A DNA stretch of 64,000 bases from Streptomyces sp. NBC_01571. GTDB lineage: Bacteria > Actinomycetota > Actinomycetes > Streptomycetales > Streptomycetaceae. The notes beneath the pieces were generated by a model. That model did no database searches. It saw only the letters and a program-made list of their open reading frames with translations, and had not been told where the DNA came from. Shown here in pieces: positions 1 to 64,000 of this stretch. The stretch is from NCBI RefSeq assembly GCF_026339875.1, contig NZ_JAPEPZ010000001.1, forward strand, positions 1,736,001 through 1,800,000, read 5' to 3'. A program made the translations under genes and the position numbers. Positions within the stretch are counted from its first letter, which is position 1. Every line of letters starts with the position of its first letter.

Positions 1-31
1 GTGGTGGCGTTCATGGCGGTGACGCTACGAA

Positions 32-55
32 GGACCGCGGTCCGGTTTAAGGTCC
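32..55. promoter_or_regulatory. putative MocR operator
   Basis: A perfect 12-bp palindrome GGACCGCGGTCC (32-43) is followed by another GGTCC at 51-55, six bases before the MocR start at 62. MocR-family regulators usually bind direct or inverted repeats beside their own gene and a divergent target. A minus-strand ATG at 12-14 could begin a divergent gene that leaves the window, but too few codons are visible to say. The role is inferred from position and symmetry only. Confidence 0.35.
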
Positions 56-61
56 ACTTCC

Positions 62-1543
62 ATGACGCCATCGGGGACCAGTCACGGCGAGTCGGACGAC
101 GCCGCCCCGGGTGCCCCCGCCCCGGCGGGTCCCGCCCTGTGGACCGCCGCCTGGGAACTGCTCCTGCCGGCCGCTTCGGCACCGGCACGCGCGCGTGGCC
201 GCGCTCTTCAGGCCGCGCTGCGGGAGGCGGTCCGTACGGGCCGGCTGGCGCCGGGTACCCGGTTGCCGTCCAGCCGTGAGCTGGCCGTCGATCTCGGTGT
301 GTCGCGGGGGCTGGTCACCGACACGTACGAACAGTTGACCGCGGAGGGGTATCTGCGCAGCGACCGGGGCGCGGGGACCTGGGTCGGCGACGCCGTGCGA
401 GCGGGCCTCCCGGCCGCCCGCGATCTCGCCCCACGCCCCACCGGGGCCGGCACCGACTTCCTTCCCGGGACACCGGACCTGTCCCTCTTCCCGCGCGCCG
501 CCTGGGCCGCCACCCAGCGCGGGGTGCTCGCCGAACTGCCGCACCACGCCCTGGGCTACCCGGATCCCCGGGGTCTGCCCCGGCTGCGCACCGCCGTGGC
601 GGAACTGCTCGTGCGACGCCGTGGCGTGGTCGCGGACCCGGAGCGCGTCGTCGTGGTGTCCGGGGTCGCGCAGGCGATGACACTGCTCGGATTCGCGCTC
701 CACGCGCGCGGGGTGCGCGCCGTCGGCGTCGAGGACCCCGGCAGCCCCGAGCACGGTGCCCTGTACGCCTCGGCCGCGGTCGGCACCGTACCGCTGCCCC
801 TGGACGGGGAGGGGCTGGCCATGGGACCGCTGCGGGCGTCGGGCGTACGGGCGGTGGTGACGACGCCCGCCCATCAGTTCCCTTCGGGGATCGCGTACTC
901 CGCGCGGCGCCGCGCCGAACTCCTCGACTGGGCACGCTCGGTGGAGGGGCTGGTCATCGAGGACGACTACGACGGGGACTTCCGCTACGACCGGGCTCCC
1001 GTAGGGGCACTTCAGGGGCTCGATCCCGAACGGGTCGCCTACACCGGGTCGGTCAGCAAGTCGCTCGCGCCCGGTCTGCGGCTCGGCTGGCTGCTCGTAC
1101 CGGCGTCACTCGCCGCGGAGGTCGTCGCCCGCAAGCGCACCATGGATCTGGGCAACCCCGTCGTCGACCAGGCGCTCCTGGCCCGTTTCGTGGAACGGGG
1201 CGACTACGACCGGCAGTTGCGCCGCTGCCGGCGCGCCTACCGGGAACGGCGGGACGCCCTCGTCGCCGCCCTCGCGGAGCACTTTCCCGGCACGGAGGTG
1301 TCCGGGGTCGCGGCGGGTCTGCACGTCATCGCCGCGCTGCCCGAACGGTACGGGCCGCCGGACGAGTTCCTGCCGCGGGCCACCGCGGCCGGGGTGGCGG
1401 TGCGTCCGCTGACGGACTACGAGCGGGTCGTGGAGGCGGGTGGCCTGCGTCTGGTCCTCGGTTACGCGCACCGGTCCCCCGCGCGGATCCGCGAAGGCGT
1501 ACGGCTGCTGGCGGAGGCGGTGCGGGCCGGGACGGCCGGGTGA
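62..1543 (+). CDS. MocR/PdxR-type GntR regulator with aminotransferase-like domain
   Basis: A transcriptional regulator of the MocR subfamily, 493 residues. An N-terminal GntR winged helix (about residues 35-105, with the typical TRLPSSRELAVDLGVSRG segment) is fused to a class I/II aminotransferase-like domain (about 130-480). The PLP-lysine region GSVSKSLAPGLRLGW lies near residue 333. Family members sense PLP or an amino-acid ligand; PdxR members control pyridoxal phosphate synthesis. No pdxST genes are visible downstream, so the target is unknown and may lie beyond the left edge. The ATG at 62 was chosen because it precedes the winged helix by the usual short leader. Confidence 0.9.
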   Translation: MTPSGTSHGESDDAAPGAPAPAGPALWTAAWELLLPAASAPARARGRALQAALREAVRTGRLAPGTRLPSSRELAVDLGVSRGLVTDTYEQLTAEGYLRSDRGAGTWVGDAVRAGLPAARDLAPRPTGAGTDFLPGTPDLSLFPRAAWAATQRGVLAELPHHALGYPDPRGLPRLRTAVAELLVRRRGVVADPERVVVVSGVAQAMTLLGFALHARGVRAVGVEDPGSPEHGALYASAAVGTVPLPLDGEGLAMGPLRASGVRAVVTTPAHQFPSGIAYSARRRAELLDWARSVEGLVIEDDYDGDFRYDRAPVGALQGLDPERVAYTGSVSKSLAPGLRLGWLLVPASLAAEVVARKRTMDLGNPVVDQALLARFVERGDYDRQLRRCRRAYRERRDALVAALAEHFPGTEVSGVAAGLHVIAALPERYGPPDEFLPRATAAGVAVRPLTDYERVVEAGGLRLVLGYAHRSPARIREGVRLLAEAVRAGTAG

Positions 1544-1756
1544 GCGGCTCGGGCGGGGAGGTCGGACGCGGGTTCGCGTGAGAGTCCCGGCTCACCTGCC
1601 TGCACAGGTACGGGTCGATGCACGTGGGACCGGGGGACGGCAGCCGACCCCCTTGCCCGCAGGGCCAGTTGTTCACTCGCGGTTTCCGTACGCGCTGCGG
1701 CGCACCAGTAGTTGTGGCCTTGCACACCGGCCGAATCCGTCCCTGGAGGCGCATTC

Positions 1757-3355
1757 ATGTCACACCGTACGCAAGGCCCCCTTCCGCTCCCCGGCCGCCG
1801 CAGCGTGCTGCGCGGCACGCTGGCCGCCTCGGCCGCACTGACACTGCCCACCGCGCTCGGCGCCGCCCCGGCGCTGGCCCTGTCCGGACGGCCGAAGGCC
1901 GGGTGGGGCGTCCAGGCCGGGGACGTGACCGCCGACTCCGGTCTGGTGTGGGTCCGTTCCGACCGGCCGGCCCGGATGATCGTCGAGACGTCCGCCACCG
2001 AATCGTTCCGCAACCCGCGCAGATGGCACGGTCCGCTGCTCGGCGCGGACACGGACTTCACCGGTACGACACGGCTGCGCGGGCTGCCCGCGGGCGAGCA
2101 GATCCACTACCGCGTCCTGCTCGCCGACGCCGACGACCCACGGCGTACCGGCGAGCCGGTGACGGGCACCTTCCGCACCGCACCCGCGAAGCGGCGTCGG
2201 GACGTGCGGTTCGTCTGGTCCGGCGACCTGGCCGGACAGGGCTGGGGCATCAACGAGTCGATCGGCGGCTACCGGATCTTCGACGCCATGGCGAAGGTGG
2301 ACCCGGACTTCTTCCTGTGCAGCGGCGACAACATCTACGCCGACGGCCCGATCGCGGCCACCGCACCGCTTCCGGACGGCAGCGTCTACCGCAGCGTCAC
2401 CACCGAGGAGAAGTCGCACGTCGCGGTCACCCTGGCCGACTACCGGGGCAACTTCCGCTACAACCTGCTGGACTCCGCGCTGCGCCGCTTCAACGCCCAG
2501 GTGCCGAACATCATCCAGTGGGACGACCACGAGGTCCGCAACAACTGGTACCCCGGGGAGGTCATCGGGACCGGCACGCCCTACCCGGCCGGTACCGCTC
2601 TCGACGACCTGGCGGTCCACTCCCGGCGTGCCTTCTCCGAGTACTTCCCGATCTCCACGATCAGCGGGCGCCCGGACGGCAGGATCTACCGGACCGTCCA
2701 CCACGGCCCGCTCCTGGACGTGTTCGTGCTGGACATGCGCACCTACCGGAACGCCAACTCGCCCGACGGCCAGACCACCGACCCGCAGGGCATCCTCGGG
2801 CGTGCACAGCTGGAGTGGCTCAAGCGCGAACTGGCCGCGTCGCGCGCGGTGTGGAAGGTGATCGCCAACGACATGCCGCTCGGGCTGGTCGTGCCCGACC
2901 CGAACGAGGGCAAGCCGAACTTCGAGGCCGTCGCCCAGGGCGACCCGGGCGCTCCGCTCGGCCGCGAACTGCAGATCGCGGAGCTGCTCCGGTTCATCAA
3001 GCACCGCGGGATCACCGGAACGGTGTGGCTGACGGCCGACGTGCACCACACCTCGGCACAGCACTACCACCCGTCGCGGGCCGCGTTCAAGGACTTCGAG
3101 CCCTTCTGGGAGTTCGTCTCCGGACCGCTCAACGCGGGCGCCTTCCCGGCGAGCGCCCTCGACGGCACCTTCGGACCGGACCGGGTCTTCGTCAAGGCGC
3201 CGACGGCCTCCAACGTCTCGCCGGCCGAGGGCTACCAGTTCTTCGGTGAGGTCGACATCGACGGCGACAGCGGGGAGTTGACGGTGCGTCTGCGGGAACA
3301 GGACGGCAGCGTGCTGTTCACCCAGGTGCTCCAGCCGGGACGTGTGGGGCAGTAG
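1757..3355 (+). CDS. phoD: PhoD-family alkaline phosphatase, Tat-exported
   Basis: An extracellular phosphodiesterase/phosphomonoesterase of the PhoD family, 532 residues. The N terminus is a twin-arginine signal (GRRSVLRG near residue 15, then a hydrophobic stretch and an A-x-A-like cleavage region near 37-39). The metallophosphatase core shows SGDLAGQGWG, CSGDNIYADGP, QWDDHEVRNNW and TADVHHTSAQHY, the metal-ligand motifs of PhoD-like enzymes. The start at ATG 1757 has GGAGG seven bases upstream and places the Tat motif correctly; an upstream in-frame start at 1712 would add 15 residues before the signal and is unlikely. Phosphate control through PhoP is known for relatives, but no PHO box was identified here. 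Confidence 0.93.
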   Translation: MSHRTQGPLPLPGRRSVLRGTLAASAALTLPTALGAAPALALSGRPKAGWGVQAGDVTADSGLVWVRSDRPARMIVETSATESFRNPRRWHGPLLGADTDFTGTTRLRGLPAGEQIHYRVLLADADDPRRTGEPVTGTFRTAPAKRRRDVRFVWSGDLAGQGWGINESIGGYRIFDAMAKVDPDFFLCSGDNIYADGPIAATAPLPDGSVYRSVTTEEKSHVAVTLADYRGNFRYNLLDSALRRFNAQVPNIIQWDDHEVRNNWYPGEVIGTGTPYPAGTALDDLAVHSRRAFSEYFPISTISGRPDGRIYRTVHHGPLLDVFVLDMRTYRNANSPDGQTTDPQGILGRAQLEWLKRELAASRAVWKVIANDMPLGLVVPDPNEGKPNFEAVAQGDPGAPLGRELQIAELLRFIKHRGITGTVWLTADVHHTSAQHYHPSRAAFKDFEPFWEFVSGPLNAGAFPASALDGTFGPDRVFVKAPTASNVSPAEGYQFFGEVDIDGDSGELTVRLREQDGSVLFTQVLQPGRVGQ

Positions 3356-3908
3356 CTCCACGGCCCCTCCATACTCCCGTACCCTCGACATGTCGGGTCG
3401 CGCACCGGAGTCATCCCCCGGTGCGCGCCCGCGTGGCCGCCCCCACGCGACGGGCCCGTCCCGGGCGGCGCGCCCGGGACTCGAGACCTCGCGCAGCGCA
3501 CCCCCGCCCGGCTCCGAGCGCCAACCGCCGCTCCCCGCAGGCTTGCTGACCTTGCCTCAGATGATGCCTTCCGAGCTTCTCCCGGTCGCGGAGGTGCGGC
3601 CCTCCGGTCGCCGCCGGTTCGCCCGGCCGTTCGCCGTGGAGTCCGCCGAGCGGTCCGGGGCGCGAGGTGATCGCGTCCAGCTCGCGCAGACGGCTGACCG
3701 AGGTGACTCGTCCAATGGTGTGACACAGGCTCGTCGGCGCCGGACCGCACCGGCCCCGCGGTGGGCCGAATGACCAGGTGCGTAACTCAGGTGCTCCGAA
3801 GGAGGCAAAACAACCGCAAAAAGAACTACAAAAGGGATAGAAGGACACTTTACCGATCAGTCACAGACCGTTCGTGATCACGCAACACCACTCCTTCACA
3901 GTGGCTCC
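3356..3908. other. intergenic region without a supported gene
   Basis: About 550 bp between phoD and the ACT/GNAT gene. GC-rich inverted segments near 3450-3480 could act as a phoD terminator. The last 130 bases (from about 3780) are much richer in A and T than the surroundings and include AAGGAGG near 3798 with no start codon after it; this is probably the promoter and leader of the next gene. Open frames here lack a credible start or any recognisable family. Confidence 0.5.
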
Positions 3909-5411
3909 ATGACTCCAGACATGTCTGATGTGACCCGTGCGAAGCACGGTCGTCCTGTGCACCACTGGCGGCGGGACCTCGTCGAGCTCGCCGCGCTGTT
4001 CACGGCCGTCGCGGTGGCGGACGCCGTCGCCAACCTGATCGGGCACGGCCCCGACGGGCCGGCCCTGCTGGTGATCTCGGCCGCCGCCCTGGTCGCCACG
4101 GCCGGATTCCACACCTGGTGGGCACGCCGCCACGGTCACGCGCCGCCGCCGGACCATACCGGTGCCCGGACGCCCGCCGACGGGCGGCGGTCCGGGCGGC
4201 CCGAGAAGGCCGAGGAGAGCGAGGAGGCCGAGGAGGCCAAGCGGTCCGGGGCGGCGCCGGAGGCCGCCGTCGGGGCGACCGTGCTGTGGCGGATGCGGAC
4301 GACGGTCAAGGACGAGCCGGGTTCGCTGGCCGCGCTGTGCACGGCGCTGGCGCACCGGCAGGTCGACATCCTCAGCCTGCAGACACACCCGCTCGCGGAG
4401 GGAACGGTGGACGAGTTCCTGCTCCGCGCGCCCGCGGGGCTGGCCGCGTCCGAGATCACCCGCGCGCTCTCCCGGGCGGGCGGCACCGGCACCTGGATCG
4501 AGCGGGCCGACGCCCACGACCTGGTGGACGCGCCCACCCGCGTACTCGGCCTGGCCACGCGCACGGCTCTGGACGCGGCGGAACTTCCACTGGCCCTCCG
4601 GCAGTTGCTCGGACGGTGCACCATTCGTTCGCTGCCCGCCAGGTCTCCTGGGTCGGGCCGGGCGGAGGAAGGCGCGCCGGTCGAAGGAGCGCTGGAGGAC
4701 ACGGTGATGCGGTTGCGCGCACCGGAAGGTGGGGTGATCACCGTGGAGCGGCCGTACCTGCCGTTCACGCCGACCGAGTTCGCGCGGGCACGGGCCCTGG
4801 TCGAGCTGGACGCGCGCCTGGGTCCGCGTATCCCCAGGGGCCAGGACATGCTGACGCTGCCCGAGGGCAACGAGATCACCGTGCGCCGCGCCGACGTGTC
4901 CGACCTGGAGGCCGCGAAGGCGATGCACGAGCGCTGCTCGTCGCGCACGCTGACCATGCGGTACCACGGGCCGGTCGGGGACGCGGACCGCTATCTGAAC
5001 CACCTGCTCAGCCCGCGCTTCGGCCGCACTCTCGCCGTCCGGACGCCGTCGGGGCGCATGGTCGGGCTCGGCCATCTCCTCTGGGACGGTGACGAGACCG
5101 AGATCGCACTGCTCGTGGAGGACGACTGGCAGCGCCGCGGTATCGGTGGCGAACTGCTCGGCCGTCTGGTGGCGATGGCGGTCGAGGCGGGGTGCGAGAG
5201 CGTGTACGCCGTCACGCAGGCCTCCAACACCGGGATGGTCGCCGCGATGCGGAGCCTCGACCTCCCTCTCGACTACCAGATCGAGGAGGGCACCCTCGTG
5301 ATCACCGCGCGCCTGGACACGGCACCGGTGACGTCCCCGCTCCCGTACGTCCAGGGGCAGGAGCAGGGCCGGCACGGGTCACCGCGCGGTGAGCGGGTCA
5401 CCCGGGACTAG
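3909..5411 (+). CDS. membrane-anchored ACT plus GNAT acetyltransferase protein
   Basis: A 500-residue protein of mixed architecture. Two hydrophobic segments lie near residues 25-70. An acidic, low-complexity linker follows, then an ACT-like domain (about 130-200, beginning LWRMRTTVKDEPGSLAAL). A GNAT N-acetyltransferase domain (about 325-470) carries the acetyl-CoA loop DDWQRRGIGGELL. ACT domains usually bind amino acids, so the acetyltransferase may be allosterically controlled by one; the substrate is unknown. It is flanked by an AT-rich leader and followed by a strong terminator, so it is probably monocistronic. Confidence 0.8.
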   Translation: MTPDMSDVTRAKHGRPVHHWRRDLVELAALFTAVAVADAVANLIGHGPDGPALLVISAAALVATAGFHTWWARRHGHAPPPDHTGARTPADGRRSGRPEKAEESEEAEEAKRSGAAPEAAVGATVLWRMRTTVKDEPGSLAALCTALAHRQVDILSLQTHPLAEGTVDEFLLRAPAGLAASEITRALSRAGGTGTWIERADAHDLVDAPTRVLGLATRTALDAAELPLALRQLLGRCTIRSLPARSPGSGRAEEGAPVEGALEDTVMRLRAPEGGVITVERPYLPFTPTEFARARALVELDARLGPRIPRGQDMLTLPEGNEITVRRADVSDLEAAKAMHERCSSRTLTMRYHGPVGDADRYLNHLLSPRFGRTLAVRTPSGRMVGLGHLLWDGDETEIALLVEDDWQRRGIGGELLGRLVAMAVEAGCESVYAVTQASNTGMVAAMRSLDLPLDYQIEEGTLVITARLDTAPVTSPLPYVQGQEQGRHGSPRGERVTRD

Positions 5412-5458
5412 GGCCACGACAGGCAGCCTTCCCCACCACCGGTCCTCGCACCTCTCGG

Positions 5459-5487
5459 GAGGCCCCGGGCACCTCGCCCGGGGCCTC
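5459..5487. terminator. bidirectional hairpin terminator
   Basis: A perfect 12-bp inverted repeat (GAGGCCCCGGGC, 5-base loop, then its complement) lies between the convergent stops at 5411 and 5494. No U-run follows, as is common in Streptomyces. It probably serves both genes. Confidence 0.75.
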
Positions 5488-5493
5488 ACCCCG

Positions 5494-6804
5494 TCACCCG
5501 GTGGCCGAACCCGCGTGTTCCGCCCGCAGGTTCCGGCCCTCTCCCCCCGCCGTACGTACCTCCGTCGCGCGTCCCAGCGCGTCGTCCAGGTCGGCCCACA
5601 GGTCCTCGACGTCCTCCAGCCCGACCGACAGGCGCAGCAGGCGGTCGCTCACGCCCGCGCCGCGACGGTCGCCCTCGGCGACGATGCGGTGGCTGATGGA
5701 CGCCGGGTGCTGGATCAGGCTGTCGACGCTGCCGAGACTGACCGCGGGGGTGATCAGCCGGACCCCGGCGATGACCTCGTGCGGGTCACCGTGCACCTCG
5801 AAGGCGATCATGGCGCCGCCGATCCGCGGGTAGTGGACGCGGGCGACGCGGGGGTCGGTGCCGAGCCGGCCGGCGAGTTCCGCGGCGCTCGCGGAGGCGG
5901 CCCGGACCCGTACCGGCAGGGTCGACAGTCCCCGCAGCAGCAGATACCCGGCCAGCGGATGCAGGACGCCACCGGTGGCGAACCGCACCTGGCGCAGCCG
6001 CCCGGCGAACTCCTCGTCGCAGGCGACCACTCCGGCCATGACGTCCCCGTGCCCGCCCAGGTACTTGGTGGCGCTGTGCAGGACCAGACGCGCGCCCTGC
6101 TCGGCGGGGCGTTGCAGCACCGGCGTGGCGAAGGTGTTGTCGGCGAGGAGCGGCACGGAACCGCAGGCGTGCGCGACGGCGCGCAGGTCGATCTCGGCGA
6201 GCGTCGGGTTGGCCGGGGACTCGACCATGACCAGTCCGGTGTCGGGGCGCAGGGCGTCCTCGATGCCCGCCGGGTCGACCCAGGTCACCTCGGAGCCGAG
6301 CAGCCCGGCGGTGAGCAGGTGGTCGCTGCATCCGTACAGGGGGCGCACCGCGACGACGTGGCGCAGGCCCATCGCGTTGCGTACGAGCAGGACGGCGCTC
6401 AGCGCGGCCATACCGCTGGCGAACGCGACCGCGCTCTCGGTTCCCTCGAGCCGGGCGAGGGCGGTCTCGAAGCGCGCGACGGTCGGGTTGCCGAGGCGGC
6501 CGTAGACGGGCGGACCCTCCGGTTCGGCGCCGTCGGCCGCGAACGCGTCGATGCGGGCGGCTTCGCCCCGGCTGTCGTACGAGGGATAGGTGGTCGACAG
6601 ATCGATCGGTGCGGCGTGCAGCCCCTTCCGGGCGAGGTCCTCCCGCCCCGCGTGCACGGCCTCGGTGGCCAGAGCGCGCGTACGGGTGCGGGAATCACCC
6701 CGCGGGCCGGGGATCCCCGTGCCGGTGAGCCCGGGGCCGGTGAGCCCGGGGCCGCTGCCGGAACCGATGCCGGTGTCGCGCGTGCCGCGTATGTCCGCGT
6801 CCAT
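5494..6804 (-). CDS. trans-sulfuration family PLP enzyme (cystathionine gamma-synthase/lyase type)
   Basis: A PLP-dependent enzyme of the Cys/Met metabolism family, 436 residues. The PLP lysine lies in LHSATKYLGGHGD (near residue 247), with YGRLGNPT and ASGMAALSAV as further family motifs. Members act as cystathionine gamma-synthase, gamma-lyase or methionine gamma-lyase; the sequence alone does not decide between them. The start at ATG 6804 was chosen because GGAG precedes it by six bases; the longer open frame would run through the divergent Lrp gene. That pairing suggests amino-acid-responsive control of a catabolic or interconverting enzyme. A glycine/proline-rich segment of about 25 residues precedes the core. 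Confidence 0.88.
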   Translation of the reverse strand: MDADIRGTRDTGIGSGSGPGLTGPGLTGTGIPGPRGDSRTRTRALATEAVHAGREDLARKGLHAAPIDLSTTYPSYDSRGEAARIDAFAADGAEPEGPPVYGRLGNPTVARFETALARLEGTESAVAFASGMAALSAVLLVRNAMGLRHVVAVRPLYGCSDHLLTAGLLGSEVTWVDPAGIEDALRPDTGLVMVESPANPTLAEIDLRAVAHACGSVPLLADNTFATPVLQRPAEQGARLVLHSATKYLGGHGDVMAGVVACDEEFAGRLRQVRFATGGVLHPLAGYLLLRGLSTLPVRVRAASASAAELAGRLGTDPRVARVHYPRIGGAMIAFEVHGDPHEVIAGVRLITPAVSLGSVDSLIQHPASISHRIVAEGDRRGAGVSDRLLRLSVGLEDVEDLWADLDDALGRATEVRTAGGEGRNLRAEHAGSATG

Positions 6805-6885
6805 GTCATCTCCGCCGAAGTCCATGCACAGCAGCCTGAACACCGACCGGGGACGCGGCGCCGGAACCCGTGTTACGTTCGGGCC

Positions 6886-7392
6886 ATGGCCGATTCCGTC
6901 GTACTCGATCCGGTGGATCTTCATCTGCTGCGACTGCTGCAGAACGACGCCCGGACGACGTACCGCGATCTCGCCGCGCAGGTCGGGGTCGCGCCCTCGA
7001 CCTGCCTGGACCGGGTGACGCGGCTGCGCCGCGCGGGAGTCATCCTCGGCCATCAGCTGCGGCTCGATCCGGCGAAGCTCGGCCGGGGCCTGGAGGCGCT
7101 GCTGTCCGTACAGGTCAGGCCGCACCGCAGGGAGCTGGTGGGTCCGTTCGTGGACCGGATCAGGGCGCTCCCGGAGTCGCGGACGGTCTTCCATCTCACC
7201 GGTCCCGACGACTACCTCGTGCAGGTCGCGGTCGCGGACATGGCCGACCTGCAGCGCCTGGTTCTCGACGAGTTCACCTCCCGGCGTGAAGTGGCCCGTG
7301 TGGAGACCCGGTTGATCTTCCAGCAGTGGGACTGCGGTCCGCTCCTGCCGCCTGCCGGGCCGGGAGCGACGCCCACAGCGAAATCGGGCTGA
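6886..7392 (+). CDS. Lrp/AsnC family transcriptional regulator
   Basis: A 168-residue regulator with an N-terminal AsnC-type helix-turn-helix (LDPVDLHLLRLLQNDARTTY onward, about residues 6-60) and a C-terminal RAM ligand-binding domain (about 70-150). It diverges from the trans-sulfuration enzyme with 81 bp between starts, the usual arrangement for a local Lrp-type regulator of that enzyme. The ATG at 6886 is the start; a much longer open frame reaching upstream is an artefact of high GC. Confidence 0.93.
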   Translation: MADSVVLDPVDLHLLRLLQNDARTTYRDLAAQVGVAPSTCLDRVTRLRRAGVILGHQLRLDPAKLGRGLEALLSVQVRPHRRELVGPFVDRIRALPESRTVFHLTGPDDYLVQVAVADMADLQRLVLDEFTSRREVARVETRLIFQQWDCGPLLPPAGPGATPTAKSG

Positions 7393-7455
7393 TGCGGACC
7401 AAAAGCCCGCTGTGACGGGCTGACGTGACGCCTGTTCCCGTATGAGGATGTCGGC

Positions 7456-9147
7456 ATGTCAGAGACGAAGAATCCGCTGCCCCGCGAGGTCGCCGACGCG
7501 TATGTCGACGACCTCATCGCCCTCGACCCGGTCCTCGGTACGTACCTCGGTGTGAAGGAGAGCGCAGGCAGGCTCCCTGATCCCTCGCCCGCGGGGCAGC
7601 AGGCCCTCGCGGAACTGGCGCGGGCGACTCTCGCCCGCCTCGACGAGGCGGAACGGCAGCCGGGCGCGGACAGCGATTCCGAGCGCCGCTGCGCGCGGCT
7701 GCTGCGCGAGCGCCTGACCGCCGAACTGGCCGTGCACGACGCCGAGGAGGGGCTGCGGGCCGTCGGCAACATGCACACCGCCGCGCACGCCGTCCGGCAG
7801 GTGTTCAGCATCGCGCCGACCGCGACGGACGAGGACTGGGCGGCGATCGCCGAGCGGCTGCGCGCCGTGCCGGCCGCGCTGGCCGGGTACCGCGAGTCCC
7901 TCGCCCTCGGCCTGGAGCGCAAGCTCTACGCGGGTCCACGCCCCACCGCGACCTTCGTCGACCAGCTCACCGAGTGGTCCTCCCCGGACGAGCACGGCCG
8001 CGCCTGGTTCGAGGACTTCGTGTCCGCGGGCCCCGACTCCCGGCGCGACGAGCTGGACACCGCCGCGCGGACGGCCACCCGGGCCCTGGTGGAGCTGCGC
8101 GACTGGATGCGCGACGTGTACGCGCCCACGATCCAGGGCGCGCCGAACACGGTGGGCCGGGAGCGGTACGCGCGCTGGGCGCGCTACTTCAACGGTACGG
8201 ACCTCGATCTCGACGAGGCGTACGCGTACGGCTGGGCCGAGTACCACCGGCTGCTCGCCGAGATGAGGACCGAGGCCGAGAAGATCCTGCCCGGTGCCGG
8301 GACGCCCTGGGTGGCGCTCGCGTACCTGGACGAGCACGGCAGGCACATCGAGGGTGTCGACGAGGTCCAGACGTGGCTGCAGGGCCTGATGGACCAGGCG
8401 ATCGACGCTCTCGACGGCACGCACTTCGAACTCGCCGAGCCGGTACGGAGGGTGGAGTCCCGGATCGCGCCGCCGGGCGGTGCCGCGGCTCCTTATTACA
8501 CCGCGCCGTCGTCGGACTTCTCCCGGCCCGGCCAGACCTGGCTGCCCACGATGGGGCAGACCAGGTTCCCCGTGTACGACCTCGTCTCGACCTGGTACCA
8601 CGAGGGCGTTCCCGGGCACCACCTCCAGCTCGCGCAGTGGGTGCACGTCGTCGAGGACCTCTCCCGCTACCAGGCGACCGTCGGCCTCGTGAGCGCCAAC
8701 TGCGAGGGCTGGGCGCTGTACGCGGAGCGGCTGATGGACGAGCTGGGCTTCCTCGCGGACGCCGAGCAGCGCCTCGGCTACCTGGACGCGCAGATGATGC
8801 GCGCGGCCCGGGTGATCGTCGACATCGGTATGCACCTGGAGCTGGAGATCCCGGCGGACTCTCCCTTCCACCCCGGCGAGCGCTGGACGCCCGAACTGGC
8901 GGAGGAGTTCTTCGGCGCGCACAGCAGCCGGCCCGCGGACTTCGTCGAGAGCGAGCTGACCCGCTATCTCTCGATCCCCGGTCAGGCCATCGGCTACAAG
9001 CTCGGTGAGCGGGCCTGGCTGCAGGGCCGCGCGAACGCGCAGCGGCGCCACGGGGACGACTTCGACGCGAAGGCGTGGCACATGGCGGCACTGTCGCAGG
9101 GCTCGCTGGGCCTGGACGACCTGGTGGACGAGTTGTCCCGGCTCTGA
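7456..9147 (+). CDS. DUF885 family protein, putative metallopeptidase-like
   Basis: A 563-residue cytoplasmic protein of the DUF885 family. The motif WYHEGVPGHHLQ near residue 382 resembles the zinc-binding HExxH region of related peptidases, and NCEGWALYAERL follows near 415 as the expected downstream acidic metal-ligand segment. The family is widespread in Streptomyces and generally considered hydrolytic, with no established physiological substrate. It follows the Lrp gene by 63 bp in the same direction, but its own ATG at 7456 appears independent. Confidence 0.88.
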   Translation: MSETKNPLPREVADAYVDDLIALDPVLGTYLGVKESAGRLPDPSPAGQQALAELARATLARLDEAERQPGADSDSERRCARLLRERLTAELAVHDAEEGLRAVGNMHTAAHAVRQVFSIAPTATDEDWAAIAERLRAVPAALAGYRESLALGLERKLYAGPRPTATFVDQLTEWSSPDEHGRAWFEDFVSAGPDSRRDELDTAARTATRALVELRDWMRDVYAPTIQGAPNTVGRERYARWARYFNGTDLDLDEAYAYGWAEYHRLLAEMRTEAEKILPGAGTPWVALAYLDEHGRHIEGVDEVQTWLQGLMDQAIDALDGTHFELAEPVRRVESRIAPPGGAAAPYYTAPSSDFSRPGQTWLPTMGQTRFPVYDLVSTWYHEGVPGHHLQLAQWVHVVEDLSRYQATVGLVSANCEGWALYAERLMDELGFLADAEQRLGYLDAQMMRAARVIVDIGMHLELEIPADSPFHPGERWTPELAEEFFGAHSSRPADFVESELTRYLSIPGQAIGYKLGERAWLQGRANAQRRHGDDFDAKAWHMAALSQGSLGLDDLVDELSRL

Positions 9148-9266
9148 CCGCCACCGACGGCAGCCGGGCACGGACTCACGGCGGCTCGGTCCCCACAACC
9201 CGGGGCCATCGCCGGGGCCCGGCCGCCGTCGGCGGTCTCAGGCGGGCCGGGCGGATCCGCCCCCGC

Positions 9267-9788
9267 TCAACAGCCGCAGTCCTCCGCGCCCACGGGCGCT
9301 GTCAACGGGTCCGGCGCGTGCCGCTCCCGCCCCTCCCAGGTCTCGAACTCGAAGCCCTCACGCACCCAGTACTCGAAGCCGCCGAGCATCTCCTTCACCT
9401 GGAAGCCGAGTTCGGCGAGGGTGAGGGCGGCGCGGGTCGCGCCGTTGCAGCCGGGTCCCCAGCAGTAGGTGACGACGGGCACCGACCTGTCGAGGAGCCG
9501 CTCGGCCTGCTCGGCGACGAGCACGGTCGGCAGATGGATCGCGCCGGGTACGTGCCCCTGGTCCCACGACTCGGTGGAACGGGAGTCGAGGACGACGAAG
9601 CCGGGGTCCCCGCCGGCCGCGAGCGCGGAGGCGACGTCGGACACGTCGGCGTGGAAGGCGAGGCTCGCGCCGAAGTGGGCGGCGGCCTCGGCCGGAGAGG
9701 CCGGGGCGACGCGCAGCACGGCGTTCGTCGTGGCCGGCGGACCGCTCGTCAGGGATGCCACAGGTGTCACGGGTGTCAGGGGTCTCAT
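9267..9788 (-). CDS. rhodanese-like domain protein
   Basis: A single-domain sulfurtransferase-like protein, 173 residues. The rhodanese core spans roughly residues 45-150, with the active-site segment VTYCWGPGCNG supplying the catalytic cysteine; the C terminus ends in CGC, a possible second thiol or metal site. It diverges from an Lrp/AsnC gene with 94 bp between starts. ATG 9788 is used here; an in-frame GTG at 9836 would add 16 residues, and neither start has a strong Shine-Dalgarno sequence. The role is likely sulfane-sulfur transfer, with the partner unknown. Confidence 0.87.
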   Translation of the reverse strand: MRPLTPVTPVASLTSGPPATTNAVLRVAPASPAEAAAHFGASLAFHADVSDVASALAAGGDPGFVVLDSRSTESWDQGHVPGAIHLPTVLVAEQAERLLDRSVPVVTYCWGPGCNGATRAALTLAELGFQVKEMLGGFEYWVREGFEFETWEGRERHAPDPLTAPVGAEDCGC

Positions 9789-9882
9789 GACCGGAAACCT
9801 ACGTGTGGTGATCCCGTTCCTGAAGTGGTGATCCACGGCCTCCCTCTTGATCCGCCGGGGATCTCCCTGCTATTCCTCGCTG

Positions 9883-10329
9883 ATGACCACGTATTCCCCG
9901 GACGCCACCGACTGGCGCATCCTCGACGTCCTCCAGCGGGAGGGAAGGGTCAGTTTCGCGGAGCTGGCCCGTGCCGTCTCGATGTCCGCGAGCGCGGTCA
10001 CCGAGCGGGTGCGGCGGCTGGAGGAGGCAGGCGTCATCCAGGGGTACGCGGCCGTCGTGGCCCCGGAGAACATCGGCCTGCCGATCCTCGCCTTCGTCCG
10101 CCTGCGCTACCCGAACGGCAACTACAAGCCGTTCCATGACCTCGTCGACGCGACGCCCCAGATACTGGAGGCCCACCACGTCACCGGCGACGACTGCTTC
10201 GTCATCAAGGTCGCGGCCCGCTCGATGAGTCACCTGGAGGAGATCTCGGGCAGGATCGGCACGCTGGGTTCGGTGACGACGAGCGTCGTCTACTCCTCGC
10301 CGCTGCCCCGGCGCCCTCTGGGGCACTGA
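9883..10329 (+). CDS. Lrp/AsnC family transcriptional regulator
   Basis: A 148-residue regulator with an AsnC-type winged helix (DATDWRILDVLQREGRVSFAELARAVSMSASAV) and a C-terminal RAM domain. It diverges from the rhodanese gene and is the probable local regulator of it. ATG 9883 begins eight residues before the first DNA-binding helix, typical for the family. The stop lies one base before a 40-bp tandem repeat. Confidence 0.93.
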   Translation: MTTYSPDATDWRILDVLQREGRVSFAELARAVSMSASAVTERVRRLEEAGVIQGYAAVVAPENIGLPILAFVRLRYPNGNYKPFHDLVDATPQILEAHHVTGDDCFVIKVAARSMSHLEEISGRIGTLGSVTTSVVYSSPLPRRPLGH

Positions 10330-10330
10330 C

Positions 10331-10450
10331 CCGGCGCACTGCCCCACCGACCAGGCACGGCGGTGACAACCCGGCGCACTGCCCCACCGACCAGGCACGG
10401 CGGTGACAACCCGGCGCACTGCCCCACCGACCAGGCACGGCGGTGTCGAC
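10331..10450. repeat. 40-bp tandem repeat, three copies
   Basis: Near-identical 40-bp units begin at 10331, 10371 and 10411, each starting CCGGCGCACTGCCCCACCGA. The third copy differs near its end, and a degenerate fourth start (CCGGGGCACT) follows at 10451. The array lies directly after an Lrp gene and before the convergent sbcC stop. Each unit contains short self-complementary stretches that could fold, so it may act as a stacked terminator; it may equally be replication slippage. Confidence 0.85.
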
Positions 10451-10478
10451 CCGGGGCACTCGCCACGGGACCGGCGTC

Positions 10479-13400
10479 TCAGTCCTGGACGCCCCGCTGC
10501 CGTACGACCGATCCCGTTCTCCCCTTCACGACCTCCAGCTGAGCGTGGATACGGCGCCGCAGGTCGGCGACATGGCTGACGATGCCGACGCTGCGGTCGC
10601 GCTCCCGCAGCGAGTCGAGCACGTCGAGGACCTCGTCGAGGGTCTGGTCGTCGAGGCTGCCGAAGCCCTCGTCGATGAAGAGCGTGTCGAGCCGCACCCC
10701 GCCGGCCTCGTCCGTGACGACGTCCGCGAGGCCGAGGGCCAGCGCGAGCGACGCGAAGAACGTCTCGCCCCCGGAGAGCGTCGCCGTGTCCCGCTCCCGG
10801 CCGGTCCACGCGTCCACCACGTGCAGTCCGAGCCCGCTGCGGCCGCGGCCCGCACGGTCGTCCGAGTGGACGAGGGTGTAGCGCCCGGAGGACATGCGCT
10901 GAAGCCGTACGGTCGCCGCGGCGGCGACCTGTTCCAGGCGGGCGGCGAGGACGTACGACTCCAGGCGCATCCTGCGTTCGTTCTCCGCCGAGGTGCCCGC
11001 GGCCAGCCCCGCCATGCGCGCCACCCGGTCGTATTCCTCGCGCAGCGGTCCCAGGCGGCGTACGGACGTGGTCGCGCGCGCGGACAGCCGGTCCAGTTCG
11101 GCGCAGCGCCGGGCGGCCGCGTCCTGGGCGGAGGCGGCGTCCCGCAGCCGCCGGGCGGCGGCCTCGGCGGACCGTTCGGCCGCCCGCAGATCGACGGCCG
11201 GGCGCCGGGCCGCGGCGGTCGTGTCGGCCTCGGCGAGCACGGCGCGGACCGCGGCCTCCTCCGACTGCCAGGCGTCGAGACGGCGTTGCAGCTCTCGGTG
11301 GGCCGCGTTGTCGAGCAGCGCGGCGGCCGCGGCCTGTGGTGTGGAGAACCCGGCGCGGAAGGCCGCGTCGGCCAGGCGCGCGTCGGCGTCCTTGAGCCGC
11401 TGCGCGGCGTCCTCGGCCGCGCGGACGGCGTCCGCTGCCTCGGTGAGCAGGGCGGCCCGCCGCTCAAGCTGCGCGGCGCGTGCGGCGACACTCTCGGCGG
11501 CGCCCCGGGCCTGGGTCAACTCCTCCTCCAGCAGGGCCCGTTCGCGGTCGAGGGTGTCGCGGTGGGACACCCGGGCCGCGGCACGCAGTTCGGCCTTCTG
11601 CCGGGCGGCGACCCGTCGTTCGTGTTCGAGTTCGGCCTGGGCGAGACGCTCGCGGGCGGCGTGCAGCCCGGAGGCGGCGGCGCGTGCCTCGCCGTGCTCC
11701 CGCTCCAGTTCCGCTTCCTGCTCGGCGAGTCGATCGGTCGGTGTGTCGCCCGCCTCGGCGGAGGCGGCGGCGAGCGCCTCGCGTACGACGCCGAGCCGGC
11801 GCTCGTCCTCGGTCGCCTTCTCGTCGGCGCGCTGATGGACCGCGAGGGCGCGCTCCTCCGTCTCCCGGTCGACATGTCCGGCGATCTTCCGCGCGGGCGC
11901 CGGGTGTTCGGTGGCGCCGCAGACGGCGCAGGGATCCCCGTCGACGAGTCCGGCGGCGAGCTCCGCGGCGATGCCCTTGAGCCGCTCCTCCTTCAGGTCG
12001 AGCCAGTGGGCGCGCGTCTCCGTCGCGTGGGCGCGGGAGGTGAGAGCGCGCTCGTGGGCGTCGTCCGTGTCCCGGGCGAACTGGTCGCGCTCGCGGGCGG
12101 CCCGCAGCCTGGCCCGGGCGGGGTCGCGCCGCACGGCCAGCTGCTCGGCGCGGGTGGCGGCCTCCTGCGCGGTCTCGATGCGTGCCTGGAGGCCGGCGCG
12201 GGTGGTCTCCCAGGTGGCGAGCCAGCTCTCGGCGTCCTGCAGGACGTCCTCGTCGGCACGCTCCTGGCGGTCCAGGCCGGCGCGCTCTTCGGTGAGTTCG
12301 CCGAGCCGGCGCTCGGCCCGGCGGGCCGAGGCCAGGCCGCCCAGTTCCTCGGCCGCCCTGCGCGCGTCCGCCGCGAGCCCGGGGGCGCCGGCGTCGGCGA
12401 AGGACGCCGGGAGGGCGGCACGCGCGTGTGCCTCGGCCGTGACAGCGCGCCGGTGCTCGGCCTCACCCGCGTCACGCAGGTCGAGGGCGGGGGCCACCGC
12501 CTCGGCCTTGCGGCCCCGCTCCATGCGTTCCTGCGCCTCCCGGTGGGAGTCCGAGCGCTCCTCCAGCCGCGCGGCGCGCTCCCGCGCCTCGGTGAACCGG
12601 CGCTGCAGCCGGGCCACTTCCCGTACGTCGTCGAGTACGCGGTCGGCGGCGGCCTGCGCGGACTCGGCGGCCGACACCGCGCTGTGCGCGAGGGTCAGCC
12701 GCTCGCGGGCCGTGCCGCGGGCGACGGCGGCCCAGGCCAGGACGGCCTCGGCGAGGCCCGGGTCGCCGGGCGCGAGGTCGGGCAGTGCCACCTCCGCGAT
12801 GTCCCCGGCGGCCTGCTGCATGCGGTGGGCGTCTGCGAGCAGCGCGGCGTCCCCGTCGCGCACCTCGGCCTCGGCGGCACGCCGGCGCTCGGTGAGGCGT
12901 TTCTCGACCTCGGCGAAGCGGTGGGTGTCGAAGAGGCGGCCGAGGAGCTTGCCGCGGGCCTCGGCGTCGGCCCGCAGGAAGCGGGCGAAGTCGCCCTGGG
13001 GCAGCAGCACGACCTGACAGAACTGCTCACGGCTCATGCCGAGCAGCTGGGTGATCTCCTCGCCGATCTCCTGGTGGGAGCGGCTGAGGTCCTTCCAGGT
13101 GCCCGCCGGTCCCTCGTACTCGCGCAGCCAGCTCTGGGCCTTTTCGGTGGTCGTGCCCGTGCCGCGCTTCTTCGGACGGGCCCAGGGGGGCTGCCGGGTG
13201 ATCTCCATCCGGCGTCCGGCGACGGTGAGTTCGAGACGGATCTCGGTGCGGGTGGAAGGGGCCGCGTGATCGCTGCGCAGGGTGAGTCCCTGGCCGCTCT
13301 GGCGGGCGCCCGGGACCGCTCCGTACAGCGCGTAGCAGACGGCGTCGAGGACGGAGGTCTTGCCCGCGCCCGTCGGTCCGTGCAGCAGGAAGAGTCCGGC

Positions 13401-13481
13401 GGCCGACAGCTCGTCGAAGTCGACCTTCTGGGTGGTGCCGAAGGGCCCGAAGGCGGTGATGTCCAGACGGTGCAGCCTCAT
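10479..13481 (-). CDS. sbcC: SbcC-type SMC-like ATPase, exonuclease subunit
   Basis: The ATPase partner of SbcD, 1000 residues. Walker A (GPTGAGKTSVLDAVCYALYG) is near residue 35, a zinc-hook CxxC (DPCAVCGATEHP) near the centre at about 519, and the ABC signature LSGGETFFASLALALGLAD plus Walker B (LDTLFIDEGFGSLDD) near the C terminus. Long alanine/arginine/glutamate-rich coiled coils separate them. The complex cleaves hairpins and processes double-strand ends. ATG 13481 begins exactly at the nucleotide-binding domain; the longer open frame adds about 69 low-complexity residues and is rejected. It lies 106 bp downstream of sbcD, probably in the same operon. Confidence 0.95.
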   Translation of the reverse strand: MRLHRLDITAFGPFGTTQKVDFDELSAAGLFLLHGPTGAGKTSVLDAVCYALYGAVPGARQSGQGLTLRSDHAAPSTRTEIRLELTVAGRRMEITRQPPWARPKKRGTGTTTEKAQSWLREYEGPAGTWKDLSRSHQEIGEEITQLLGMSREQFCQVVLLPQGDFARFLRADAEARGKLLGRLFDTHRFAEVEKRLTERRRAAEAEVRDGDAALLADAHRMQQAAGDIAEVALPDLAPGDPGLAEAVLAWAAVARGTARERLTLAHSAVSAAESAQAAADRVLDDVREVARLQRRFTEARERAARLEERSDSHREAQERMERGRKAEAVAPALDLRDAGEAEHRRAVTAEAHARAALPASFADAGAPGLAADARRAAEELGGLASARRAERRLGELTEERAGLDRQERADEDVLQDAESWLATWETTRAGLQARIETAQEAATRAEQLAVRRDPARARLRAARERDQFARDTDDAHERALTSRAHATETRAHWLDLKEERLKGIAAELAAGLVDGDPCAVCGATEHPAPARKIAGHVDRETEERALAVHQRADEKATEDERRLGVVREALAAASAEAGDTPTDRLAEQEAELEREHGEARAAASGLHAARERLAQAELEHERRVAARQKAELRAAARVSHRDTLDRERALLEEELTQARGAAESVAARAAQLERRAALLTEAADAVRAAEDAAQRLKDADARLADAAFRAGFSTPQAAAAALLDNAAHRELQRRLDAWQSEEAAVRAVLAEADTTAAARRPAVDLRAAERSAEAAARRLRDAASAQDAAARRCAELDRLSARATTSVRRLGPLREEYDRVARMAGLAAGTSAENERRMRLESYVLAARLEQVAAAATVRLQRMSSGRYTLVHSDDRAGRGRSGLGLHVVDAWTGRERDTATLSGGETFFASLALALGLADVVTDEAGGVRLDTLFIDEGFGSLDDQTLDEVLDVLDSLRERDRSVGIVSHVADLRRRIHAQLEVVKGRTGSVVRQRGVQD

Positions 13482-13587
13482 CGGCCCCCCTTGCTGTCGT
13501 CGAAGCGGTCCCCGCCGAAGTCGTCCCGGTCGGTGCGGACGGCGGGGAGGTGGGCGGCGTCGACGCCGGACCCGCGCGGTGGTGGTG

Positions 13588-14751
13588 TCACCGGGCGACC
13601 TCCCGTACGGCCTCGTCGGCGTGGACGGCGTCGAACGCGTCCCGCAGCACGGCCCGTTCCCGGGGGTCGGGACCCGTGCCGCGCACATGGGTCACGAAGT
13701 CCTCGGCGATCTGCTGTTCGCTGCGGCCCGCCAGCCGCCGGGCGTACGAGACGTCCGGGTCCTCGGGAGCCCGCTCGGGATCGAAGACCAGGCTGAGGGT
13801 GTGCGGGAAGCGCTCGGTCAGCCGGGCCATCGGCTCGGCCGGGCGCACCGGATCGGTGAGGGTGGCCTCGACCCACGCTTCCTCGTGACGCGTCAGCTCC
13901 GGGTCGGCGAGCAGGTCCTCCAGCCGCCCCCGGACGCGGGCGAGTGCCCGGGGCACGGGGCAGTCGACGCGTTCGGCGTCGAGCGAGCCGTCCGGGCCCA
14001 GGTCCACCAGCCACATGCTCTTGCGGTGGTCCGCCTCGGAGAAGGAGTACGGCAGCGGGGAGCCGGAGTAGCGGACCCGGTCGGTGATGGTCTGGCTGCC
14101 GTGCAGGTGGCCCAGCGCCACGTAGTCGACGCCGTCGAAGACTCCGGCGGGGACGGCGGCGACGCCGCCGACGGTGATGTCCCGCTCGCTGTCGCTGACC
14201 GCCCCTCCGGTGACGAAGGCGTGGGCGAGGACCACGGAACGGGTGCCCGGCGGCCGCGTGGCGAGGTCGGCGCGGACGCGGTCCATGGCGGCGGCTAGCA
14301 CGGACTCGTGTCCGGCCCTGTCCACCCCGAACTCGTCCTTCACCAGGGCCGGTTCGAGGTACGGCAGGCCGTAGAGGGCGACGTCGCCGTGGGCGTCGCG
14401 GAGGACCACGGGCGTGCCGGCCGCGGAGGGCTCGGTCCGCAGGTGGATACCGGCCCGCCCGATCAGCCCGGCTCCGACGCCGAGTCGGCGCGCCGAGTCG
14501 TGGTTCCCGGAGATCATCACCGTGGGCACCCCGAGGTCGGCCAGCCGGTGCAGGGCGTCGTCGAAGAGCTCCACGGCCGCCAGCGGCGGGACCGCCCGGT
14601 CGTACACGTCCCCGGACACGACCACCGCGTCGACGCCGCGCTCGCGCACGGTCGTGACGAGATGGCCGATGAACCCGGCCTGGGCGCCGAGCATGGTCAC
14701 CCGGTGGAATGCCCGGCCGAGGTGCCAGTCGGACGTGTGCAGAAGCCTCAT
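13588..14751 (-). CDS. sbcD: SbcD exonuclease subunit
   Basis: The Mre11-like nuclease of the SbcCD complex, 387 residues. The calcineurin-like metallophosphoesterase motifs are visible: HTSDWHLGR (residues 5-13), VVSGDVYDRAVPP, MISGNHDSARRLG and later ALGHLHGSQ. The N terminus starts directly on the first metal-ligand motif, fixing ATG 14751. It is immediately upstream of sbcC on the same strand. Confidence 0.95.
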   Translation of the reverse strand: MRLLHTSDWHLGRAFHRVTMLGAQAGFIGHLVTTVRERGVDAVVVSGDVYDRAVPPLAAVELFDDALHRLADLGVPTVMISGNHDSARRLGVGAGLIGRAGIHLRTEPSAAGTPVVLRDAHGDVALYGLPYLEPALVKDEFGVDRAGHESVLAAAMDRVRADLATRPPGTRSVVLAHAFVTGGAVSDSERDITVGGVAAVPAGVFDGVDYVALGHLHGSQTITDRVRYSGSPLPYSFSEADHRKSMWLVDLGPDGSLDAERVDCPVPRALARVRGRLEDLLADPELTRHEEAWVEATLTDPVRPAEPMARLTERFPHTLSLVFDPERAPEDPDVSYARRLAGRSEQQIAEDFVTHVRGTGPDPRERAVLRDAFDAVHADEAVREVAR

Positions 14752-14820
14752 GATCCCCGAGACTAACGGGCGGGTCGGACATCACGGGCGGCTACTCCCG
14801 TATCGGCCCGCGCTGCCCGT

Positions 14821-15447
14821 CTATGCGTCCCCGTACGCCTCTCCGCCCAGTTCGAACCCGGCCGTCCCGGCCGTCGCGTCCGCGAGCCAGGCCCGGAACG
14901 CCGTCACGTCGGCGTCCGGCAGTCCGACCTCGATCGTGACGGCCTCGCCGTAGCGCACGTCGCGCACCTCGCGCCCGGTGGCGCGCAGGTCGTTCTGGAC
15001 CTTGCCCGCGCGCTGGTGGTCCACGGTGACCGTGGCCAGCCGGAAGCGTCTGCGTGTCAGTGTGCCGAGCGAGTCCAGCGCCTCGCCCACCGAGCCGCCG
15101 TACGCCCTGATGAGTCCGCCCGCGCCGAGCTTGACCCCGCCGTAGTAGCGAGTGACGACGGCGACGACGTACCGCATGTCGCGGCGGAGCAGCATCTGGA
15201 GCATGGGAACGCCCGCGGTGCCGCCGGGTTCGCCGTCGTCGCTCGCCCGCTGGACGGCGGCGTCGGCTCCGATGACGTACGCGTAACAGTTGTGGGTGGC
15301 GTCCGCGTGCTGCCTGCGGACGCCCGCGATGAAGTCCTGGGCCTCCTGCTCGGTGGCCGCCGGGGCGAGCGCGCACAGGAAGCGGGAGCGGTTGATCTCG
15401 GTCTCGTGCACACCCGCGCGGGCCACGGTGCGGTACTCGTCCTGCAT
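14821..15447 (-). CDS. YigZ/IMPACT family protein
   Basis: A 208-residue protein of the UPF0029/IMPACT family. The conserved core [25 protein letters not shown] and [21 protein letters not shown] (about residues 45-115) is intact, followed by a C-terminal ferredoxin-like domain. Bacterial members are linked to translation and amino-acid starvation, but their biochemical role is unsettled. ATG 15447 gives the family's normal length; the much longer frame overlaps the divergent permease and is not used. Confidence 0.92.
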
Positions 15448-15615
15448 CCGGCCAGCGTATGCGCTGCACGCGCGCGTGCCGGACGGCGCAGGCCGCGGGT
15501 GACGTCTTCCGGCGCGGTCGCCCCGGCGCGGGCCCTCGCGACGCCGTGGTGGATACTCGCTCCTCGTTGCCCGAAGCCGGACCGCCGGCCCGACCGATCG
15601 CGGGGAGATCGCAGC

Positions 15616-17616
15616 ATGACCGGCACGCAGGTGGACAAGGCAAACAACGCGGACCCGGCCGGACCCGCGGATCGCGGGCCCTCCGCCGCCGCGCCCCGCT
15701 GGCGGGCGTGGCTCCTGGAGGGGCTCAGTGAGCAGTCGGCCCGGCACCCGGGCCCGCACGCCACCCCGGACACGGAACACCAGGGCCACACATGGTGGCG
15801 GGTGATGTGTCTCACCGGCGTCGACTACTTCTCCACTCTCGGCTACCAGCCGGGCATCGCCGCCCTCGCGGCCGGTCTCCTCTCCCCGCTCGCCACCCTC
15901 GTCCTGATCGCGCTGACCCTGCTCGGCGCGCTGCCGGTCTATCGCCGCGTCGCCAAGGAGAGCCCGCACGGCGAGGGTTCGATCGCGATGCTGGAGCGGC
16001 TGCTTCCCTGGTGGGCGGGGAAGGTCTTCGTCCTGGTGCTGCTCGGCTTCGCGGCCACCGACTTCCTGATCACGATCACCCTGTCCGCGGCGGACGCCTC
16101 CGCGCACGTCGTGGAGAACCCCTTCGCGCCGCACTGGACGCACGGCGCGAACATGTGGATCACCCTTCTCCTGGTGGCTGCGCTGGGCGCGGTCTTCCTG
16201 AAGGGCTTCAAGGAGGCCATGGGCATCGCCGTGGCGCTCGTGGCCACGTATCTCACCCTCAACGTCGTCGTCCTGGTCACCGCCGCCTGGCAGGTGCTGA
16301 GTCACCCGCACAAGGTCGGCGACTGGACCGACGCGATGACGGCGGAGCACTCGTCCCCGCTCGCGATGATCGGTGTGGCGCTCCTGGTCTTCCCCAAGCT
16401 GGCGCTCGGCATGTCCGGCTTCGAGACCGGTGTGGCGGTGATGCCGCAGGTCAAGGGCGATCCCACGGACACGTACGCGAAGCCGGCGGGCCGGATCCGC
16501 GAGACCCGCCGACTGCTCACCACGGCCGCCGTGATCATGAGCTGCTTCCTGCTGCTGTCCAGCCTGGCGACGACGATCCTGATCCCGCAGGGCGAGTTCG
16601 AGAGCGGCGGCTCGGCGAACGGCCGCGCGCTCGCCTACCTCGCGCACCAGTACCTGGGCGAGGGATTCGGCACGGTCTACGACATATCGACCATCGCGAT
16701 CCTGTGGTTCGCCGGAGCCTCCGCGCTCGCCGGCCTCCTCAACCTCGTCCCGCGCTATCTGCCCCGCTACGGCATGGCTCCCGAGTGGACACGTGCCGTC
16801 CGTCCCCTGGTGCTCGTCTTCATGGCGGCCGCGGTGCTCATCACCGTGTGGTTCGACGCGAACGTCGACGACCAGAGCGGCGCGTACGCGACCGGTGTGC
16901 TGGTCCTGATGCTCTCCGCGTCGTTCGCCTCGGCGGTCGCCGTGCACCAGCGCGGCCACCGGGCCGCGGCGATCGGCTTCGGCGCGATCACCGCGGTGTT
17001 CGGCTACACGCTGGTCACCAACGTCATCGAGCGCCCCGACGGCATCAAGATCGCGCTGATCTTCATCCTGGCTATCCTGCTCACCTCGTTCGCGTCCCGC
17101 GTCCGCCGCGCCTTCGAACTGCGGGCCGCCGAGGTCACGTTCGACGAGGCGGCGGCCCGGTTCGTCGACGAGGCCGCCGCGAGCGGTCCGCTGCTGCTGA
17201 TAGCGAACGAACCGCACGAGCACAGCACCCGGGAGTACCGCGCCAAGGAGTCCAGCCAGCGCGAGCAGACGCACATACCGGACGGCCGTCCCGTGCTGTT
17301 CCTCGAGGTGTTCGTGACCGACTCCTCGGACTTCACGGCCGACCTCGCCGTGCACGGCGACGAGAAGCACGGGGTGCGCAGGCTGCGCGTCGAGGGTGCC
17401 ACCGTGCCCAACACCATCGCGGCCGTCATGATGCGGTTGCGCGACCGCACCGGCCAGGTCCCGCACGCCTACTTCAACTGGACCGAGGGCAACCCGATGA
17501 GCCATCTGGTCCGCTTCCTCGTCTTCGGCGACGGCGAGGTCGCCCCCGTCACCCGCGAAGTGCTCCGCCGCGCCGAGCCCGACCCGGAACGGCGGCCGCG
17601 CGTCCACGTGGGCTGA
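15616..17616 (+). CDS. APC superfamily permease with cytoplasmic C-terminal domain
   Basis: A 666-residue integral membrane transporter. About 11-12 hydrophobic helices run from residue 60 to 500, starting with [21 protein letters not shown] soluble C-terminal region of about 160 residues follows (for example [20 protein letters not shown]). The arrangement is that of actinobacterial amino-acid/polyamine-type APC permeases with a C-terminal regulatory extension; the substrate cannot be read from sequence. The ATG at 15616 follows GGAGATCGCAGC. Divergent from YigZ; convergent with the phosphatase whose stop is 4 bp away. Confidence 0.85.
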
Positions 17617-17619
17617 TCC

Positions 17620-18168
17620 TCAGGGCTTCTTCCTGCCCCGGGGCACGATCATGTCCGTCAGCAGGGCCGCCCCCGGGGTGAGCGCGTCCCAGGAACTTCC
17701 GTGCCAGGCCAGGACAGCGATGGCGGAGGTCGGGAACTTCGTCCGTACGTCGTCCAGCGTGTCGTCGAGACTGTCCTCGGCCAGGTCGAGGACCAGTTCC
17801 TGGAGCCCCGGGTTGTGCCCGATCAGGAGCAACGTCATCATCTGGTCGGGGACTTCGTGCACGACCGCGAGCAACTCCGGTGCGCCGGCGCCGTACAGCC
17901 GCCGGTCGAACCGCGCCGGCGGCGGGGTACCCCACTGCTGCGCCGCCAACTCCCACGTCTGGCGGGCGCGTACGGCGGTGGAGCACAGGGCGAGGTCGGG
18001 CAGGCAGTCGGCGTCCGCGAGGGCGCGACCGGCCGCCGGGGCGTCGCGGCGGCCGCGGGGGGCGAGGGGCCGGTCGTGGTCGCCGATGCCCGTGGGCCAG
18101 GCGGACTTGGCGTGTCTGAGGACGACGAGTCTGCGCAGCGGGCCTGCTCCGGCGCGTGTGATCACCAC
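17620..18168 (-). CDS. SixA-type histidine phosphatase family protein
   Basis: A small phosphatase of the phosphoglycerate-mutase-like histidine phosphatase superfamily, 182 residues. The catalytic motif LVVLRHAKSAWP is near residue 15 (RHx with histidine as phospho-acceptor), with the second histidine in LLIGHNPGLQEL. SixA-like members dephosphorylate protein phosphohistidine; the substrate here is unknown. The GTG start at 18168 overlaps the stop of the upstream CysS-like gene by seven bases, implying translational coupling and a shared function. Confidence 0.9.
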   Translation of the reverse strand: MVITRAGAGPLRRLVVLRHAKSAWPTGIGDHDRPLAPRGRRDAPAAGRALADADCLPDLALCSTAVRARQTWELAAQQWGTPPPARFDRRLYGAGAPELLAVVHEVPDQMMTLLLIGHNPGLQELVLDLAEDSLDDTLDDVRTKFPTSAIAVLAWHGSSWDALTPGAALLTDMIVPRGRKKP

Positions 18169-18977
18169 TGCGTCCCGATGTCACGGGTGAGTTCGAGTCC
18201 GAGCAGCCGGTCCGCGTAGGCGTACGTCTCGAAGCGGGCGCCGTCCGGCACGTCCTCGGCGTGCTCGACACGTCGCAGCGCCTCCAGCACGGCGGGTACG
18301 TCGAGGTCGTCCTCCCATGCGGCGCGCAGCTCCTGGCGTACGTGCTCGGGAACGGGCCTGGACGGCCGGGTGGCCCAGCCGGCGACGGCCTTGCGCCAGC
18401 GCCCGAGCGTCTCGCGGGCACCGTCGAGGTCCGCGGCGGCGAGGTCGAGGGGCTGCCGGCGCGGGGTCGCGAGCAGGATCATCCGCAGCAGCGAGTGATC
18501 GGCGGTGCCGCTCACCGGGGCGACCTCGACACGGACGCCGTCGGGGTCGGCGTTCGAAGTCCCCGGGATCACGGGGTCCTGGTCGGTGATGGCCGGGTCC
18601 GTGGGCGCCTGGTCCGCGGAGGCTGTTCCTCCTGCGTCCGAGTTCCCGGAGGCCGACTGTCCGGGGGCCGGGTCCTCAGGGGCGCCGCCCGCGGACACGA
18701 GCACGTGCAGGGCCGGGCCCGCGCCGCCCCGCTCGCCCTCGGCCCGGCGGATGCCGAGCGCATCCGCGCGCGCCCTCAGTCCCGCGGGTGGGTCGGCCAC
18801 CGTGACGACGGGGGTTCCGCCGAGTTCCAGGGCCCTGGCGAGGACGTCGGCGACCAGCAGGACCCGCAGCGCGGACAGGTCGTCACGCTCCACGTGCGCC
18901 TCGACGCGGGTCAGGCCCCGGCGGGCGCGGACGGCGTCGACGGTCTCGCCCGTTCGGGCGTCGGTGATACGCAGCAC
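18162..18977 (-). CDS. CysS-like protein lacking synthetase signature motifs
   Basis: A 271-residue protein that I tentatively relate to cysteinyl-tRNA synthetase. VLLVADVLARALELGGTPVVTV resembles the segment after the CysS HIGH motif, and AWEDDLDVPAVLEAL with ADRLLGLEL near the C terminus resembles the CysS helical region. No HIGH or KMSKS motif and no zinc-cysteine set are present, so aminoacylation is unlikely. A proline/serine/aspartate-rich linker splits it near residues 100-150. It is translationally coupled to the SixA-type phosphatase. GTG 18977 (VLRITDARTGE) is the likely start; longer frames are low-complexity. Confidence 0.6.
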   Translation of the reverse strand: MLRITDARTGETVDAVRARRGLTRVEAHVERDDLSALRVLLVADVLARALELGGTPVVTVADPPAGLRARADALGIRRAEGERGGAGPALHVLVSAGGAPEDPAPGQSASGNSDAGGTASADQAPTDPAITDQDPVIPGTSNADPDGVRVEVAPVSGTADHSLLRMILLATPRRQPLDLAAADLDGARETLGRWRKAVAGWATRPSRPVPEHVRQELRAAWEDDLDVPAVLEALRRVEHAEDVPDGARFETYAYADRLLGLELTRDIGTQW

Positions 18978-19132
18978 GAGGTGAGCGTAGGCGGCCGGAG
19001 GGCCGGGCGCAGGAAGGTGGCCCCCATTCCGGACAGTCGGCCCGCCGACCACCGGGCGGACCGGGAGGCCGGCGGGGGCGGCGAGGTCACCCGCCTGCCG
19101 CTCCTGCCCCCGGCCGGCCGGGGTGGGTCGGG

Positions 19133-19798
19133 TCAGGCGTCGAGGTCGTCGGCGAAGTGCCGGTATCCGTGCCGGTCCCGGTGGATGGTCCACAGGGCTT
19201 CCGCCAGGGCGTCGGGGTCCTTCCTCGGGTGCCCGGGGATGATCGCGCCGGGGATGACGAACTGCGCGACATGGATGCCGTCGGGGGCGAGCGCCTCGTG
19301 CAGCAGATGGCCGTAGGCGCTTTCGGCGGCGAAGGCGATGGAGGTGCCGGCGCGCTCGGTGTGCGGAATCGCGGCGGTGCCGCCGTTCACGAAGAGTACG
19401 GTGCCGCGGCCCAGCTCCCGCATGCCGGGCAGCACCTGGCGCACGGCGACGACCGGCCCGTACACCGAGAACTCGATCGGGCCGACGAGGTCGGCGGCGT
19501 CGGTCTCCAGGACGGGTCGCATGAAGTCCCGGTGCGGGACCGGGCTGTACTGCAGGACCTCGATGGGCCCCAGCGTCGCGGTGGCGGCGTCGAGAGCCGC
19601 CTCCAGCGCGGCCGGGTCGCGGACGTCGGCGGCGAAACCACTCGCCGTGAGACCCTCGCCGGCCAGCTCGGCGGCGAACGCGCGCGTCCGGTCCGCGTCG
19701 CGCGAGATGAGGGCGACGTCGAAGCCCGCGCGGCCGAACCGCCGCGCGACCGCGGCTCCGAGACCGGGTCCGGCTCCGACGATGGCGATGGTGGTCAT
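19133..19798 (-). CDS. short-chain dehydrogenase/reductase
   Basis: A 221-residue SDR family oxidoreductase. The Rossmann cofactor motif is AIVGAGPGLGAAVARRFG (GxxxGxG form, residues 4-21). The usual catalytic YxxxK is not clearly present: the corresponding stretch reads SIAFAAESAYGHLLHEAL, with tyrosine but no lysine four residues later. It is therefore an atypical SDR. ATG 19798 is preceded by GAGGAAG. It follows the alcohol dehydrogenase on the same strand after 86 bp. Confidence 0.8.
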   Translation of the reverse strand: MTTIAIVGAGPGLGAAVARRFGRAGFDVALISRDADRTRAFAAELAGEGLTASGFAADVRDPAALEAALDAATATLGPIEVLQYSPVPHRDFMRPVLETDAADLVGPIEFSVYGPVVAVRQVLPGMRELGRGTVLFVNGGTAAIPHTERAGTSIAFAAESAYGHLLHEALAPDGIHVAQFVIPGAIIPGHPRKDPDALAEALWTIHRDRHGYRHFADDLDA

Positions 19799-19884
19799 GG
19801 TCTTCCTCGGGTGGTCTCGGTGCGGGCGGGCGGATCCGGGCGAGCGTACAAGTCCGAGCGGGGAGAGGCGGTGCGCGCCTCGCG

Positions 19885-20928
19885 TCAGCCCAGGGTCGAG
19901 GTGTCGATCACGAACCGGTAGCGCACGTCCGAGGCCATGACCTGCTCGTACGCCTCGTTGATCTTCCCGGCCGGAATGACCTCGACCTCCGCGCCGAGGC
20001 CGTGCCCGGCGCAGAAGTCGAGCATCTCCTGGGTCTCGGGGATGCCGCCGATCAGCGAACCGGCGTACGACCGGCCCCGCATGATGAGCGAGAACACGCT
20101 GATCGACAGGGGCTCCGCCGGGGCTCCGACATTGACCATGGCTCCGCCCACGGCCACCAGCGAGAGGTACGCGTCCAGGTCGAGCTTCGCGCTGACCGTG
20201 TTGACGACGAGGTCGAAGGAACCGGCGAGCTTCTCGAACGTCTCCGGGTCGCTGGTGGCGTGGTAGTGGTCGGCGCCCAGACGCAGGCCGTCGTCCATCT
20301 TCTTCAGCGACTGCGACAGCACGGTGACCTCGGCCCCCATCGCGTGGGCCAGTTTGACGGCCATGTGCCCGAGGCCACCGAGGCCGATGACGGCGACCCT
20401 GCTGCCGGGGCCCGTCCCCCAGCGCCGCAGCGGCGAGTACGTCGTGACGCCCGCGCACAGCAGGGGGGCCGCCTCGTCCAGACCGATGCCCTCGGGGATG
20501 GCGACGACGAAGTCCTCGGTGACGACCATGTGGGTGGAGTAGCCGCCCTGGGTGAGGGTGCCGTCCCTGTCGACGGAGCCGTAGGTGAGCGTGTTGCCCT
20601 CGAGGCAGTACTGCTCCTCGCCCCGCCGACAGGGCGCGCAGGTACGGCAGGAGTCGACCATGCAGCCGACGCCGACGCGGTCGCCGACGGCGTGCCTCGT
20701 GACCTCGGCTCCGACCTCGGTGACGATGCCGGAGATTTCGTGGCCGGGGACCAGGGGGTAGGCGGCCGGGCCCCATTCGCCGCGGACGTTGTGGATGTCC
20801 GAGTGGCAGATGCCGCAGTACCTGATCTCGATGAGGACGTCGTGGGGACCCACGTCACGGCGCTCGACGGTGACGGGACTGAGCGGTCCGGTCGCGGACG
20901 TGGCGGCGTACGCGTGAGCGGTGAGCAC
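19885..20928 (-). CDS. zinc-dependent NAD(P) alcohol dehydrogenase (cinnamyl alcohol dehydrogenase type)
   Basis: A medium-chain dehydrogenase, 347 residues. Catalytic-zinc ligands are visible in CGICHSDIH and GHEISGIV, the structural-zinc cysteines in [15 protein letters not shown], and the cofactor Rossmann motif in [15 protein letters not shown] (near residue 180). The architecture matches bacterial YahK/CAD-type aldehyde reductases, usually NADPH dependent. GTG 20928 has GGAG six bases upstream; longer frames run into the divergent XRE gene. Together with the SDR it may form a small detoxification operon. Confidence 0.92.
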
Positions 20929-21123
20929 GATGTCTCCAGGATGGTGTGGGGGAAGTGACCACGAAGAGTCCCGGCGGGAACGGGGCACGTTCCCGAGCTT
21001 CCAGCCTGCTGTCCCTGCCCGCATCCCGGCAGACCGCGGGGTGCCGGGGAAGGACGTCCGGGGGTGTGACACGGCCCTTCGCCGTCCTGCCGCGCAGGTC
21101 ACAGGACTGCCACACTGGTGCCC

Positions 21124-21996
21124 ATGGCACGTGAGCGGCAGAACGGCATCAGCGGCGGCACGGATCTGGGGAGCTTCCTGCGCGCCCGTCGTACCCATGT
21201 GTCCCCGGAGGAGGCCGGTCTCCGGATCGGCCCCGCCCTGCGCCGCGCGCCCGGACTGCGCCGTGAGGAACTGGCCATGCTCGCCGGGGTGAGCATCGAC
21301 TACTACACACGACTGGAGCGCGGCCGGGAGACCCGTCCCACCCCCGCGGTCGTGGACGCCCTCGCCGGTGCCCTCCATCTGGACACGCAGGAGCACGAAC
21401 ACCTGCGCGACCTCGTCGCGCGCGCCGCCCGCGGTGCGCCGCGGGCACCGGCGACACCCAGCCGCTCCGTGCGGCCCGGCGTCAGACTGCTCCTGGAGAA
21501 CCTGCGGCCCAACCCCGCACACGTGGTCAGCCGTACGTCGGACCTGCTCGCCTGCAACCCTGGCGGGATGCGGCTCCTCGCCGGCCTGGACAAGTGGCCG
21601 GTGCACCGGCGCAACGTGGCGCGCTATGTGTTCCTGCACCCGGACGCGCCCTCGCTGTTCGACGACTGGGACGAACAGATCCGCGCCTGCGTCGGCCGGA
21701 TGCGCGCCCTCGCCGGCACCGACCCCGACGCCCCCGACCTGGCCGAACTCGTCGACGAACTCCTCCTCAAGAGCCCCGATTTCGCCCGTCTGTGGGACCA
21801 CTACGACGTACGGCTGCGCTCCCACGGCCACCGTACGTTCCACCATCCGGAGGTGGGCGACCTGACCCTCGGCTACCAGTCCATGCACCTCGAAGGCACC
21901 CCCGGCCACCGGCTCGTCGCGTACTACGCCGAGCCCGGCACTCCCGGCTACGACGCGATGGCCCGGCTCGACCGTCCGGGACCACCGTGCGGTTGA
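21124..21996 (+). CDS. XRE family regulator with MmyB-type ligand domain
   Basis: A 290-residue regulator. The N-terminal helix-turn-helix contains [31 protein letters not shown] (about residues 38-68), typical of streptomycete MmyB-like regulators. The remainder is the PAS-like ligand-binding domain of that family. It diverges from the alcohol dehydrogenase with about 195 bp between starts, the standard arrangement of such regulators with an oxidoreductase target. ATG 21124 is preferred; GTG 21118 would add two residues. Confidence 0.92.
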
Positions 21997-22170
21997 GGAC
22001 ACGGCCCGGCTCGACGGTGCCGTCGAGGACGTCCGGCACGAGTTCCTCGATGCGGCGCGGGCCGGAGCCCTGCCGTACTTCCCCGGGCCGTCGGGGAATC
22101 ACCGTGTGCCCTCCGCTGTTTCCCGGCTGAACGCGATGAATTCCGCGGCAGGCACCCCAGGAGGACGACC

Positions 22171-22578
22171 GTGTACGGCGACCAGGCGACGATCCGCAAG
22201 ATCCTGAACGAACTCGGCGACACCTGGGCGATCGTCGGCCTCTCCTCGAACGAGGGGCGTGCGGCGTACGGAGTCGCCGACGTCCTGCGGCGTCACGGCA
22301 AGCGGATCGTCCCCGTGCACCCGAAGGCCGAGACCGTCCACGGCGAGAAGGGTTATCCCTCGCTCGACGCGATCCCGTTCGACGTCGATGTCGTCGACGT
22401 CTTCGTCAACAGCGACCTCGCCGGGGCCGTGGCAGACGAGGCCGTCGCGATCGGCGCCGAGGCCGTCTGGTTCCAGCTCGGCGTCGTGGACGAGGCCGCG
22501 TACGACCGCACCCGCGCTGCCGGGCTCGACATGGTCATGGACCGCTGCCCCGCCATCGAGATCCCCCGCCTCGGCTGA
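22171..22578 (+). CDS. CoA-binding domain protein (YccU type)
   Basis: A 135-residue single-domain Rossmann protein of the CoA-binding family: WAIVGLSSNEGRAAYGVADVL (about 19-40), VPVHPKAETVHGEKGYPSL and VWFQLGVVDEAAYDRTRAAGLDMVMDRCPAIE. Such stand-alone domains are common, with no settled role. GTG 22171 is preceded by AGGAGGACGACC. It stands alone between the XRE regulator and a GNAT gene. Confidence 0.9.
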   Translation: MYGDQATIRKILNELGDTWAIVGLSSNEGRAAYGVADVLRRHGKRIVPVHPKAETVHGEKGYPSLDAIPFDVDVVDVFVNSDLAGAVADEAVAIGAEAVWFQLGVVDEAAYDRTRAAGLDMVMDRCPAIEIPRLG

Positions 22579-22654
22579 CCGGCCCCGCACCAGCCCGGTC
22601 CCGTGCGGTCGAACCCGGTTGACGCCGCGCGCCGCGGCCGGGTTTGCTGCCGCG

Positions 22655-23095
22655 GTGTCCACTCTTCTCTTCCGGCGGCCGGTCGACGAACCCGCCCTCG
22701 AAGCCTGGCGTCACGTCCACAACGTGATCGTCCCTCCCGCCGCCCTGTCGCTCGACGAGGTCCGGGAGCGGGCGGGCCGCAACCTCCTGGAGGTCGCCCA
22801 CCTCGGCGACGTCCTGGTGGGCTGCACGACCGTGCGCCCGCCGAAGGACGACACCTCACCGGCGACGGTGATCGCCCGGGTGCTGCCCGAGCACCGCGGG
22901 CGGGGGTTCGGCGGGGAGCTTTACGAGCGGGGGCTGGGTCAGGCGCGGGCGCTGGGCGCCGAGGTGATCGAGACGGTCGTCCTCGCCTCGAACGAGGACG
23001 GGCTGCGCTTCGCCCTGAAGCAGGGATTCACCGAGATCGAGCGCTACGTGCTGCCGGGCGACACCACGGAGTGGATCGACCTGCGGCTGAACTGA
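22655..23095 (+). CDS. GNAT family N-acetyltransferase
   Basis: A 146-residue acetyltransferase. The acetyl-CoA pyrophosphate loop is VLPEHRGRGFGGELYERG (about residues 75-92), followed by VVLASNEDGLRFALKQGFTEIERY, the usual last strand-helix of GNAT proteins. The acceptor is unknown. GTG 22655 (VSTLLFRRPVDEP) is the most plausible start; the longer open frame overlaps the CoA-binding gene. Confidence 0.85.
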   Translation: MSTLLFRRPVDEPALEAWRHVHNVIVPPAALSLDEVRERAGRNLLEVAHLGDVLVGCTTVRPPKDDTSPATVIARVLPEHRGRGFGGELYERGLGQARALGAEVIETVVLASNEDGLRFALKQGFTEIERYVLPGDTTEWIDLRLN

Positions 23096-23159
23096 CCCGG
23101 CGCGTCACCCGACGAGGCCTTCGCCCGTCACCGGTCCCGATCGAGACACGCCATGACGG

Positions 23160-23260
23160 TCTCCGTGAGGAACGCAGGGGTGTGCCGGGCAGGCAGAGCA
23201 GCGGCTCGCCCTCCCCCATGACGTGGTGGGCGAGCGTGGTCCCGTCGGGGCGGAGAAGGC
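23160..23260 (-). pseudogene. relic of an alpha/beta hydrolase N terminus
   Basis: On the minus strand, positions 23258 to about 23160 read LLRPDGTTLAHHVMGEGE followed by PLLCLPGTPLRSS, the characteristic opening of actinobacterial alpha/beta-fold hydrolases (PDGTxLAYHVxGxGxPLLCLPGGPxRAS). In-frame stops lie just upstream and there is no start codon, nucleophile elbow or C-terminal half, so only a fragment remains. It lies in the 240-bp space between the GNAT and YbaK genes. The assignment rests on motif memory. Confidence 0.45.
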
Positions 23261-23337
23261 CGGCCCGACGTCATCCTCATGGCCGCGCGCGGACCACGGC
23301 AACCGGTTGACGCGGGGGTGGGCCGGGGTCCGGTCCG

Positions 23338-23895
23338 TCAGGCGACTCCGAGCCCCTCGATCACCACGGCGTTCGGCAGTTCGCCGAACGCCTTGCCCGG
23401 CACCAGCAGCTTGCCGCGCCGCCGGCCACTGCCGACCAGGACGTACGGCAGCTCGACGACCGCCGAGTCCACCAGCACGGGCCAGTCACCGGGCAGCCCG
23501 ACGGGTGTGATGCCGCCGTACTCCATGCCGGTCTCACCGGTCGCCATGTCCATCGACGCGAACGAAGCCTTGCGGGCACCGAGTTGGCGGCGGACAACAC
23601 CGTTGACGTCGACCCGGGTGGTGGAGAGGACCAGACACGCGGCCAGCGTGCTCTCCCCGCCGCGCCTGCCCGCGACGACCACGCAGTTGGCGGACTGCTC
23701 GAGCAGTTCCCTGCCGTAGTGCTCGACGAAGGTCGCGGTGTCGGCCCAGGCCGGGTCCGTGTCGACGTACACGATCTGCTCGGCGGGGACGGTGCCCCGC
23801 CAGGCGCGTACGGCGTCGGCGACCGGGCCGACGAGTTCGCCGAGGCACTCGGGAGCGGGCGTGGCGTGGTCGAAGTGTCCGATGGGGGCGCGCAT
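23338..23895 (-). CDS. YbaK/EbsC family aminoacyl-tRNA deacylase-like protein
   Basis: A 185-residue protein of the YbaK/ProX editing-domain family. The core shows SANCVVVAGRRGGESTLAACLVLSTTRVDVNGVVRRQLG, with KASFASMDMATGETGMEYGGITPVGLP, the pattern of free-standing deacylases that clear mischarged tRNA. The lysine in GARKASF matches the conserved catalytic region. ATG 23895 is used; an upstream extension of 34 residues lacks family similarity. Confidence 0.88.
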   Translation of the reverse strand: MRAPIGHFDHATPAPECLGELVGPVADAVRAWRGTVPAEQIVYVDTDPAWADTATFVEHYGRELLEQSANCVVVAGRRGGESTLAACLVLSTTRVDVNGVVRRQLGARKASFASMDMATGETGMEYGGITPVGLPGDWPVLVDSAVVELPYVLVGSGRRRGKLLVPGKAFGELPNAVVIEGLGVA

Positions 23896-23938
23896 TCCCG
23901 CACGGTAACAGCCGTTCGGGGGCACCCGGTCGGGGGTC

Positions 23939-24511
23939 TCAGTGCACGAGCGGGACCGATACCGCCATGACCATCTCCACGGGTACGGCGCCGTCATTGC
24001 CGTACCGGTGCGGGGTGTTGGCCTCGAAGGAAGCGCTCGCCCCCTCCGGCACGAGGTGGGGCACGCCGTCGACGGTGAGGGTCAGATCGCCGGCCGTGAC
24101 ATGGACGAGCTCCACGGTGCCCGTGGGGTGCGGGTCGGAGGGGCTGCCCTCGCCCGGCATCAGGCGCCAGTCCCACATCTCCAGCGGGCCGGGGGCCTCG
24201 GTGCCCGCGAGCAGCCGGTTGTAGCTGCCGGCGTCCGTGTGCCACAGCCGTACGGCCTGCTCGGCCGGGACGATCCGGACCTTGGGACCCTGTTCGTAGT
24301 CGAGGAGCGTGGTGATGCTGACGCCGAGCGCGTCGCCGATCTTGACGACGGTGCCGAGGCTGGGGTTGGTCCTGGCCTGCTCGATCTGGATGAGCATGCC
24401 GCGGCTGACTCCCGCGCGGGCCGCGAGCGCTTCCAGGGTGAAGCCGCGCTCGGTGCGCCAGCGCTTCACGTTGCGCGCCAGGGACTGGGTCAGCAGGTCG
24501 AGATCCGACAC
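23939..24511 (-). CDS. XRE-cupin transcriptional regulator
   Basis: A regulator of 190 residues with an N-terminal XRE helix-turn-helix (RTERGFTLEALAARAGVSRGMLIQIEQARTNPSLGTVVKIG) and a C-terminal cupin (about 110-185, including HPTGTVELVHVTAGDLTL). Such two-domain regulators sense small metabolites and usually control an adjacent transporter or catabolic gene. It diverges from the EamA exporter across a 93-bp gap holding an inverted repeat. GTG 24511 is chosen by homology to family length; an in-frame TTG at 24544 would overlap the inverted repeat. Confidence 0.88.
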   Translation of the reverse strand: MSDLDLLTQSLARNVKRWRTERGFTLEALAARAGVSRGMLIQIEQARTNPSLGTVVKIGDALGVSITTLLDYEQGPKVRIVPAEQAVRLWHTDAGSYNRLLAGTEAPGPLEMWDWRLMPGEGSPSDPHPTGTVELVHVTAGDLTLTVDGVPHLVPEGASASFEANTPHRYGNDGAVPVEMVMAVSVPLVH

Positions 24512-24538
24512 TTTTCGTCCAATATTCTGAATGACAGA

Positions 24539-24554
24539 GTTCAATAAAGTGAAC
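24539..24554. promoter_or_regulatory. inverted repeat, putative operator of the XRE-cupin regulator
   Basis: A perfect 5-6-5 inverted repeat, GTTCA-ATAAAG-TGAAC, sits in an AT-rich patch between the divergent regulator and the EamA gene. Its centre is about 58 bp from the EamA start and 35 bp from the regulator start, suitable for repressing both. It is the only such AT-rich symmetric element nearby. Confidence 0.55.
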
Positions 24555-24604
24555 TATGGTGTGGTGCACCCGATCGTTCACCGAACTGTACTGCGAGGCG
24601 ACTC

Positions 24605-25462
24605 ATGACAGCGCTCTTCGCCCTGGCCACCAGCCTCCTGTGGGGCCTGGCCGACTTCGGCGGAGGCCTGCTGACCCGGCGGACCCCCGCCCTCACCGTG
24701 GTCGTCGTCTCGCAGGCGGTCGCTGCGGGCGTCCTCGGCGTGATCGTGGCCGCGACCGGCGCCTTGAGCGAGGCAGGACCGAGGCTGTGGTTCGCGGCCG
24801 CGGCCGGCCTTGTGGGACCGGTCGCGCTGTTCTCGTTCTACAAGGCCCTCGCCCTGGGCCCGATGGGCGTGGTCTCGCCGCTCGGCTCCCTGGGCGTCGC
24901 CGTCCCCCTCACCGTGGGCCTCGCCCTCGGCGAGCGTCCCGGGCCGCTGCAGTTCGCGGGCATCGCGGTCGCCGTCGCCGGCGTGGTGCTCGCGGGCGGC
25001 CCGCAGTTCAGGGGCGCCCCCGTGCAGCGGCAGGCGATCCTGCTGACGCTGCTCGCGGCGCTCGGCTTCGGCACGGTGTTCGTCCTGATCGCGGAGGCGT
25101 CCTCGTCGGTCACCGGCCTGTTCCTCGCCCTGTTCGTGCAGCGGGTGACCAATGTCGTCGCGGGCGGCACGGCGCTGTGGACCTCGGTCCGGCACGGCTC
25201 CGCCGGGCTCCCCGAAGGCGGCTTCCCCTGGCGCGCTCTCCCGGCGTTCGCCTTCGTCGGCCTCGCCGATGTGGCGGCCAACGGCACCTACTCCGTCGCC
25301 GCCCACCACGGCCCGGTGACGGTGGCCGCCGTGCTCGCCTCGCTCTACCCGGTGGTCACGGCCCTGGCCGCGCGCGGCTTCCTCAGCGAACGGCTGCGCG
25401 GCGTCCAGGCGGCGGGCGCGGGCCTGGCGCTGGTCGGCACGGTCATGCTCGCGACGGGCTGA
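24605..25462 (+). CDS. EamA/DMT family transporter
   Basis: A 285-residue membrane protein with about ten hydrophobic helices in two EamA repeats (residues 3-135 and 150-283). It begins MTALFALATSLLWGLADFGGG and its second repeat ends TALAARGFLSERLRGVQAAGAGLALVGTVMLATG. Drug/metabolite superfamily members usually export amino acids or small metabolites. Its divergent XRE-cupin regulator presumably senses the exported compound. The last codons lie within a 117-bp tandem duplication. Confidence 0.9.
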   Translation: MTALFALATSLLWGLADFGGGLLTRRTPALTVVVVSQAVAAGVLGVIVAATGALSEAGPRLWFAAAAGLVGPVALFSFYKALALGPMGVVSPLGSLGVAVPLTVGLALGERPGPLQFAGIAVAVAGVVLAGGPQFRGAPVQRQAILLTLLAALGFGTVFVLIAEASSSVTGLFLALFVQRVTNVVAGGTALWTSVRHGSAGLPEGGFPWRALPAFAFVGLADVAANGTYSVAAHHGPVTVAAVLASLYPVVTALAARGFLSERLRGVQAAGAGLALVGTVMLATG

Positions 25463-25686
25463 GCCAGGGACGGCCGCGCTCGCGACGAACCGGGGCGGGC
25501 CAGGCCGGTCGTCGGGTGAGCCGGGGCGGGTGGGCCGGGGCGGGCCCGGGTCGGCACGGTCATGCTCGCGACGGGCTGAGCCAGGGACGGCCGCGCTCGC
25601 GACGAACCGGGGCGGGCCAGGCCGGTCGTCGGGTGAGCCGGGGCGGGTGGGCCGGGGCGGGCCCGGGTCGGCACGGTCATCCTCGC
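25432..25686. repeat. 117-bp tandem duplication covering the 3' end of the EamA gene
   Basis: Units start at 25432, 25549 and 25666, each beginning GGTCGGCACGGTCATG. Copies one and two are complete and near identical. The third stops after about 20 bp, where it diverges (CATCCTCGCG). The unit contains the last codons and stop of the EamA gene plus about 85 bp of non-coding sequence, so a second copy of the gene end lies downstream without a gene body. Confidence 0.9.
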
Positions 25687-25699
25687 GCGACGGGGCGGA

Positions 25700-26497
25700 T
25701 CAGGACTCGGCGCGTACGTCCCCGGCGGCTTCCCCGGCCGCGAGGTCCAGCTCCGCGAGCCGGGCCACGGCCTCCTCGTCCAGCCCCGACAGCGCGAGCA
25801 GCTGCTCCGGCGTGACACCGTCGGGGATCGGCACGGGCGCCGGCGTGCGCAGCGGCGGCTGCCATCCGGCCGCCGGATCCCAGCGCCGTACGACCCGGGC
25901 CGGAGCGCCCGCCACGACCGCGTGGTCGGGCACCGCGCCCCGTACCACCGCGCCGGCCGCCACCACCACGTTCCGCCCGATCCGCGCTCCCGGCAGGATC
26001 ACCGCCCCGGTGCCGATCCAGCAGCCGGGACCGATCTCCACCGGCTCCATCCGGGGCCACTGCTTGCCGATGGGCTCGTGCGGATCGTCGTAGGAGTGGT
26101 TGGTGGACGTCACGTACACGTACGGCCCGAAGTAGCAGTCGCTGCCGATGGTGACCGTCGTGTCGGCGATGACATGGCTGCCGCGGCCGAGCACCACGCC
26201 GTCGCCGAGGCGAAGGATCGGGTCGGGGCCGAGGTCGAGGTCGGGCATCAGCCCCGCGGTGAGGGTGACCTGCTCGCCGACGATGCAGTGGTCGCCGAGG
26301 TGGATCCAGGGCTCTCCGAAGACGGTGCCGAGCGGGAAGGCGAGTCTGGTACCCGTTCCGATCGCCCCGAAGCGCAGCCGCCCCGGGTGCTCGGCCGTGA
26401 CCGAGGCCGTGCGCTGCATCCACGCCCAGCCCGCGTGGACGGCGCGCTGCACGAGGCGGCGCCGCCATGACGAGAACGCGTTCCTGTTGCTGGGCAC
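25700..26497 (-). CDS. left-handed beta-helix acyltransferase
   Basis: A 265-residue hexapeptide-repeat protein. Repeated [LIV]-G-x-x-x-x units run from about residue 65 to 210 (for example DPILRLGDGVVLGRGSHVIA and VEIGPGCWIGTGAVILPGA), with the external loop TSTNHSYDDPHEPIG typical of O-acetyltransferases. The acceptor is unknown. The C-terminal 40 residues are a short helical extension. GTG 26497 gives the normal N-terminal helix. It diverges from the gamma-carbonic anhydrase gene across 117 bp. Confidence 0.87.
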   Translation of the reverse strand: MPSNRNAFSSWRRRLVQRAVHAGWAWMQRTASVTAEHPGRLRFGAIGTGTRLAFPLGTVFGEPWIHLGDHCIVGEQVTLTAGLMPDLDLGPDPILRLGDGVVLGRGSHVIADTTVTIGSDCYFGPYVYVTSTNHSYDDPHEPIGKQWPRMEPVEIGPGCWIGTGAVILPGARIGRNVVVAAGAVVRGAVPDHAVVAGAPARVVRRWDPAAGWQPPLRTPAPVPIPDGVTPEQLLALSGLDEEAVARLAELDLAAGEAAGDVRAES

Positions 26498-26614
26498 TCG
26501 CTCACGGTACTCAGGGGGAGAACGGGCCAGCAGAGATCACGGCTGTGATCTTCGCCCCACCGGGTCGGGGATCATGGCATACGGTGCCGGTGTACCGACG
26601 ACGAGGAGGCGGCG

Positions 26615-27154
26615 ATGACGCAGCAGGCGCTGATCATGGGGATCGGCGGCAAGGATCCGCAGGTGGACCCGGAGGCCTTCACGGCACGCACGGCGGTGGT
26701 CATCGGGGACGTCACCCTGCGGACGGGCGCGAGCGTCTGGTACGGCGCGGTGCTGCGGGCCGACTGCGGGCCGATCGTCATCGGCGCCGACAGCAACATC
26801 CAGGACAACTGCACCCTGCACGTCGATCCCGGTTTCCCCGTCACCGTGGGCGAGCGGGTCTCGGTCGGGCACAACGCCGTGCTGCACGGGGCCACCGTCG
26901 AGGACGACTGCCTGATCGGGATGGGGGCCACGGTCCTCAACGGGGCGGTGATCGGCGCCGGTTCGCTGGTCGCGGCCCAGGCCCTGGTCCCGCAGGGGAT
27001 GCGGGTCCCGCCCGGTTCGTTGGTGGCGGGCGTGCCCGCGAAGGTCAAGCGCCCGTTGACGGAGGAGGAGCGCGAGGGCCTCACTCTCAACGGCACCTTC
27101 TACGTGGAGCTGGCGAAGGCCCACAAGGACGCGGCGGAGAACACCGGGAGCTGA
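26615..27154 (+). CDS. gamma-carbonic anhydrase family protein
   Basis: A 179-residue left-handed beta-helix protein. The metal-ligand histidines appear in NCTLHVD and GHNAVLHGATVED, and the sequence VRADCGPIVIGADSNIQDN-type segment matches the gamma-CA/PaaY family. Many such proteins lack measurable anhydrase activity, so function is left at family level. ATG 26615 is preceded by GAGGCGGCG. Confidence 0.9.
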   Translation: MTQQALIMGIGGKDPQVDPEAFTARTAVVIGDVTLRTGASVWYGAVLRADCGPIVIGADSNIQDNCTLHVDPGFPVTVGERVSVGHNAVLHGATVEDDCLIGMGATVLNGAVIGAGSLVAAQALVPQGMRVPPGSLVAGVPAKVKRPLTEEEREGLTLNGTFYVELAKAHKDAAENTGS

Positions 27155-27206
27155 TACGCACCCCTCGGGGGCGCGGGGAACGGCGTGACCGGTCGCGGCC
27201 GGGTCG

Positions 27207-27224
27207 CCGGTGCCGCGGCACCGG
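27207..27224. terminator. palindrome between convergent genes, probable terminator
   Basis: The perfect 18-bp palindrome CCGGTGCCGCGGCACCGG lies between the convergent stops at 27154 and 27240. With no loop and no U-run it is not a classical terminator, but such GC hairpins commonly end transcription in Streptomyces. Confidence 0.5.
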
Positions 27225-27239
27225 TCCCGGTGACGGGTC

Positions 27240-27890
27240 CTACTCGGCGGCGGCGACCGGCTCCGGCTGTGCCTCGTCCAGCTCGGCGGACACCCGCTTC
27301 GCCCGGCGCTTGACGACCAGCATCGAGGCGAGCCCGATGAGCACCGCCATCGCCAGTCCGACCCACGAGAACCGCTTCAGCCAGGACTCGGCGACGACAC
27401 CGACGTAGTAGATGACCGCGGTGGTGCCCCCGGCCCAGATGATCCCGCCGAGCACGTTGGCGATCAGGAACTTCCAGTACGGCATCTTCAGCACACCGGC
27501 GAGCGGCCCCGCGAAGATGCGCAGAAGGGCGATGAAGCGGCCGAAGAAGACGGCCCACATGCCCCATTTCTGGAAGGACCGCTCGGCCGTCGCGATGTGT
27601 CCAGGACCGAAGTGCCGGGGGAACTTCCCACCGAGCCAGGCCAGCAGCGGCCGTCCGCCCTTGCGGCCGATCGCGTAGCCGATGGAGTCGCCGACGACCG
27701 CGCCGAGGCTGGCGCACGCCCCGAGGATGACGGGGTTGATCCCCGAGTGCTGGGAGGACAGCAGCGCCGCCGAGACCAGGATGATCTCGCCGGGCAGGGG
27801 TATACCCAGGCTCTCCAGGCCGATGACGAGGGCCACCAGCGCGTAGATGCTGACCGCGGGCACCGTCTCGAGCCAATCCTGGACGTGCAA
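27240..27890 (-). CDS. DedA family membrane protein
   Basis: A 216-residue integral membrane protein of the DedA (VTT/SNARE-associated) family. The family segments GLESLGIPLPGEIILVSAALL and KWGMWAVFFGRFIALLRIFAGPLAGVLKMPYWKFL are present. DedA proteins influence membrane-lipid flipping, and some recycle undecaprenyl phosphate carrier. The C terminus is charged and probably cytoplasmic. The window also encodes a TVP38-type relative (35001-35780) and UppP. Confidence 0.92.
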   Translation of the reverse strand: MHVQDWLETVPAVSIYALVALVIGLESLGIPLPGEIILVSAALLSSQHSGINPVILGACASLGAVVGDSIGYAIGRKGGRPLLAWLGGKFPRHFGPGHIATAERSFQKWGMWAVFFGRFIALLRIFAGPLAGVLKMPYWKFLIANVLGGIIWAGGTTAVIYYVGVVAESWLKRFSWVGLAMAVLIGLASMLVVKRRAKRVSAELDEAQPEPVAAAE

Positions 27891-28037
27891 CGCCGGTTCC
27901 TCCCCGTCACGTGTATCCCGGCATGCGCTCGTGCGAGCGCATGCCGGGAAGCCTACCGCTCGGCCGAGCGCGACGGACTCCCACAGTTGGCACCGGTGCT
28001 CCTGCCGTACAGCCGCGCTCCCCCGGCAGCGGACTCG

Positions 28038-28481
28038 CTACCACTGATAGGGCAGGTACTTCCCGTCGAGGGTGATGACGACCCGGTCACCCTCTGGGTC
28101 GGGCACCCGCCGCACGTCGAGGCGGAAGTTGATGGCGCTCATGATGCCGTCGCCGCACTGCTCGTGGATGAGCTCCTTGATCGTCGGACCGTAGACCTGG
28201 ACGACCTCGTAGAGCCGGTAGATCGTGGGGTCAACGGGGACGGCGGTCTCCAGGGCGCCTCGGGTCGGCTGGAGCTGGAAGGCGAGGACGGCGTCGTCGC
28301 CGAGTTCGAGGAGCGCCGCGGCCGTCGCCGCCTCCTCCTCGCGCATGGGGTGCTGCCCCAGCAGCGCGGCCGTCGTCCACGCGAGCGGCTTGCCGACGGC
28401 TTCGGCCAGTTGGGCCCAGGTGACCCCGGTCTTCACTTTGGCCTGACGGACGGCTTCGGCGGCCTCGCGCTTGCTGAGCAT
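28038..28481 (-). CDS. cynS: cyanate hydratase (cyanase)
   Basis: Converts cyanate and bicarbonate to carbamate and CO2, hence ammonia. The 147-residue product has the helical N-terminal domain and the conserved C-terminal catalytic block IYRLYEVVQVYGPTIKELIHEQCGDGIMSAINF, holding the arginine, glutamate and serine of the active site, and ends GDRVVITLDGKYLPYQW. ATG 28481 is preferred to 28487 because GGAG lies six bases upstream of it. No cynT or cynR is adjacent. Confidence 0.95.
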   Translation of the reverse strand: MLSKREAAEAVRQAKVKTGVTWAQLAEAVGKPLAWTTAALLGQHPMREEEAATAAALLELGDDAVLAFQLQPTRGALETAVPVDPTIYRLYEVVQVYGPTIKELIHEQCGDGIMSAINFRLDVRRVPDPEGDRVVITLDGKYLPYQW

Positions 28482-28640
28482 GTACATCTCCGTTCCCGGG
28501 CAACGACGTCGACACGTGGGGTCAGCCTAGGAGAACGCCATTCTCAGACAATGGCGCCGGGCGGGCACCGACTGCGCGGGATCCCGAGGGAGATGCCGTG
28601 AACGGCGGCACAGCGGGACGCGGCCGCACGGCGGAACAGC

Positions 28641-28678
28641 GGACGGCCCCGGCCGGCTCGGTGCCGGTGGGGCCGTCC
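28641..28678. terminator. hairpin terminator downstream of the hotdog thioesterase
   Basis: A 10-bp arm GGACGGCCCC pairs with GGGGCCGTCC across an inner, partly paired GGCC/GGTG region. It lies 20 bp after the stop of the minus-strand hotdog gene and upstream of cynS. No U-run follows. Confidence 0.6.
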
Positions 28679-28697
28679 GCCGTCGCGGGTGGTCCGC

Positions 28698-29150
28698 TCA
28701 GCCGTTCGGGCGCAGGGTCCAGACGACGGTCATCTCTCCGGTGACAGCGCCGTCCGCGCGCTGGATGGCGACGGCGACGGAGAACTCGGGCCGCATGCCC
28801 GCGTCGAGTTCTGCCACCACGTCGGCGGCCGGACGGCCGAGGGTCGCGGTGGCGGTGACCGGCCCCATCGCCAGCTTCTTGTAGGCGATCTCGGCGCGCA
28901 CCGCGAGGGGCACGGCACGCGAGAGCTGCTCCCCGAAGGCCGCGAGGACGATCGCCCCGCTCGCCGACTCACCCAGGGTGAACATCGCTCCGGCGTGCGG
29001 GCCGCCGACATGGTTGTGGTACTCGCTCTGGTCCGGGAGGTTGACCACAGCCTTCTCCGGGGTGGTCTCCACGAACTCGAGATTCAGGGTCCGGGCCATC
29101 GGGACCGTGGCGGCGAGCATCTCGCCGATCGTCATCTGGTCTGCGCTCAT
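28698..29150 (-). CDS. hotdog-fold thioesterase (DUF4442/PaaI type)
   Basis: A 150-residue hotdog-fold protein. The family segment NHVGGPHAGAMFTLGESASGAIVLAAFG supplies the HAGA-type acyl-CoA thioesterase loop. The substrate is unknown. ATG 29150 opens directly on the domain. The upstream 150 bp toward the divergent 29300 gene is AT-richer than average and should hold both promoters. Confidence 0.85.
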   Translation of the reverse strand: MSADQMTIGEMLAATVPMARTLNLEFVETTPEKAVVNLPDQSEYHNHVGGPHAGAMFTLGESASGAIVLAAFGEQLSRAVPLAVRAEIAYKKLAMGPVTATATLGRPAADVVAELDAGMRPEFSVAVAIQRADGAVTGEMTVVWTLRPNG

Positions 29151-29299
29151 ACCCGAATGTTACCCGTGAGTAGAAAATCTTGGCCAGCACCCGGGCATGT
29201 GAAGAAAACGTAAAAATCCGCTCCCGATTCCTGACCGGTACATGGCTGAAGGTGAGCAGTGACCGAAACGTGGCACAGCCGCTACTAGGGTGACTGCCC

Positions 29300-30340
29300 A
29301 TGTGGCCAGGACAGCAGCCGCCCGGGGGCGAGCAGAATCCGCAGAACCAGAATCCGCAGCAGCCCAACCCGTACCAGCAGCCGGGGTACCAGCAGCCCAA
29401 CCCGTATCAGCAGCCGGGGTACCAGCAGCCCAATCCGTACGGGCAGCCGCAGTGGGGCGCCGGGCCGGAGTCGCCCGGGGCGCCCACGGTGCCCGGCGGA
29501 CCGGGGGGCGGAAACGGGGGCGGCAACCGGACGAAGATCACCGCCATTGTCGCGGCCTCGGCCGTCGTGATCGCGGCGGGCGTCACCGGCTTCCTCGTCC
29601 TGGGCGGCAAGGACAAGGACGACAACGCGGGCGGCGATCCGTCCACGTCCGCGTCCCCGAAGACGTCCGCACCGACGTCCCCGAGCACGGGCGGGAGCGA
29701 CGACAACCCGCGCGGCGGCGACGACGAGAAGCCGACCGTCGCGGGCTGGAAGGTCGTCGTCAACCCCAAGTGGGGCACCGCGTTCGACGTGCCGGCGGAC
29801 TGGAACGTCGAAACGCCCGGCACCTTCATCGGCTTCGAGGACAAGAAGAAGGGCGACGGTTCCGCGCTCATCGGCATGTCCGCGCCCGCTTTCCTCAAGG
29901 AGAAGTGGTGCACGTCCGACGACGACAAGGACGGTCGTACGGACGACACGGCGCTCGCCGCCGCGGGCACCAAGGGACAGAGCGGCGCCAAGAACACCGA
30001 CGACGTCGCGCGCAACGACTCGGCCTGGTGGGTCTTCGGCGGCTACACCGACCAGAAGGACGCGTCGAAGAAGCTGCTCAGAATCGGCAAGCCCGCGGCG
30101 TACACGACGGCTTCCGGGATCACGGGCAGCGTCGCCACGACGTATTCCGCCGGCGTCCCGAAGAAGGGCAAGTGCGACTCGGACGGCAAGGCGACCACGT
30201 TCGCCTTCAAGAACTCGGCCGGCGACTTCGTGTCCTGGACGCTCTACAGCGCGAAGGGGGTCGGCGAGGAGGTCCCCGACGCCACGGTCCGGAAGATATT
30301 GAGCACGGTCCGGCTGCACGGTGAGCCGACGGGGTCGTGA
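29300..30340 (+). CDS. membrane-anchored protein with Q/P/Y-rich N terminus, function unknown
   Basis: A 346-residue single-pass protein. The N-terminal 75 residues are low complexity, with three copies of a QQPNPYQQPGY-like unit. A transmembrane helix spans about residues 80-103. The exported remainder begins with a Ser/Thr/Pro/Asp-rich linker (105-145), then a compact domain (about 148-340) with two cysteines. This is a common actinobacterial layout, seen around PknB-type signalling and cell-wall proteins, but no specific family is recognised. The stop codon lies inside a 30-bp tandem duplication. Confidence 0.8.
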   Translation: MWPGQQPPGGEQNPQNQNPQQPNPYQQPGYQQPNPYQQPGYQQPNPYGQPQWGAGPESPGAPTVPGGPGGGNGGGNRTKITAIVAASAVVIAAGVTGFLVLGGKDKDDNAGGDPSTSASPKTSAPTSPSTGGSDDNPRGGDDEKPTVAGWKVVVNPKWGTAFDVPADWNVETPGTFIGFEDKKKGDGSALIGMSAPAFLKEKWCTSDDDKDGRTDDTALAAAGTKGQSGAKNTDDVARNDSAWWVFGGYTDQKDASKKLLRIGKPAAYTTASGITGSVATTYSAGVPKKGKCDSDGKATTFAFKNSAGDFVSWTLYSAKGVGEEVPDATVRKILSTVRLHGEPTGS

Positions 30341-30373
30341 GCGCTGCACGGTGAGCCGACGGGGTCGTGAGCG
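30314..30373. repeat. 30-bp tandem duplication spanning a stop codon
   Basis: Two identical units starting at 30314 and 30344 each begin CTGCACGGTGAGCCGACGGG and end GTCGTGAGCG. The first contains the final codons and TGA of the preceding gene; the second is non-coding. Confidence 0.9.
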
Positions 30374-30473
30374 ACCCCGGGGAGCCCTGAGCCGCCGCGC
30401 GGGTACGTGAGCGGTGTGCGGAGGGCGTGCACCGGGTTTGGCAAGTCGGGCACCGGGCGGCGAAAGTGGCCCG

Positions 30474-31790
30474 GTGACCTCTGCCGCCGACCTCCGTCGA
30501 CACCCGCGCCGTCCTTCCTGGGCGGGCCGGAACTACACCCTGCTGACCGCCGCCGCGGTCGTCACCAACCTGGGCAGCCAGGGCGCGCTGATCGCCGCGG
30601 CGTTCGCGGTGCTCGCAACGGGCGGCGACGGCGGTGACGTCGGCCTGGTGGCGGCGGCGCGGACCCTGCCGCTGGTCCTCTTCCTGCTGATCGGCGGCGC
30701 GGTGGCGGACCGGCTGCCGCGCCATCGGGTGATGGTCGCGGCCAACGCCCTCAACTGCGTCTCGCAGGCGGCGTTCGCGCTTCTGGTGCTGTCCGGCGAA
30801 CCGCGGCTGTGGCAGATGCTCCTGCTGTCCGCGCTCGGCGGCACCGGGCAGGCGTTCTTCAGTCCGGCCGCCGAGGGCATGCTGATGTCCTCGGTCGACG
30901 GAGAGCAGGCGAGCCGCGCCTTCGCCATGTTCCGGATGGCGATGCAGGGCGCGGGGCTCGGCGGGGCGGCACTCGGCGGCGCGATGGTGGCGGTGATCGG
31001 GCCCGGGTGGGTCCTCGCGGTGGACGCGGTGGCGTTCGCCCTCGCCGGGGCACTGCGCTCGTTCCTCGACGTGAGTCACATACCCCCGCGCCGGCCCGGC
31101 GACGGGCTGCTCTCCGATCTCCGCGAGGGCTGGCGGGAATTCGTCGGACGGCCCTGGCTGTGGACGGTCGTCGCGCAGTTCTCCGTGGTGGTCGCCGTCG
31201 TGGGCGCCGCCGACGCGGTCTACGGTCCGCTGGTCGCCCGGGACAGCCTCGGCGGGCCGGGGCCCTGGGGTCTGGCCCTCGGCGCGTTCGGTGCGGGCAC
31301 CGTCGGCGGCGCGCTGCTGATGACCCGTTGGAAGCCGCGCCGGCTGCTGCTCGCGGGCACCCTCTGCGTCTTCCCGCTCGCCGCGCCGGCCGCCGCGCTC
31401 GCGGTCCCGGTGCCGTTGGTGCCGCTGTGTGCCGTGATGTTCGTCAGCGGGGCGGCGATAGAGGTGTTCGGTGTCTCGTGGATGACCGCGCTGCACCAGG
31501 AGATCCCCGAGGACAAGCTCTCCCGTGTCTCGGCGTACGACTGGTTCGGGTCGATCGCGATGGTCCCGCTGGCCACGGCCCTGGCGGGTCCGGCGGAGCA
31601 GGCCTTCGGCCGGACGGCCGCCCTGTGGGGCTGCTCGACACTGGTCGTCGTGGTCACGGCGGCGGTGCTTTTCGTACCGGACGTACGGAATCTGACCAGG
31701 CGGACCAGGCCGGTGGCGCAGGGATCGCCGTCGGTGGACGTCGAACGCGTGTCAGCCGATGCCGAAGGCGCCGCCGGGCGGTTCGGGTGA
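30474..31790 (+). CDS. MFS transporter
   Basis: A 438-residue major facilitator with about 11-12 helices. The A-like motif GGAVADRLPRHRVMV follows helix 2, and the second half begins near LWTVVAQFSVVVAVVGAADAVYGPL. It resembles EntS/MdtG-like drug or siderophore exporters. The GTG at 30474 is chosen because upstream residues are not hydrophobic or family-like. Its 3' end overlaps the convergent spermidine-synthase-like gene by 39 bp. Confidence 0.85.
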   Translation: MTSAADLRRHPRRPSWAGRNYTLLTAAAVVTNLGSQGALIAAAFAVLATGGDGGDVGLVAAARTLPLVLFLLIGGAVADRLPRHRVMVAANALNCVSQAAFALLVLSGEPRLWQMLLLSALGGTGQAFFSPAAEGMLMSSVDGEQASRAFAMFRMAMQGAGLGGAALGGAMVAVIGPGWVLAVDAVAFALAGALRSFLDVSHIPPRRPGDGLLSDLREGWREFVGRPWLWTVVAQFSVVVAVVGAADAVYGPLVARDSLGGPGPWGLALGAFGAGTVGGALLMTRWKPRRLLLAGTLCVFPLAAPAAALAVPVPLVPLCAVMFVSGAAIEVFGVSWMTALHQEIPEDKLSRVSAYDWFGSIAMVPLATALAGPAEQAFGRTAALWGCSTLVVVVTAAVLFVPDVRNLTRRTRPVAQGSPSVDVERVSADAEGAAGRFG

Positions 31791-32597
31791 GGGGACCGCG
31801 TCCTCGTCGCGGACGGGTGCGGCACCGCCGATGAACCTCCGCAGCGCGGAGCCGTGTTCCACCCGCGCCGGGAACGCGTCCGAGGCGGTGCGGCGGGCGA
31901 GAGCGGCCGTGTCGAGCGGGTGGTGGGAGGCCACCAGCACCGCGTTGCCGAAACGCCGTCCGCGCAGCACGCCCGGTTCGGCGATCACCGCCAGTTCCTC
32001 GAACACCTCCGAGAACGTGGCGAGTTGGGAGCGCAGGAAGGTGAAGGGGGCGGAGTCGGCGAGGTTGGCCAGGTAGACGCCGTCGGTGCGCAGGACCCGC
32101 CCGGCGGCCTGCGCGTACGCCGTGGACGTCAGGTGCGCGGGGACGCGCGAGCCGCCGAAGACATCCGCGATCACGATGTCGACGGAGGCGGGCGCGGCGG
32201 ATTCGAGCCACTCCCGGGCGTCCGCGCCGTGCACGGTGACACCGGCGTCGTCGGCCACGGGCAGGTGCTCGGCGATCAGGGCCAGCAGACCCCGGTCGGC
32301 CTCGACCACGTCCTGACGTGCGCCTGGCCGGGTCGCGGCCACATAGCGGGGCAGTGTCAGCGCGCCCCCGCCGAGGTGCAGCACGTCCGGGCTGTGTCCC
32401 GGCGCGACGACGGTGTCCAGCACGTGCCCGAGCCGTCGCGCGTACTCGAACTCCAGATGCGTGGGCTCGTCCAGGTCCACGTACGACTGCGGTGCCCCGT
32501 CGACCGTCAACAGCCAGGCCCGCTTCCGGTCGACGTCCGGCATCAGTTTGGCGGTCCCGTGATCCACGGCCCGCATCACGGGTATCGGCTCGTCCAC
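31752..32597 (-). CDS. spermidine synthase-like methyltransferase-fold protein
   Basis: A 281-residue protein with a polyamine aminopropyltransferase/methyltransferase fold. SYVDLDEPTHLEFEYARR and DVLHLGGGALTLPRYVA match the spermidine synthase family's nucleotide-binding loop, and ADVFGGSRVPAHLTSTAY replaces the usual DxxDP catalytic segment. The loss of paired acidic residues suggests it is not a true spermidine synthase. GTG 32597 is used; ATG a few codons downstream is an alternative. The 3' end overlaps the MFS gene. Confidence 0.8.
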   Translation of the reverse strand: MDEPIPVMRAVDHGTAKLMPDVDRKRAWLLTVDGAPQSYVDLDEPTHLEFEYARRLGHVLDTVVAPGHSPDVLHLGGGALTLPRYVAATRPGARQDVVEADRGLLALIAEHLPVADDAGVTVHGADAREWLESAAPASVDIVIADVFGGSRVPAHLTSTAYAQAAGRVLRTDGVYLANLADSAPFTFLRSQLATFSEVFEELAVIAEPGVLRGRRFGNAVLVASHHPLDTAALARRTASDAFPARVEHGSALRRFIGGAAPVRDEDAVPSPEPPGGAFGIG

Positions 32598-33069
32598 GCG
32601 TCCATTGTGCCGCCCCTGCCGCCGCCCACGGCCCGGTGCCCGTATCCGGGTGATCTCCCACCACGGCACAGCCCCCAGCGACCGGTCCCCCGGCGCCCTG
32701 GCCGCGCGGCACGGCCGGCCGCCCCGCCGCGGCCCCGACGCCCGACCACCGGCCGACTCCCCGCCCACCGAACCACCCACCGATCCGCCCGCCGACCGGC
32801 CCGGGACCGGGCTGCCTACCGGCCCCCGACCCGAGCCACCCGGCCCGCACCGCACCCGCCGGACGCCCGGCCCCCGAAGCACGCCCGATCCACCCGCGCG
32901 CGCCCGGCGCCACGACGCCCGGTCCCCTCGCGCGCCCGGCACCACGACGGTGGGCGCCCCCGCGTGAGCCCTCGGCGGCCAGGCTCACCAGGGGCGCCGA
33001 CGCCGGACGAACCGGGTGCCCGCTCCTTTCGCAGCGGGCACCCGTACCGCCCGTACCGCCCCCCGGCCG
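32598..33069. other. intergenic region without a supported gene
   Basis: About 470 bp of very GC-rich, proline/arginine-codon-like sequence between the spermidine-synthase-like gene and the tuf3 stop. Degenerate short repeats of a CCGCCCGCCGACC kind occur near 32760-32800. Open frames on both strands are low complexity and do not resemble any family. Confidence 0.5.
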
Positions 33070-34239
33070 TCAGCCGACCGAGGTCACCGTCCCCGCGCCG
33101 ACCGTCCGGCCGCCCTCACGGATCGCGAAACCCAGGCCGGGCTCCAGCGGCACGTCGCGTCCCAGCTCGACCGTCATCGTGACGGTGTCGCCGGGTCGGG
33201 CGACCGTCCGCTCGCCGAGGTCGACATCGCCGACCACGTCCGCGGTACGGATGTAGAACTGCGGCCGGTACCCGGTGGCGACCGGCGTCGTCCGTCCGCC
33301 CTCGCCCGACGACAGGACGTACACCTGCGCCGAGAAGCGGCGGCCGGGCACGACGCTGCCGGGCGCGGCGACGATGTGCCCGCGCCGTACGGCGTCCCGG
33401 GGCACCCCGCGCAGCAGCAGCGCCACGTTGTCCCCGGCCTGCGCCTCCGCCATGGGCTTTCCGAAGGTCTCCAGACCAGTGACCACCGTGTCGACGGCGG
33501 CCCCGAGCACTTCGACGCGGTCGCCGACCCGGATCGTGCCGCGCTCGACGGCGCCCGTGACGACGGTTCCGCGCCCGGTGATGGTGAGCACGTTCTCGAC
33601 CGGCAGCAGGAACGGCGCGTCGACGTACCGCTCGGGCATCGGCACGTACGTGTCCACCGCGTCGAGCAACGCGTCGATCGCCGCGGTCCAGCGGGGGTCC
33701 CCCTCCAGCGCCCTGAGACCGGAGACCCGGACGACGGGGACGGACTCGCCTCCGTAGCCGTGCGCGGAGAGCAGTTCGCGGACCTCCAGCTCCACGAGGT
33801 CGGTGAGCTCCTCGTCGCCCGCGTCGGCCTTGTTCAGGGCGACGACGATGTGGTCGACGCCCACCTGCCGGGCGAGCAGCACGTGCTCGGCGGTCTGCGG
33901 CATGATCCCGTCGAGCGCGGAGACGACGAGGATCGCCCCGTCGAGCTGCGCCGCGCCGGTGACCATGTTCTTGATGTAGTCGGCGTGGCCCGGCATGTCG
34001 ACGTGCGCGTAGTGCCGGGTGTCGGTCTCGTACTCGACGTGCGCGATGTTGATGGTGATGCCGCGCGCGGCCTCCTCCGGCGCGCGGTCGATGCGGTCGA
34101 AGGGCACGAACGTGCCGGAGCCGCGGTCGGCGAGAACCTTGGTGATGGCGGCGGTCAGGGTGGTCTTGCCGTGGTCGACATGACCCATGGTGCCGATGTT
34201 CAGGTGCGGCTTGGTGCGCACGTAAGCCGTCTTGGGCAT
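33070..34239 (-). CDS. tuf3: divergent elongation factor Tu, EF-Tu3
   Basis: A translational GTPase delivering aminoacyl-tRNA, 389 residues. GTPase motifs are GHVDHGKTT (19-27), RGITI (59-63), DMPGHADY (81-88; the canonical form is DCPGHADY) and NKAD (136-139; canonical NKCD). Domains 2 and 3 are intact, ending [15 protein letters not shown]. Many surface positions differ from the housekeeping EF-Tu, and residue 160 is histidine where Escherichia coli has the kirromycin-contact Tyr160. In Streptomyces such a third gene, tuf3, is distinct from tuf1. Published work on the kirromycin producer S. ramocissimus found EF-Tu3 resistant to elfamycins. It is not flanked by fusA or rps genes, as expected for tuf3. 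Confidence 0.93.
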
Positions 34240-35000
34240 GGCTGTACCTCGAAGCCTCTTGGATGTCAGCGGAGCTGAGTGAGGGCCCCGGCGCTCACGG
34301 CCGGGACGGGGACCCCGAGGATCTGCCGACCCTCCCCCTGCGGGGTCCGCCGGACAATCCGGGAAGGGTCAGCTTCGGGCGCCGTCGACGGCTGCCACGA
34401 TGATCGGGACGGCAGCCTTCGGCGCATCCGCGACTGCGGATGCTGCGAAGAGGAAGGCGTGCCGGAACATGAGGCGATCATCGCCGACATGTCCGGCCGC
34501 GTCGAATGGTTTTCCGCGCCACCGGGTCGCGTGCCGGTGCGTGGTGCTGCCGGTGCGTCAGGAGCGCACGGCCCAGGGGTCGATGCGGGGGCGACGGGCC
34601 ATCGGCGGGCGCCCGGAGGAGAGTTGTCTCACACGGCGGCGCGCCGGGTCGACGGCGCGGCGGGGGAAGCGGTGCTTCGCCGGCGGCCGGCCCAGCGGGG
34701 CCGCGGTGACGGGGTCCGCGTCCACCGGGGCCGCGGCGCTGGGAAGGACCGTGCGGGACGGCGTGCGGCGATCGCGCGTGGTCAGACCGCGGAAGGGGCG
34801 ACGTCGCTCATGTACGGCCGCTCGGCCATGGCCCGTTGCGGATCGTCCGCCGCGACGCCGGCGACCGTGAACCGTGCCGGCACCATGTCCTCGAGGTGCC
34901 GTCCGGCATCTCGAACCGGGCATCCGGCGTTCCGGAAGCTGTGACGCCCATGAGACGAACCATACGGCGATCACACGCACGGGTCGGTTAGTGTCGCCGA
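34240..35000. other. long leader/intergenic region upstream of tuf3, no supported gene
   Basis: A 760-bp gap between the divergent tuf3 and VTT membrane-protein starts. Several overlapping open frames exist (for example 34279-34944 on the plus strand), but none has a domain signature, a good ribosome-binding site or natural codon bias; all are arginine/alanine-rich shadows. The tuf3 promoter must lie near 34240-34400. I see no clear operator. Confidence 0.5.
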
Positions 35001-35780
35001 ATGCTCGATGCCACCACCCGCTCTGGGGGCACCGCCACGGCCGTCCCCGCGGCCCCCGCCACGGAGCTCCCCCTCGCCGCGGAGCTCGCCGTCTCCACTC
35101 CCACGGGCCTCGCCGCCCGGTGCACGAGAGTCGTGCTCTCGCCCTGGTCCCGGCTCTCCCTGTTGCTGGTGCTGCTCGCGGCGTCCGCGGCGAGCGTGCT
35201 GTTCCTCGAACCGCAGCGACTGCTCTCGGACGGCTGGCCACCGCAGCTCAGCGGTGCCGCCGCCGCCGTGGTCTTCGGGGTGGCGTACGGGCTGTGCACG
35301 GTGGCGTTCGTGCCCCGGCCGTTGCTCAATCTCGCCGCCGGCGCCCTGTTCGGCTCCCAGCTCGGTCTCACCACGGCGCTCGCGGGTACGGTGCTCGGCG
35401 CCGGGATTGCCTTCGGGCTCGGCCGGATCCTCGGGCAGGACGCACTGCGGCCGCTGCTGCGCGCCCGTTGGCTGAAGGCGGCCGACGGACAGCTCAGCCG
35501 GCACGGCTTCCGCACGATGATGATGGCCCGTCTGTTCCCCGGAGTGCCCTTCTGGGCGGCGAACTACTGCGCTGCCGTCTCCCGTATGGGCTGGCTGCCG
35601 TTCCTCCTGGCCACGGCCCTGGGTTCGGTCCCGAACACCGCCGCGTACGCCGTCGCCGGCGCCCGCGCCTCGGCACCGACCTCGCCCGCCTTCCTGATCG
35701 CGATGGGCTTCATCGCGGTGCCCGCGCTGGCGGGCGCCGTCGTGGCCTGGCGCAAGCGCCACCACCTGCGCGGACGCTGA
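35001..35780 (+). CDS. TVP38/TMEM64 (VTT) family membrane protein
   Basis: A 259-residue membrane protein of the VTT-domain family, distantly related to DedA. Diagnostic segments are FVPRPLLNLAAGALFGSQLGLTTALAGTVLGAGIAFGLGR and MMMARLFPGVPFWAANYCAAVSRM. The N-terminal 45 residues are probably cytoplasmic, followed by about six helices. Family members are linked to lipid scrambling; the role here is unknown. Confidence 0.88.
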   Translation: MLDATTRSGGTATAVPAAPATELPLAAELAVSTPTGLAARCTRVVLSPWSRLSLLLVLLAASAASVLFLEPQRLLSDGWPPQLSGAAAAVVFGVAYGLCTVAFVPRPLLNLAAGALFGSQLGLTTALAGTVLGAGIAFGLGRILGQDALRPLLRARWLKAADGQLSRHGFRTMMMARLFPGVPFWAANYCAAVSRMGWLPFLLATALGSVPNTAAYAVAGARASAPTSPAFLIAMGFIAVPALAGAVVAWRKRHHLRGR

Positions 35781-36008
35781 CACCACGGACCCAGGACGCT
35801 CGCGAAGACCGCCGAACGCGCCGGATCCGCGACTGCACGGACGCCCCGGACGCCCGGGAATCCGCGGCCCGTACGGGACGCCGCCCGAACGCCCCGGGGC
35901 CCGGGGCCCGCACGGACGCCGCAGACCACCCCAGACCCGGCGCCCGCACGGACGCCGCAGACCACCCCCGGACCCGGGGCCGGTACGAGCCGAGCCTGCC
36001 CGTCCGCG

Positions 36009-37178
<1,170 letters not shown>

Positions 37179-37210
37179 GGCTGCTCTCCAGGGTCGTGGA
37201 GTTTGCTTTC

Positions 37211-37251
37211 CCAACTCACTAAGTGACTCCAGAGTAACCTAGTCAGTTTGG
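37211..37251. promoter_or_regulatory. imperfect inverted repeat in the thiolase/HxlR promoter region
   Basis: The arms CCAACTCACTAAGTGA (37211-37226) and the complement of 37236-37251, CCAAACTGACTAGGTT, share CCAA and ACTAA/ACTAG blocks in inverted orientation. The patch is AT-richer than its surroundings. It lies between divergent starts (37178 and 37281) and is a reasonable HxlR-type operator. Confidence 0.4.
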
Positions 37252-37280
37252 TATTCCAACCCACCCGGTAGACTGGGGGC

Positions 37281-37742
37281 ATGAAGGACGCCCGCCCCTG
37301 CTCGATCGCCGAGACCCTGGCCCTCGTCGGCGAGAAGTACTCCCTCCTGGTCATGCGGGAGGTGACACTCGGAGCCACCCGCTTCGACCAGCTCGCCCGC
37401 AACATCGGCGCGCCGCGCGACGTGCTCGCCGCGCGTCTGAAGCGACTCGTCGACATCGGCGTGCTGGAGAAGGCCGAGTACAGCGACCGCCCGAAGCGCT
37501 ACGAGTACCGGGCCACGCGAGCCGGCCTGGAACTCCAACCGGTGCTGCTGACGCTGATGGAGTGGGGTGACCGTCATCTTCAGGAGGACGGTTTCCGCCC
37601 GATGGTGATGGAGCACACGTGCGGCCATGAACTGGTCCCGCAGGTGGTCTGCAGGGAGTGCGGTCAGGAGATCGAGCACGGCGGACTGACGGCCCACCCG
37701 CAGTCCCCGGGCTGGACGGTGACGGGGCCCGCGGTGGCGTAG
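37281..37742 (+). CDS. HxlR family transcriptional regulator
   Basis: A 153-residue winged-helix regulator. It begins with the family opening CSIAETLALVGEKYSLLVMREV, followed by RFDQLARNIGAPRDVLAARLKRLVDIGVLE. An uncommon C-terminal extension holds HTCGHELVPQVVCRECGQEIEHG, a three-cysteine cluster that could bind metal or sense redox state. HxlR proteins often respond to reactive electrophiles. Divergent from the thiolase. Confidence 0.9.
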   Translation: MKDARPCSIAETLALVGEKYSLLVMREVTLGATRFDQLARNIGAPRDVLAARLKRLVDIGVLEKAEYSDRPKRYEYRATRAGLELQPVLLTLMEWGDRHLQEDGFRPMVMEHTCGHELVPQVVCRECGQEIEHGGLTAHPQSPGWTVTGPAVA

Positions 37743-37820
37743 ACACGGGGCCCGGTGGCGGCCCGTCGGCGCGGGCACGGGTTCCTCACGGTGCGGAGGC
37801 CCTCGCCCCCTGCCCCGTGT

Positions 37821-37880
37821 CCCCTGCGCTCCCTGTCCCTTGCGCTCCCTGTCCCCTGTGCTCTCTGTCCCCTGCTGCCT
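37821..37880. repeat. 16-bp polypyrimidine tandem repeat
   Basis: Three near-identical 16-bp units (37821, 37837, 37853), typified by CCCCTGCGCTCCCTGT, followed by a degenerate fourth. They lie between the convergent HxlR and cupin gene stops, one strand being almost purely pyrimidine. Possibly slippage-prone non-coding sequence, or part of a terminator. Confidence 0.8.
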
Positions 37881-37885
37881 CCCGC

Positions 37886-38620
37886 CTAGTCGTTCCCCTT
37901 GTAGACGTCCAGCCGTCCGCACATGCCGAACCGGCCGTACGCCGCGGGCTGTTCGGCCCGAACGAGGGCCTCGTCGAGGTGGGACGTGTCGCCCCGCTCC
38001 AGCCGGGCGAGCTGCTCACCCGTGACCGCGGCGGCGGCCTCGGCACCGCGCCGCCACCGCTCACGCCACTCGGCGAGCCGGGGCCGCACCAGCGCGGCCG
38101 CGGCCCGGTGGAACGCGGCGAGCCGCTCGGGGCCTTGTGCGGCGCGGAGCGCGCGGTAGCCCTCGACGGCCAGATCGCGTCGGGCCCGGACGATCCGTTC
38201 GCGCTCGTCCTCGGGCGCGTCGTCCGGGACGACCGTCGCCGCGGCGTACGTCCCGGGGTCGGCGAGATACTCCGGGGGCAGGGTGAGCACGGCGTCGCCC
38301 GCCTCCGGAAGCCCACTGTTCTGCATCAGCACGGTGATGCGCAGACCGTCCTCGTCGACGAGCCGGTGGATGGTGCCGGGCGTGAACCACGCGACCGTGC
38401 CCGGCGTGAGCGGCGTGACCTCGTACCCGGACGCCGTCAGCGTCTGGACGGCACCCCGCCCGCCGGTGACGACGTACGCCTCCGAGCAGGTGAGGTGCAT
38501 GTGCGGGGTTCCGCCGGACACGCCGTCGGCGGCGGGCCAGTCGTAGACGCGGAGGTGGGAGACGGCGACGGCGCCGGGCAGGCCGGTGAAGCCCGGGATC
38601 TCCTGGAAGCCGTTCACCAC
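37886..38620 (-). CDS. cupin domain protein
   Basis: A 244-residue protein with an N-terminal cupin (about residues 15-115). GGTPHMHLTCSEAYVVTGGRGAVQTL is motif 1 with paired histidines and glutamate, and WFTPGTIHRLV carries the second histidine. A helical C-terminal region follows. It is the last gene of a tightly linked operon, its GTG overlapping the stop of the PmoA-like gene. Probably a sugar-binding or sugar-isomerising cupin, inferred from neighbours. Confidence 0.82.
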   Translation of the reverse strand: MVNGFQEIPGFTGLPGAVAVSHLRVYDWPAADGVSGGTPHMHLTCSEAYVVTGGRGAVQTLTASGYEVTPLTPGTVAWFTPGTIHRLVDEDGLRITVLMQNSGLPEAGDAVLTLPPEYLADPGTYAAATVVPDDAPEDERERIVRARRDLAVEGYRALRAAQGPERLAAFHRAAAALVRPRLAEWRERWRRGAEAAAAVTGEQLARLERGDTSHLDEALVRAEQPAAYGRFGMCGRLDVYKGND

Positions 38621-39555
38621 GGGTGCTCCTCCAGGTACTTGGCGATCTCCTCGCGTTCCCAGGCCCCGTCTGCCACGACGACCCGGTAGCGGCGGGTCAG
38701 GGTGTCCCCGGGGGCGAGTTCCAGTTCGTCGAAGAAGGCGAGCGACGGGGCGACGGCGGCGAACGGCTCGTTACGTACGAACCAGTGGGCCGGGTGGCCG
38801 CCGGACTCCCCGGCGTGGTCGTTCTCGGGGGCGTGCGCGAAGACGAGGGTCGCGTGGCCGTCGGCCCCGTCGTGCTCGCCCGAGTACGCGAGCCAGGGTG
38901 CCCGCCGCCCCATCAGTCCGGGCCCCTCGCCGTCGGGTCCGACGATCCGTCCGTTGCGGAAGGCGCGCGGTCCGCGCCAGAACAGCCCCGTGTAGCCGGC
39001 CATCTCCCGTCCCGCGGTGGTCGGACTGCCGAAGCGCAGCGGTTCGTTCCGCCGATTGGTGACCGCCGTGGTCCAGGTGAGCGCCCAGGAGCCCGACCCG
39101 GGGTCGAGGTCGTGCACCTCGACCCGGCGCTCCTCCTCGGCCCACAGGTCACCGTCGTGCGGATGCCAGGTGAGGCGCTCGGCGATGACCGCACGGTGAC
39201 CGTCGGACCCGACCTCGTCGAAGCCCGCGTGCGCCATCGACCCGACCCGTTCGGGGAGTGCGAGGTATCCGCGCCCGTGGACATAGGTGTTGCCGCCCCA
39301 CAGGTTCTGGCCGGACAGGTGGGAGGCCGTCATCTGCAGGCCCTTGTGCCAGCGGTGGTCGTTGGGCCGGTAGTCGGTGACGACGGCGCCCGCCGGCGTC
39401 CTGAGCGGGTGCAGATACGGTTTCGGGGCCTCCCACGCCGCCTCGGCACGGTAGACGTAGCTCAGCAGCTCGACCCCGGTGCCGGCGTCGGCGATCGTGA
39501 CGCGGTCGCCGTGCGCGTGGACGATCCGCAGGCCGTCCCGTGCGGACGGGGTCAT
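38614..39555 (-). CDS. PmoA-like (DUF6807) protein
   Basis: A 313-residue protein of the DUF6807 family, misnamed methane-oxygenase PmoA in databases and structurally like galactose mutarotases. Family segments: PYLHPLRTPAGAVVTDYRPNDHRWHKGLQMTASHLSGQNLWGG and RNEPLRFGSPTTAGREMAGYTGLFWRGP. Such genes are usually embedded in carbohydrate operons with a Gfo/Idh/MocA oxidoreductase, as here. Its ATG overlaps the oxidoreductase stop (ATGA). Confidence 0.85.
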   Translation of the reverse strand: MTPSARDGLRIVHAHGDRVTIADAGTGVELLSYVYRAEAAWEAPKPYLHPLRTPAGAVVTDYRPNDHRWHKGLQMTASHLSGQNLWGGNTYVHGRGYLALPERVGSMAHAGFDEVGSDGHRAVIAERLTWHPHDGDLWAEEERRVEVHDLDPGSGSWALTWTTAVTNRRNEPLRFGSPTTAGREMAGYTGLFWRGPRAFRNGRIVGPDGEGPGLMGRRAPWLAYSGEHDGADGHATLVFAHAPENDHAGESGGHPAHWFVRNEPFAAVAPSLAFFDELELAPGDTLTRRYRVVVADGAWEREEIAKYLEEHPW

Positions 39556-40808
39556 GCCGTCACCTCCTGGCTCGCGCCGGGCACGGACGGCCCGGTGGAC
39601 GGCCCGGCCGCCACCGCGGCGGGCGGCGCCCAGCCGGGGGCGCCGCCGTGCAGCGCCGTGTAGTACGGATCGCCGGGGCCGACCTCGCCCGCGCGGACGG
39701 TGGTGTCCGTGAACGCCGACTTGTAGAGCGCGGTGATCAGCTCCAGGCCGGCGCGTCCGTCGGCGCCGCTGCTGCGCGGCCGCTCGGCCGCGCGCATGCT
39801 CGCGACCAGGTCCCGCAGCTGGGCGAGATGCGAACTCGGCACGTCCGCCCCGAAGTTCCGCCACACCGCCACGTCGTCCCGCGGCACGTCCGGTGCCGGG
39901 GTGATGCGCCAGTCGGCGTTGCCGTGCCCGTACAGATGGGTGAGTTCGACGGTGGCGCGCTCGCAGTCGATGCGGATGCGGCTCACTTCGTCCGGGCTCA
40001 GGACGCTGTTGACGACGGTGGCCAGCGCCCCGCTCCCGAAACGGACCAGGGCGGTCGAGACGTCCTCGGTCTCCACGTCGTGCACCAGGCGGCCGGCCAT
40101 CGCCCGCACCTCGCTCCACGGCCCCATGAGATCGAGCAGCAGGTCCATCTGATGGATACCGTGTCCCATCGCGGGGCCGCCGCCCTCCGTCTCCCAGCGG
40201 CCGCGCCAGGGCACCGCGTAGTAGTCGGCGTCGCGGTACCACGTGGTCTGGCAGTGCGCGACGAGCGGGCGGCCCATGGCCCGCTCGCCGAGCAGCCGCT
40301 TCACGTGCCGAGCGCCGGAGCCGAACCGGTGCTGGAAGACCACGGCCGCGTACGGGCCGCCGTCCTGGCCCTCCTCCGCCTCGACGGCGTCGAAGTCGGC
40401 CAGGGTGAGCACCGGCGGCTTCTCGCACCAGACCCAGGCTCCGGCGCGCAGCGCGGCGACGGTCTGGCCGCGGTGCAGGGTCGGCGGGGTACAGACGGCG
40501 ACCAGGTCGGGCCGCTGCTCGGCGAGCATCCGGTCCGGATCGGTGTACGCGTGCGGGATACCGGCCTCGGCACAGAACTCGCGGACGGTGTCCTCGGCGA
40601 TGTCGGCCGCGGCCACGATCTCCGTCTCGCCCTCCTCGGCGAGCCGGGCCAGCGCGGGCACATGGCTCCCGCGCGCGATGGCGCCCGTACCGATGACCGC
40701 GACCCTGATGCGGCGGCCGTCGAACGGGGTCGCGGGACGGCTCGGGGAGGTCCCGGGCCCGTTCGAGGAGGTCTCGGGGCCGGCGGTCGCGTGGCGGGAT
40801 GTGCTCAT
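39552..40808 (-). CDS. Gfo/Idh/MocA family oxidoreductase
   Basis: An NAD(P)-dependent sugar oxidoreductase, 418 residues. The Rossmann motif RVAVIGTGAIARGSHVPAL is near residue 35, the EKP motif appears as WCEKPPVLTL (near 125), and GHGIHQMDLLLDLMG matches the catalytic histidine region. The first gene of a three-gene operon (oxidoreductase, PmoA-like, cupin) with overlapping stops and starts. ATG 40808 is the first start inside the promoter gap; the longer frame crosses the operator. Confidence 0.9.
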   Translation of the reverse strand: MSTSRHATAGPETSSNGPGTSPSRPATPFDGRRIRVAVIGTGAIARGSHVPALARLAEEGETEIVAAADIAEDTVREFCAEAGIPHAYTDPDRMLAEQRPDLVAVCTPPTLHRGQTVAALRAGAWVWCEKPPVLTLADFDAVEAEEGQDGGPYAAVVFQHRFGSGARHVKRLLGERAMGRPLVAHCQTTWYRDADYYAVPWRGRWETEGGGPAMGHGIHQMDLLLDLMGPWSEVRAMAGRLVHDVETEDVSTALVRFGSGALATVVNSVLSPDEVSRIRIDCERATVELTHLYGHGNADWRITPAPDVPRDDVAVWRNFGADVPSSHLAQLRDLVASMRAAERPRSSGADGRAGLELITALYKSAFTDTTVRAGEVGPGDPYYTALHGGAPGWAPPAAVAAGPSTGPSVPGASQEVTA

Positions 40809-40885
40809 GTACCTGATCAGCGCTCCATCGGACGTGCCGTCGGACGATGGCCAGCGCGTGTGTCCCCCGAGGCGGAACCGGCGAC

Positions 40886-40899
40886 AGCAAGCGCTTTCC
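40886..40899. promoter_or_regulatory. LacI-type operator upstream of the sugar operon
   Basis: The sequence GCAAGCGCTTTCCC contains the AAGCGCTT core (40889-40896) typical of LacI-family operators and lies about 80 bp upstream of the oxidoreductase start. No LacI gene is in the window, so the regulator would act in trans. Confidence 0.6.
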
Positions 40900-41162
40900 C
40901 CTGCAAGGAAACGTAGGCGGCGACGCGGCGACCGGTCAACACCGCGGGCCGCCGGGACCACCGAGGCCACCGCCCGCACGGGACGCGCCCACGTTCGTAC
41001 GGCCAATCGAACAGTTCCTCTAGTAAAGGCAAACCCCCGTGGCCGGACAGCCTCGACGGGGCGCTACGCTGCCTCCAACACCCGTGATCGCCGCGCACCG
41101 CGAACCTCCACACGGCGTGCCCGCCGGCCCGTCCTCGATCAGCGCTTGGACCACCTCACTTC

Positions 41163-42038
41163 ATGTCTTGGTTTGAATCCCTCATCCTCGGACTCGTCCA
41201 GGGGCTGACCGAGTTCCTCCCCGTCTCCTCCAGCGCGCATCTACGCCTGACCGCGGCGTTCTCCGGCTGGCACGACCCGGGAGCGGCCTTCACCGCGATC
41301 ACGCAGCTCGGCACGGAGGCCGCGGTACTGATCTACTTCCGCAAGGACGTGGGCCGGATCCTCGCGGCATGGTTCCGCTCGCTCACGAGCAAGGCCATGC
41401 GGGAGAACCATGACGCCCAGATGGGCTGGCTCGTCATCGTCGGCTCCATACCGATCGGCGTGCTCGGGGTGACGCTCAAGGACCAGATCGAGGGTCCGTT
41501 CCGCGATCTGCGGGTCACCGCGACCATGCTGATCGTGATGGGCGTGGTCATCGGTGTCGCCGACCGCCTCGCGGCACGCGACGAGTCGGGCGGCAAGCAC
41601 CGTGCCCCCAAGCAGCGCAAGACCATCGAGAACCTGAACACCAAGGACGGCCTGCTCTTCGGGCTCTGCCAGGCGATGGCCCTGGTCCCCGGTGTCTCCC
41701 GGTCCGGCGCGACCATCAGCGGCGGCCTCTTCATGGGCTACACCCGCGAGGCGGCGGCCCGTTACTCCTTCCTCCTCGCCATGCCGGCCGTGCTCGCCTC
41801 GGGAACCTTCGAGGTGAAGGACGCCACCGAGAGCGGTCACGTCTCCTGGGGGCCGACCATCTTCGCGACGGTCATCGCGTTCGTGGTCGGGTACGCCGTG
41901 ATCGCGTGGTTCATGAAGTTCATCTCCCACAAGAGCTTCATGCCGTTCGTGATCTACCGAATCCTGCTCGGAATCCTGCTGTTCGTGCTGGTGGGAGCAG
42001 GTGTCCTGAGCCCGCACGCGGGCGAATCCGGCGGCTGA
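41163..42038 (+). CDS. uppP: undecaprenyl-diphosphatase
   Basis: Dephosphorylates undecaprenyl diphosphate to recycle the lipid carrier for peptidoglycan and other polymers; also gives bacitracin resistance. The 291-residue product shows the catalytic motifs LVQGLTEFLPVSSSAHLRL (about residues 13-31) and PGVSRSGATISGGLFMG (about 178-194) and about seven to eight hydrophobic helices. ATG 41163 is the start of the family core. Confidence 0.95.
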   Translation: MSWFESLILGLVQGLTEFLPVSSSAHLRLTAAFSGWHDPGAAFTAITQLGTEAAVLIYFRKDVGRILAAWFRSLTSKAMRENHDAQMGWLVIVGSIPIGVLGVTLKDQIEGPFRDLRVTATMLIVMGVVIGVADRLAARDESGGKHRAPKQRKTIENLNTKDGLLFGLCQAMALVPGVSRSGATISGGLFMGYTREAAARYSFLLAMPAVLASGTFEVKDATESGHVSWGPTIFATVIAFVVGYAVIAWFMKFISHKSFMPFVIYRILLGILLFVLVGAGVLSPHAGESGG

Positions 42039-42195
42039 ACCAGGGCCGCACAGGTAGCGCTGTCGAGCATTTCCTAGCGCCTGATTGCAGCACCACGCCA
42101 TGATCATCTCCCACTTGTCTCCCACTCATCTCCCACCGGGGAGGCGGGATACGCCCCACTAGGGCGTGTGCGTCCGCAAAGTAGGGGATGACGCA

Positions 42196-42225
42196 GAAGG
42201 GCCCGCACGTCCGTGTGGGCCCTTC
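42196..42225. terminator. strong hairpin terminator
   Basis: GAAGGGCCCGCAC, a 4-base loop GTCC, then GTGTGGGCCCTTC: a 13-bp stem with one mismatch, between uppP and the convergent MazG-like pseudogene. It marks the left edge of the disturbed region. Confidence 0.8.
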
Positions 42226-42267
42226 CGTACGGAGGGTGGAGCGGGTCAGCTGGGGTTCATGTCCGGC

Positions 42268-42840
42268 CTAGGCCGCGACCCTCGCCACGAGGAAACGCAG
42301 CCGCTCATCCACCGTGTCCCAGGCATCGCCGGTGAGGTCGTCCAGTGCGGCGGCGGCAGTGAGGATGAGCTGGCCGAGGCGCGCCTCCACGTCCTCCCAA
42401 GTGTGCGTGATCTCAGCCACCTCACCGCGCGGGCCGGTGCCCAGCGCGCCGTACACGGCGGTGGCGATGGCGCCCATGTCGCCGCTGATCGCGAGGACCT
42501 AGAGGAACCGGGTGTCCCCGGCCGCCGTGATCTCCTCCTCCACGCGGCCCTGGAGCTGCGGCTCCACCACGGTCGCGCCATCCCCGCTCACGGTGTCCAG
42601 GGCGACCATGGCCGTCACGATGACGTCCGCGAGTTCCTTCGCCACGTCCCCCAGTCGTGGGACGCACCCTTGCGCGGGTTGGCGCCGAGCGCCCCGTGAA
42701 GGGGCCTCCGCGACCTCCCCCAGTTCCTCAGAAATCTTGAGCACGCGCAGGAGCCGCGCGTCCTGCACCGACGTCGGGGCCGCGTCCGCGTCGAGCCACT
42801 TCCGCAGCCGCGTCACGTGGTCCCAGGTGTCAACCTTCAT
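42268..42840 (-). pseudogene. MazG-like nucleotide pyrophosphohydrolase, disrupted
   Basis: The frame opens MKVDTWDHVTRLRKWLDAD and ISEELGEVAEA, typical of actinobacterial MazG-like proteins. It then reads nonsense for about 19 codons and recovers at GDVAKELADVIVTAMVALDTVSGDGATV. In the other frame the nonsense stretch reads GALGANPRKGASHDWG, exactly the expected family motif, so one base was gained near 42701-42704 and one lost near 42648-42652. An in-frame TAG at 42499-42501 follows; beyond it the frame continues for about 75 codons to a TAG at 42268. A good ribosome-binding site (GAGGAGG) still precedes ATG 42840. Confidence 0.8.
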
Positions 42841-42872
42841 GCCGTCCTCCTCGGGTGGATTCTGCAGCGGGG

Positions 42873-43451
42873 TCAGAACAGCTCCAGCGCCGCGGCTTCC
42901 ACGGCGGCCGGGTCGGTCACGTCCAGCGGCGCCCTGGCGTTGAGCGCCAGGGCGACCGTCAGGGCGGAGTGGTCGGTGAGCCGGTCCTCGTCGGTCCGCG
43001 GCTCGTGCACGTACCGGCAGTCGGCCAGGCACCCGGCGAGGGGGCCGGAGACGTGGGCGAGGGTGGCGGAGACGCCGTCGCCGGAGCCGTTGACCACCAG
43101 GACGGCGGCCTCGTCGAAGCCGCTGGGGTGGAAGGCGGAGGCGGCGTGCGCGAGGTGGTGCTCGACCAGGGTGACCTGCCGGGTCCGGTGGTGGCCGAAC
43201 AGGGCGGGCGCGAGGAGTTCGGCGATCAGCTCGGCGTCCGCGCAGATGTCGCTCGGCGTAGGCCAGGCCGGGTTGAAGGCGATGGCGATCTCGTCAACGT
43301 CGGCCAGGGTGATGCTGGCCTCGGACAGGCAGTAGGCCGCGGCCACCGCGCAGGAGCGGGAGTCCTTGTGGTGCTTGCGGCGGGAGAAGCGCTCCTCCTC
43401 GGCGAAGACGACCACCTTCCCGTCGATGACCAGGCAGGCGGAGGGGTGGAA
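42873..43451 (-). pseudogene. truncated NodU/CmcH-type carbamoyltransferase fused to a foreign tail
   Basis: From about 43451 to 43040 the minus strand encodes the N-terminal half of a carbamoyltransferase: FHPSACLVIDGKVVVFAEEERFSRRKHHKD, HHLAHAASAFHPSGFDEAAVLVVNG and GDGVSATL. The expected opening residues and start are absent. After about 43040 the frame passes without a stop into an unrelated tail of about 55 residues ending EAAALELF, 33 bp before the MazG-like start; that tail probably belonged to the gene formerly upstream of it. The C-terminal Sua5-like and carbamoyl-transfer parts are missing, so it should be inactive. Confidence 0.7.
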
Positions 43452-43789
43452 GCAAAGGGGGAGGAGGGGGCGACGGTACGGGCCGATTCGGCTGGTGCCC
43501 GTCGTCCCCGATCGGCGACCGGTGTTTCCCCTCCACGATCCCTGCCACAGCAGCCTCCTCAAGGCCTGGGTTCTCCACTGCAGAAGCGGAGGCCCGCGAT
43601 GCACGAGGGCGCACATGCGCCTGTACGCCTGTAGGCCTGCTGCATACAACCCAGCGACTGGGTCGCTCGTCAGCCTTCGAGCGGGCGGCCCTGTGCTGCC
43701 CGCAGGCAGGCCAGACCGGAGATCCGCGTGCGGCCAAGTGGCAGTTCGTCTTCGGTGTCGGGAGCGTGACGGGCATGGACCACACACCG

Positions 43790-44079
43790 CTGGTCTGGGA
43801 GGCGATGCCGATCGTGGTCCGCGAGGGAGAGCGACGCCGGCGCAGCGGATGTCGACGGACACCGACGGCCGTCAGCACGGTGTCCGAAGCCCGCGCCGCC
43901 CACTCGGCGATCTCGTCCGTGCTCCTCGCTCCCGACACGGCCGCGCAGGCACAAACGAGGAGGATCGCGGTCAGCGAGTACCAGCGGCCCCGTCTTGCGC
44001 GCGGGTCGGGCACCCAGTCCAGGAAAGGCCGCAGGTCAGCGACTTGACCGATGTCCAGCGGACCCAGCTGCACCAACAC
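43790..44079 (-). pseudogene. ISAs1-type transposase, N-terminal fragment
   Basis: The first 95 codons match the N-terminal domain of ISAs1-family transposases: FLDWVPDPRARRGRWYSLTAILLVCACAAVSGARSTDEIAEWAARA, then RRHPLRRRRSPSRTTI. The catalytic DDE region is absent, and the frame continues into unrelated sequence. A remnant of an insertion event older than the intact element beside it. Confidence 0.72.
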
Positions 44080-44105
44080 CGGCGGGAGGGGAGAAGATAC
44101 AGCGG

Positions 44106-44169
44106 CAGGCAGGGGCTACCTCATGATCGTTGAGCTTCGACAACCCAATGATCACGAAGCCCGTGCCTG
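44106..44169. repeat. imperfect inverted repeat beside the ISAs1 fragment
   Basis: The arm 44106-44139 (starting CAGGCAGGGGCTACCTCATG) and the reverse complement of 44140-44169 (starting CAGGCACGGGCTTCGTGATC) are clearly related. The left arm sits just upstream of the truncated ISAs1 transposase start, where its terminal repeat should be; the right arm faces it head to head. They may be abutted ends of two copies. Confidence 0.5.
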
Positions 44170-44236
44170 CTCTGCTCTGCACCCCAACCGGTCACGGCGC
44201 GACCAACCGCCCAACTCCGGAACTCGCCCAAGCCCT

Positions 44237-45985
44237 GGGGCCTGCCGATCAATAACTCTTCGGTTTTCGTGGGCTGTTGGGTCGTAGGATGCGGGGGTGT
44301 CGGAGGGGACGAAGGCAGAGCTGGTGGACGTGTTGGGGCTGTTGTTGCCGCATCTCGATGAGCGGCAGCAGCGCCTGACGCTGGGCGCCGCGGCCCGCGT
44401 TCTGGGCCACGGCGGGATCCGCATGGTGGCCGGAGCGGCTGGGGTGGCGGAGTCCACGGTGTCGCGCGGGAAGCGGGAGCTGGAGCACGCGGAGGAGCCC
44501 GCTGGCCGGGTCCGGGCACCGGGCGCGGGTCGGAAGCCCTTGCGGGAGGCCGATCCGGGGCTGGTGCCCGCGTTGCTGGCGCTGGTCGAGCCGGACCAGC
44601 GCGGCGACCCGGAATCTCCGCTGCTGTGGACGGTGAAGTCCACCCGGAATCTGGCGGCCGAGCTGACGCGCCGGGGGCACCGGGTCGCTTCGGACACGGT
44701 GGCCGCGCTGTTGAAGGCGGAGGGCTTCTCCCTGCAGGGCACCTCGAGGACCACCGAGGGGGCCCGGCATCCGGACCGGGACGCCCAGTTCCGCTACATC
44801 AACGACCAGGTCACGGCGTACCTCGCCGATGGGCAGCCGGTCATCAGCGTGGATGCCAAGAAGAAGGAGACGCTGGGCAACTACGCGGTCATCGGACGCG
44901 AGTGGCATCGCGCCGGGCAGCCGGTGCAGGTCCGCGCGCACGACTTCCCCGAGAAGGGTTCCCAGAAAGCGGTGCCGTACGGGATCTACGACATCGGCGC
45001 GGATACCGGCTGGGTGTCGGTGGGCTGCGACGGGGACACCTCTGCCTTCGCGGTGGCCACTTTGCGCCGCTGGTGGAACGGTGAGGGGCGCCGCCGCTAC
45101 CCGCACGCTTCTCGCCTGTTGGTCACCGCCGACGCCGGAGGCTCCAACGGCTACCGCGTGCGTGCCTGGAAGAAGGAACTCGCGGACTTCGCCTACGAGT
45201 TGGGCCTTGATGTGACTGTCTGTCACTTTCCGCCGGGAACATCGAAATGGAACAAAATAGAGCACAGGCTGTTCTCGCAGATCAGCATCAACTGGCGTGG
45301 CAGGCCCCTGACCAGCCACGAAGTCGTCGTCAGCACCATCGGAGCGACCACGACACGCAGCGGGCTGTCCGTCCACGCCGAGCTCGACCCCGGCGCCTAC
45401 CCCACCGGCATCACCGTCCCCGACACCGTCATGGAGCGCCTGCCCCTGACGCCGCACGAGTGGCACGGCACGTGGAACTACACGTTGCGCCCCGAACCGC
45501 TCGCTCCCGAACCACCCCCGCCCAGCGCCGAGTTCGGACGCTTCCCCACCGGGGACAAGCTCCCCATCTGGCTGCGGCACCCCAGCCTCACCGGACTCGA
45601 GCCCGCCGCCTTCGACGATCTCGCCGTCCGCTACCGAGCCTGGTGTGCCGAGCACCCGCCGATCTTCCTGCCCGGGAAACGCCCCGACGGCGGCCCCGGC
45701 GCCGGCGGCAGACGGCTCTCCGTCTCCGACCAGCTTGTCGTCTTCCTCCTCAAGAGGCGCTGGTCCATGACGAACGCCGTTCTCGCCGAGGCGACCAGCC
45801 TGGCCAAGAGCAGAATCGGCGCGACCCTCCAGGAGGTCACCCCCGTGCTCACCGCGCTCGGGCACAAGATCCCGGCCGGCGCCATCACCGTGACCACAGC
45901 ACACCAACTCGCCGCGATCGCCGGGCACGACCCCACCCTCCCCTAATCCCCACCAAGATCGACGAGTTATTGATCGGCAGGCCCC
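44237..45985 (+). mobile_element. ISAzo13-type insertion sequence
   Basis: About 1.75 kb bounded by 22-bp perfect terminal inverted repeats, left 44237-44258 and right 45964-45985 (both reading GGGGCCTGCCGATCAATAAC inward). Similarity continues imperfectly for a further 15-16 bp. It encloses one full-length transposase gene. CCC blocks outside both ends (44233-44235, 45987-45989) may extend the repeats or be target sequence, so the exact ends and target duplication are uncertain. It lies at the junction of core chromosome and biosynthetic cluster. Confidence 0.85.
44297..45946 (+). CDS. ISAzo13 family transposase
   Basis: A 549-residue DDE transposase. The N terminus has the family opening LDERQQRLTLGAAARVLGHGGI and a helix-turn-helix. 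The central RNase-H-like core shows ISVDAKKKETLGNY (first Asp), RLLVTADAGGSNGYRVRAWK (second Asp) and PPGTSKWNKIEHRLFSQIS (Glu). A C-terminal segment of about 120 residues carries a second helix-turn-helix-like stretch. No frameshift or stop interrupts it, so it may be active. Confidence 0.9.
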   Translation: MSEGTKAELVDVLGLLLPHLDERQQRLTLGAAARVLGHGGIRMVAGAAGVAESTVSRGKRELEHAEEPAGRVRAPGAGRKPLREADPGLVPALLALVEPDQRGDPESPLLWTVKSTRNLAAELTRRGHRVASDTVAALLKAEGFSLQGTSRTTEGARHPDRDAQFRYINDQVTAYLADGQPVISVDAKKKETLGNYAVIGREWHRAGQPVQVRAHDFPEKGSQKAVPYGIYDIGADTGWVSVGCDGDTSAFAVATLRRWWNGEGRRRYPHASRLLVTADAGGSNGYRVRAWKKELADFAYELGLDVTVCHFPPGTSKWNKIEHRLFSQISINWRGRPLTSHEVVVSTIGATTTRSGLSVHAELDPGAYPTGITVPDTVMERLPLTPHEWHGTWNYTLRPEPLAPEPPPPSAEFGRFPTGDKLPIWLRHPSLTGLEPAAFDDLAVRYRAWCAEHPPIFLPGKRPDGGPGAGGRRLSVSDQLVVFLLKRRWSMTNAVLAEATSLAKSRIGATLQEVTPVLTALGHKIPAGAITVTTAHQLAAIAGHDPTLP

Positions 45986-46085
45986 TGGGGAGAGACCGGG
46001 CAGTGCCCGCAGGAAGGGAAACCGAGATCCTCAGTCTTGCAACTTCGGAAGGCGAAGGCGGATGACGGCCGAAACGGGAAACTCG

Positions 46086-46931
46086 TCAACCGGCGCGCTC
46101 GGCGAGCAGGGTGTGCGGGTTACTGGATTCGTACCAGCCGAGGAATGGAGGACAGACGTCGTAGCCCAGCAGACGCTGCAACTCTTCGGGGTACTCGCGG
46201 ACCACGTCCATCGGCACCGCCAGATACTGATTCTCCTCCTGTCGCATGTTCCCGGCGATATACGACAGGGTCAGCCCGGTACGCGGCTCGGTGGACGCAT
46301 TACACCCGCCACCGTGATAGAGGCCACCGAACCAGATCATCGCGGATCCGGCCGGCATCTCGGCCGGCACCGCCTCGTCGCGCTGCGGTGCCCGCTCGTC
46401 GTCCCAGCGGTGACTTCCCGGGATCGTCATGGTCGCGCCGTTCTCCGCAGTGAAATCGGTCATCGCAACCATGACCTGGACCCGGGTGGTGGGCGCGGGG
46501 TAGGGCCGTAGGTGAGAGGTATCGTCGCGGTGCAGCCACTGCGCACCCTCGTCGGGCCAGATCTGGATCACCTGGGTTGCGCTGACCTGGATGTTGGGTG
46601 AGATGTTCACCTGCTGACCGCTGAACCACACCGGCACGGGCTGCTGAATGAGCCGGCGGGCGGCACCGAGGAACAACGGATGCAGCGCAACGGCGGCCAT
46701 GTGCCGACTACGGGCGAACAGCGAGGACATCCGTTTGGTCTTGTGGCCGGAGAAATCATTGTCGCCGTAGCCGAACTTCTCCAGCGCGGGACCCAGGTCG
46801 GCCCAGAGGGCCTGTCGGGTGTCGGGGTCCAGGAACTCCTCCACGACGACTGCACCATCCTGTTCGAGGAGATTGCAGACTCGGTCGAGATCGGCGTCGG
46901 AGCGGACCGTGACGAGGTTTTTGTCGGTCAT
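46086..46931 (-). CDS. phytanoyl-CoA dioxygenase (PhyH) family oxygenase
   Basis: A Fe(II)/2-oxoglutarate-dependent oxygenase, 281 residues, the last gene of a six-gene leftward operon. The iron-binding HxD is in WLHRDDTSHL, the distal histidine in GGLYHGGGCN and the 2-oxoglutarate arginine in PRTGLTLSY. PhyH-type oxygenases in clusters hydroxylate or cyclise late intermediates; in kirromycin-type pathways such non-P450 oxygenation is known among tailoring steps. ATG 46931 has GGAGG eight bases upstream. Confidence 0.9.
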   Translation of the reverse strand: MTDKNLVTVRSDADLDRVCNLLEQDGAVVVEEFLDPDTRQALWADLGPALEKFGYGDNDFSGHKTKRMSSLFARSRHMAAVALHPLFLGAARRLIQQPVPVWFSGQQVNISPNIQVSATQVIQIWPDEGAQWLHRDDTSHLRPYPAPTTRVQVMVAMTDFTAENGATMTIPGSHRWDDERAPQRDEAVPAEMPAGSAMIWFGGLYHGGGCNASTEPRTGLTLSYIAGNMRQEENQYLAVPMDVVREYPEELQRLLGYDVCPPFLGWYESSNPHTLLAERAG

Positions 46932-46959
46932 TTGTTTCCCCTCCATGAAGGCGTGCGGT

Positions 46960-47103
46960 TCAGGACGCGATGTCCTTGAGGCTCTGGGCGCGCTCGGTGC
47001 TCTCCCAGTTCAGGTCCGGCTGCTCCCGGCCGAAGTCCCCGTACGTCGCGGTCTGCTGGTAGATCGGGCGCAGCAGCTCTAGGTCGCGGTCGCGTACGGG
47101 CAC
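46960..47103 (-). CDS. 47-residue peptide resembling the C terminus of SAM synthetase (MetK)
   Basis: A short gene below usual prediction size. The translated product, [20 protein letters not shown] followed by [20 protein letters not shown], aligns with the last ~45 residues of methionine adenosyltransferase (RDLDLLRPIYxxTAxYGHFGREx...WExTDR). GTG 47103 is preceded by GAGGAG at good spacing. It sits in the operon between ccr (32 bp upstream) and the dioxygenase (28 bp downstream). All catalytic parts of MetK are missing. Either a decayed relic that kept a ribosome-binding site or a true mini-protein; the reading frame is intact. Confidence 0.6.
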
Positions 47104-47135
47104 GTGGTGTCTCCTCGTTCAGCGGGGATGGCCGG

Positions 47136-48500
47136 TCATACGAGTTCCCGGTCTCGCGGTGACTCCGTCTGCCGGAAGCGGTTGATCGCGTCGAGATGCT
47201 TGTCGCGCATCGCGGTGTTGCGGACGCCCAGCCCCTCGTGCGGTGCCAGGGCCAGCACGCCGACCTTGCCGATGTGCCGGTTGCGGTACACGTCGTCGAC
47301 TGCCTGACCGGCGTGTTCCAGGGCGTACGTTCGGGAGAGGGTGGGGTGGATCTTGCCCTTGGCGATGAGGCGGTTGGACTCCCACGCCTCCCGGTAGTTG
47401 GCGAAATGCGATCCGACGATCCGCTTGAGCGACATCCACAGGTAGCGGTTGTCGTACTCGTGGCGGTAGCCGGAAGTGGACGCACAGGTCACGATGGTGC
47501 CGCCCTTGCGGGTGACGTATACCGAGGCGCCGAAGGTGTCCCGGCCGGGATGTTCGAAGACGATGTCGGGATCCTCCCCGCCGGTGAGCTCCCGGATCCG
47601 GCGGCCGAACCGTTTCCATTCCGCCGGGTCCTGGGTGTATTCGTCCTTCCAGAACGTGTAGCCCTCGTCGGCGCGGTCGATAACCGCGTCGGCGCCCATC
47701 GCCCGGCAGATGGCGGCCTTGGCCGGGCTGGACACCACGCAGATCGGGTTCGCGCCGCCGGCCAGCGCGAACTGCGTCGCGAACGCCCCCACACCACCGG
47801 AAGCGCCCCAGACGAGCACGTTGTCGCCCTGCTTCAGCTGGGCGCCGTTGCGGGAGACCAGCTGCCGGTACGCGGTGGAGGCGACCAGACCGGGCGTGCT
47901 CGCCTCCTCCCAGGTCAGGTGCGCCGGCTTGGGCATCAGCTGGTTTGCCTTGACCAGCGCCAGCTGGGCCAGGCCGCCGAAGTTGGTCTCGTACCCCCAG
48001 ATGCGTTGGTCCGGGTCGAGCATCGTGTCGCTGTGCCCGTCGGGCGCCTCCAACTCGGCCGACAGACAGTGCGCGACGACCTCATCGCCGGGCTTCCACG
48101 CGAACACGCCGGGCCCGGTACGCAGCACGACTCCGGCAAGGTCGGAGCCGATGACGTGGTAGGGCAGGTCGTGCCGCCGGGCCAGGGGTGAGCGGCGGCC
48201 GTACCGGGCCAGGAACGTGAAGGTCGGCAACGGTTCGAAGAGCGAGGACCACACGGTGTTGTAGTTGATCGAGCTGGCCATCACGGCCACCAGCGCCTCC
48301 CCGGGCCCGACTTGGGGAACGGCGACCTCGTCGAGGTGCACCGACCGGCGCGGATCGCGGTCCTCCGCCGCGACTCCGTCGAACATCTCGACCTCGTCCG
48401 CGTGCAGGGTCACCGCGCGATAGCTCTCCGGAACCGGCAGTGCGGCGAAGTCCTCCGGCCGGGTGTCCGGGTCGAGAACGGCGCTGATGATGTCTTGCAT
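47136..48500 (-). CDS. ccr: crotonyl-CoA carboxylase/reductase
   Basis: Reductively carboxylates crotonyl-CoA (or another enoyl-CoA) with NADPH and CO2 to ethylmalonyl-CoA or a longer alkylmalonyl-CoA extender. The 454-residue medium-chain reductase has the family openings PESYRAVTLHADEVEMFDGV and SSINYNTVWSSLFEPLPTF, cofactor motif VLVWGASGGVGAFATQFA, and IVFEHPGRDTFGASVYVTRKGG. It is complete, with GGAGGAG before ATG 48500. The product likely feeds the stand-alone AT encoded at 54459. It corresponds in role to kirN of kirromycin clusters. Confidence 0.95.
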   Translation of the reverse strand: MQDIISAVLDPDTRPEDFAALPVPESYRAVTLHADEVEMFDGVAAEDRDPRRSVHLDEVAVPQVGPGEALVAVMASSINYNTVWSSLFEPLPTFTFLARYGRRSPLARRHDLPYHVIGSDLAGVVLRTGPGVFAWKPGDEVVAHCLSAELEAPDGHSDTMLDPDQRIWGYETNFGGLAQLALVKANQLMPKPAHLTWEEASTPGLVASTAYRQLVSRNGAQLKQGDNVLVWGASGGVGAFATQFALAGGANPICVVSSPAKAAICRAMGADAVIDRADEGYTFWKDEYTQDPAEWKRFGRRIRELTGGEDPDIVFEHPGRDTFGASVYVTRKGGTIVTCASTSGYRHEYDNRYLWMSLKRIVGSHFANYREAWESNRLIAKGKIHPTLSRTYALEHAGQAVDDVYRNRHIGKVGVLALAPHEGLGVRNTAMRDKHLDAINRFRQTESPRDRELV

Positions 48501-48559
48501 CTGTGCTCCTCCGTGTACGCGACTGCGGAAGCAGGGGGACCGGCGGGCCGCCGCCCGGG

Positions 48560-48955
48560 TCAGTGCACGAGCCGTCCCATCAGGCGCTTGAGCTCGGCGG
48601 CCGGATCGGTGGTGAGTCCGCCGTGCACGGGACTGGTCTGGATCACGGTGCTGCGGGGTGCGGTGAGCCAGCCGAAGCGCGACCCGCGCGTGCCGAATCC
48701 GGCCGGACCGCCCTCGGGCCCACCCGCGCACACCGCGCGGATGGTGTCCAGGGCCGCGGTGACCACGTCGATGTCGACGTCGGGGTCGAGCGCGCGGAGC
48801 CGGTCGGCGTCGATGTGGACCGCGGCGCCGAGGAAGTCCGCGCCGGGGCAGTAGAGCAGCGCACCGACGTTGATCTGTTCGCTGCGGTCGACTCGCGGGA
48901 CGGCGCGCAGCAGGGCGTAGTCGAAGCTGAGAACGGACGGGGTGGCGGTGCTCAT
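48560..48955 (-). CDS. DUF3037 domain protein
   Basis: A 131-residue protein of the DUF3037 family (FDYALLRAVPRVDRSEQINVGALLYCPGADFLGAAV). Function unknown. DUF3037 genes commonly follow a HipA-like kinase gene, as here, with an ATGA overlap (48952-48955) implying coupled translation and a joint complex. Its presence between a P450 and ccr inside a biosynthetic operon is unusual. Confidence 0.88.
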   Translation of the reverse strand: MSTATPSVLSFDYALLRAVPRVDRSEQINVGALLYCPGADFLGAAVHIDADRLRALDPDVDIDVVTAALDTIRAVCAGGPEGGPAGFGTRGSRFGWLTAPRSTVIQTSPVHGGLTTDPAAELKRLMGRLVH

Positions 48956-49734
48956 GCGTCCTCCTCCGGCCACCACGCGCGGGTTCCGGCGCATCGGGTG
49001 AGCAGGTATTCCACGTAGCGCTGCCGTAGGTCAGCCGGATTCGCATCCTGCGGAACGGAGTTCATGCCCAGCAGGAAGCTGTCGGGGACCAGGGCGGTGA
49101 TCTCGGTCAGCGCCTCGGCGGTCACCGTCTCGGCGAGTTCGGCGTCCAGTTTGGCGAGCACGGCCGGGTCGAGAGAGGCGACCAGGTCGGCGAGCACGTG
49201 CTGGGACAGGTCGTACCGGCGCTCGGCCCAGGCGGCGACGGCCGGCCAGGAGTGCTGGAACAGCAGTGCGGCACCGTGGTCGATGGCCCAGAGCTGGCGG
49301 TGCCAGATGATCAGGTTGGGGTTGGACCAGGTGCGGTCGACGTTGGCGGTCAGCGCGTCCAGCCAGTAGATCCTGGCGGCCTCCTCGGCGGGCGGCTCCC
49401 ATCCGACTCCGTCGTAACCGACCGACCCGGGCAGGAAGTCCATGCCCAGGTTCTCGCCGGCGCTGGCCCGCAGCAGCTCCTGGATCTCCTGGTCGGGGTC
49501 GCGGCGTGCCATCTCCGGGTCGATGTCGACGGTGACGAGCTCGGGGACGCGGATGCCCAGTCGCCGGCCGAGTTCGCCAACGACGATCTCCGCGACCAGG
49601 GCCGCGGTGCCCTGGCCCGCGCCGCGGAACTTCACGACGTAGACGCCGTCGTTGTCGGCTTCCACCAGGCCGGGCAGCGATCCGCCCTCACGTAGAGGGG
49701 TCAGGTACTGCGTTCCTAACACTGTTTGCAACAA
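48952..49734 (-). CDS. HipA-like kinase
   Basis: A 260-residue protein of the compact HipA-like kinase family. VYVVKFRGAGQGTAALVAEIVVGELGRRLG holds the ATP-binding lysine, DALTANVDRTWSNPNLIIW the catalytic loop with Asp and Asn, and LWAIDHGAALLFQH the metal-binding Asp. The activity should be phosphorylation of an unknown target. TTG 49734 or 49731 are candidate starts, behind AGGATG; no ATG lies in frame. It is coupled to the DUF3037 gene and follows a P450 by 40 bp, in a secondary-metabolite operon. Confidence 0.85.
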   Translation of the reverse strand: MLQTVLGTQYLTPLREGGSLPGLVEADNDGVYVVKFRGAGQGTAALVAEIVVGELGRRLGIRVPELVTVDIDPEMARRDPDQEIQELLRASAGENLGMDFLPGSVGYDGVGWEPPAEEAARIYWLDALTANVDRTWSNPNLIIWHRQLWAIDHGAALLFQHSWPAVAAWAERRYDLSQHVLADLVASLDPAVLAKLDAELAETVTAEALTEITALVPDSFLLGMNSVPQDANPADLRQRYVEYLLTRCAGTRAWWPEEDA

Positions 49735-49774
49735 AACTCATCCTGCTGTTCGTTGTCGGGCATGGAAACGGTGG

Positions 49775-51004
49775 TCACACGAGCCGGACGGGCAGTCGTG
49801 TGACGGCTTTGAGGAATCGAGGGCCGACGTCGTCGGGGTCGGCGGCCAGGCGGATGTCGGGGAAGCGCGCGAACAGCTTGTTGAGCGCGATCTCGGTCTC
49901 CGCCGTGGCCAGCGACGCCCCCGGGCAGAAGTGGTCGCCGGCGGCGAAGCTGAGCTGGGGGTTGTCGGCGCGGGTGACGTCGAGCACGCGCGGGTTGGTG
50001 AAGCGCTCCGGGTCGTTGTTGGCTGCGCCGACCACGAGCTGGATCTGGCCGTCCTTGGGGATGGTCACCCCGTCGATCTCGATCGGCTCTGCGGCGAAGC
50101 GCGGCAGGGCCATCTTGATCGGGCCGGAGTAGCGCATCAGCTCGCGCACTGCTCGGACGGTGTTCTCCGGCTGTGTCTTGACCAGCTCCAGCTGGTCGGG
50201 GTGGGTCAGGAGGTTGAAGAAGCTGAGCGAGATCGAGTGCCGGACCGTGTCAAGGCCGGCCTGCACCAGGACCAGGACCAGGGCGACGAGTTCGACCTCG
50301 TCGAGCTTCTCGGTCTCGTCGCTGACCTGGACCAGGTCGGAGATCAGGTCGTCGCCGGGCTGGGCACGGCGCGCGCCTATCAGCCGGATGACCGTGTCGA
50401 CCATGCCGTGCAGCGCGGGCGGCAGGATCTCCGGGTCGGGGCGGACGAAGGTGGTGAACGCCTCGGACCACTTCAGCCACTGGTCGCGGTACTCGTCGTC
50501 GACGCCGAGGAGTTCGCAGATGACCGTGGTGGAGATGGGGTGGGCGTACTCGGCGACGAGGTCCGTCTCGCCTTCGGGATCCATCCGGTCGAGCAGCTGG
50601 TCCGCAAGCAGCTCGATCCGGGGGCGCAGGGACTTGACCCGGCGCACCGAGAACGCCCGGTCGATCAGGGACCGCACGCGCCGGTGGTCCTCCGGCACCA
50701 TCGTCATGATCGTCGAGTCGAAGTACTTGAGCAGTTCCTCGGGCACGCCGCGGCGGCGCATGCTGTCGAGGTGGACGCCCTCCGGCGGGTGGTTGCTGAC
50801 CCGGCGGTCGGCGAACAGGCTGCGGACCGCCTCATATCGGGTGACGACGTAGACGTCGTTGCCGTCGGAGAAGCGGCCCGGGCACACCGGTCGGGGCGCG
50901 CCTGTCCAGCGCTCCCCCGCCTCACGGTCGGTCACGAAATTGACGTCGGACAGGTCGAACTTGACGTCCGTCCAGTCAAATGTTCCGGTCACCAACATCC
51001 CCAT
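49775..51004 (-). CDS. cytochrome P450
   Basis: A class I bacterial P450, 409 residues. The heme loop is FAAGDHFCPGASLA (cysteine near residue 350), the I-helix AGLDTVRHS, the ExxR motif ELMRY and PERF. The first gene of the leftward tailoring operon, divergent from the TetR gene. It is a candidate for hydroxylation of the polyketide backbone; two P450s occur in this cluster, as in kirromycin (KirOI, KirOII), but which corresponds is not decided. ATG 51004 and 50998 are alternatives. Confidence 0.93.
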   Translation of the reverse strand: MGMLVTGTFDWTDVKFDLSDVNFVTDREAGERWTGAPRPVCPGRFSDGNDVYVVTRYEAVRSLFADRRVSNHPPEGVHLDSMRRRGVPEELLKYFDSTIMTMVPEDHRRVRSLIDRAFSVRRVKSLRPRIELLADQLLDRMDPEGETDLVAEYAHPISTTVICELLGVDDEYRDQWLKWSEAFTTFVRPDPEILPPALHGMVDTVIRLIGARRAQPGDDLISDLVQVSDETEKLDEVELVALVLVLVQAGLDTVRHSISLSFFNLLTHPDQLELVKTQPENTVRAVRELMRYSGPIKMALPRFAAEPIEIDGVTIPKDGQIQLVVGAANNDPERFTNPRVLDVTRADNPQLSFAAGDHFCPGASLATAETEIALNKLFARFPDIRLAADPDDVGPRFLKAVTRLPVRLV

Positions 51005-51092
51005 TCACTAGCTTCGCCACGCTGATCCGGGTGTTGACGGGGGCCGCCGACGAGCCATGCGACACACCCCGGGTTGAACCATGCAGTATTGA

Positions 51093-51126
51093 GATACAGG
51101 ACTGTATCAGAATGCGGTACTGTATC
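51093..51126. promoter_or_regulatory. paired TetR operators in the P450/TetR divergent promoter
   Basis: A perfect 16-bp palindrome GATACAGGACTGTATC (51093-51108) is followed 18 bp centre to centre by AATGCGGTACTGTATC (51111-51126), which keeps the right half. The pair lies within an AT-rich patch between the P450 start (51004) and the TetR reading frame, so the regulator should control both the tailoring operon and its own operon with the MFS exporter. Confidence 0.7.
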
Positions 51127-51150
51127 TGAGTTCTCGGAAGGAGGCCGATC

Positions 51151-51819
51151 ATCAGCAAACGACTCACCCGCCAGGAGAGCCGGGAAATCACGCGCCAGGA
51201 GCTGCTGCAGGCGGCGGCCGACCTGTTCGCCGAATGCGGCGTCAACGGCACCTCGGTCGAACAGATCGTGGAACGCGCCGGGTACAGCCGGGGCGCCTTC
51301 TACGGCAACTTCGACGGCAAGCAGCAGCTGATCCTGGCCCTCCTGGAGCAGCGCACCGAGCGCGAACTGGCCGAGGTACAGGCACTCAGCGCCAACGCCG
51401 GCTCGTTCGAGGAGACGATCGAGCACCTGCGCAACTGGCACCGCGAGCGGGACAAGAACTTCGCGAGCTGGCTGGCCCTGCGCACCGAACTGTGGCTCTA
51501 CGGCATGCGCGATCCGGCCGTGCTGTCCGTGCTGGCCGACCGCGAGCGCCGTTCCCGCGAGGCGATGACTCAGGCCCTCACGCAGGGTTTCGCCGCCCGG
51601 TCGGTCACCCCGCCCGCGCCGGTGGAGCTGCTCGCCCTGATCGTGCACGCCCTGGACGACGGGCTCTCCATCCAGCGCGTGCTGTCGGCCGGCGAGAGCC
51701 CGGCCGGGGGCGTCATGGACGTGGTGGACCTGCTGATGCGGTCGTGGACCGCGCTGGCCCGCGCCGGGACCACCGAACCCACCGGCCCGCCCGCCCCGGA
51801 GAGCGGCACCACCCCCTGA
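51151..51819 (+). CDS. TetR/AcrR family regulator with apparent AUC start
   Basis: The frame encodes a full TetR protein: ISKRLTRQESREITRQELLQ, AAADLFAECGVNGTSVEQIV and RAGYSRGAFYGNFDGKQQLI (helix-turn-helix about residues 12-58), then a C-terminal ligand domain. An in-frame TGA lies at 51127-51129, and no ATG, GTG or TTG occurs before 51268, which falls inside the helix-turn-helix. AAGGAGG (51138-51144) is placed six bases before ATC at 51151, the best available start. Either initiation is non-canonical or ATG has mutated. The MFS exporter follows after 57 bp. Confidence 0.75.
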   Translation: MSKRLTRQESREITRQELLQAAADLFAECGVNGTSVEQIVERAGYSRGAFYGNFDGKQQLILALLEQRTERELAEVQALSANAGSFEETIEHLRNWHRERDKNFASWLALRTELWLYGMRDPAVLSVLADRERRSREAMTQALTQGFAARSVTPPAPVELLALIVHALDDGLSIQRVLSAGESPAGGVMDVVDLLMRSWTALARAGTTEPTGPPAPESGTTP

Positions 51820-51876
51820 GCCGTCGGCCGGTCCCTTCTCCCGGCCACGCCATACCCAAGAACTGGAGTACTCCCC

Positions 51877-53541
51877 ATGATCGAGGAAGCGAAGTCGACG
51901 ACGGCGGAAGCGGCTCTCGGACCGCCCGTCGCCGCCGACGGTCCGGACTCCAAGCGCTGGCTGGCGCTGATCGTCCTGCTTGCCGCGACTTTCATGGACC
52001 TGCTCGACGTCAACATCGTCACCGTGGCGATCCCGAGCATCCAGGAGGACCTCGGCGCCTCCTCGGCCGCCGTCCAGGCGCTGAACGTCGGTTACACCCT
52101 GTCCTTGGCGGTCACCCTGATCACCGGCGGCCGTCTCGGCGACATCTTCGGCCGCAAGCGAGCCTTCCTGTTCGGCGTCGCCGGCTTCGTCGTGGCCTCG
52201 GCCCTGTGCGCCTTCGCACCCAGCGCCGAAGTCCTGGTGATCTCCCGGGTCCTGCAGGGCATCGCCGCCGCGATCATGGTGCCGCAGGTCCTGGCGATCA
52301 TCTACGTAACCTTCCCGGCGGAGGAGATCGGCAGGGTCGTCAGCCTGTACGCCAGCATGATCGGCTTGGCCATCGTCGCCGGACCGCTGCTGGGCGGCGT
52401 GCTGATCTCCTGGGATCCGGGCGACCTGGGCTGGCGGACCGTCTTCGTGGTCAACCTGCCGTTCGGCGCGGCCGCCCTGATCGCCGGCGCGATGTGGATG
52501 CGCGAGTCGAAGTCGCCCCGCGCCACCCGGCTGGACCTGGTCGGCATGGTGCTGGCGACCACCGGCCTGCTGTTGCTGCTGCTGCCCCTGCTGCGCGGCC
52601 GCGAACTCGGCTGGCCGGCCTGGAGCATCACCTCGCTCATGGCCTCCGTGCCGGTCCTCGTGGCGTTCGTGTACTACGAGCGCTACAAGACCGCCAAGGA
52701 CGGATCGCCCCTGGTCGTCCTCTCCCTCTTCAAGATCCGGACCTTCGGTGCCGGGGTCGGCGCACAGCTGCTGTTCAGCTGCATCCCGGCCGGCTTCTTC
52801 CTCAGCTGGACGCTCTACCTGCAGGGCGGTCTCGGCTGGTCGGCGCTGCACACCGGTCTCACCGCGATCCCGTTCTCGCTGGGCGTCCCGATCGCCGGCA
52901 GCCTCGCCGTCCGCAAGCTGTTCCCCCTCTACGGACGCAACTGCCTGTTCGCCGGGGCGCTGCTGATGATGGCCGGGCTCCTGCTGTACGCGTGGATCGC
53001 CGACCAGGCCGGTGAATCGATCACCTCCTGGCACGCCGTCGTCCCGATGCTGCTGCTCGGCTCCGGCATGGGCATGCTGCTGGCTCCGCTGACCGGCCTG
53101 ACCCTGAACGATGTCGAGCCGCGGGAGGCGGGCGCGGCGTCCGGCCTGATCAACGCGGCCGGTCAGCTCGGCGCCGCCCTCGGTGTGGCCATCATCGGTG
53201 CGATCTTCTTCTCCGGCCTCGCCACCAACGCGGGGACGCAGGCCGACCGGGTGCTGCCGAACGTCCCGGCCGTCGCCTCGCAGCAGGCCGAGATCCGCGC
53301 CTGCGCCGTCGACGCCCACGACCAGGCCGACCTCACCGCCGTGCCCGACACCTGCCGCGCCCTCGGCACCGATGACCCCGCCCAGCAGGAGGCGATCGGA
53401 AACGCCCTGGCCGACATCAACTCCGGGACGTTCACGGCCTCCTTCAGCGAAGCCCTCTACTGGGCGTCCGCAGGCCTGGCCGCGGTGATCTGCCTGCTGT
53501 TCCTGCTGCCGCGGCAACCGCGGCGGCTGGGAGTGTCCTGA
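51877..53541 (+). CDS. DHA2-type MFS exporter (EmrB/QacA)
   Basis: A 554-residue drug:proton antiporter with about 14 helices. Motif A is GGRLGDIFGRKRAF (near residue 85), and LDVNIVTVAIPSIQ is the family's helix 1 signature. An extended loop with two cysteines precedes the last helix. Between a TetR regulator and biosynthetic genes, it is the likely product exporter and a self-protection factor, inferred from context. Confidence 0.93.
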   Translation: MIEEAKSTTAEAALGPPVAADGPDSKRWLALIVLLAATFMDLLDVNIVTVAIPSIQEDLGASSAAVQALNVGYTLSLAVTLITGGRLGDIFGRKRAFLFGVAGFVVASALCAFAPSAEVLVISRVLQGIAAAIMVPQVLAIIYVTFPAEEIGRVVSLYASMIGLAIVAGPLLGGVLISWDPGDLGWRTVFVVNLPFGAAALIAGAMWMRESKSPRATRLDLVGMVLATTGLLLLLLPLLRGRELGWPAWSITSLMASVPVLVAFVYYERYKTAKDGSPLVVLSLFKIRTFGAGVGAQLLFSCIPAGFFLSWTLYLQGGLGWSALHTGLTAIPFSLGVPIAGSLAVRKLFPLYGRNCLFAGALLMMAGLLLYAWIADQAGESITSWHAVVPMLLLGSGMGMLLAPLTGLTLNDVEPREAGAASGLINAAGQLGAALGVAIIGAIFFSGLATNAGTQADRVLPNVPAVASQQAEIRACAVDAHDQADLTAVPDTCRALGTDDPAQQEAIGNALADINSGTFTASFSEALYWASAGLAAVICLLFLLPRQPRRLGVS

Positions 53542-53580
53542 CCGTCCCCGTCCCCCCGACACCTGAGGAGCACCACCACC

Positions 53581-53913
53581 ATGCCCCGCAAGAATTACCA
53601 GATCATCGTCTACGGCAAATTCGCGCCGCTCGACGACGACCAGCGCGCCAAGCTGCTGGCCGTGGCCGACAAGCACGATCTGTTCCAGTCGAAGTTCACC
53701 GAGGAGGGCACCGTCACCTATGAGCGGACCCTGCTCACCTTCACCTTCCGCTGTGTCGTGAAGGCCGACGCCGAGGACAAGATCGACGAGGTCGTCGCCG
53801 GGACCGAGGAACTGGCTACGGCCGCCGTCCGAGACCTCGGCGCCGATGTGCGCGATCTGCGGTCCGTCTGCACCGACCTGGAAACCATCAAGATCAAGCG
53901 GCGGGGACGATGA
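53581..53913 (+). CDS. DUF6204 family protein
   Basis: A 110-residue soluble protein beginning MPRKNYQIIVYGKFAPLDDD, followed by TEEGTVTYERTLLTFTFRCVV. It matches the DUF6204 family, found in many Streptomyces clusters without a known role. Its stop overlaps the next start by four bases, so it acts with the DUF2087 protein or is merely co-regulated. Confidence 0.82.
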   Translation: MPRKNYQIIVYGKFAPLDDDQRAKLLAVADKHDLFQSKFTEEGTVTYERTLLTFTFRCVVKADAEDKIDEVVAGTEELATAAVRDLGADVRDLRSVCTDLETIKIKRRGR

Positions 53914-54467
53914 CGCCCGAGACATTCACCGTTCTCCTTTCCGACTCCGCTCTGCGGCGGGTTTTCTCGGCCATAGCCCTGGGCTCGTCGACGTCCGCGG
54001 AGATTCTCGCCGCGACCGGGCTCGCCGCCCCGGAGGCCGCCCCGGCGATCGGCCGGCTGCTGCGCGAAGGCCTGGTCGTCGCCCAGGGCCGGGGCCGGCT
54101 GGCCGTCGACGAGGCCGCCCTGGACGCCGCGGCCGAGATCGCCGGACGCCGCCAGCAGGAGCAGGCGGAGGCCGAACAGCCCGATCCCGGGCTGCGCGGC
54201 TACGTCCGTGGCACTGTGCTGGTCCGACTGCCGGAGGACGACGACGAGACCCGGCGGGCCGTGCTAGACCACGTCGCGGCGACGACCTTCGAGGCCGACC
54301 GGGAGTACGACGAGCGCACCGTGACCGATCTGCTGCGGCCGTGGTGCGAGGGCACCACCGTGGACCCGGTCTCGCTGCGGCGGTTCCTGGTCGACGACGG
54401 CTTCCTGCACCGCGCGTCGGGCGCCTACCGGCTCGTTTCCCTCGTCGGGCCCCGGCAGTCATCCTGA
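53910..54467 (+). CDS. DUF2087 protein with N-terminal helix-turn-helix
   Basis: A 185-residue protein. The first 65 residues look like a winged helix (SDSALRRVFSAIALGSSTSAEILAATGL). The C-terminal half holds the DUF2087 signature FEADREYDERTVTDLLRPWCEGTTVDPVSLRRFLVDDGFLHRASGAYR. It may be a transcription or RNA-associated factor. Last gene of the rightward operon; its 3' end overlaps the convergent AT gene by nine bases. Confidence 0.85.
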   Translation: MTPETFTVLLSDSALRRVFSAIALGSSTSAEILAATGLAAPEAAPAIGRLLREGLVVAQGRGRLAVDEAALDAAAEIAGRRQQEQAEAEQPDPGLRGYVRGTVLVRLPEDDDETRRAVLDHVAATTFEADREYDERTVTDLLRPWCEGTTVDPVSLRRFLVDDGFLHRASGAYRLVSLVGPRQSS

Positions 54468-55796
54468 GCCCGCCGCAACCGGCGAGGGCCGCGGGCACCG
54501 GACGGCCTCCAGGACGGCGGCCTGGTAGGGCGTGAGCACCGGCGCCGGCGGGGCGGACGTCGGCCAGTGCGGGTCGCGGCCGTACGTGAAGAGCGTGCCG
54601 AGCGACGACAGCATGGCCCGGCGTTCGGTCCGCCGGCGGCCGGAGGGCAGCACCTCCCCCGGCCGTCCGGCGCTCTCCAGCGTCTGCCGCAGGCTGCTGA
54701 GCAGCACCGGATGGGTGCTGACCTCGACGAAGATCTCATGACCGTCCTCGGCCAGCCGGCCGGTGGCGGCGGCGAACCGGACCGGCTCCCGCAGGTTGCG
54801 CATCCAGTACGCCGGCCCGAGCTCGGTGCCGGGCACCGGCGCCGCGGTCACGGTCGAGTAGAACGGCACCCGTGACGGCACCGGGCTCAGCGAGCGCAGC
54901 GCCGTGGCCAGGCCGTCGCGGAGTTCATCGACGTAGTGGCTGTGCGAGGCGACCGTGCCCCGTACCATCCGGCAGTAGACGCCGCGCCGGTCGAGGTCCT
55001 CGACCACCGCGGTCAGCGTGTCGGTGTCCCCGGCCAGCACGGTCGAGCGGGGACTGTTCTCCCCGGCGACGCAGATACGGCCTCCGCTGGAGGCGGCCAG
55101 AGCGTGCGCGGCCTCGGGTGACAGCTCGGTGGTGGCCAGCGCGCCCCGGCCGACGATCCGCCGCAGCAGAGCGCTGCGGCGGCATGCGATCATCAGGGCG
55201 TCGTCGAGGGTGAGCGCTCCGGCCGCGTACCCGGCGGAGATCTCGCCCATGCTGTGCCCAGTCACCGCGTCCGGCTCCACGTGCCAGCTGCGCCACAGGG
55301 CCACCAGGGCGATCTGCAACGACACCATCGTCGGCTGCAGCACGTCGATCTCACCGAGCCGCGACACCGCCGGGCCGGCCCGTAGCTGCTGGATCACCGA
55401 GAAGCCGGCCAGCTCACGTACCCGTTCGTCGCAGCGCCGCAGCGCCGCGCGGAATACCGGCTCGGTGGCAAGCAGCTCCAGGCCCATGCCGTCCCACTGA
55501 GCGCCCTGACCGGCGAAGACGAACACCAGTCCCGGCCGGCGGGACGGCGACGGAGCCGACGCCCGGTCGGCCCACCTCTGCACCAGCTTGTCCAGGCCCT
55601 CGGCGAGGTCGTCGTACGACTCGGCGGCGACAGCGGCCCGGTGTGCCAGACCGGTCGTCCCGGCTGCCGCGTCGTGGCAGTACCGGGCCAGCGAGGGCAG
55701 ATCCCGGCCGGAGCGGATCCGGGCGGCGTGCCCGCGGATCGCGGCGAGCAGGCCGTCCTCGGTCTCGGCGGCGACGGCGAACAGCTGTACGGTCAC
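54459..55796 (-). CDS. stand-alone acyltransferase with KS-AT linker (trans-AT)
   Basis: A free AT that loads extender units in trans, 445 residues. An N-terminal linker of about 85 residues resembles the KS-AT linker of modular PKSs, suggesting descent from a cis-AT module. The core has FVFAGQGAQWDGMG, TGHSMGEISAG (nucleophile Ser), CRRSALLRR (carboxylate-binding Arg) and TVASHSHYVD. VASH is neither the malonyl HAFH nor the methylmalonyl YASH, so an unusual extender is likely. The CCR at 47136 makes ethylmalonyl or related alkylmalonyl the best guess, as for KirCII in kirromycin biosynthesis. Last gene of the large leftward operon. Confidence 0.9.
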   Translation of the reverse strand: MTVQLFAVAAETEDGLLAAIRGHAARIRSGRDLPSLARYCHDAAAGTTGLAHRAAVAAESYDDLAEGLDKLVQRWADRASAPSPSRRPGLVFVFAGQGAQWDGMGLELLATEPVFRAALRRCDERVRELAGFSVIQQLRAGPAVSRLGEIDVLQPTMVSLQIALVALWRSWHVEPDAVTGHSMGEISAGYAAGALTLDDALMIACRRSALLRRIVGRGALATTELSPEAAHALAASSGGRICVAGENSPRSTVLAGDTDTLTAVVEDLDRRGVYCRMVRGTVASHSHYVDELRDGLATALRSLSPVPSRVPFYSTVTAAPVPGTELGPAYWMRNLREPVRFAAATGRLAEDGHEIFVEVSTHPVLLSSLRQTLESAGRPGEVLPSGRRRTERRAMLSSLGTLFTYGRDPHWPTSAPPAPVLTPYQAAVLEAVRCPRPSPVAAGSG

Positions 55797-55805
55797 TTCT
55801 CCCCC

Positions 55806-56762
55806 TCACACTCGGACGGCGACCTGGTGCCGATAGCTCTCCATCGGCAGGCCGCTCATCCACGGCACGAGGCCCAGCCGGCTGAGCACCTTGATCGAGG
55901 CGGGCGGCTGGTAGTCGGCGAACATGCCACCGAACATCAGGATCTGACTGTGCGTGGCGATCGTGCGCACCAGCGGGTTCATCCGCTGCCGGTCCAGCGT
56001 GCGGCGGAAGCGGCTGCCCGGGGCCATCCGGCGGCGCACCGCGGCGCGGACCTCACCGGAGACGTCGTGATCGCTGATCCACTTCAGCTGGGGCATCTCC
56101 TCGGTGATCCCCCGCATCGTCCGCAGCCGCTGACGGGTGAACACATCGATGTGGGACAGCGTCCCGCCCGGCCGCAGCACCCGCGCGGCCTCGTGCAGAA
56201 AGCGGCCCAGATCGGGATACGTGTGCGAGCTCTCGATGTTGATCAGCACATCGACCGAGGAGTCTTCGAACGGCAGCTTCTCGGCATCGCCGTGCACGAA
56301 GCGCAGGCTCTCGCCCCGGGCCAGAGTGGCCTCGGCCCGGGCGATCGCCTTCGGCGACAGGTCCAGGCCGGTCATCCGGGCGCCGGGAACGAGCCGGGAC
56401 AGGAAGTTGAGCCCCTCGCCCGTCCCGCAGCCCACCTCGAGGACCGCCCGGCCGGCGCACCCGTCCAAACCGTCGGGAAGATCGCGCAGGGCCAGGTAGT
56501 AGAGCTGCTCGCTGAAACCGTCGGTGCCGAACTCGGTGAACCCGGGCAGCCGGGCCTCGATCTCGGCTGCCAGATCAGGGTCGTACATCCCCCAGTTCCA
56601 CAGCTCGCCGCGACCGGACAGGGTGGCCGCCATGTCGTAGATGGAGGAACTGGCCGACTTCATCCCGGCGGCCTTCACCCCCGAGCTGGGTGCTCTGGAC
56701 TCGTCGAGGTTGATGTCCGCCAGACCGGCGGTGAAGGCGGTCATCACATCGGGTTGGCTCAT
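55806..56762 (-). CDS. class I SAM-dependent methyltransferase
   Basis: A 318-residue methyltransferase. Motif I is VLEVGCGTGEGLNFL (near residue 110), then MTGLDLSPKAIARAEA and FVHGDAEKLPFEDSSVDVL. It resembles the phthiotriol/demethylmenaquinone-type family with an N-terminal helical cap. An O-methylation of the product is plausible; kirromycin clusters carry a single methyltransferase for this. Located nine bases before the AT gene in the same operon. Confidence 0.9.
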   Translation of the reverse strand: MSQPDVMTAFTAGLADINLDESRAPSSGVKAAGMKSASSSIYDMAATLSGRGELWNWGMYDPDLAAEIEARLPGFTEFGTDGFSEQLYYLALRDLPDGLDGCAGRAVLEVGCGTGEGLNFLSRLVPGARMTGLDLSPKAIARAEATLARGESLRFVHGDAEKLPFEDSSVDVLINIESSHTYPDLGRFLHEAARVLRPGGTLSHIDVFTRQRLRTMRGITEEMPQLKWISDHDVSGEVRAAVRRRMAPGSRFRRTLDRQRMNPLVRTIATHSQILMFGGMFADYQPPASIKVLSRLGLVPWMSGLPMESYRHQVAVRV

Positions 56763-56793
56763 TGTGGTCTCCGAGTTCGCCGGATCAGTGCGG

Positions 56794-57213
56794 TCACGCG
56801 TTGACGGTGTCGCCGCGCATCAGGTCGTCGGCGCCGTCGGGTGCCTCGGCCGGGTCGGAACCGACGTTCTGCGGTCGGTTGCCGCCGTCGACGAAGACCA
56901 CGCTCGGCCGGTAGGAGCGAGCCTGTTCCTCGGTCATCGCCGCGTACGAGATGATGATCACCAGGTCGCCGGGGCTGATCAGCCGGGCCGCCGCGCCGTT
57001 GATGCCGACCACGCCGCTGCCGGCCGGCCCCTCGATGACGTAGGTGCTGAGCCGGGCGCCGTTGTCGATGTCGACGACGTCGATCTTCTCTCCGGGCAGC
57101 AGGTTCGCGGCGGCCATCAGCGTCGAGTCGAGCGTGAGCGAGCCGACGTAGTGCAGTTCCGCCTGCGTCACCGTGGCACGGTGAATCTTCGACTTGAGCA
57201 TCTCTCGGTACAC
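56794..57213 (-). CDS. panD: aspartate 1-decarboxylase
   Basis: Pyruvoyl-dependent enzyme producing beta-alanine from aspartate, 139 residues. The self-cleavage site Gly-Ser is in [13 protein letters not shown], with [16 protein letters not shown] at the N terminus and [21 protein letters not shown]. It lacks panBC neighbours and lies inside the biosynthetic operon, so its beta-alanine probably serves the assembly line, as KirD does for kirromycin. GTG 57213 is preferred over GTG 57231 because GGAG lies eight bases upstream and the protein then matches family length; the C-terminal 20 residues are extra. Confidence 0.95.
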
Positions 57214-57227
57214 CGGGTGGTCTCCGT

Positions 57228-58430
57228 TCACCATGTCACCGGCAGCTCGTGGACGCCGTAGATGATCGATTCGGGGTTCGTGCGGACCTGGTCCGCGGGT
57301 GTCGCCAGACGCAGCTCGGGCAGCCGCCGGGCCAGCGCCTCGAACGCGATCCGCAGTTCCAGTCGCGCCAGTTGCTGCCCGACGCACTGGTGGATGCCGT
57401 AACCGAACGAGAGATGCGCCACCGGCAGCCGGGTGATGTCGAGGCGGTCCGGGTCGTCGCAGAGCGCCGGGTCCCGGTTCGCCGCGGCCAGCGACAGGGA
57501 CACGGCGTCACCTGCGGTGAGGTGGTGCCCGTCGAAATCCATGTCGGTGCCTGCCGCACGGATCGAGCCGGCGTGCATGACCGTCACGTAACGCAGCAGT
57601 TCCTCCACCGCGCCCGCGCCCAGGCCCCCCGGGTCCGCGGCCAGTGCCGCGTACTGGTCCGGATGTGCCAGCAGGGCGAAGGTGCCCAGCGCGATCATGT
57701 TCTTGCTGGTGTCGTAGCCGCCCACGAGCAGCACGCTGCCGATGGTCGCCAGTTCCTCGTCGGTAAGATCGCCGTCGGCGACCAGCGTGCCGAGCAGATC
57801 GTCGGTGGGCTCTTCGCGTTTGGAACGGATCAGCTCCATCAGCTGCCCACCGACGTTCTGCCAGCCGGCGATCGCCTCCTCCGCGCTGGAGTGAACGGTC
57901 AGCAGCGCCTTGATGCCCTTGACGAACACGTCCCGCCGGTCGGCGGGGACACCGAGCAACTCGCAGATCACCAGCCCGGCGACCGGTTCGGCGAACGCGG
58001 CGACCAGATCGGTGGGGCCGCCTTCCTCGATCATCTTGCCGAGATATAGCTCGACGTGCTCGGCCAGCCTCGGCTCCATGGTCCGGGTGCGGCGGGCCGA
58101 GAACCAGGCGGTCAGCCGGCGCCGGTAGTGGGTGTGCTCCGGCGGGTCCATCGCCGTGAACATCCCCGGCGCCAAGTCGGTCCGGTCCCCGGCCATCGGC
58201 AGCGGAATGGGGGTGCGCAGCAGGTCGCCGCGCGAGCTGATGCCCCGGGCGGCGAGGAGCCGGCGGACCTGGTCGTAGCCGGTGATCAGCCAGCCGAGGT
58301 GGCCGTCCGGGAAGACCATGCGGGCCACCGGCTGCTCCGCGCGCAGCTCGGCGAGCTCGGGTGCGGGGTCGAACGGGCAGGTGCCACGGGTCATGGGCAG
58401 GCCGTCGACGGGACGAACAGTCTCGGACAC
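57228..58430 (-). CDS. cytochrome P450
   Basis: A 400-residue P450. The heme loop is [17 protein letters not shown], the I-helix VGGYDTSKN and the ExxR motif ELLRY. GTG 58430 is preceded by AAGGAG at six-base spacing; a longer frame runs into the AT-AT-ER gene. It is 14 bp downstream of that gene and 14 bp upstream of panD. A second tailoring hydroxylase of the cluster. Confidence 0.93.
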
Positions 58431-58444
58431 AACGCTCTCCTTTG

Positions 58445-61400
58445 CTAGACGCCGGCGGACCCGACGATCTCGGCGGCTTCGGTGATGAGTCGGTCGGCCA
58501 GCTCGTCGGCGTGCCGGTCGCGCCAGGCCTCGTACGGGGTGCCGCGCAGCCAGTGGTTGCAGGCGCCCAGCGCCGGCCCGCAGGCCACCTGGTAGTCCGC
58601 GACGCGCTCCGGGGTGCCCTCGATCGCCCACCGCTGGGCTTGGGCGCAGTACCAACGAAAGACCAGGGCCATCCGGCGCTTGGGGTCGGCCGACTCGCCG
58701 GCGGGGACGACCCGCGACGCCAGTTCCTCGAAACCTGCGCCGAAGTAGTCGCGTTCCACCCGGGACCGGATCCGGCCGGGCACGGCGTCCCAGGAGTCGT
58801 AGGTACGCCACAGGTCGTAGAGCTTGCCGGCGCGTACGTGGAAGAGGACGCCCTTCCGCAGCACCCGGGCCCGGCCGCCGAGCTCGAACAGCGCGCCGTA
58901 CGGGGCGTACGCGGTGTCGTGCACGTCGAGGTTCGGCAGCAGGTCCTTGGCAGATTCGCTGAGCCCGCTCTCGGCGGTGCAGAGGTTGATCGATCCGGTA
59001 AGGATGAAGTCGGCACCCAGTACGAAAGCGGCTGCGGCCGACTCCGGAGAGCCGATGCCTCCACCACCCCCGACGCGTACGCCGGAGGCGACCCCGCCGA
59101 GCTGCGCCCGCAGCCGGCGCACCGAAGGCAGCAGCGCGGGCAGTGCGCCCTGGTCGGTGTAGTCGGCTCCGTCGCCGACCGCGCAGATGTCGTCGGCCAG
59201 GGCGATCCGCTCGCCGACCGCGGCCTCCTCGGCGGTGAGCAGTCCGTCGTCGACCAGCCGTGCCACGAAGGAGCGCGGCGGCGGCGCGAAGAACAGGCGG
59301 GCGGTGTCCAGGCGGGTCACCTTGGCCAGCAGCTTGCGTGGGGCGTGCACGGTGCCGTCCGCCAGGATGCGGGCCCCGGTCAGACGATGCCTCACCAGCG
59401 CGGGGGTCACCTCGACGTACGTGGCCGCCTCGACGAGACGAACATTCTCACGGACCAGCAGGTCGACCAGGTCGACCTCAGCGCGCGGGTTGAACGGGTC
59501 ATGGGTGAGGTTGACCCCGAACGGCGCGGCAGCCCCGGCTGCCGCCCGGATGCCGCGGATCGCGCCGACGACGTCCGCGAGCGGGAGCCCGGCCGCACCG
59601 AAGCAGCCAAGCAGGCCGGAGCGGGCGAGCCGGGCGACCAACTCGACGGAGCTGACGCCGTGGTGCATGCCGCCAGCGACGTAGGCGTGCCGAACCCCGT
59701 GGTCGCGCCGGAACGCCGCCGACCCAAGCTCCGCGCACCGCGGCGCCGCAGCACTGACCGGCTCGGTCAGCGCCACGATCCGTTCCGGCTCGGGTCGGAG
59801 CGGTGTGGCCTCCTCCCGGATCCGGGCGATCAGCTTGGTCAGCACCTGCCCCGGGCCCAGTTCACGGACCCGGAAGTCACCTCGGCCCATCAGCAGCCGG
59901 ATGCTGTCGGTCCACCGCACCGGGGAGACGATCTGGCGGCGCAGCGTGGCGGCCACGGCGTCCGGCGCGTACGGCCGGGCGTCGACGTTGCTGATCACGG
60001 GGATCTTCGGGGCGGCGAACGTCGTGGCATCCAGCAGGCGCCCGAACTCCTCCGCGGCCTGCGCCATGTAGCGGCTGTGGAAGGGGGCGCTGACGTTGAG
60101 CGGGGCACAGCGGGCGCCCTTGTCCTTGAACACCGCAAGCGCACGGTTGACCGCGTCGGCCGGGCCCGCGATGACTGTCTGGGTCGGCGCGTTGTAGTTG
60201 GCGATGTCCAGTCCGGACAGCTCGGCGTCGCGCAGCACCTCCCGGACCAGGTCGGCGTCGACGGCCGAGACCGCCGCCATCGTGCCGCCGGTGACCTGTC
60301 CCATCAGCCGGCCGCGTTCGGCGACCAGGCGCAGCCCGGTCTCGAAGTCGTACACGCCCGCAGCGAACAGGGCGGCGAACTCACCGAGGCTGTGCCCGAG
60401 CAGGTAGTCGGGCAGGCGGCCGCCCTCTTGCAGGGCGGCCAGCCAGGTGAGGGTGTCGACCACGTACAGGGCGGGCTGGGTGTACCGGGTGTCGCGCAGG
60501 TTGCGGCCGGGGTCCTCCAGGCACAGCTCACGGATCGAGTACCCCAGGACGGCGTCGGCCCGTTCGACCAGCTCGGGGAACCGGTCGAACAGGTCTCGGC
60601 CCATTCCCTTGGCCTGAGCGCCCTGGCCGGGGAAGACATAGACGTCGAAGCCGTCGCCCGGGGTGGCGGGGTCGGCCACGGGCGTCTCAGCGGTCATGGT
60701 GGTCACCTCGGTTCGTCGAGCCGGTGCGGCGATGAGCGAGCGGGTGTCGAGCACCGCCTGGTACAGCACCTCGTCCCGGGCGTACGGGGAGAGCAGCGGC
60801 AACACCCGGGACCGGCTGCCCTCGGGAAGCCGCGCCCGCACCAGGTTGGCCATCGACCCGGACGGGCCCAGGTCCAGGAAGAGCAGATCGTCGCGGGCCA
60901 GCAGCGGTTCGAGGGCTCGTGTCAGGTCGAACGGCTCGCGCAGGACCTGCCAGAAGTGGTCCGAGTCGGGGCGGTGTATCTCGGCACCGGTCGTTCCGGA
61001 GATCAGCGGGATCGTGGCGGGTCGCGGGGTGAGACCGCCCACGAGCTTCGTGAACGCGTCGCGCACGCCGTCGATCAGCGGTGAGTGGAACGGGTACAGC
61101 ACCGGAAGCCGTTGGCAGAGCACACCTGAGGCGTTCAAGTGGCGCTCGATGTCGTCGAGCCGGTCGGCCGTGCCCGCGAGCACGAAGTTGTCCGGCCCGT
61201 TGATCGCAGCCAGATGTGCCCCGGCCAGCGCGGGATCGCGGTCGACGAGGGCGGCATCGGCGAGGACCGCCAGCATTCCGCCGCGCGGGCACTCCGCCTC
61301 GAAGAGCGCCACTTGGTCCAGCAGCGAGCGCAGGCATTCCTGGGGGTCGAAGATGCCGGCCACCGTGGCGGCGACGACCTCGCCCAGGCTGGCGCCGAGC

Positions 61401-61681
61401 ACCAGCTCCGGCTCGAAGCCGCGGGCGCGCAGCATGCGGGCCAGCGCGTACTCGACCATGAAGATGGCCGGCTGCGTGAGCGACAGGCGGGTCATCGCCG
61501 TCTCCGCGCCGCGGCCGTCGCCGTGGATCGCGGCGACGACCGAGTCGCCGTGGACATCGCGCACCACCGCGTCCAGAGAGTCCAGAGCATCGCGGAAGAC
61601 CGGGTCGGCACCGTAGAGCCACCGGCCCATGCCGTGGTACTGGGAGCCCTGGCCCGCGAAGAGGAAGACCGGTGTCAGCAT
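58445..61681 (-). CDS. trans-acting AT-AT-enoylreductase (PfaD) fusion
   Basis: A three-domain protein of 1078 residues. AT1 (about 1-300) has FLFAGQGSQYHGMG and LGASLGEVV, with Gln where malonyl-ATs have their substrate arginine (LLDQVALFEAE). AT2 (about 345-630) has FPGQGAQAKGMG, GHSLGEFAA, AERGRLMG and PFHSRYM, a malonyl-type enzyme. The PfaD-type flavin enoylreductase (about 670-1070) has YVAGGMHHGVSSVELV, FGVNLTHDPFNP and GVRVGGGGGIGSPESAAAAF. Such fusions are diagnostic of trans-AT PKS systems. ATG 61681 starts on the AT; GTG 61708, overlapping the NRPS stop, is the alternative. Confidence 0.93.
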   Translation of the reverse strand: MLTPVFLFAGQGSQYHGMGRWLYGADPVFRDALDSLDAVVRDVHGDSVVAAIHGDGRGAETAMTRLSLTQPAIFMVEYALARMLRARGFEPELVLGASLGEVVAATVAGIFDPQECLRSLLDQVALFEAECPRGGMLAVLADAALVDRDPALAGAHLAAINGPDNFVLAGTADRLDDIERHLNASGVLCQRLPVLYPFHSPLIDGVRDAFTKLVGGLTPRPATIPLISGTTGAEIHRPDSDHFWQVLREPFDLTRALEPLLARDDLLFLDLGPSGSMANLVRARLPEGSRSRVLPLLSPYARDEVLYQAVLDTRSLIAAPARRTEVTTMTAETPVADPATPGDGFDVYVFPGQGAQAKGMGRDLFDRFPELVERADAVLGYSIRELCLEDPGRNLRDTRYTQPALYVVDTLTWLAALQEGGRLPDYLLGHSLGEFAALFAAGVYDFETGLRLVAERGRLMGQVTGGTMAAVSAVDADLVREVLRDAELSGLDIANYNAPTQTVIAGPADAVNRALAVFKDKGARCAPLNVSAPFHSRYMAQAAEEFGRLLDATTFAAPKIPVISNVDARPYAPDAVAATLRRQIVSPVRWTDSIRLLMGRGDFRVRELGPGQVLTKLIARIREEATPLRPEPERIVALTEPVSAAAPRCAELGSAAFRRDHGVRHAYVAGGMHHGVSSVELVARLARSGLLGCFGAAGLPLADVVGAIRGIRAAAGAAAPFGVNLTHDPFNPRAEVDLVDLLVRENVRLVEAATYVEVTPALVRHRLTGARILADGTVHAPRKLLAKVTRLDTARLFFAPPPRSFVARLVDDGLLTAEEAAVGERIALADDICAVGDGADYTDQGALPALLPSVRRLRAQLGGVASGVRVGGGGGIGSPESAAAAFVLGADFILTGSINLCTAESGLSESAKDLLPNLDVHDTAYAPYGALFELGGRARVLRKGVLFHVRAGKLYDLWRTYDSWDAVPGRIRSRVERDYFGAGFEELASRVVPAGESADPKRRMALVFRWYCAQAQRWAIEGTPERVADYQVACGPALGACNHWLRGTPYEAWRDRHADELADRLITEAAEIVGSAGV

Positions 61682-61704
61682 GGTGAGGGGTCCTCTTCGG
61701 TCGC

Positions 61705-64000
61705 TCACGCGAGCCCGCGCAGGCGGCCGGCCAGCGCGGCGGGGGTCGGGTTCTCGAACACGTCGGTGAGAGCCAGCCGGACGCCGGTCTCGTCCTTGAT
61801 GCGCTGCGCGAGCGAAGCGGCGAGCAGCGAGTGGCCGCCGCTGGTGAAGAAGTGGGCGTCGGCGTCCAGGTCCGGCCGACCGAGCAACTCGGCGAAGAGC
61901 TTGGTCAGGGTGGCGGTGAACGCGTCGCCGCCGGCCGCACCCGCGGTGTCGCCGCCGGCCGCGGCCGGCTGTCGCGCGGCGAGGTCCGCCAGTGCCAGGT
62001 AGTCGACCTTATCGCTTCCGGTGCGCGGGAACGCCTCCACCGCGAGGAACCGGTGCGGCACCACCGAGCGTGGCAGCCGCTGCCGGGCGTGCTCCCAGAG
62101 CTCGTCCACCGCCTCGGGCCGGTGCGGCACCTGTACGAAGGCGGCCAGGCTGCCGTCCGCGGCGGGGTCGCCGACCACCAGCACGGCGGCCGCCTCGACG
62201 TCCGGATGATCGGACAGCACCGCCTCGATCTCGCCCAGCTCGATCCGGTTGCCGCGCAGCTTCACCTGCCGGTCAATGCGGCCTAACAGGTCGATGCGGC
62301 CGTCCGGCAGCCAGCGCGCCACATCTCCCGAGCGATAGAAGCGTCCCCACGGGGAGTTCACCCCGAAGCGCTCGGCGGTGAGGCCGGGCCGTCCGTGGTA
62401 GCCGGAGGCGACACCGACTCCGGCGACGCACAGCTCGCCGCGCAGGCCGATCGGCAACGGTTCCCCGTTCGGGCCGGCGATGAAGACCCGGGTGTTGGCG
62501 ATCGGCGTCCCCACGTCCACTCGGTCGCCGAGATCCGTCGGTACCCGGCCCGCGGTCGCCCAGATCGTGCTCTCCGTCGGGCCGTAGACGTTCCACAGTT
62601 CGGCGCCCGCCGCGGTCAGGGTCGCGGCCAGCCCACCGGGCAGGGGCTCACCACCGCTGAGCAGCGTGCGGCCAGCGACCAGATCGGTGATGCGGTCGGC
62701 GACCAGTCGCCAGGTGGTCGGTGTCGCCTGGAGGAATCCGATGTCGTGGGCGCGTATCTCCTCGGCCAGCAGGGCTCCGTCGGTGCGGGCCTCGTCGGGC
62801 AGCACGACCGTGTGGCCGCCGTGCAGCAGCGGCATCATCAGTTCCAGCGACGAGGTGTCGAAGCTGTATGTGCTGAGCCAGCCGGTGGGCCGCGCCGTCG
62901 TGGCGACGCCGAAGCGCACCGCGTAGTCGGTGATGTGGTTGACCAGGCTCCGGTGCGTGATCGGGATGCCCTTCGGCCGTCCCGTCGATCCGGACGTGTA
63001 GATCACGTACGCGAGGGCGTCCGGCCCGGCCACGCCCGCCATGCCGGCGTCTACGGGGACGGTGGGGGCGGCGTCGACGTCAGGGGCCGGGATCGTGCGC
63101 CGGTCGCCGGGCGCGGTGAGCCCGTCGCCGGTCACCACCACCCGGGCGCCCGCGTCGTCGAGCTGGTAGGCGATCCGCTCCGCCGGGTGGTGCGGGTCCA
63201 GCGGCAGGTACGACGCTCCGGCAAGCCACGTGCCGAACACCGCGGCGGCCAGCGCCGCACCGCGCGGCACGAGCAGCGCGACGACGTTGCCAGGGCGGAC
63301 ACCGGCCGCCGTCAGTCGCTCGACGGTGTGCACGGCGGCGCACCACAGGCGGCCGTAGCTCACCAGCTGATCGCCGTCCCGCATCGCGATGGCGTCCGGC
63401 TCGGCCGCGGCGCGCTCGGCGAATCCGGCGAGCACCGACGTCAGGTCGATCGGCTGGTGGGTCGTGTTGGCGGCTTCGATGATCGCGTGGTCCTCGGGCG
63501 ACCAGATCGACAGCGAGCCGACCGGCGTGTCCAGGGCGGCGCCGACGGCGACCAGCAGCGCGTCATAGCGACGGACCATCAGCTCGACGTCTGCCCTGTC
63601 CAGGACTCCGGTGTAGAACGCCGCGCGCACGGTTGCGCTGTCACGGTCGGAGGTCACGAAGAATTCCAGGTCGAACTGGCTGAACCCGTTCTCGACCACG
63701 ACCAGTTCCGCTGCGGCGCCGGCCACCGTGAAGGTGCGCTGGTCGGCGGTGAACGGCACGTAGTTGAACACATGGCGGAACAACACGTTGCGCCAGCCGG
63801 AACCGTCGCGCTCGATCACGTCGAGCAGTTCGTCGGCGGGCATGTCCGCGTGGGCCATCGCCTCCATGAACACCCGGCGCGCCCGGCCGACTAGCTCCCG
63901 GAAACCGGCCGTGCGCTCGGTCAGCAGGCGCAGCGTGACCAGGTTGCTGTGGTAGCCGACCGCCCCGGCCGCCTCCCGGCCGCGCGAGTTGACCGGCGAT
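61705..64000 (-). CDS. NRPS, C-terminal end of a C-A-PCP module (5' end outside window)
   Basis: The visible 764 residues include the end of a condensation domain (VGYHSNLVTLRL, FRHVFNYVPF), a full adenylation domain (YVIYTSGSTGRPKG, NVYGPTEST, GELCVAGVGVASGYHG, YRSGDVARWLPDGRID, QVKLRGNRIELGEIE, TGSDKVDYLAL) and a carrier domain (FFTSGGHSLLAASL) at the C terminus. The specificity positions read by eye are D-T-L-Q-L-G-V-I-W-K, close to the published glycine code DILQLGLIWK. Glycine incorporation is therefore predicted. No thioesterase follows, so the chain passes to another protein. The gene overlaps or abuts the AT-AT-ER start. Confidence 0.93.
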   Translation of the reverse strand, partial: SPVNSRGREAAGAVGYHSNLVTLRLLTERTAGFRELVGRARRVFMEAMAHADMPADELLDVIERDGSGWRNVLFRHVFNYVPFTADQRTFTVAGAAAELVVVENGFSQFDLEFFVTSDRDSATVRAAFYTGVLDRADVELMVRRYDALLVAVGAALDTPVGSLSIWSPEDHAIIEAANTTHQPIDLTSVLAGFAERAAAEPDAIAMRDGDQLVSYGRLWCAAVHTVERLTAAGVRPGNVVALLVPRGAALAAAVFGTWLAGASYLPLDPHHPAERIAYQLDDAGARVVVTGDGLTAPGDRRTIPAPDVDAAPTVPVDAGMAGVAGPDALAYVIYTSGSTGRPKGIPITHRSLVNHITDYAVRFGVATTARPTGWLSTYSFDTSSLELMMPLLHGGHTVVLPDEARTDGALLAEEIRAHDIGFLQATPTTWRLVADRITDLVAGRTLLSGGEPLPGGLAATLTAAGAELWNVYGPTESTIWATAGRVPTDLGDRVDVGTPIANTRVFIAGPNGEPLPIGLRGELCVAGVGVASGYHGRPGLTAERFGVNSPWGRFYRSGDVARWLPDGRIDLLGRIDRQVKLRGNRIELGEIEAVLSDHPDVEAAAVLVVGDPAADGSLAAFVQVPHRPEAVDELWEHARQRLPRSVVPHRFLAVEAFPRTGSDKVDYLALADLAARQPAAAGGDTAGAAGGDAFTATLTKLFAELLGRPDLDADAHFFTSGGHSLLAASLAQRIKDETGVRLALTDVFENPTPAALAGRLRGLA

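Follow-up and report, generated by a model that had tools for sequence, protein, structure and literature searches.

The window, the whole 64,000-nucleotide stretch of Streptomyces sp. NBC_01571 DNA that was analysed, carries from position 46086 to its right edge a run of biosynthetic, regulatory and export genes, most of which can be paired with genes of the kirromycin (kir) cluster (Table 1). A preliminary description made from the letters alone had listed the PhyH, CCR, HipA/DUF3037, P450, TetR, MFS, AT, AT-AT-PfaD, methyltransferase, PanD and NRPS genes and the 47-residue peptide, and all were recovered at or near the places it had given them.

Table 1. Features of the locus and the evidence for each.
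Feature	Position	Strand	Evidence and remarks
EF-Tu3 (second, divergent EF-Tu), core neighbour	33070..34239	-	Syntenic in relatives; His at E. coli position 160
Left bracketing IS (DDE_Tnp_ISAZ013)	44232..45988	+	1757 bp; 5-bp direct repeats CCTGG, read from the ends
KirHVI-type PhyH (2-oxoglutarate) oxygenase	46086..46931	-	PF05721, 112.6 bits; 846 nt = kirHVI; 95-99% identity, 4/4 close relatives
Putative metK 3' remnant, 47-codon ORF	46960..47103	-	PDB match; PF02773, 22.8 bits
KirN-type crotonyl-CoA carboxylase/reductase (CCR)	47136..48500	-	TIGR01751, 596.7 bits (cut-off 378.55)
KirHV, DUF3037, probable antitoxin partner	48560..48955	-	PF11236, 147.2 bits; 396 nt = kirHV
KirHIV, HipA-like kinase (HipA_2), probable toxin	48952..49734	-	PF20613, 52.8 bits; 783 nt = kirHIV; TTG start, 260 aa
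KirOI-type cytochrome P450	49775..51004	-	PF00067; 98-99% identity, 4/4 close relatives
TetR regulator (KirR type)	51268..51819	+	PF13977, 35.7 bits; TetR_N partial
MFS exporter (KirT type)	51877..53541	+	PF07690, 163.7 bits
KirHIII-position protein, DUF6204	53581..53913	+	PF19707, 109.6 bits; kir name from place alone
KirHII-position protein, DUF2087	53910..54467	+	PF09860, 61.2 bits; kir name from place alone
KirCII-type discrete AT (predicted ethylmalonyl, by orthology)	54459..55796	-	PF00698, 281.9 bits; GHSMG; VASH at residue 282
KirM-type O-methyltransferase	55806..56762	-	957 nt = kirM
KirD-type aspartate 1-decarboxylase PanD (beta-alanine supply)	56794..57234	-	PF02261, 165.3 bits
KirOII-type cytochrome P450	57228..58394	-	PF00067; 96-98% identity, 4/4 close relatives
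KirCI-type AT-AT-PfaD	58445..61681	-	TIGR02814, 485.7 bits (cut-off 449.25); fabD profile in two stretches
KirB-type NRPS C-A-PCP	61705..64782	-	Pfam domains, A code; 782 bases beyond window end at 64000
Dieckmann-type cyclase (KirHI type)	region 64779-65603		Adjoins KirB; no Pfam family
KirP-like PPTase	region 124213-124908		PF17837 + PF01648; beside AI
Right bracketing IS copy, inverted	region 129859-131615		3 mismatches to left copy; 5-bp direct repeat CCAGG
Three large genes right of the cluster	region 134642-143799		No PADLOC match; first two also without Pfam match

The order of the cluster genes in the window is identical in 4/4 close relatives, the locus of one of which (NBRC 110035) ends inside KirB, before KirHI. 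Orthology to the kir genes of S. collinus (AM746336) is proposed from gene lengths, order, family and the literature. The nucleotide lengths of kirM, kirHVI, kirHIV and kirHV equal those published, that of kirN is 3 nt off, and the lengths of KirOI and KirOII as called here are not those published (1200 and 1218 nt); overall, gene content and gene lengths agree with the published kir/aur set.

The TetR_N match of the regulator spans profile positions 24-47 only and, for this reason, its start codon may be mis-set. A tRNA-Leu(aag) call at 54554-54643 lies inside the AT gene and was rejected as false, the relatives having no tRNA there in three of four cases and a tRNA-Phe in the fourth. The 47-codon ORF resembles the C-terminus of SAM synthetase (PDB, best E 6e-10), its PF02773 score being under the cut-off of 25 bits, and the spacer that holds it has decayed differently in G228 and L010 and is nearly gone in L008 and L009. 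Judging from the PDB match and this differing decay, the ORF is a decayed 3' end of metK (SAM synthetase), and a 47-residue peptide product was rejected.

Cluster extent and predicted product

Genes for a kirromycin-type antibiotic, known already from other soil bacteria, form a set of which the window contains the left end. From this edge an elfamycin or a close relative had been guessed. The guess now has an entire cluster and a likely product behind it, since a complete kirromycin-type cluster was found to run past the right edge of the window (region 46-125 kb). Fourteen KS domains lie right of the window, all on the same strand. The PKS genes AI-AV are AT-less, the two AVI pieces being the sole ones with an AT (Pfam, 17/18 PKS pieces, all but the AIII KS piece), so that the trans-AT KS modules anticipated right of 64,000 are present, and a continuation with cis-AT modules only, named beforehand as the contrary outcome, was not seen. 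The pyridone-forming Dieckmann-type gene that was also anticipated there is found next to KirB; kir-like clusters have genes of the KirHI type in this position that are 75-99% identical to it (99% in G228), and by place and kinship it is the predicted KirHI.

The NRPS modules had to be reassigned. AIII carries a C-A-PCP module (Pfam) whose A-domain pocket code, D-I-L-Q-L-G-M-I-W (motif anchored by hand), fits the Gly consensus and presumably marks the internal glycine-type module. The in-window A domain has the code D-T-L-Q-L-G-V-I-W (likewise anchored by hand), which is 'glycine-like' against the same consensus, and its module had been described as the glycine module; that assignment was rejected because its place and make-up are those of KirB. 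By orthology to KirB, place and make-up, the module is thus the probable KirB counterpart with beta-alanine as substrate, KirB being known to load beta-alanine (PMC5818483). The beta-alanine module expected right of 64,000 does exist, then, but it is the one at the window edge.

On the model of the kir literature, AI-AV, fed by KirCI and KirCII, would together with AVI build a chain with one glycine, to which KirB would attach beta-alanine supplied by PanD. KirHI would free the chain as a pyridone, KirM, KirHVI, KirOI and KirOII would tailor it, and the MFS pump would export the product. The HipA/DUF3037 pair would be dispensable for biosynthesis and would ride in the cluster as a phage defence or addiction module.

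The gene set is that of the kirromycin cluster of Streptomyces collinus Tu 365 (kirAI-AVI, B, CI, CII, D, HI-HVI, M, N, OI, OII, P), down to AVI as a single cis-AT PKS, the KirP-like gene beside AI and the four identical gene lengths, with the difference that two MFS and two TetR genes are listed for S. collinus (two MFS in another source) and one of each is found here in the cluster span. Nearly all genes are also common, by name and family, to the aurodox cluster of Streptomyces goldiniensis, and the gene set overall would suit aurodox, which is N-methylated, or another methylated elfamycin. However, the gap between KirB and KirCI, where aurM* of the aurodox cluster is listed, measures 23 bp here and holds no methyltransferase gene (a statement that covers this gap only), whereas a PF00891 O-methyltransferase of 333-334 aa lies between KirB and KirCI in 4/4 distant loci covering the gap; the gene is missing in the close relatives as well. 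In addition, the KirP-like PPTase present here is reported absent from aurodox. There is hardly any chance, then, of a methylated product of this kind and, as no O-methyltransferase occupies the AurM* position, the genes point to kirromycin, an EF-Tu inhibitor, as the most likely product rather than aurodox. Gene content, domain make-up, a gene order kept in close relatives, the empty aurM* position and the KirP-like PPTase are direct observations. With these, we consider it highly probable that the locus is a complete kirromycin-type cluster with its tailoring end in the window, that it makes kirromycin, and that it carries a HipAD-type pair dispensable for biosynthesis.

The KirHIV/KirHV pair and the EF-Tu genes

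The HipA/DUF3037 pair was correctly recognised in the preliminary description, whose author knew it from no described pathway; by length, place and family it corresponds to KirHIV/KirHV of the kir literature. In KirHIV, residues K34, D132, N137 and D151 (numbering from codon 2) are invariant in 30/30 aligned sequences, picked among the 120 matches listed of 8000, and are taken to be the catalytic kinase motif. The structure model of KirHIV (AlphaFold, mean pLDDT 76) gave weak Foldseek/PDB kinase matches that include Fam20 and H. pylori CtkA (best E 6.8e-3, none <1e-3) and were not counted as proof. KirHIV matches PADLOC PDC-M66A (E 5.1e-18) and KirHV matches PDC-M66B (E 2.7e-8, over profile positions 3-66 of 281 only). 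As in PDC-M66 (HipAD/DS-6), a system recently shown to be an anti-phage toxin-antitoxin in the tests of PMC12548924 and PMC13092281, the gene of the HipA-like kinase is followed by an overlapping DUF3037 gene (48952-48955). The present pair differs in lying inside an antibiotic cluster and in its short KirHV (131 aa), in which Pfam finds DUF3037 only and neither the DUF1829 part of DS-6B nor a C-terminal DNA-binding part was found. In the most likely reading the pair forms a toxin-antitoxin module of the HipAD type, with the kinase as predicted toxin and DUF3037 as predicted antitoxin.

The pair is present in 5/5 kir-type clusters seen (own included) and in one elfamycin-type cluster of Micromonospora, and the cluster-linked kinases, the Micromonospora one included, form one clade (support 99/94). 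This distribution would suit a self-resistance device acting on EF-Tu or kirromycin. Nevertheless, S. collinus strains lacking kirHIV or kirHV were viable and their kirromycin output was unchanged, and the KirHIV family is very large outside elfamycin clusters. Furthermore, no cluster-linked copy of the pair was found in G241, G060, S. netropsis or Saccharopolyspora, the first three of which have Thr375 in EF-Tu instead. Self-resistance is consequently very unlikely. As for a toxin-antitoxin module, the viable deletion of kirHV, the presumed antitoxin, argues against a strong toxin, except where a paralogue on the chromosome neutralises it; the genome studied here has two paralogues, at 50 and 54% identity. 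In the accessible text of the 2018 work on these deletions, production was the read-out and no mention is made of phage defence or cluster retention; a toxin-antitoxin function would offer a testable role for these two genes, whose loss left production unaffected. It is tentatively proposed, as a possibility somewhat short of a likelihood, that a HipAD-type module belongs as a dedicated part to elfamycin clusters of the kirromycin branch, has moved along with them between the genera Streptomyces and Micromonospora, and serves either to retain the cluster by addiction or to guard the producer against phages.

A second, divergent EF-Tu gene, which we presume from kinship to be EF-Tu3, lies 12 kb from the kir cluster. 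It was rejected as the resistance gene of the cluster because it is widespread, lies amid conserved core sequence and, in G228, is 8.9 Mb away from kir. Genes of this type occur in 236/295 same-genus genomes (best E <1e-200; counted by hand, own genome included), a cut that excludes more divergent EF-Tu3 like the ones in G241 and G060. In the draft genomes of S. anulatus and S. viridosporus, EF-Tu3 and the kir cluster are on different contigs and linkage is unlikely. The gene resembles EF-Tu3 of Streptomyces ramocissimus and S. coelicolor in being a divergent second EF-Tu with a non-Tyr residue at position 160, and differs in that it happens to sit near a kir cluster. Hosts of kir-type clusters differ in their EF-Tu: some have an EF-Tu3 with His160, others carry Thr375 in a different EF-Tu.

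Mobility of the cluster

Four other streptomycetes share the cluster DNA at 96-97% identity, whereas the core flank of the same genomes aligns at 68-87%. This excess of cluster identity over flank identity in the alignments is clear evidence for horizontal movement of the kirromycin pathway between Streptomyces species. Such movement, together with the likeness of the HipA/DUF3037 pair to a phage-protective kind of toxin-antitoxin, is what appears new here.

Inverted IS copies, 99.8% identical and the only full copies of that kind in the genome (n=2), flank the cluster, as would be expected of an IS-bracketed composite transposon. Each copy, on the other hand, is flanked by a 5-bp direct repeat of its own, a pattern that two separate insertions would leave, a target duplication common to the outer ends of both copies was looked for and not found, and no such IS lies beside KirHVI in the four close relatives (0.7-1.8 kb beyond in three, ~23 kb in G228). 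The bracketing is accordingly no proof of a composite transposon, which we regard as improbable. About 0.5 Mb of extra DNA lies beside the cluster.

Make-up of the cluster and its predicted product

Genes were called anew over the window (G000:C1:1736001-1800000 of the 11.5-Mb genome) joined to the 90 kb lying to its right, and the cluster genes within the window were found to encode PhyH, CCR, DUF3037, HipA_2, P450, TetR, MFS, DUF6204, DUF2087, a discrete AT, a methyltransferase, PanD, a second P450, an AT-AT-PfaD protein and a C-A-PCP NRPS. The preliminary description had deduced a kirromycin-type cluster from this edge, and the sequence to the right of position 64,000 confirmed it with PKS AI to AVI, a PPTase and, for the Dieckmann-type gene that was sought, a KirHI counterpart assigned by place and relatives. 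The expected trans-AT modules were also found: the cluster contains 14 KS domains and, in a Pfam scan covering 17 of the 18 pieces into which the six PKS proteins were split, acyltransferase domains occurred solely in both AVI pieces and C-methyltransferase domains in AII and AIV. This PKS/NRPS layout agrees with the kirromycin plan in the published accounts (PMC5818483, PMC9361827). The locus is an ordinary but complete kirromycin-type cluster.

Features of the window and of the region to its right (window numbering continued rightward unless a contig or locus is named)
Feature	Position	Remark
EF-Tu3-like gene	33070-34239	
Core flank compared with relatives	31755-42035	
Direct repeat, left copy	42268-43084	
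IS, left copy	44232-45988	1757 bp
kirHVI counterpart	46086-46931	
kirHV counterpart	48560-48955	
kirHIV counterpart	48952-49734	
kirM counterpart	55806-56762	
KirHI counterpart	64779-65603	274 residues; no Pfam match
PKS AVI	65835-74462	
PKS AV	74459-81280	
PKS AIV	81280-100242	
PKS AIII	100242-104834	N-terminal C-A-PCP
PKS AII	104831-117922	
PKS AI	117949-123846	
PPTase	about 124213-124908	strand opposite to PKS genes
Transposase, followed by ORFs for a reverse transcriptase and a group II intron maturase	125719-127110, 127687-129554	
IS, right copy	129859-131615	inverted; 3 mismatches
Three large adjacent proteins	134642-143799	1213, 743 and 1092 aa
Direct repeat, right copy	152489-153294	
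Core continuation	C1:2294272-2301441	about 0.5 Mb from BacA flank
kirN-kirHVI spacer of S. viridosporus	L010:18650-19215	

Lengths and relatives, rather than direct sequence matching, argue strongly that these genes are counterparts of the S. collinus kir genes. The lengths given for kirM (957 nt), kirHVI (846 nt), kirHIV (783 nt) and kirHV (396 nt) in PMC5818483 are all equalled here, kirN differs from its counterpart by 3 nt, and kirOI (1200 nt) and kirOII (1218 nt) compare with 1230 and 1167 nt called here, differences which may come from the choice of start codon. The top published relative of S. collinus KirHIV is a Frankia protein (76%; PMC5818483), and among the matches listed in a protein search the counterpart here showed 75% identity to a Frankia protein.

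Relatives came from 24 loci of one scan of named genomes and from a cyclase search of 392 same-genus genomes, which gave a match in 40. Four close loci (Streptomyces sp. NBRC 110035, S. anulatus NRRL B-2873, S. viridosporus NRRL 2414 and genome G228) carry the window's cluster genes at 91-100% identity in unchanged order, the NBRC 110035 locus stopping inside KirB; the 47-codon ORF is absent from two of them. In five distant loci (Micromonospora rubida, S. netropsis, Saccharopolyspora sp. NFXS83 and genomes G241 and G060) the tailoring genes are about 49-88% identical. All four distant loci spanning the KirB-KirCI gap hold an O-methyltransferase there (PF00891, 102-113 bits; 333-334 residues), the S. 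netropsis locus, with no visible KirB, falling outside this count. In the aurodox cluster AurM* occupies this same position between B and CI, according to PMC9361827, whereas here the gap is just 23 bp and lacks the O-methyltransferase, and kirromycin rather than aurodox is consequently the predicted product.

The HipA/DUF3037 pair

The pair formed by the KirHIV and KirHV counterparts was classed by PADLOC as PDC-M66A/B and lies between KirOI and KirN in all five kir-type loci, this one included. In M. rubida it adjoins KirOI, about 23 kb from KirCII, with identities of 83% for the kinase, 82% for its partner and 88% for KirOI; the sole copy in G241, G060 and S. netropsis is on a separate contig and 55-56% identical, and no copy was found in Saccharopolyspora at E 1e-20. 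The kinase family is very large, with at least 8000 matches (8000 of 8000 scored candidates). In a tree of 35 rows, made of 19 located copies and 16 sequences picked from 120 listed proteins, the kinases of the kir and M. rubida clusters and the proteins P0001-P0003 form a single clade (99/94), separate from the chromosomal copies. Two KirHIV relatives at 72%, P0021 from Streptomyces sp. WAC05292, the factumycin producer, and P0036 from S. globosus, fall in a separate clade of this tree. One S. globosus strain is reported with a kirromycin cluster (PMC13248635).

In published work, the HipA kinase is required for defence against phage Bas51 and deletion of the DUF3037 gene is toxic (PMC12548924), DS-6/HipAD has the same architecture and requires a predicted catalytic residue of its kinase (PMC13092281), and kirromycin is unaltered in S. 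collinus after deletion of kirHIV or kirHV (PMC5818483). Among the literature matches listed, those richest in terms first, none joined a kir name with HipAD or DS-6, and no paper in a second listing brought together kirromycin, HipA and "biosynthetic gene cluster". A putative toxin-antitoxin-like phage-defence pair inside the cluster is the one real lead.

Genomic setting and neighbouring elements

From the kirHVI to the KirHI counterpart (46086-65603), DNA identity is 97.4% to G228, 96.6% to S. anulatus, 96.2% to S. viridosporus and 95.8% to NBRC 110035, as length-weighted values over blastn pieces (coverage of 17,195 of 19,518 bases for NBRC 110035). The core flank is 79% identical to G228 over 5.9 kb, with 87% across EF-Tu3 and 78-80% elsewhere, and its main pieces are 68-86% identical to the other three, a contrast that points to horizontal movement of the cluster. 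This flank is syntenic as far as BacA (42038) in the genomes G007, G009 and G011, where the core continues 13 kb past BacA to another HipA/DUF3037 pair. In this genome the core resumes about 0.5 Mb further on, which places the cluster at the left end of a large block of extra DNA. The interval from window 42041 to C1:2294272 separates core blocks that are at most 13 kb apart in G007, G009 and G011.

Each of the two inverted IS copies has its own pair of 5-bp direct repeats, by manual reading of the ends, and this fits two separate insertions. There is no third copy in the genome, the other matches being 56% identical over the full length or 41-61% in part, and the IS was not found beside KirHVI in the four close relatives, in three of which the sequence extends 0.7, 1.8 and 1.3 kb beyond KirHVI. 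Outside both copies lies a direct repeat of 830 bp (83.6%, about 110 kb apart), and in the stretch from AI/PPTase to the right copy another transposase precedes the reverse transcriptase and maturase ORFs. The three large proteins further right had no PADLOC match, and the first two, which the Pfam scan covered, had no Pfam match; the 743- and 1092-aa proteins have relatives next to each other in G402, a genome of another family. In S. viridosporus the kirN-kirHVI spacer contains a longer decayed stretch with SAM synthetase pieces and, by manual reading, an apparent fragment of a further gene; at one time the cluster may have had its own metK.

EF-Tu genes of cluster hosts

The genome has two EF-Tu genes. 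The main one has Tyr160 and Ala375, and the divergent EF-Tu3-like gene, 12 kb from the cluster, has His at E. coli position 160. The 33 other EF-Tu3-type sequences aligned, every one of them chosen for its similarity to this gene, carry His, Gln or Asn at that position. EF-Tu3 is a widespread core gene, found near the cluster apparently because the cluster inserted beside it.

Changes at positions 124, 160 and 375 of EF-Tu confer kirromycin resistance. Among the hosts of distant elfamycin-type clusters (sequences L081, L084, L086, L090 and L092), G241, G060 and S. netropsis each have one EF-Tu with Thr375, Ala375 being present in all ten other same-genus control genomes, and G241 and G060 have an additional divergent EF-Tu with Ser124, His160 and Val375. 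Position 160 is Gln in M. rubida and Glu in Saccharopolyspora, the control genomes all belonging to the genus of the present strain and not to theirs. According to a review (PMC6804068), the factors expressed by S. collinus and S. ramocissimus are sensitive, and EF-Tu3 of S. coelicolor is resistant. The draft genome of NBRC 110035 carries the cluster, yet a search of it at E 1e-80 found a single EF-Tu, with Tyr160 and Ala375, which speaks against a simple resistance story.
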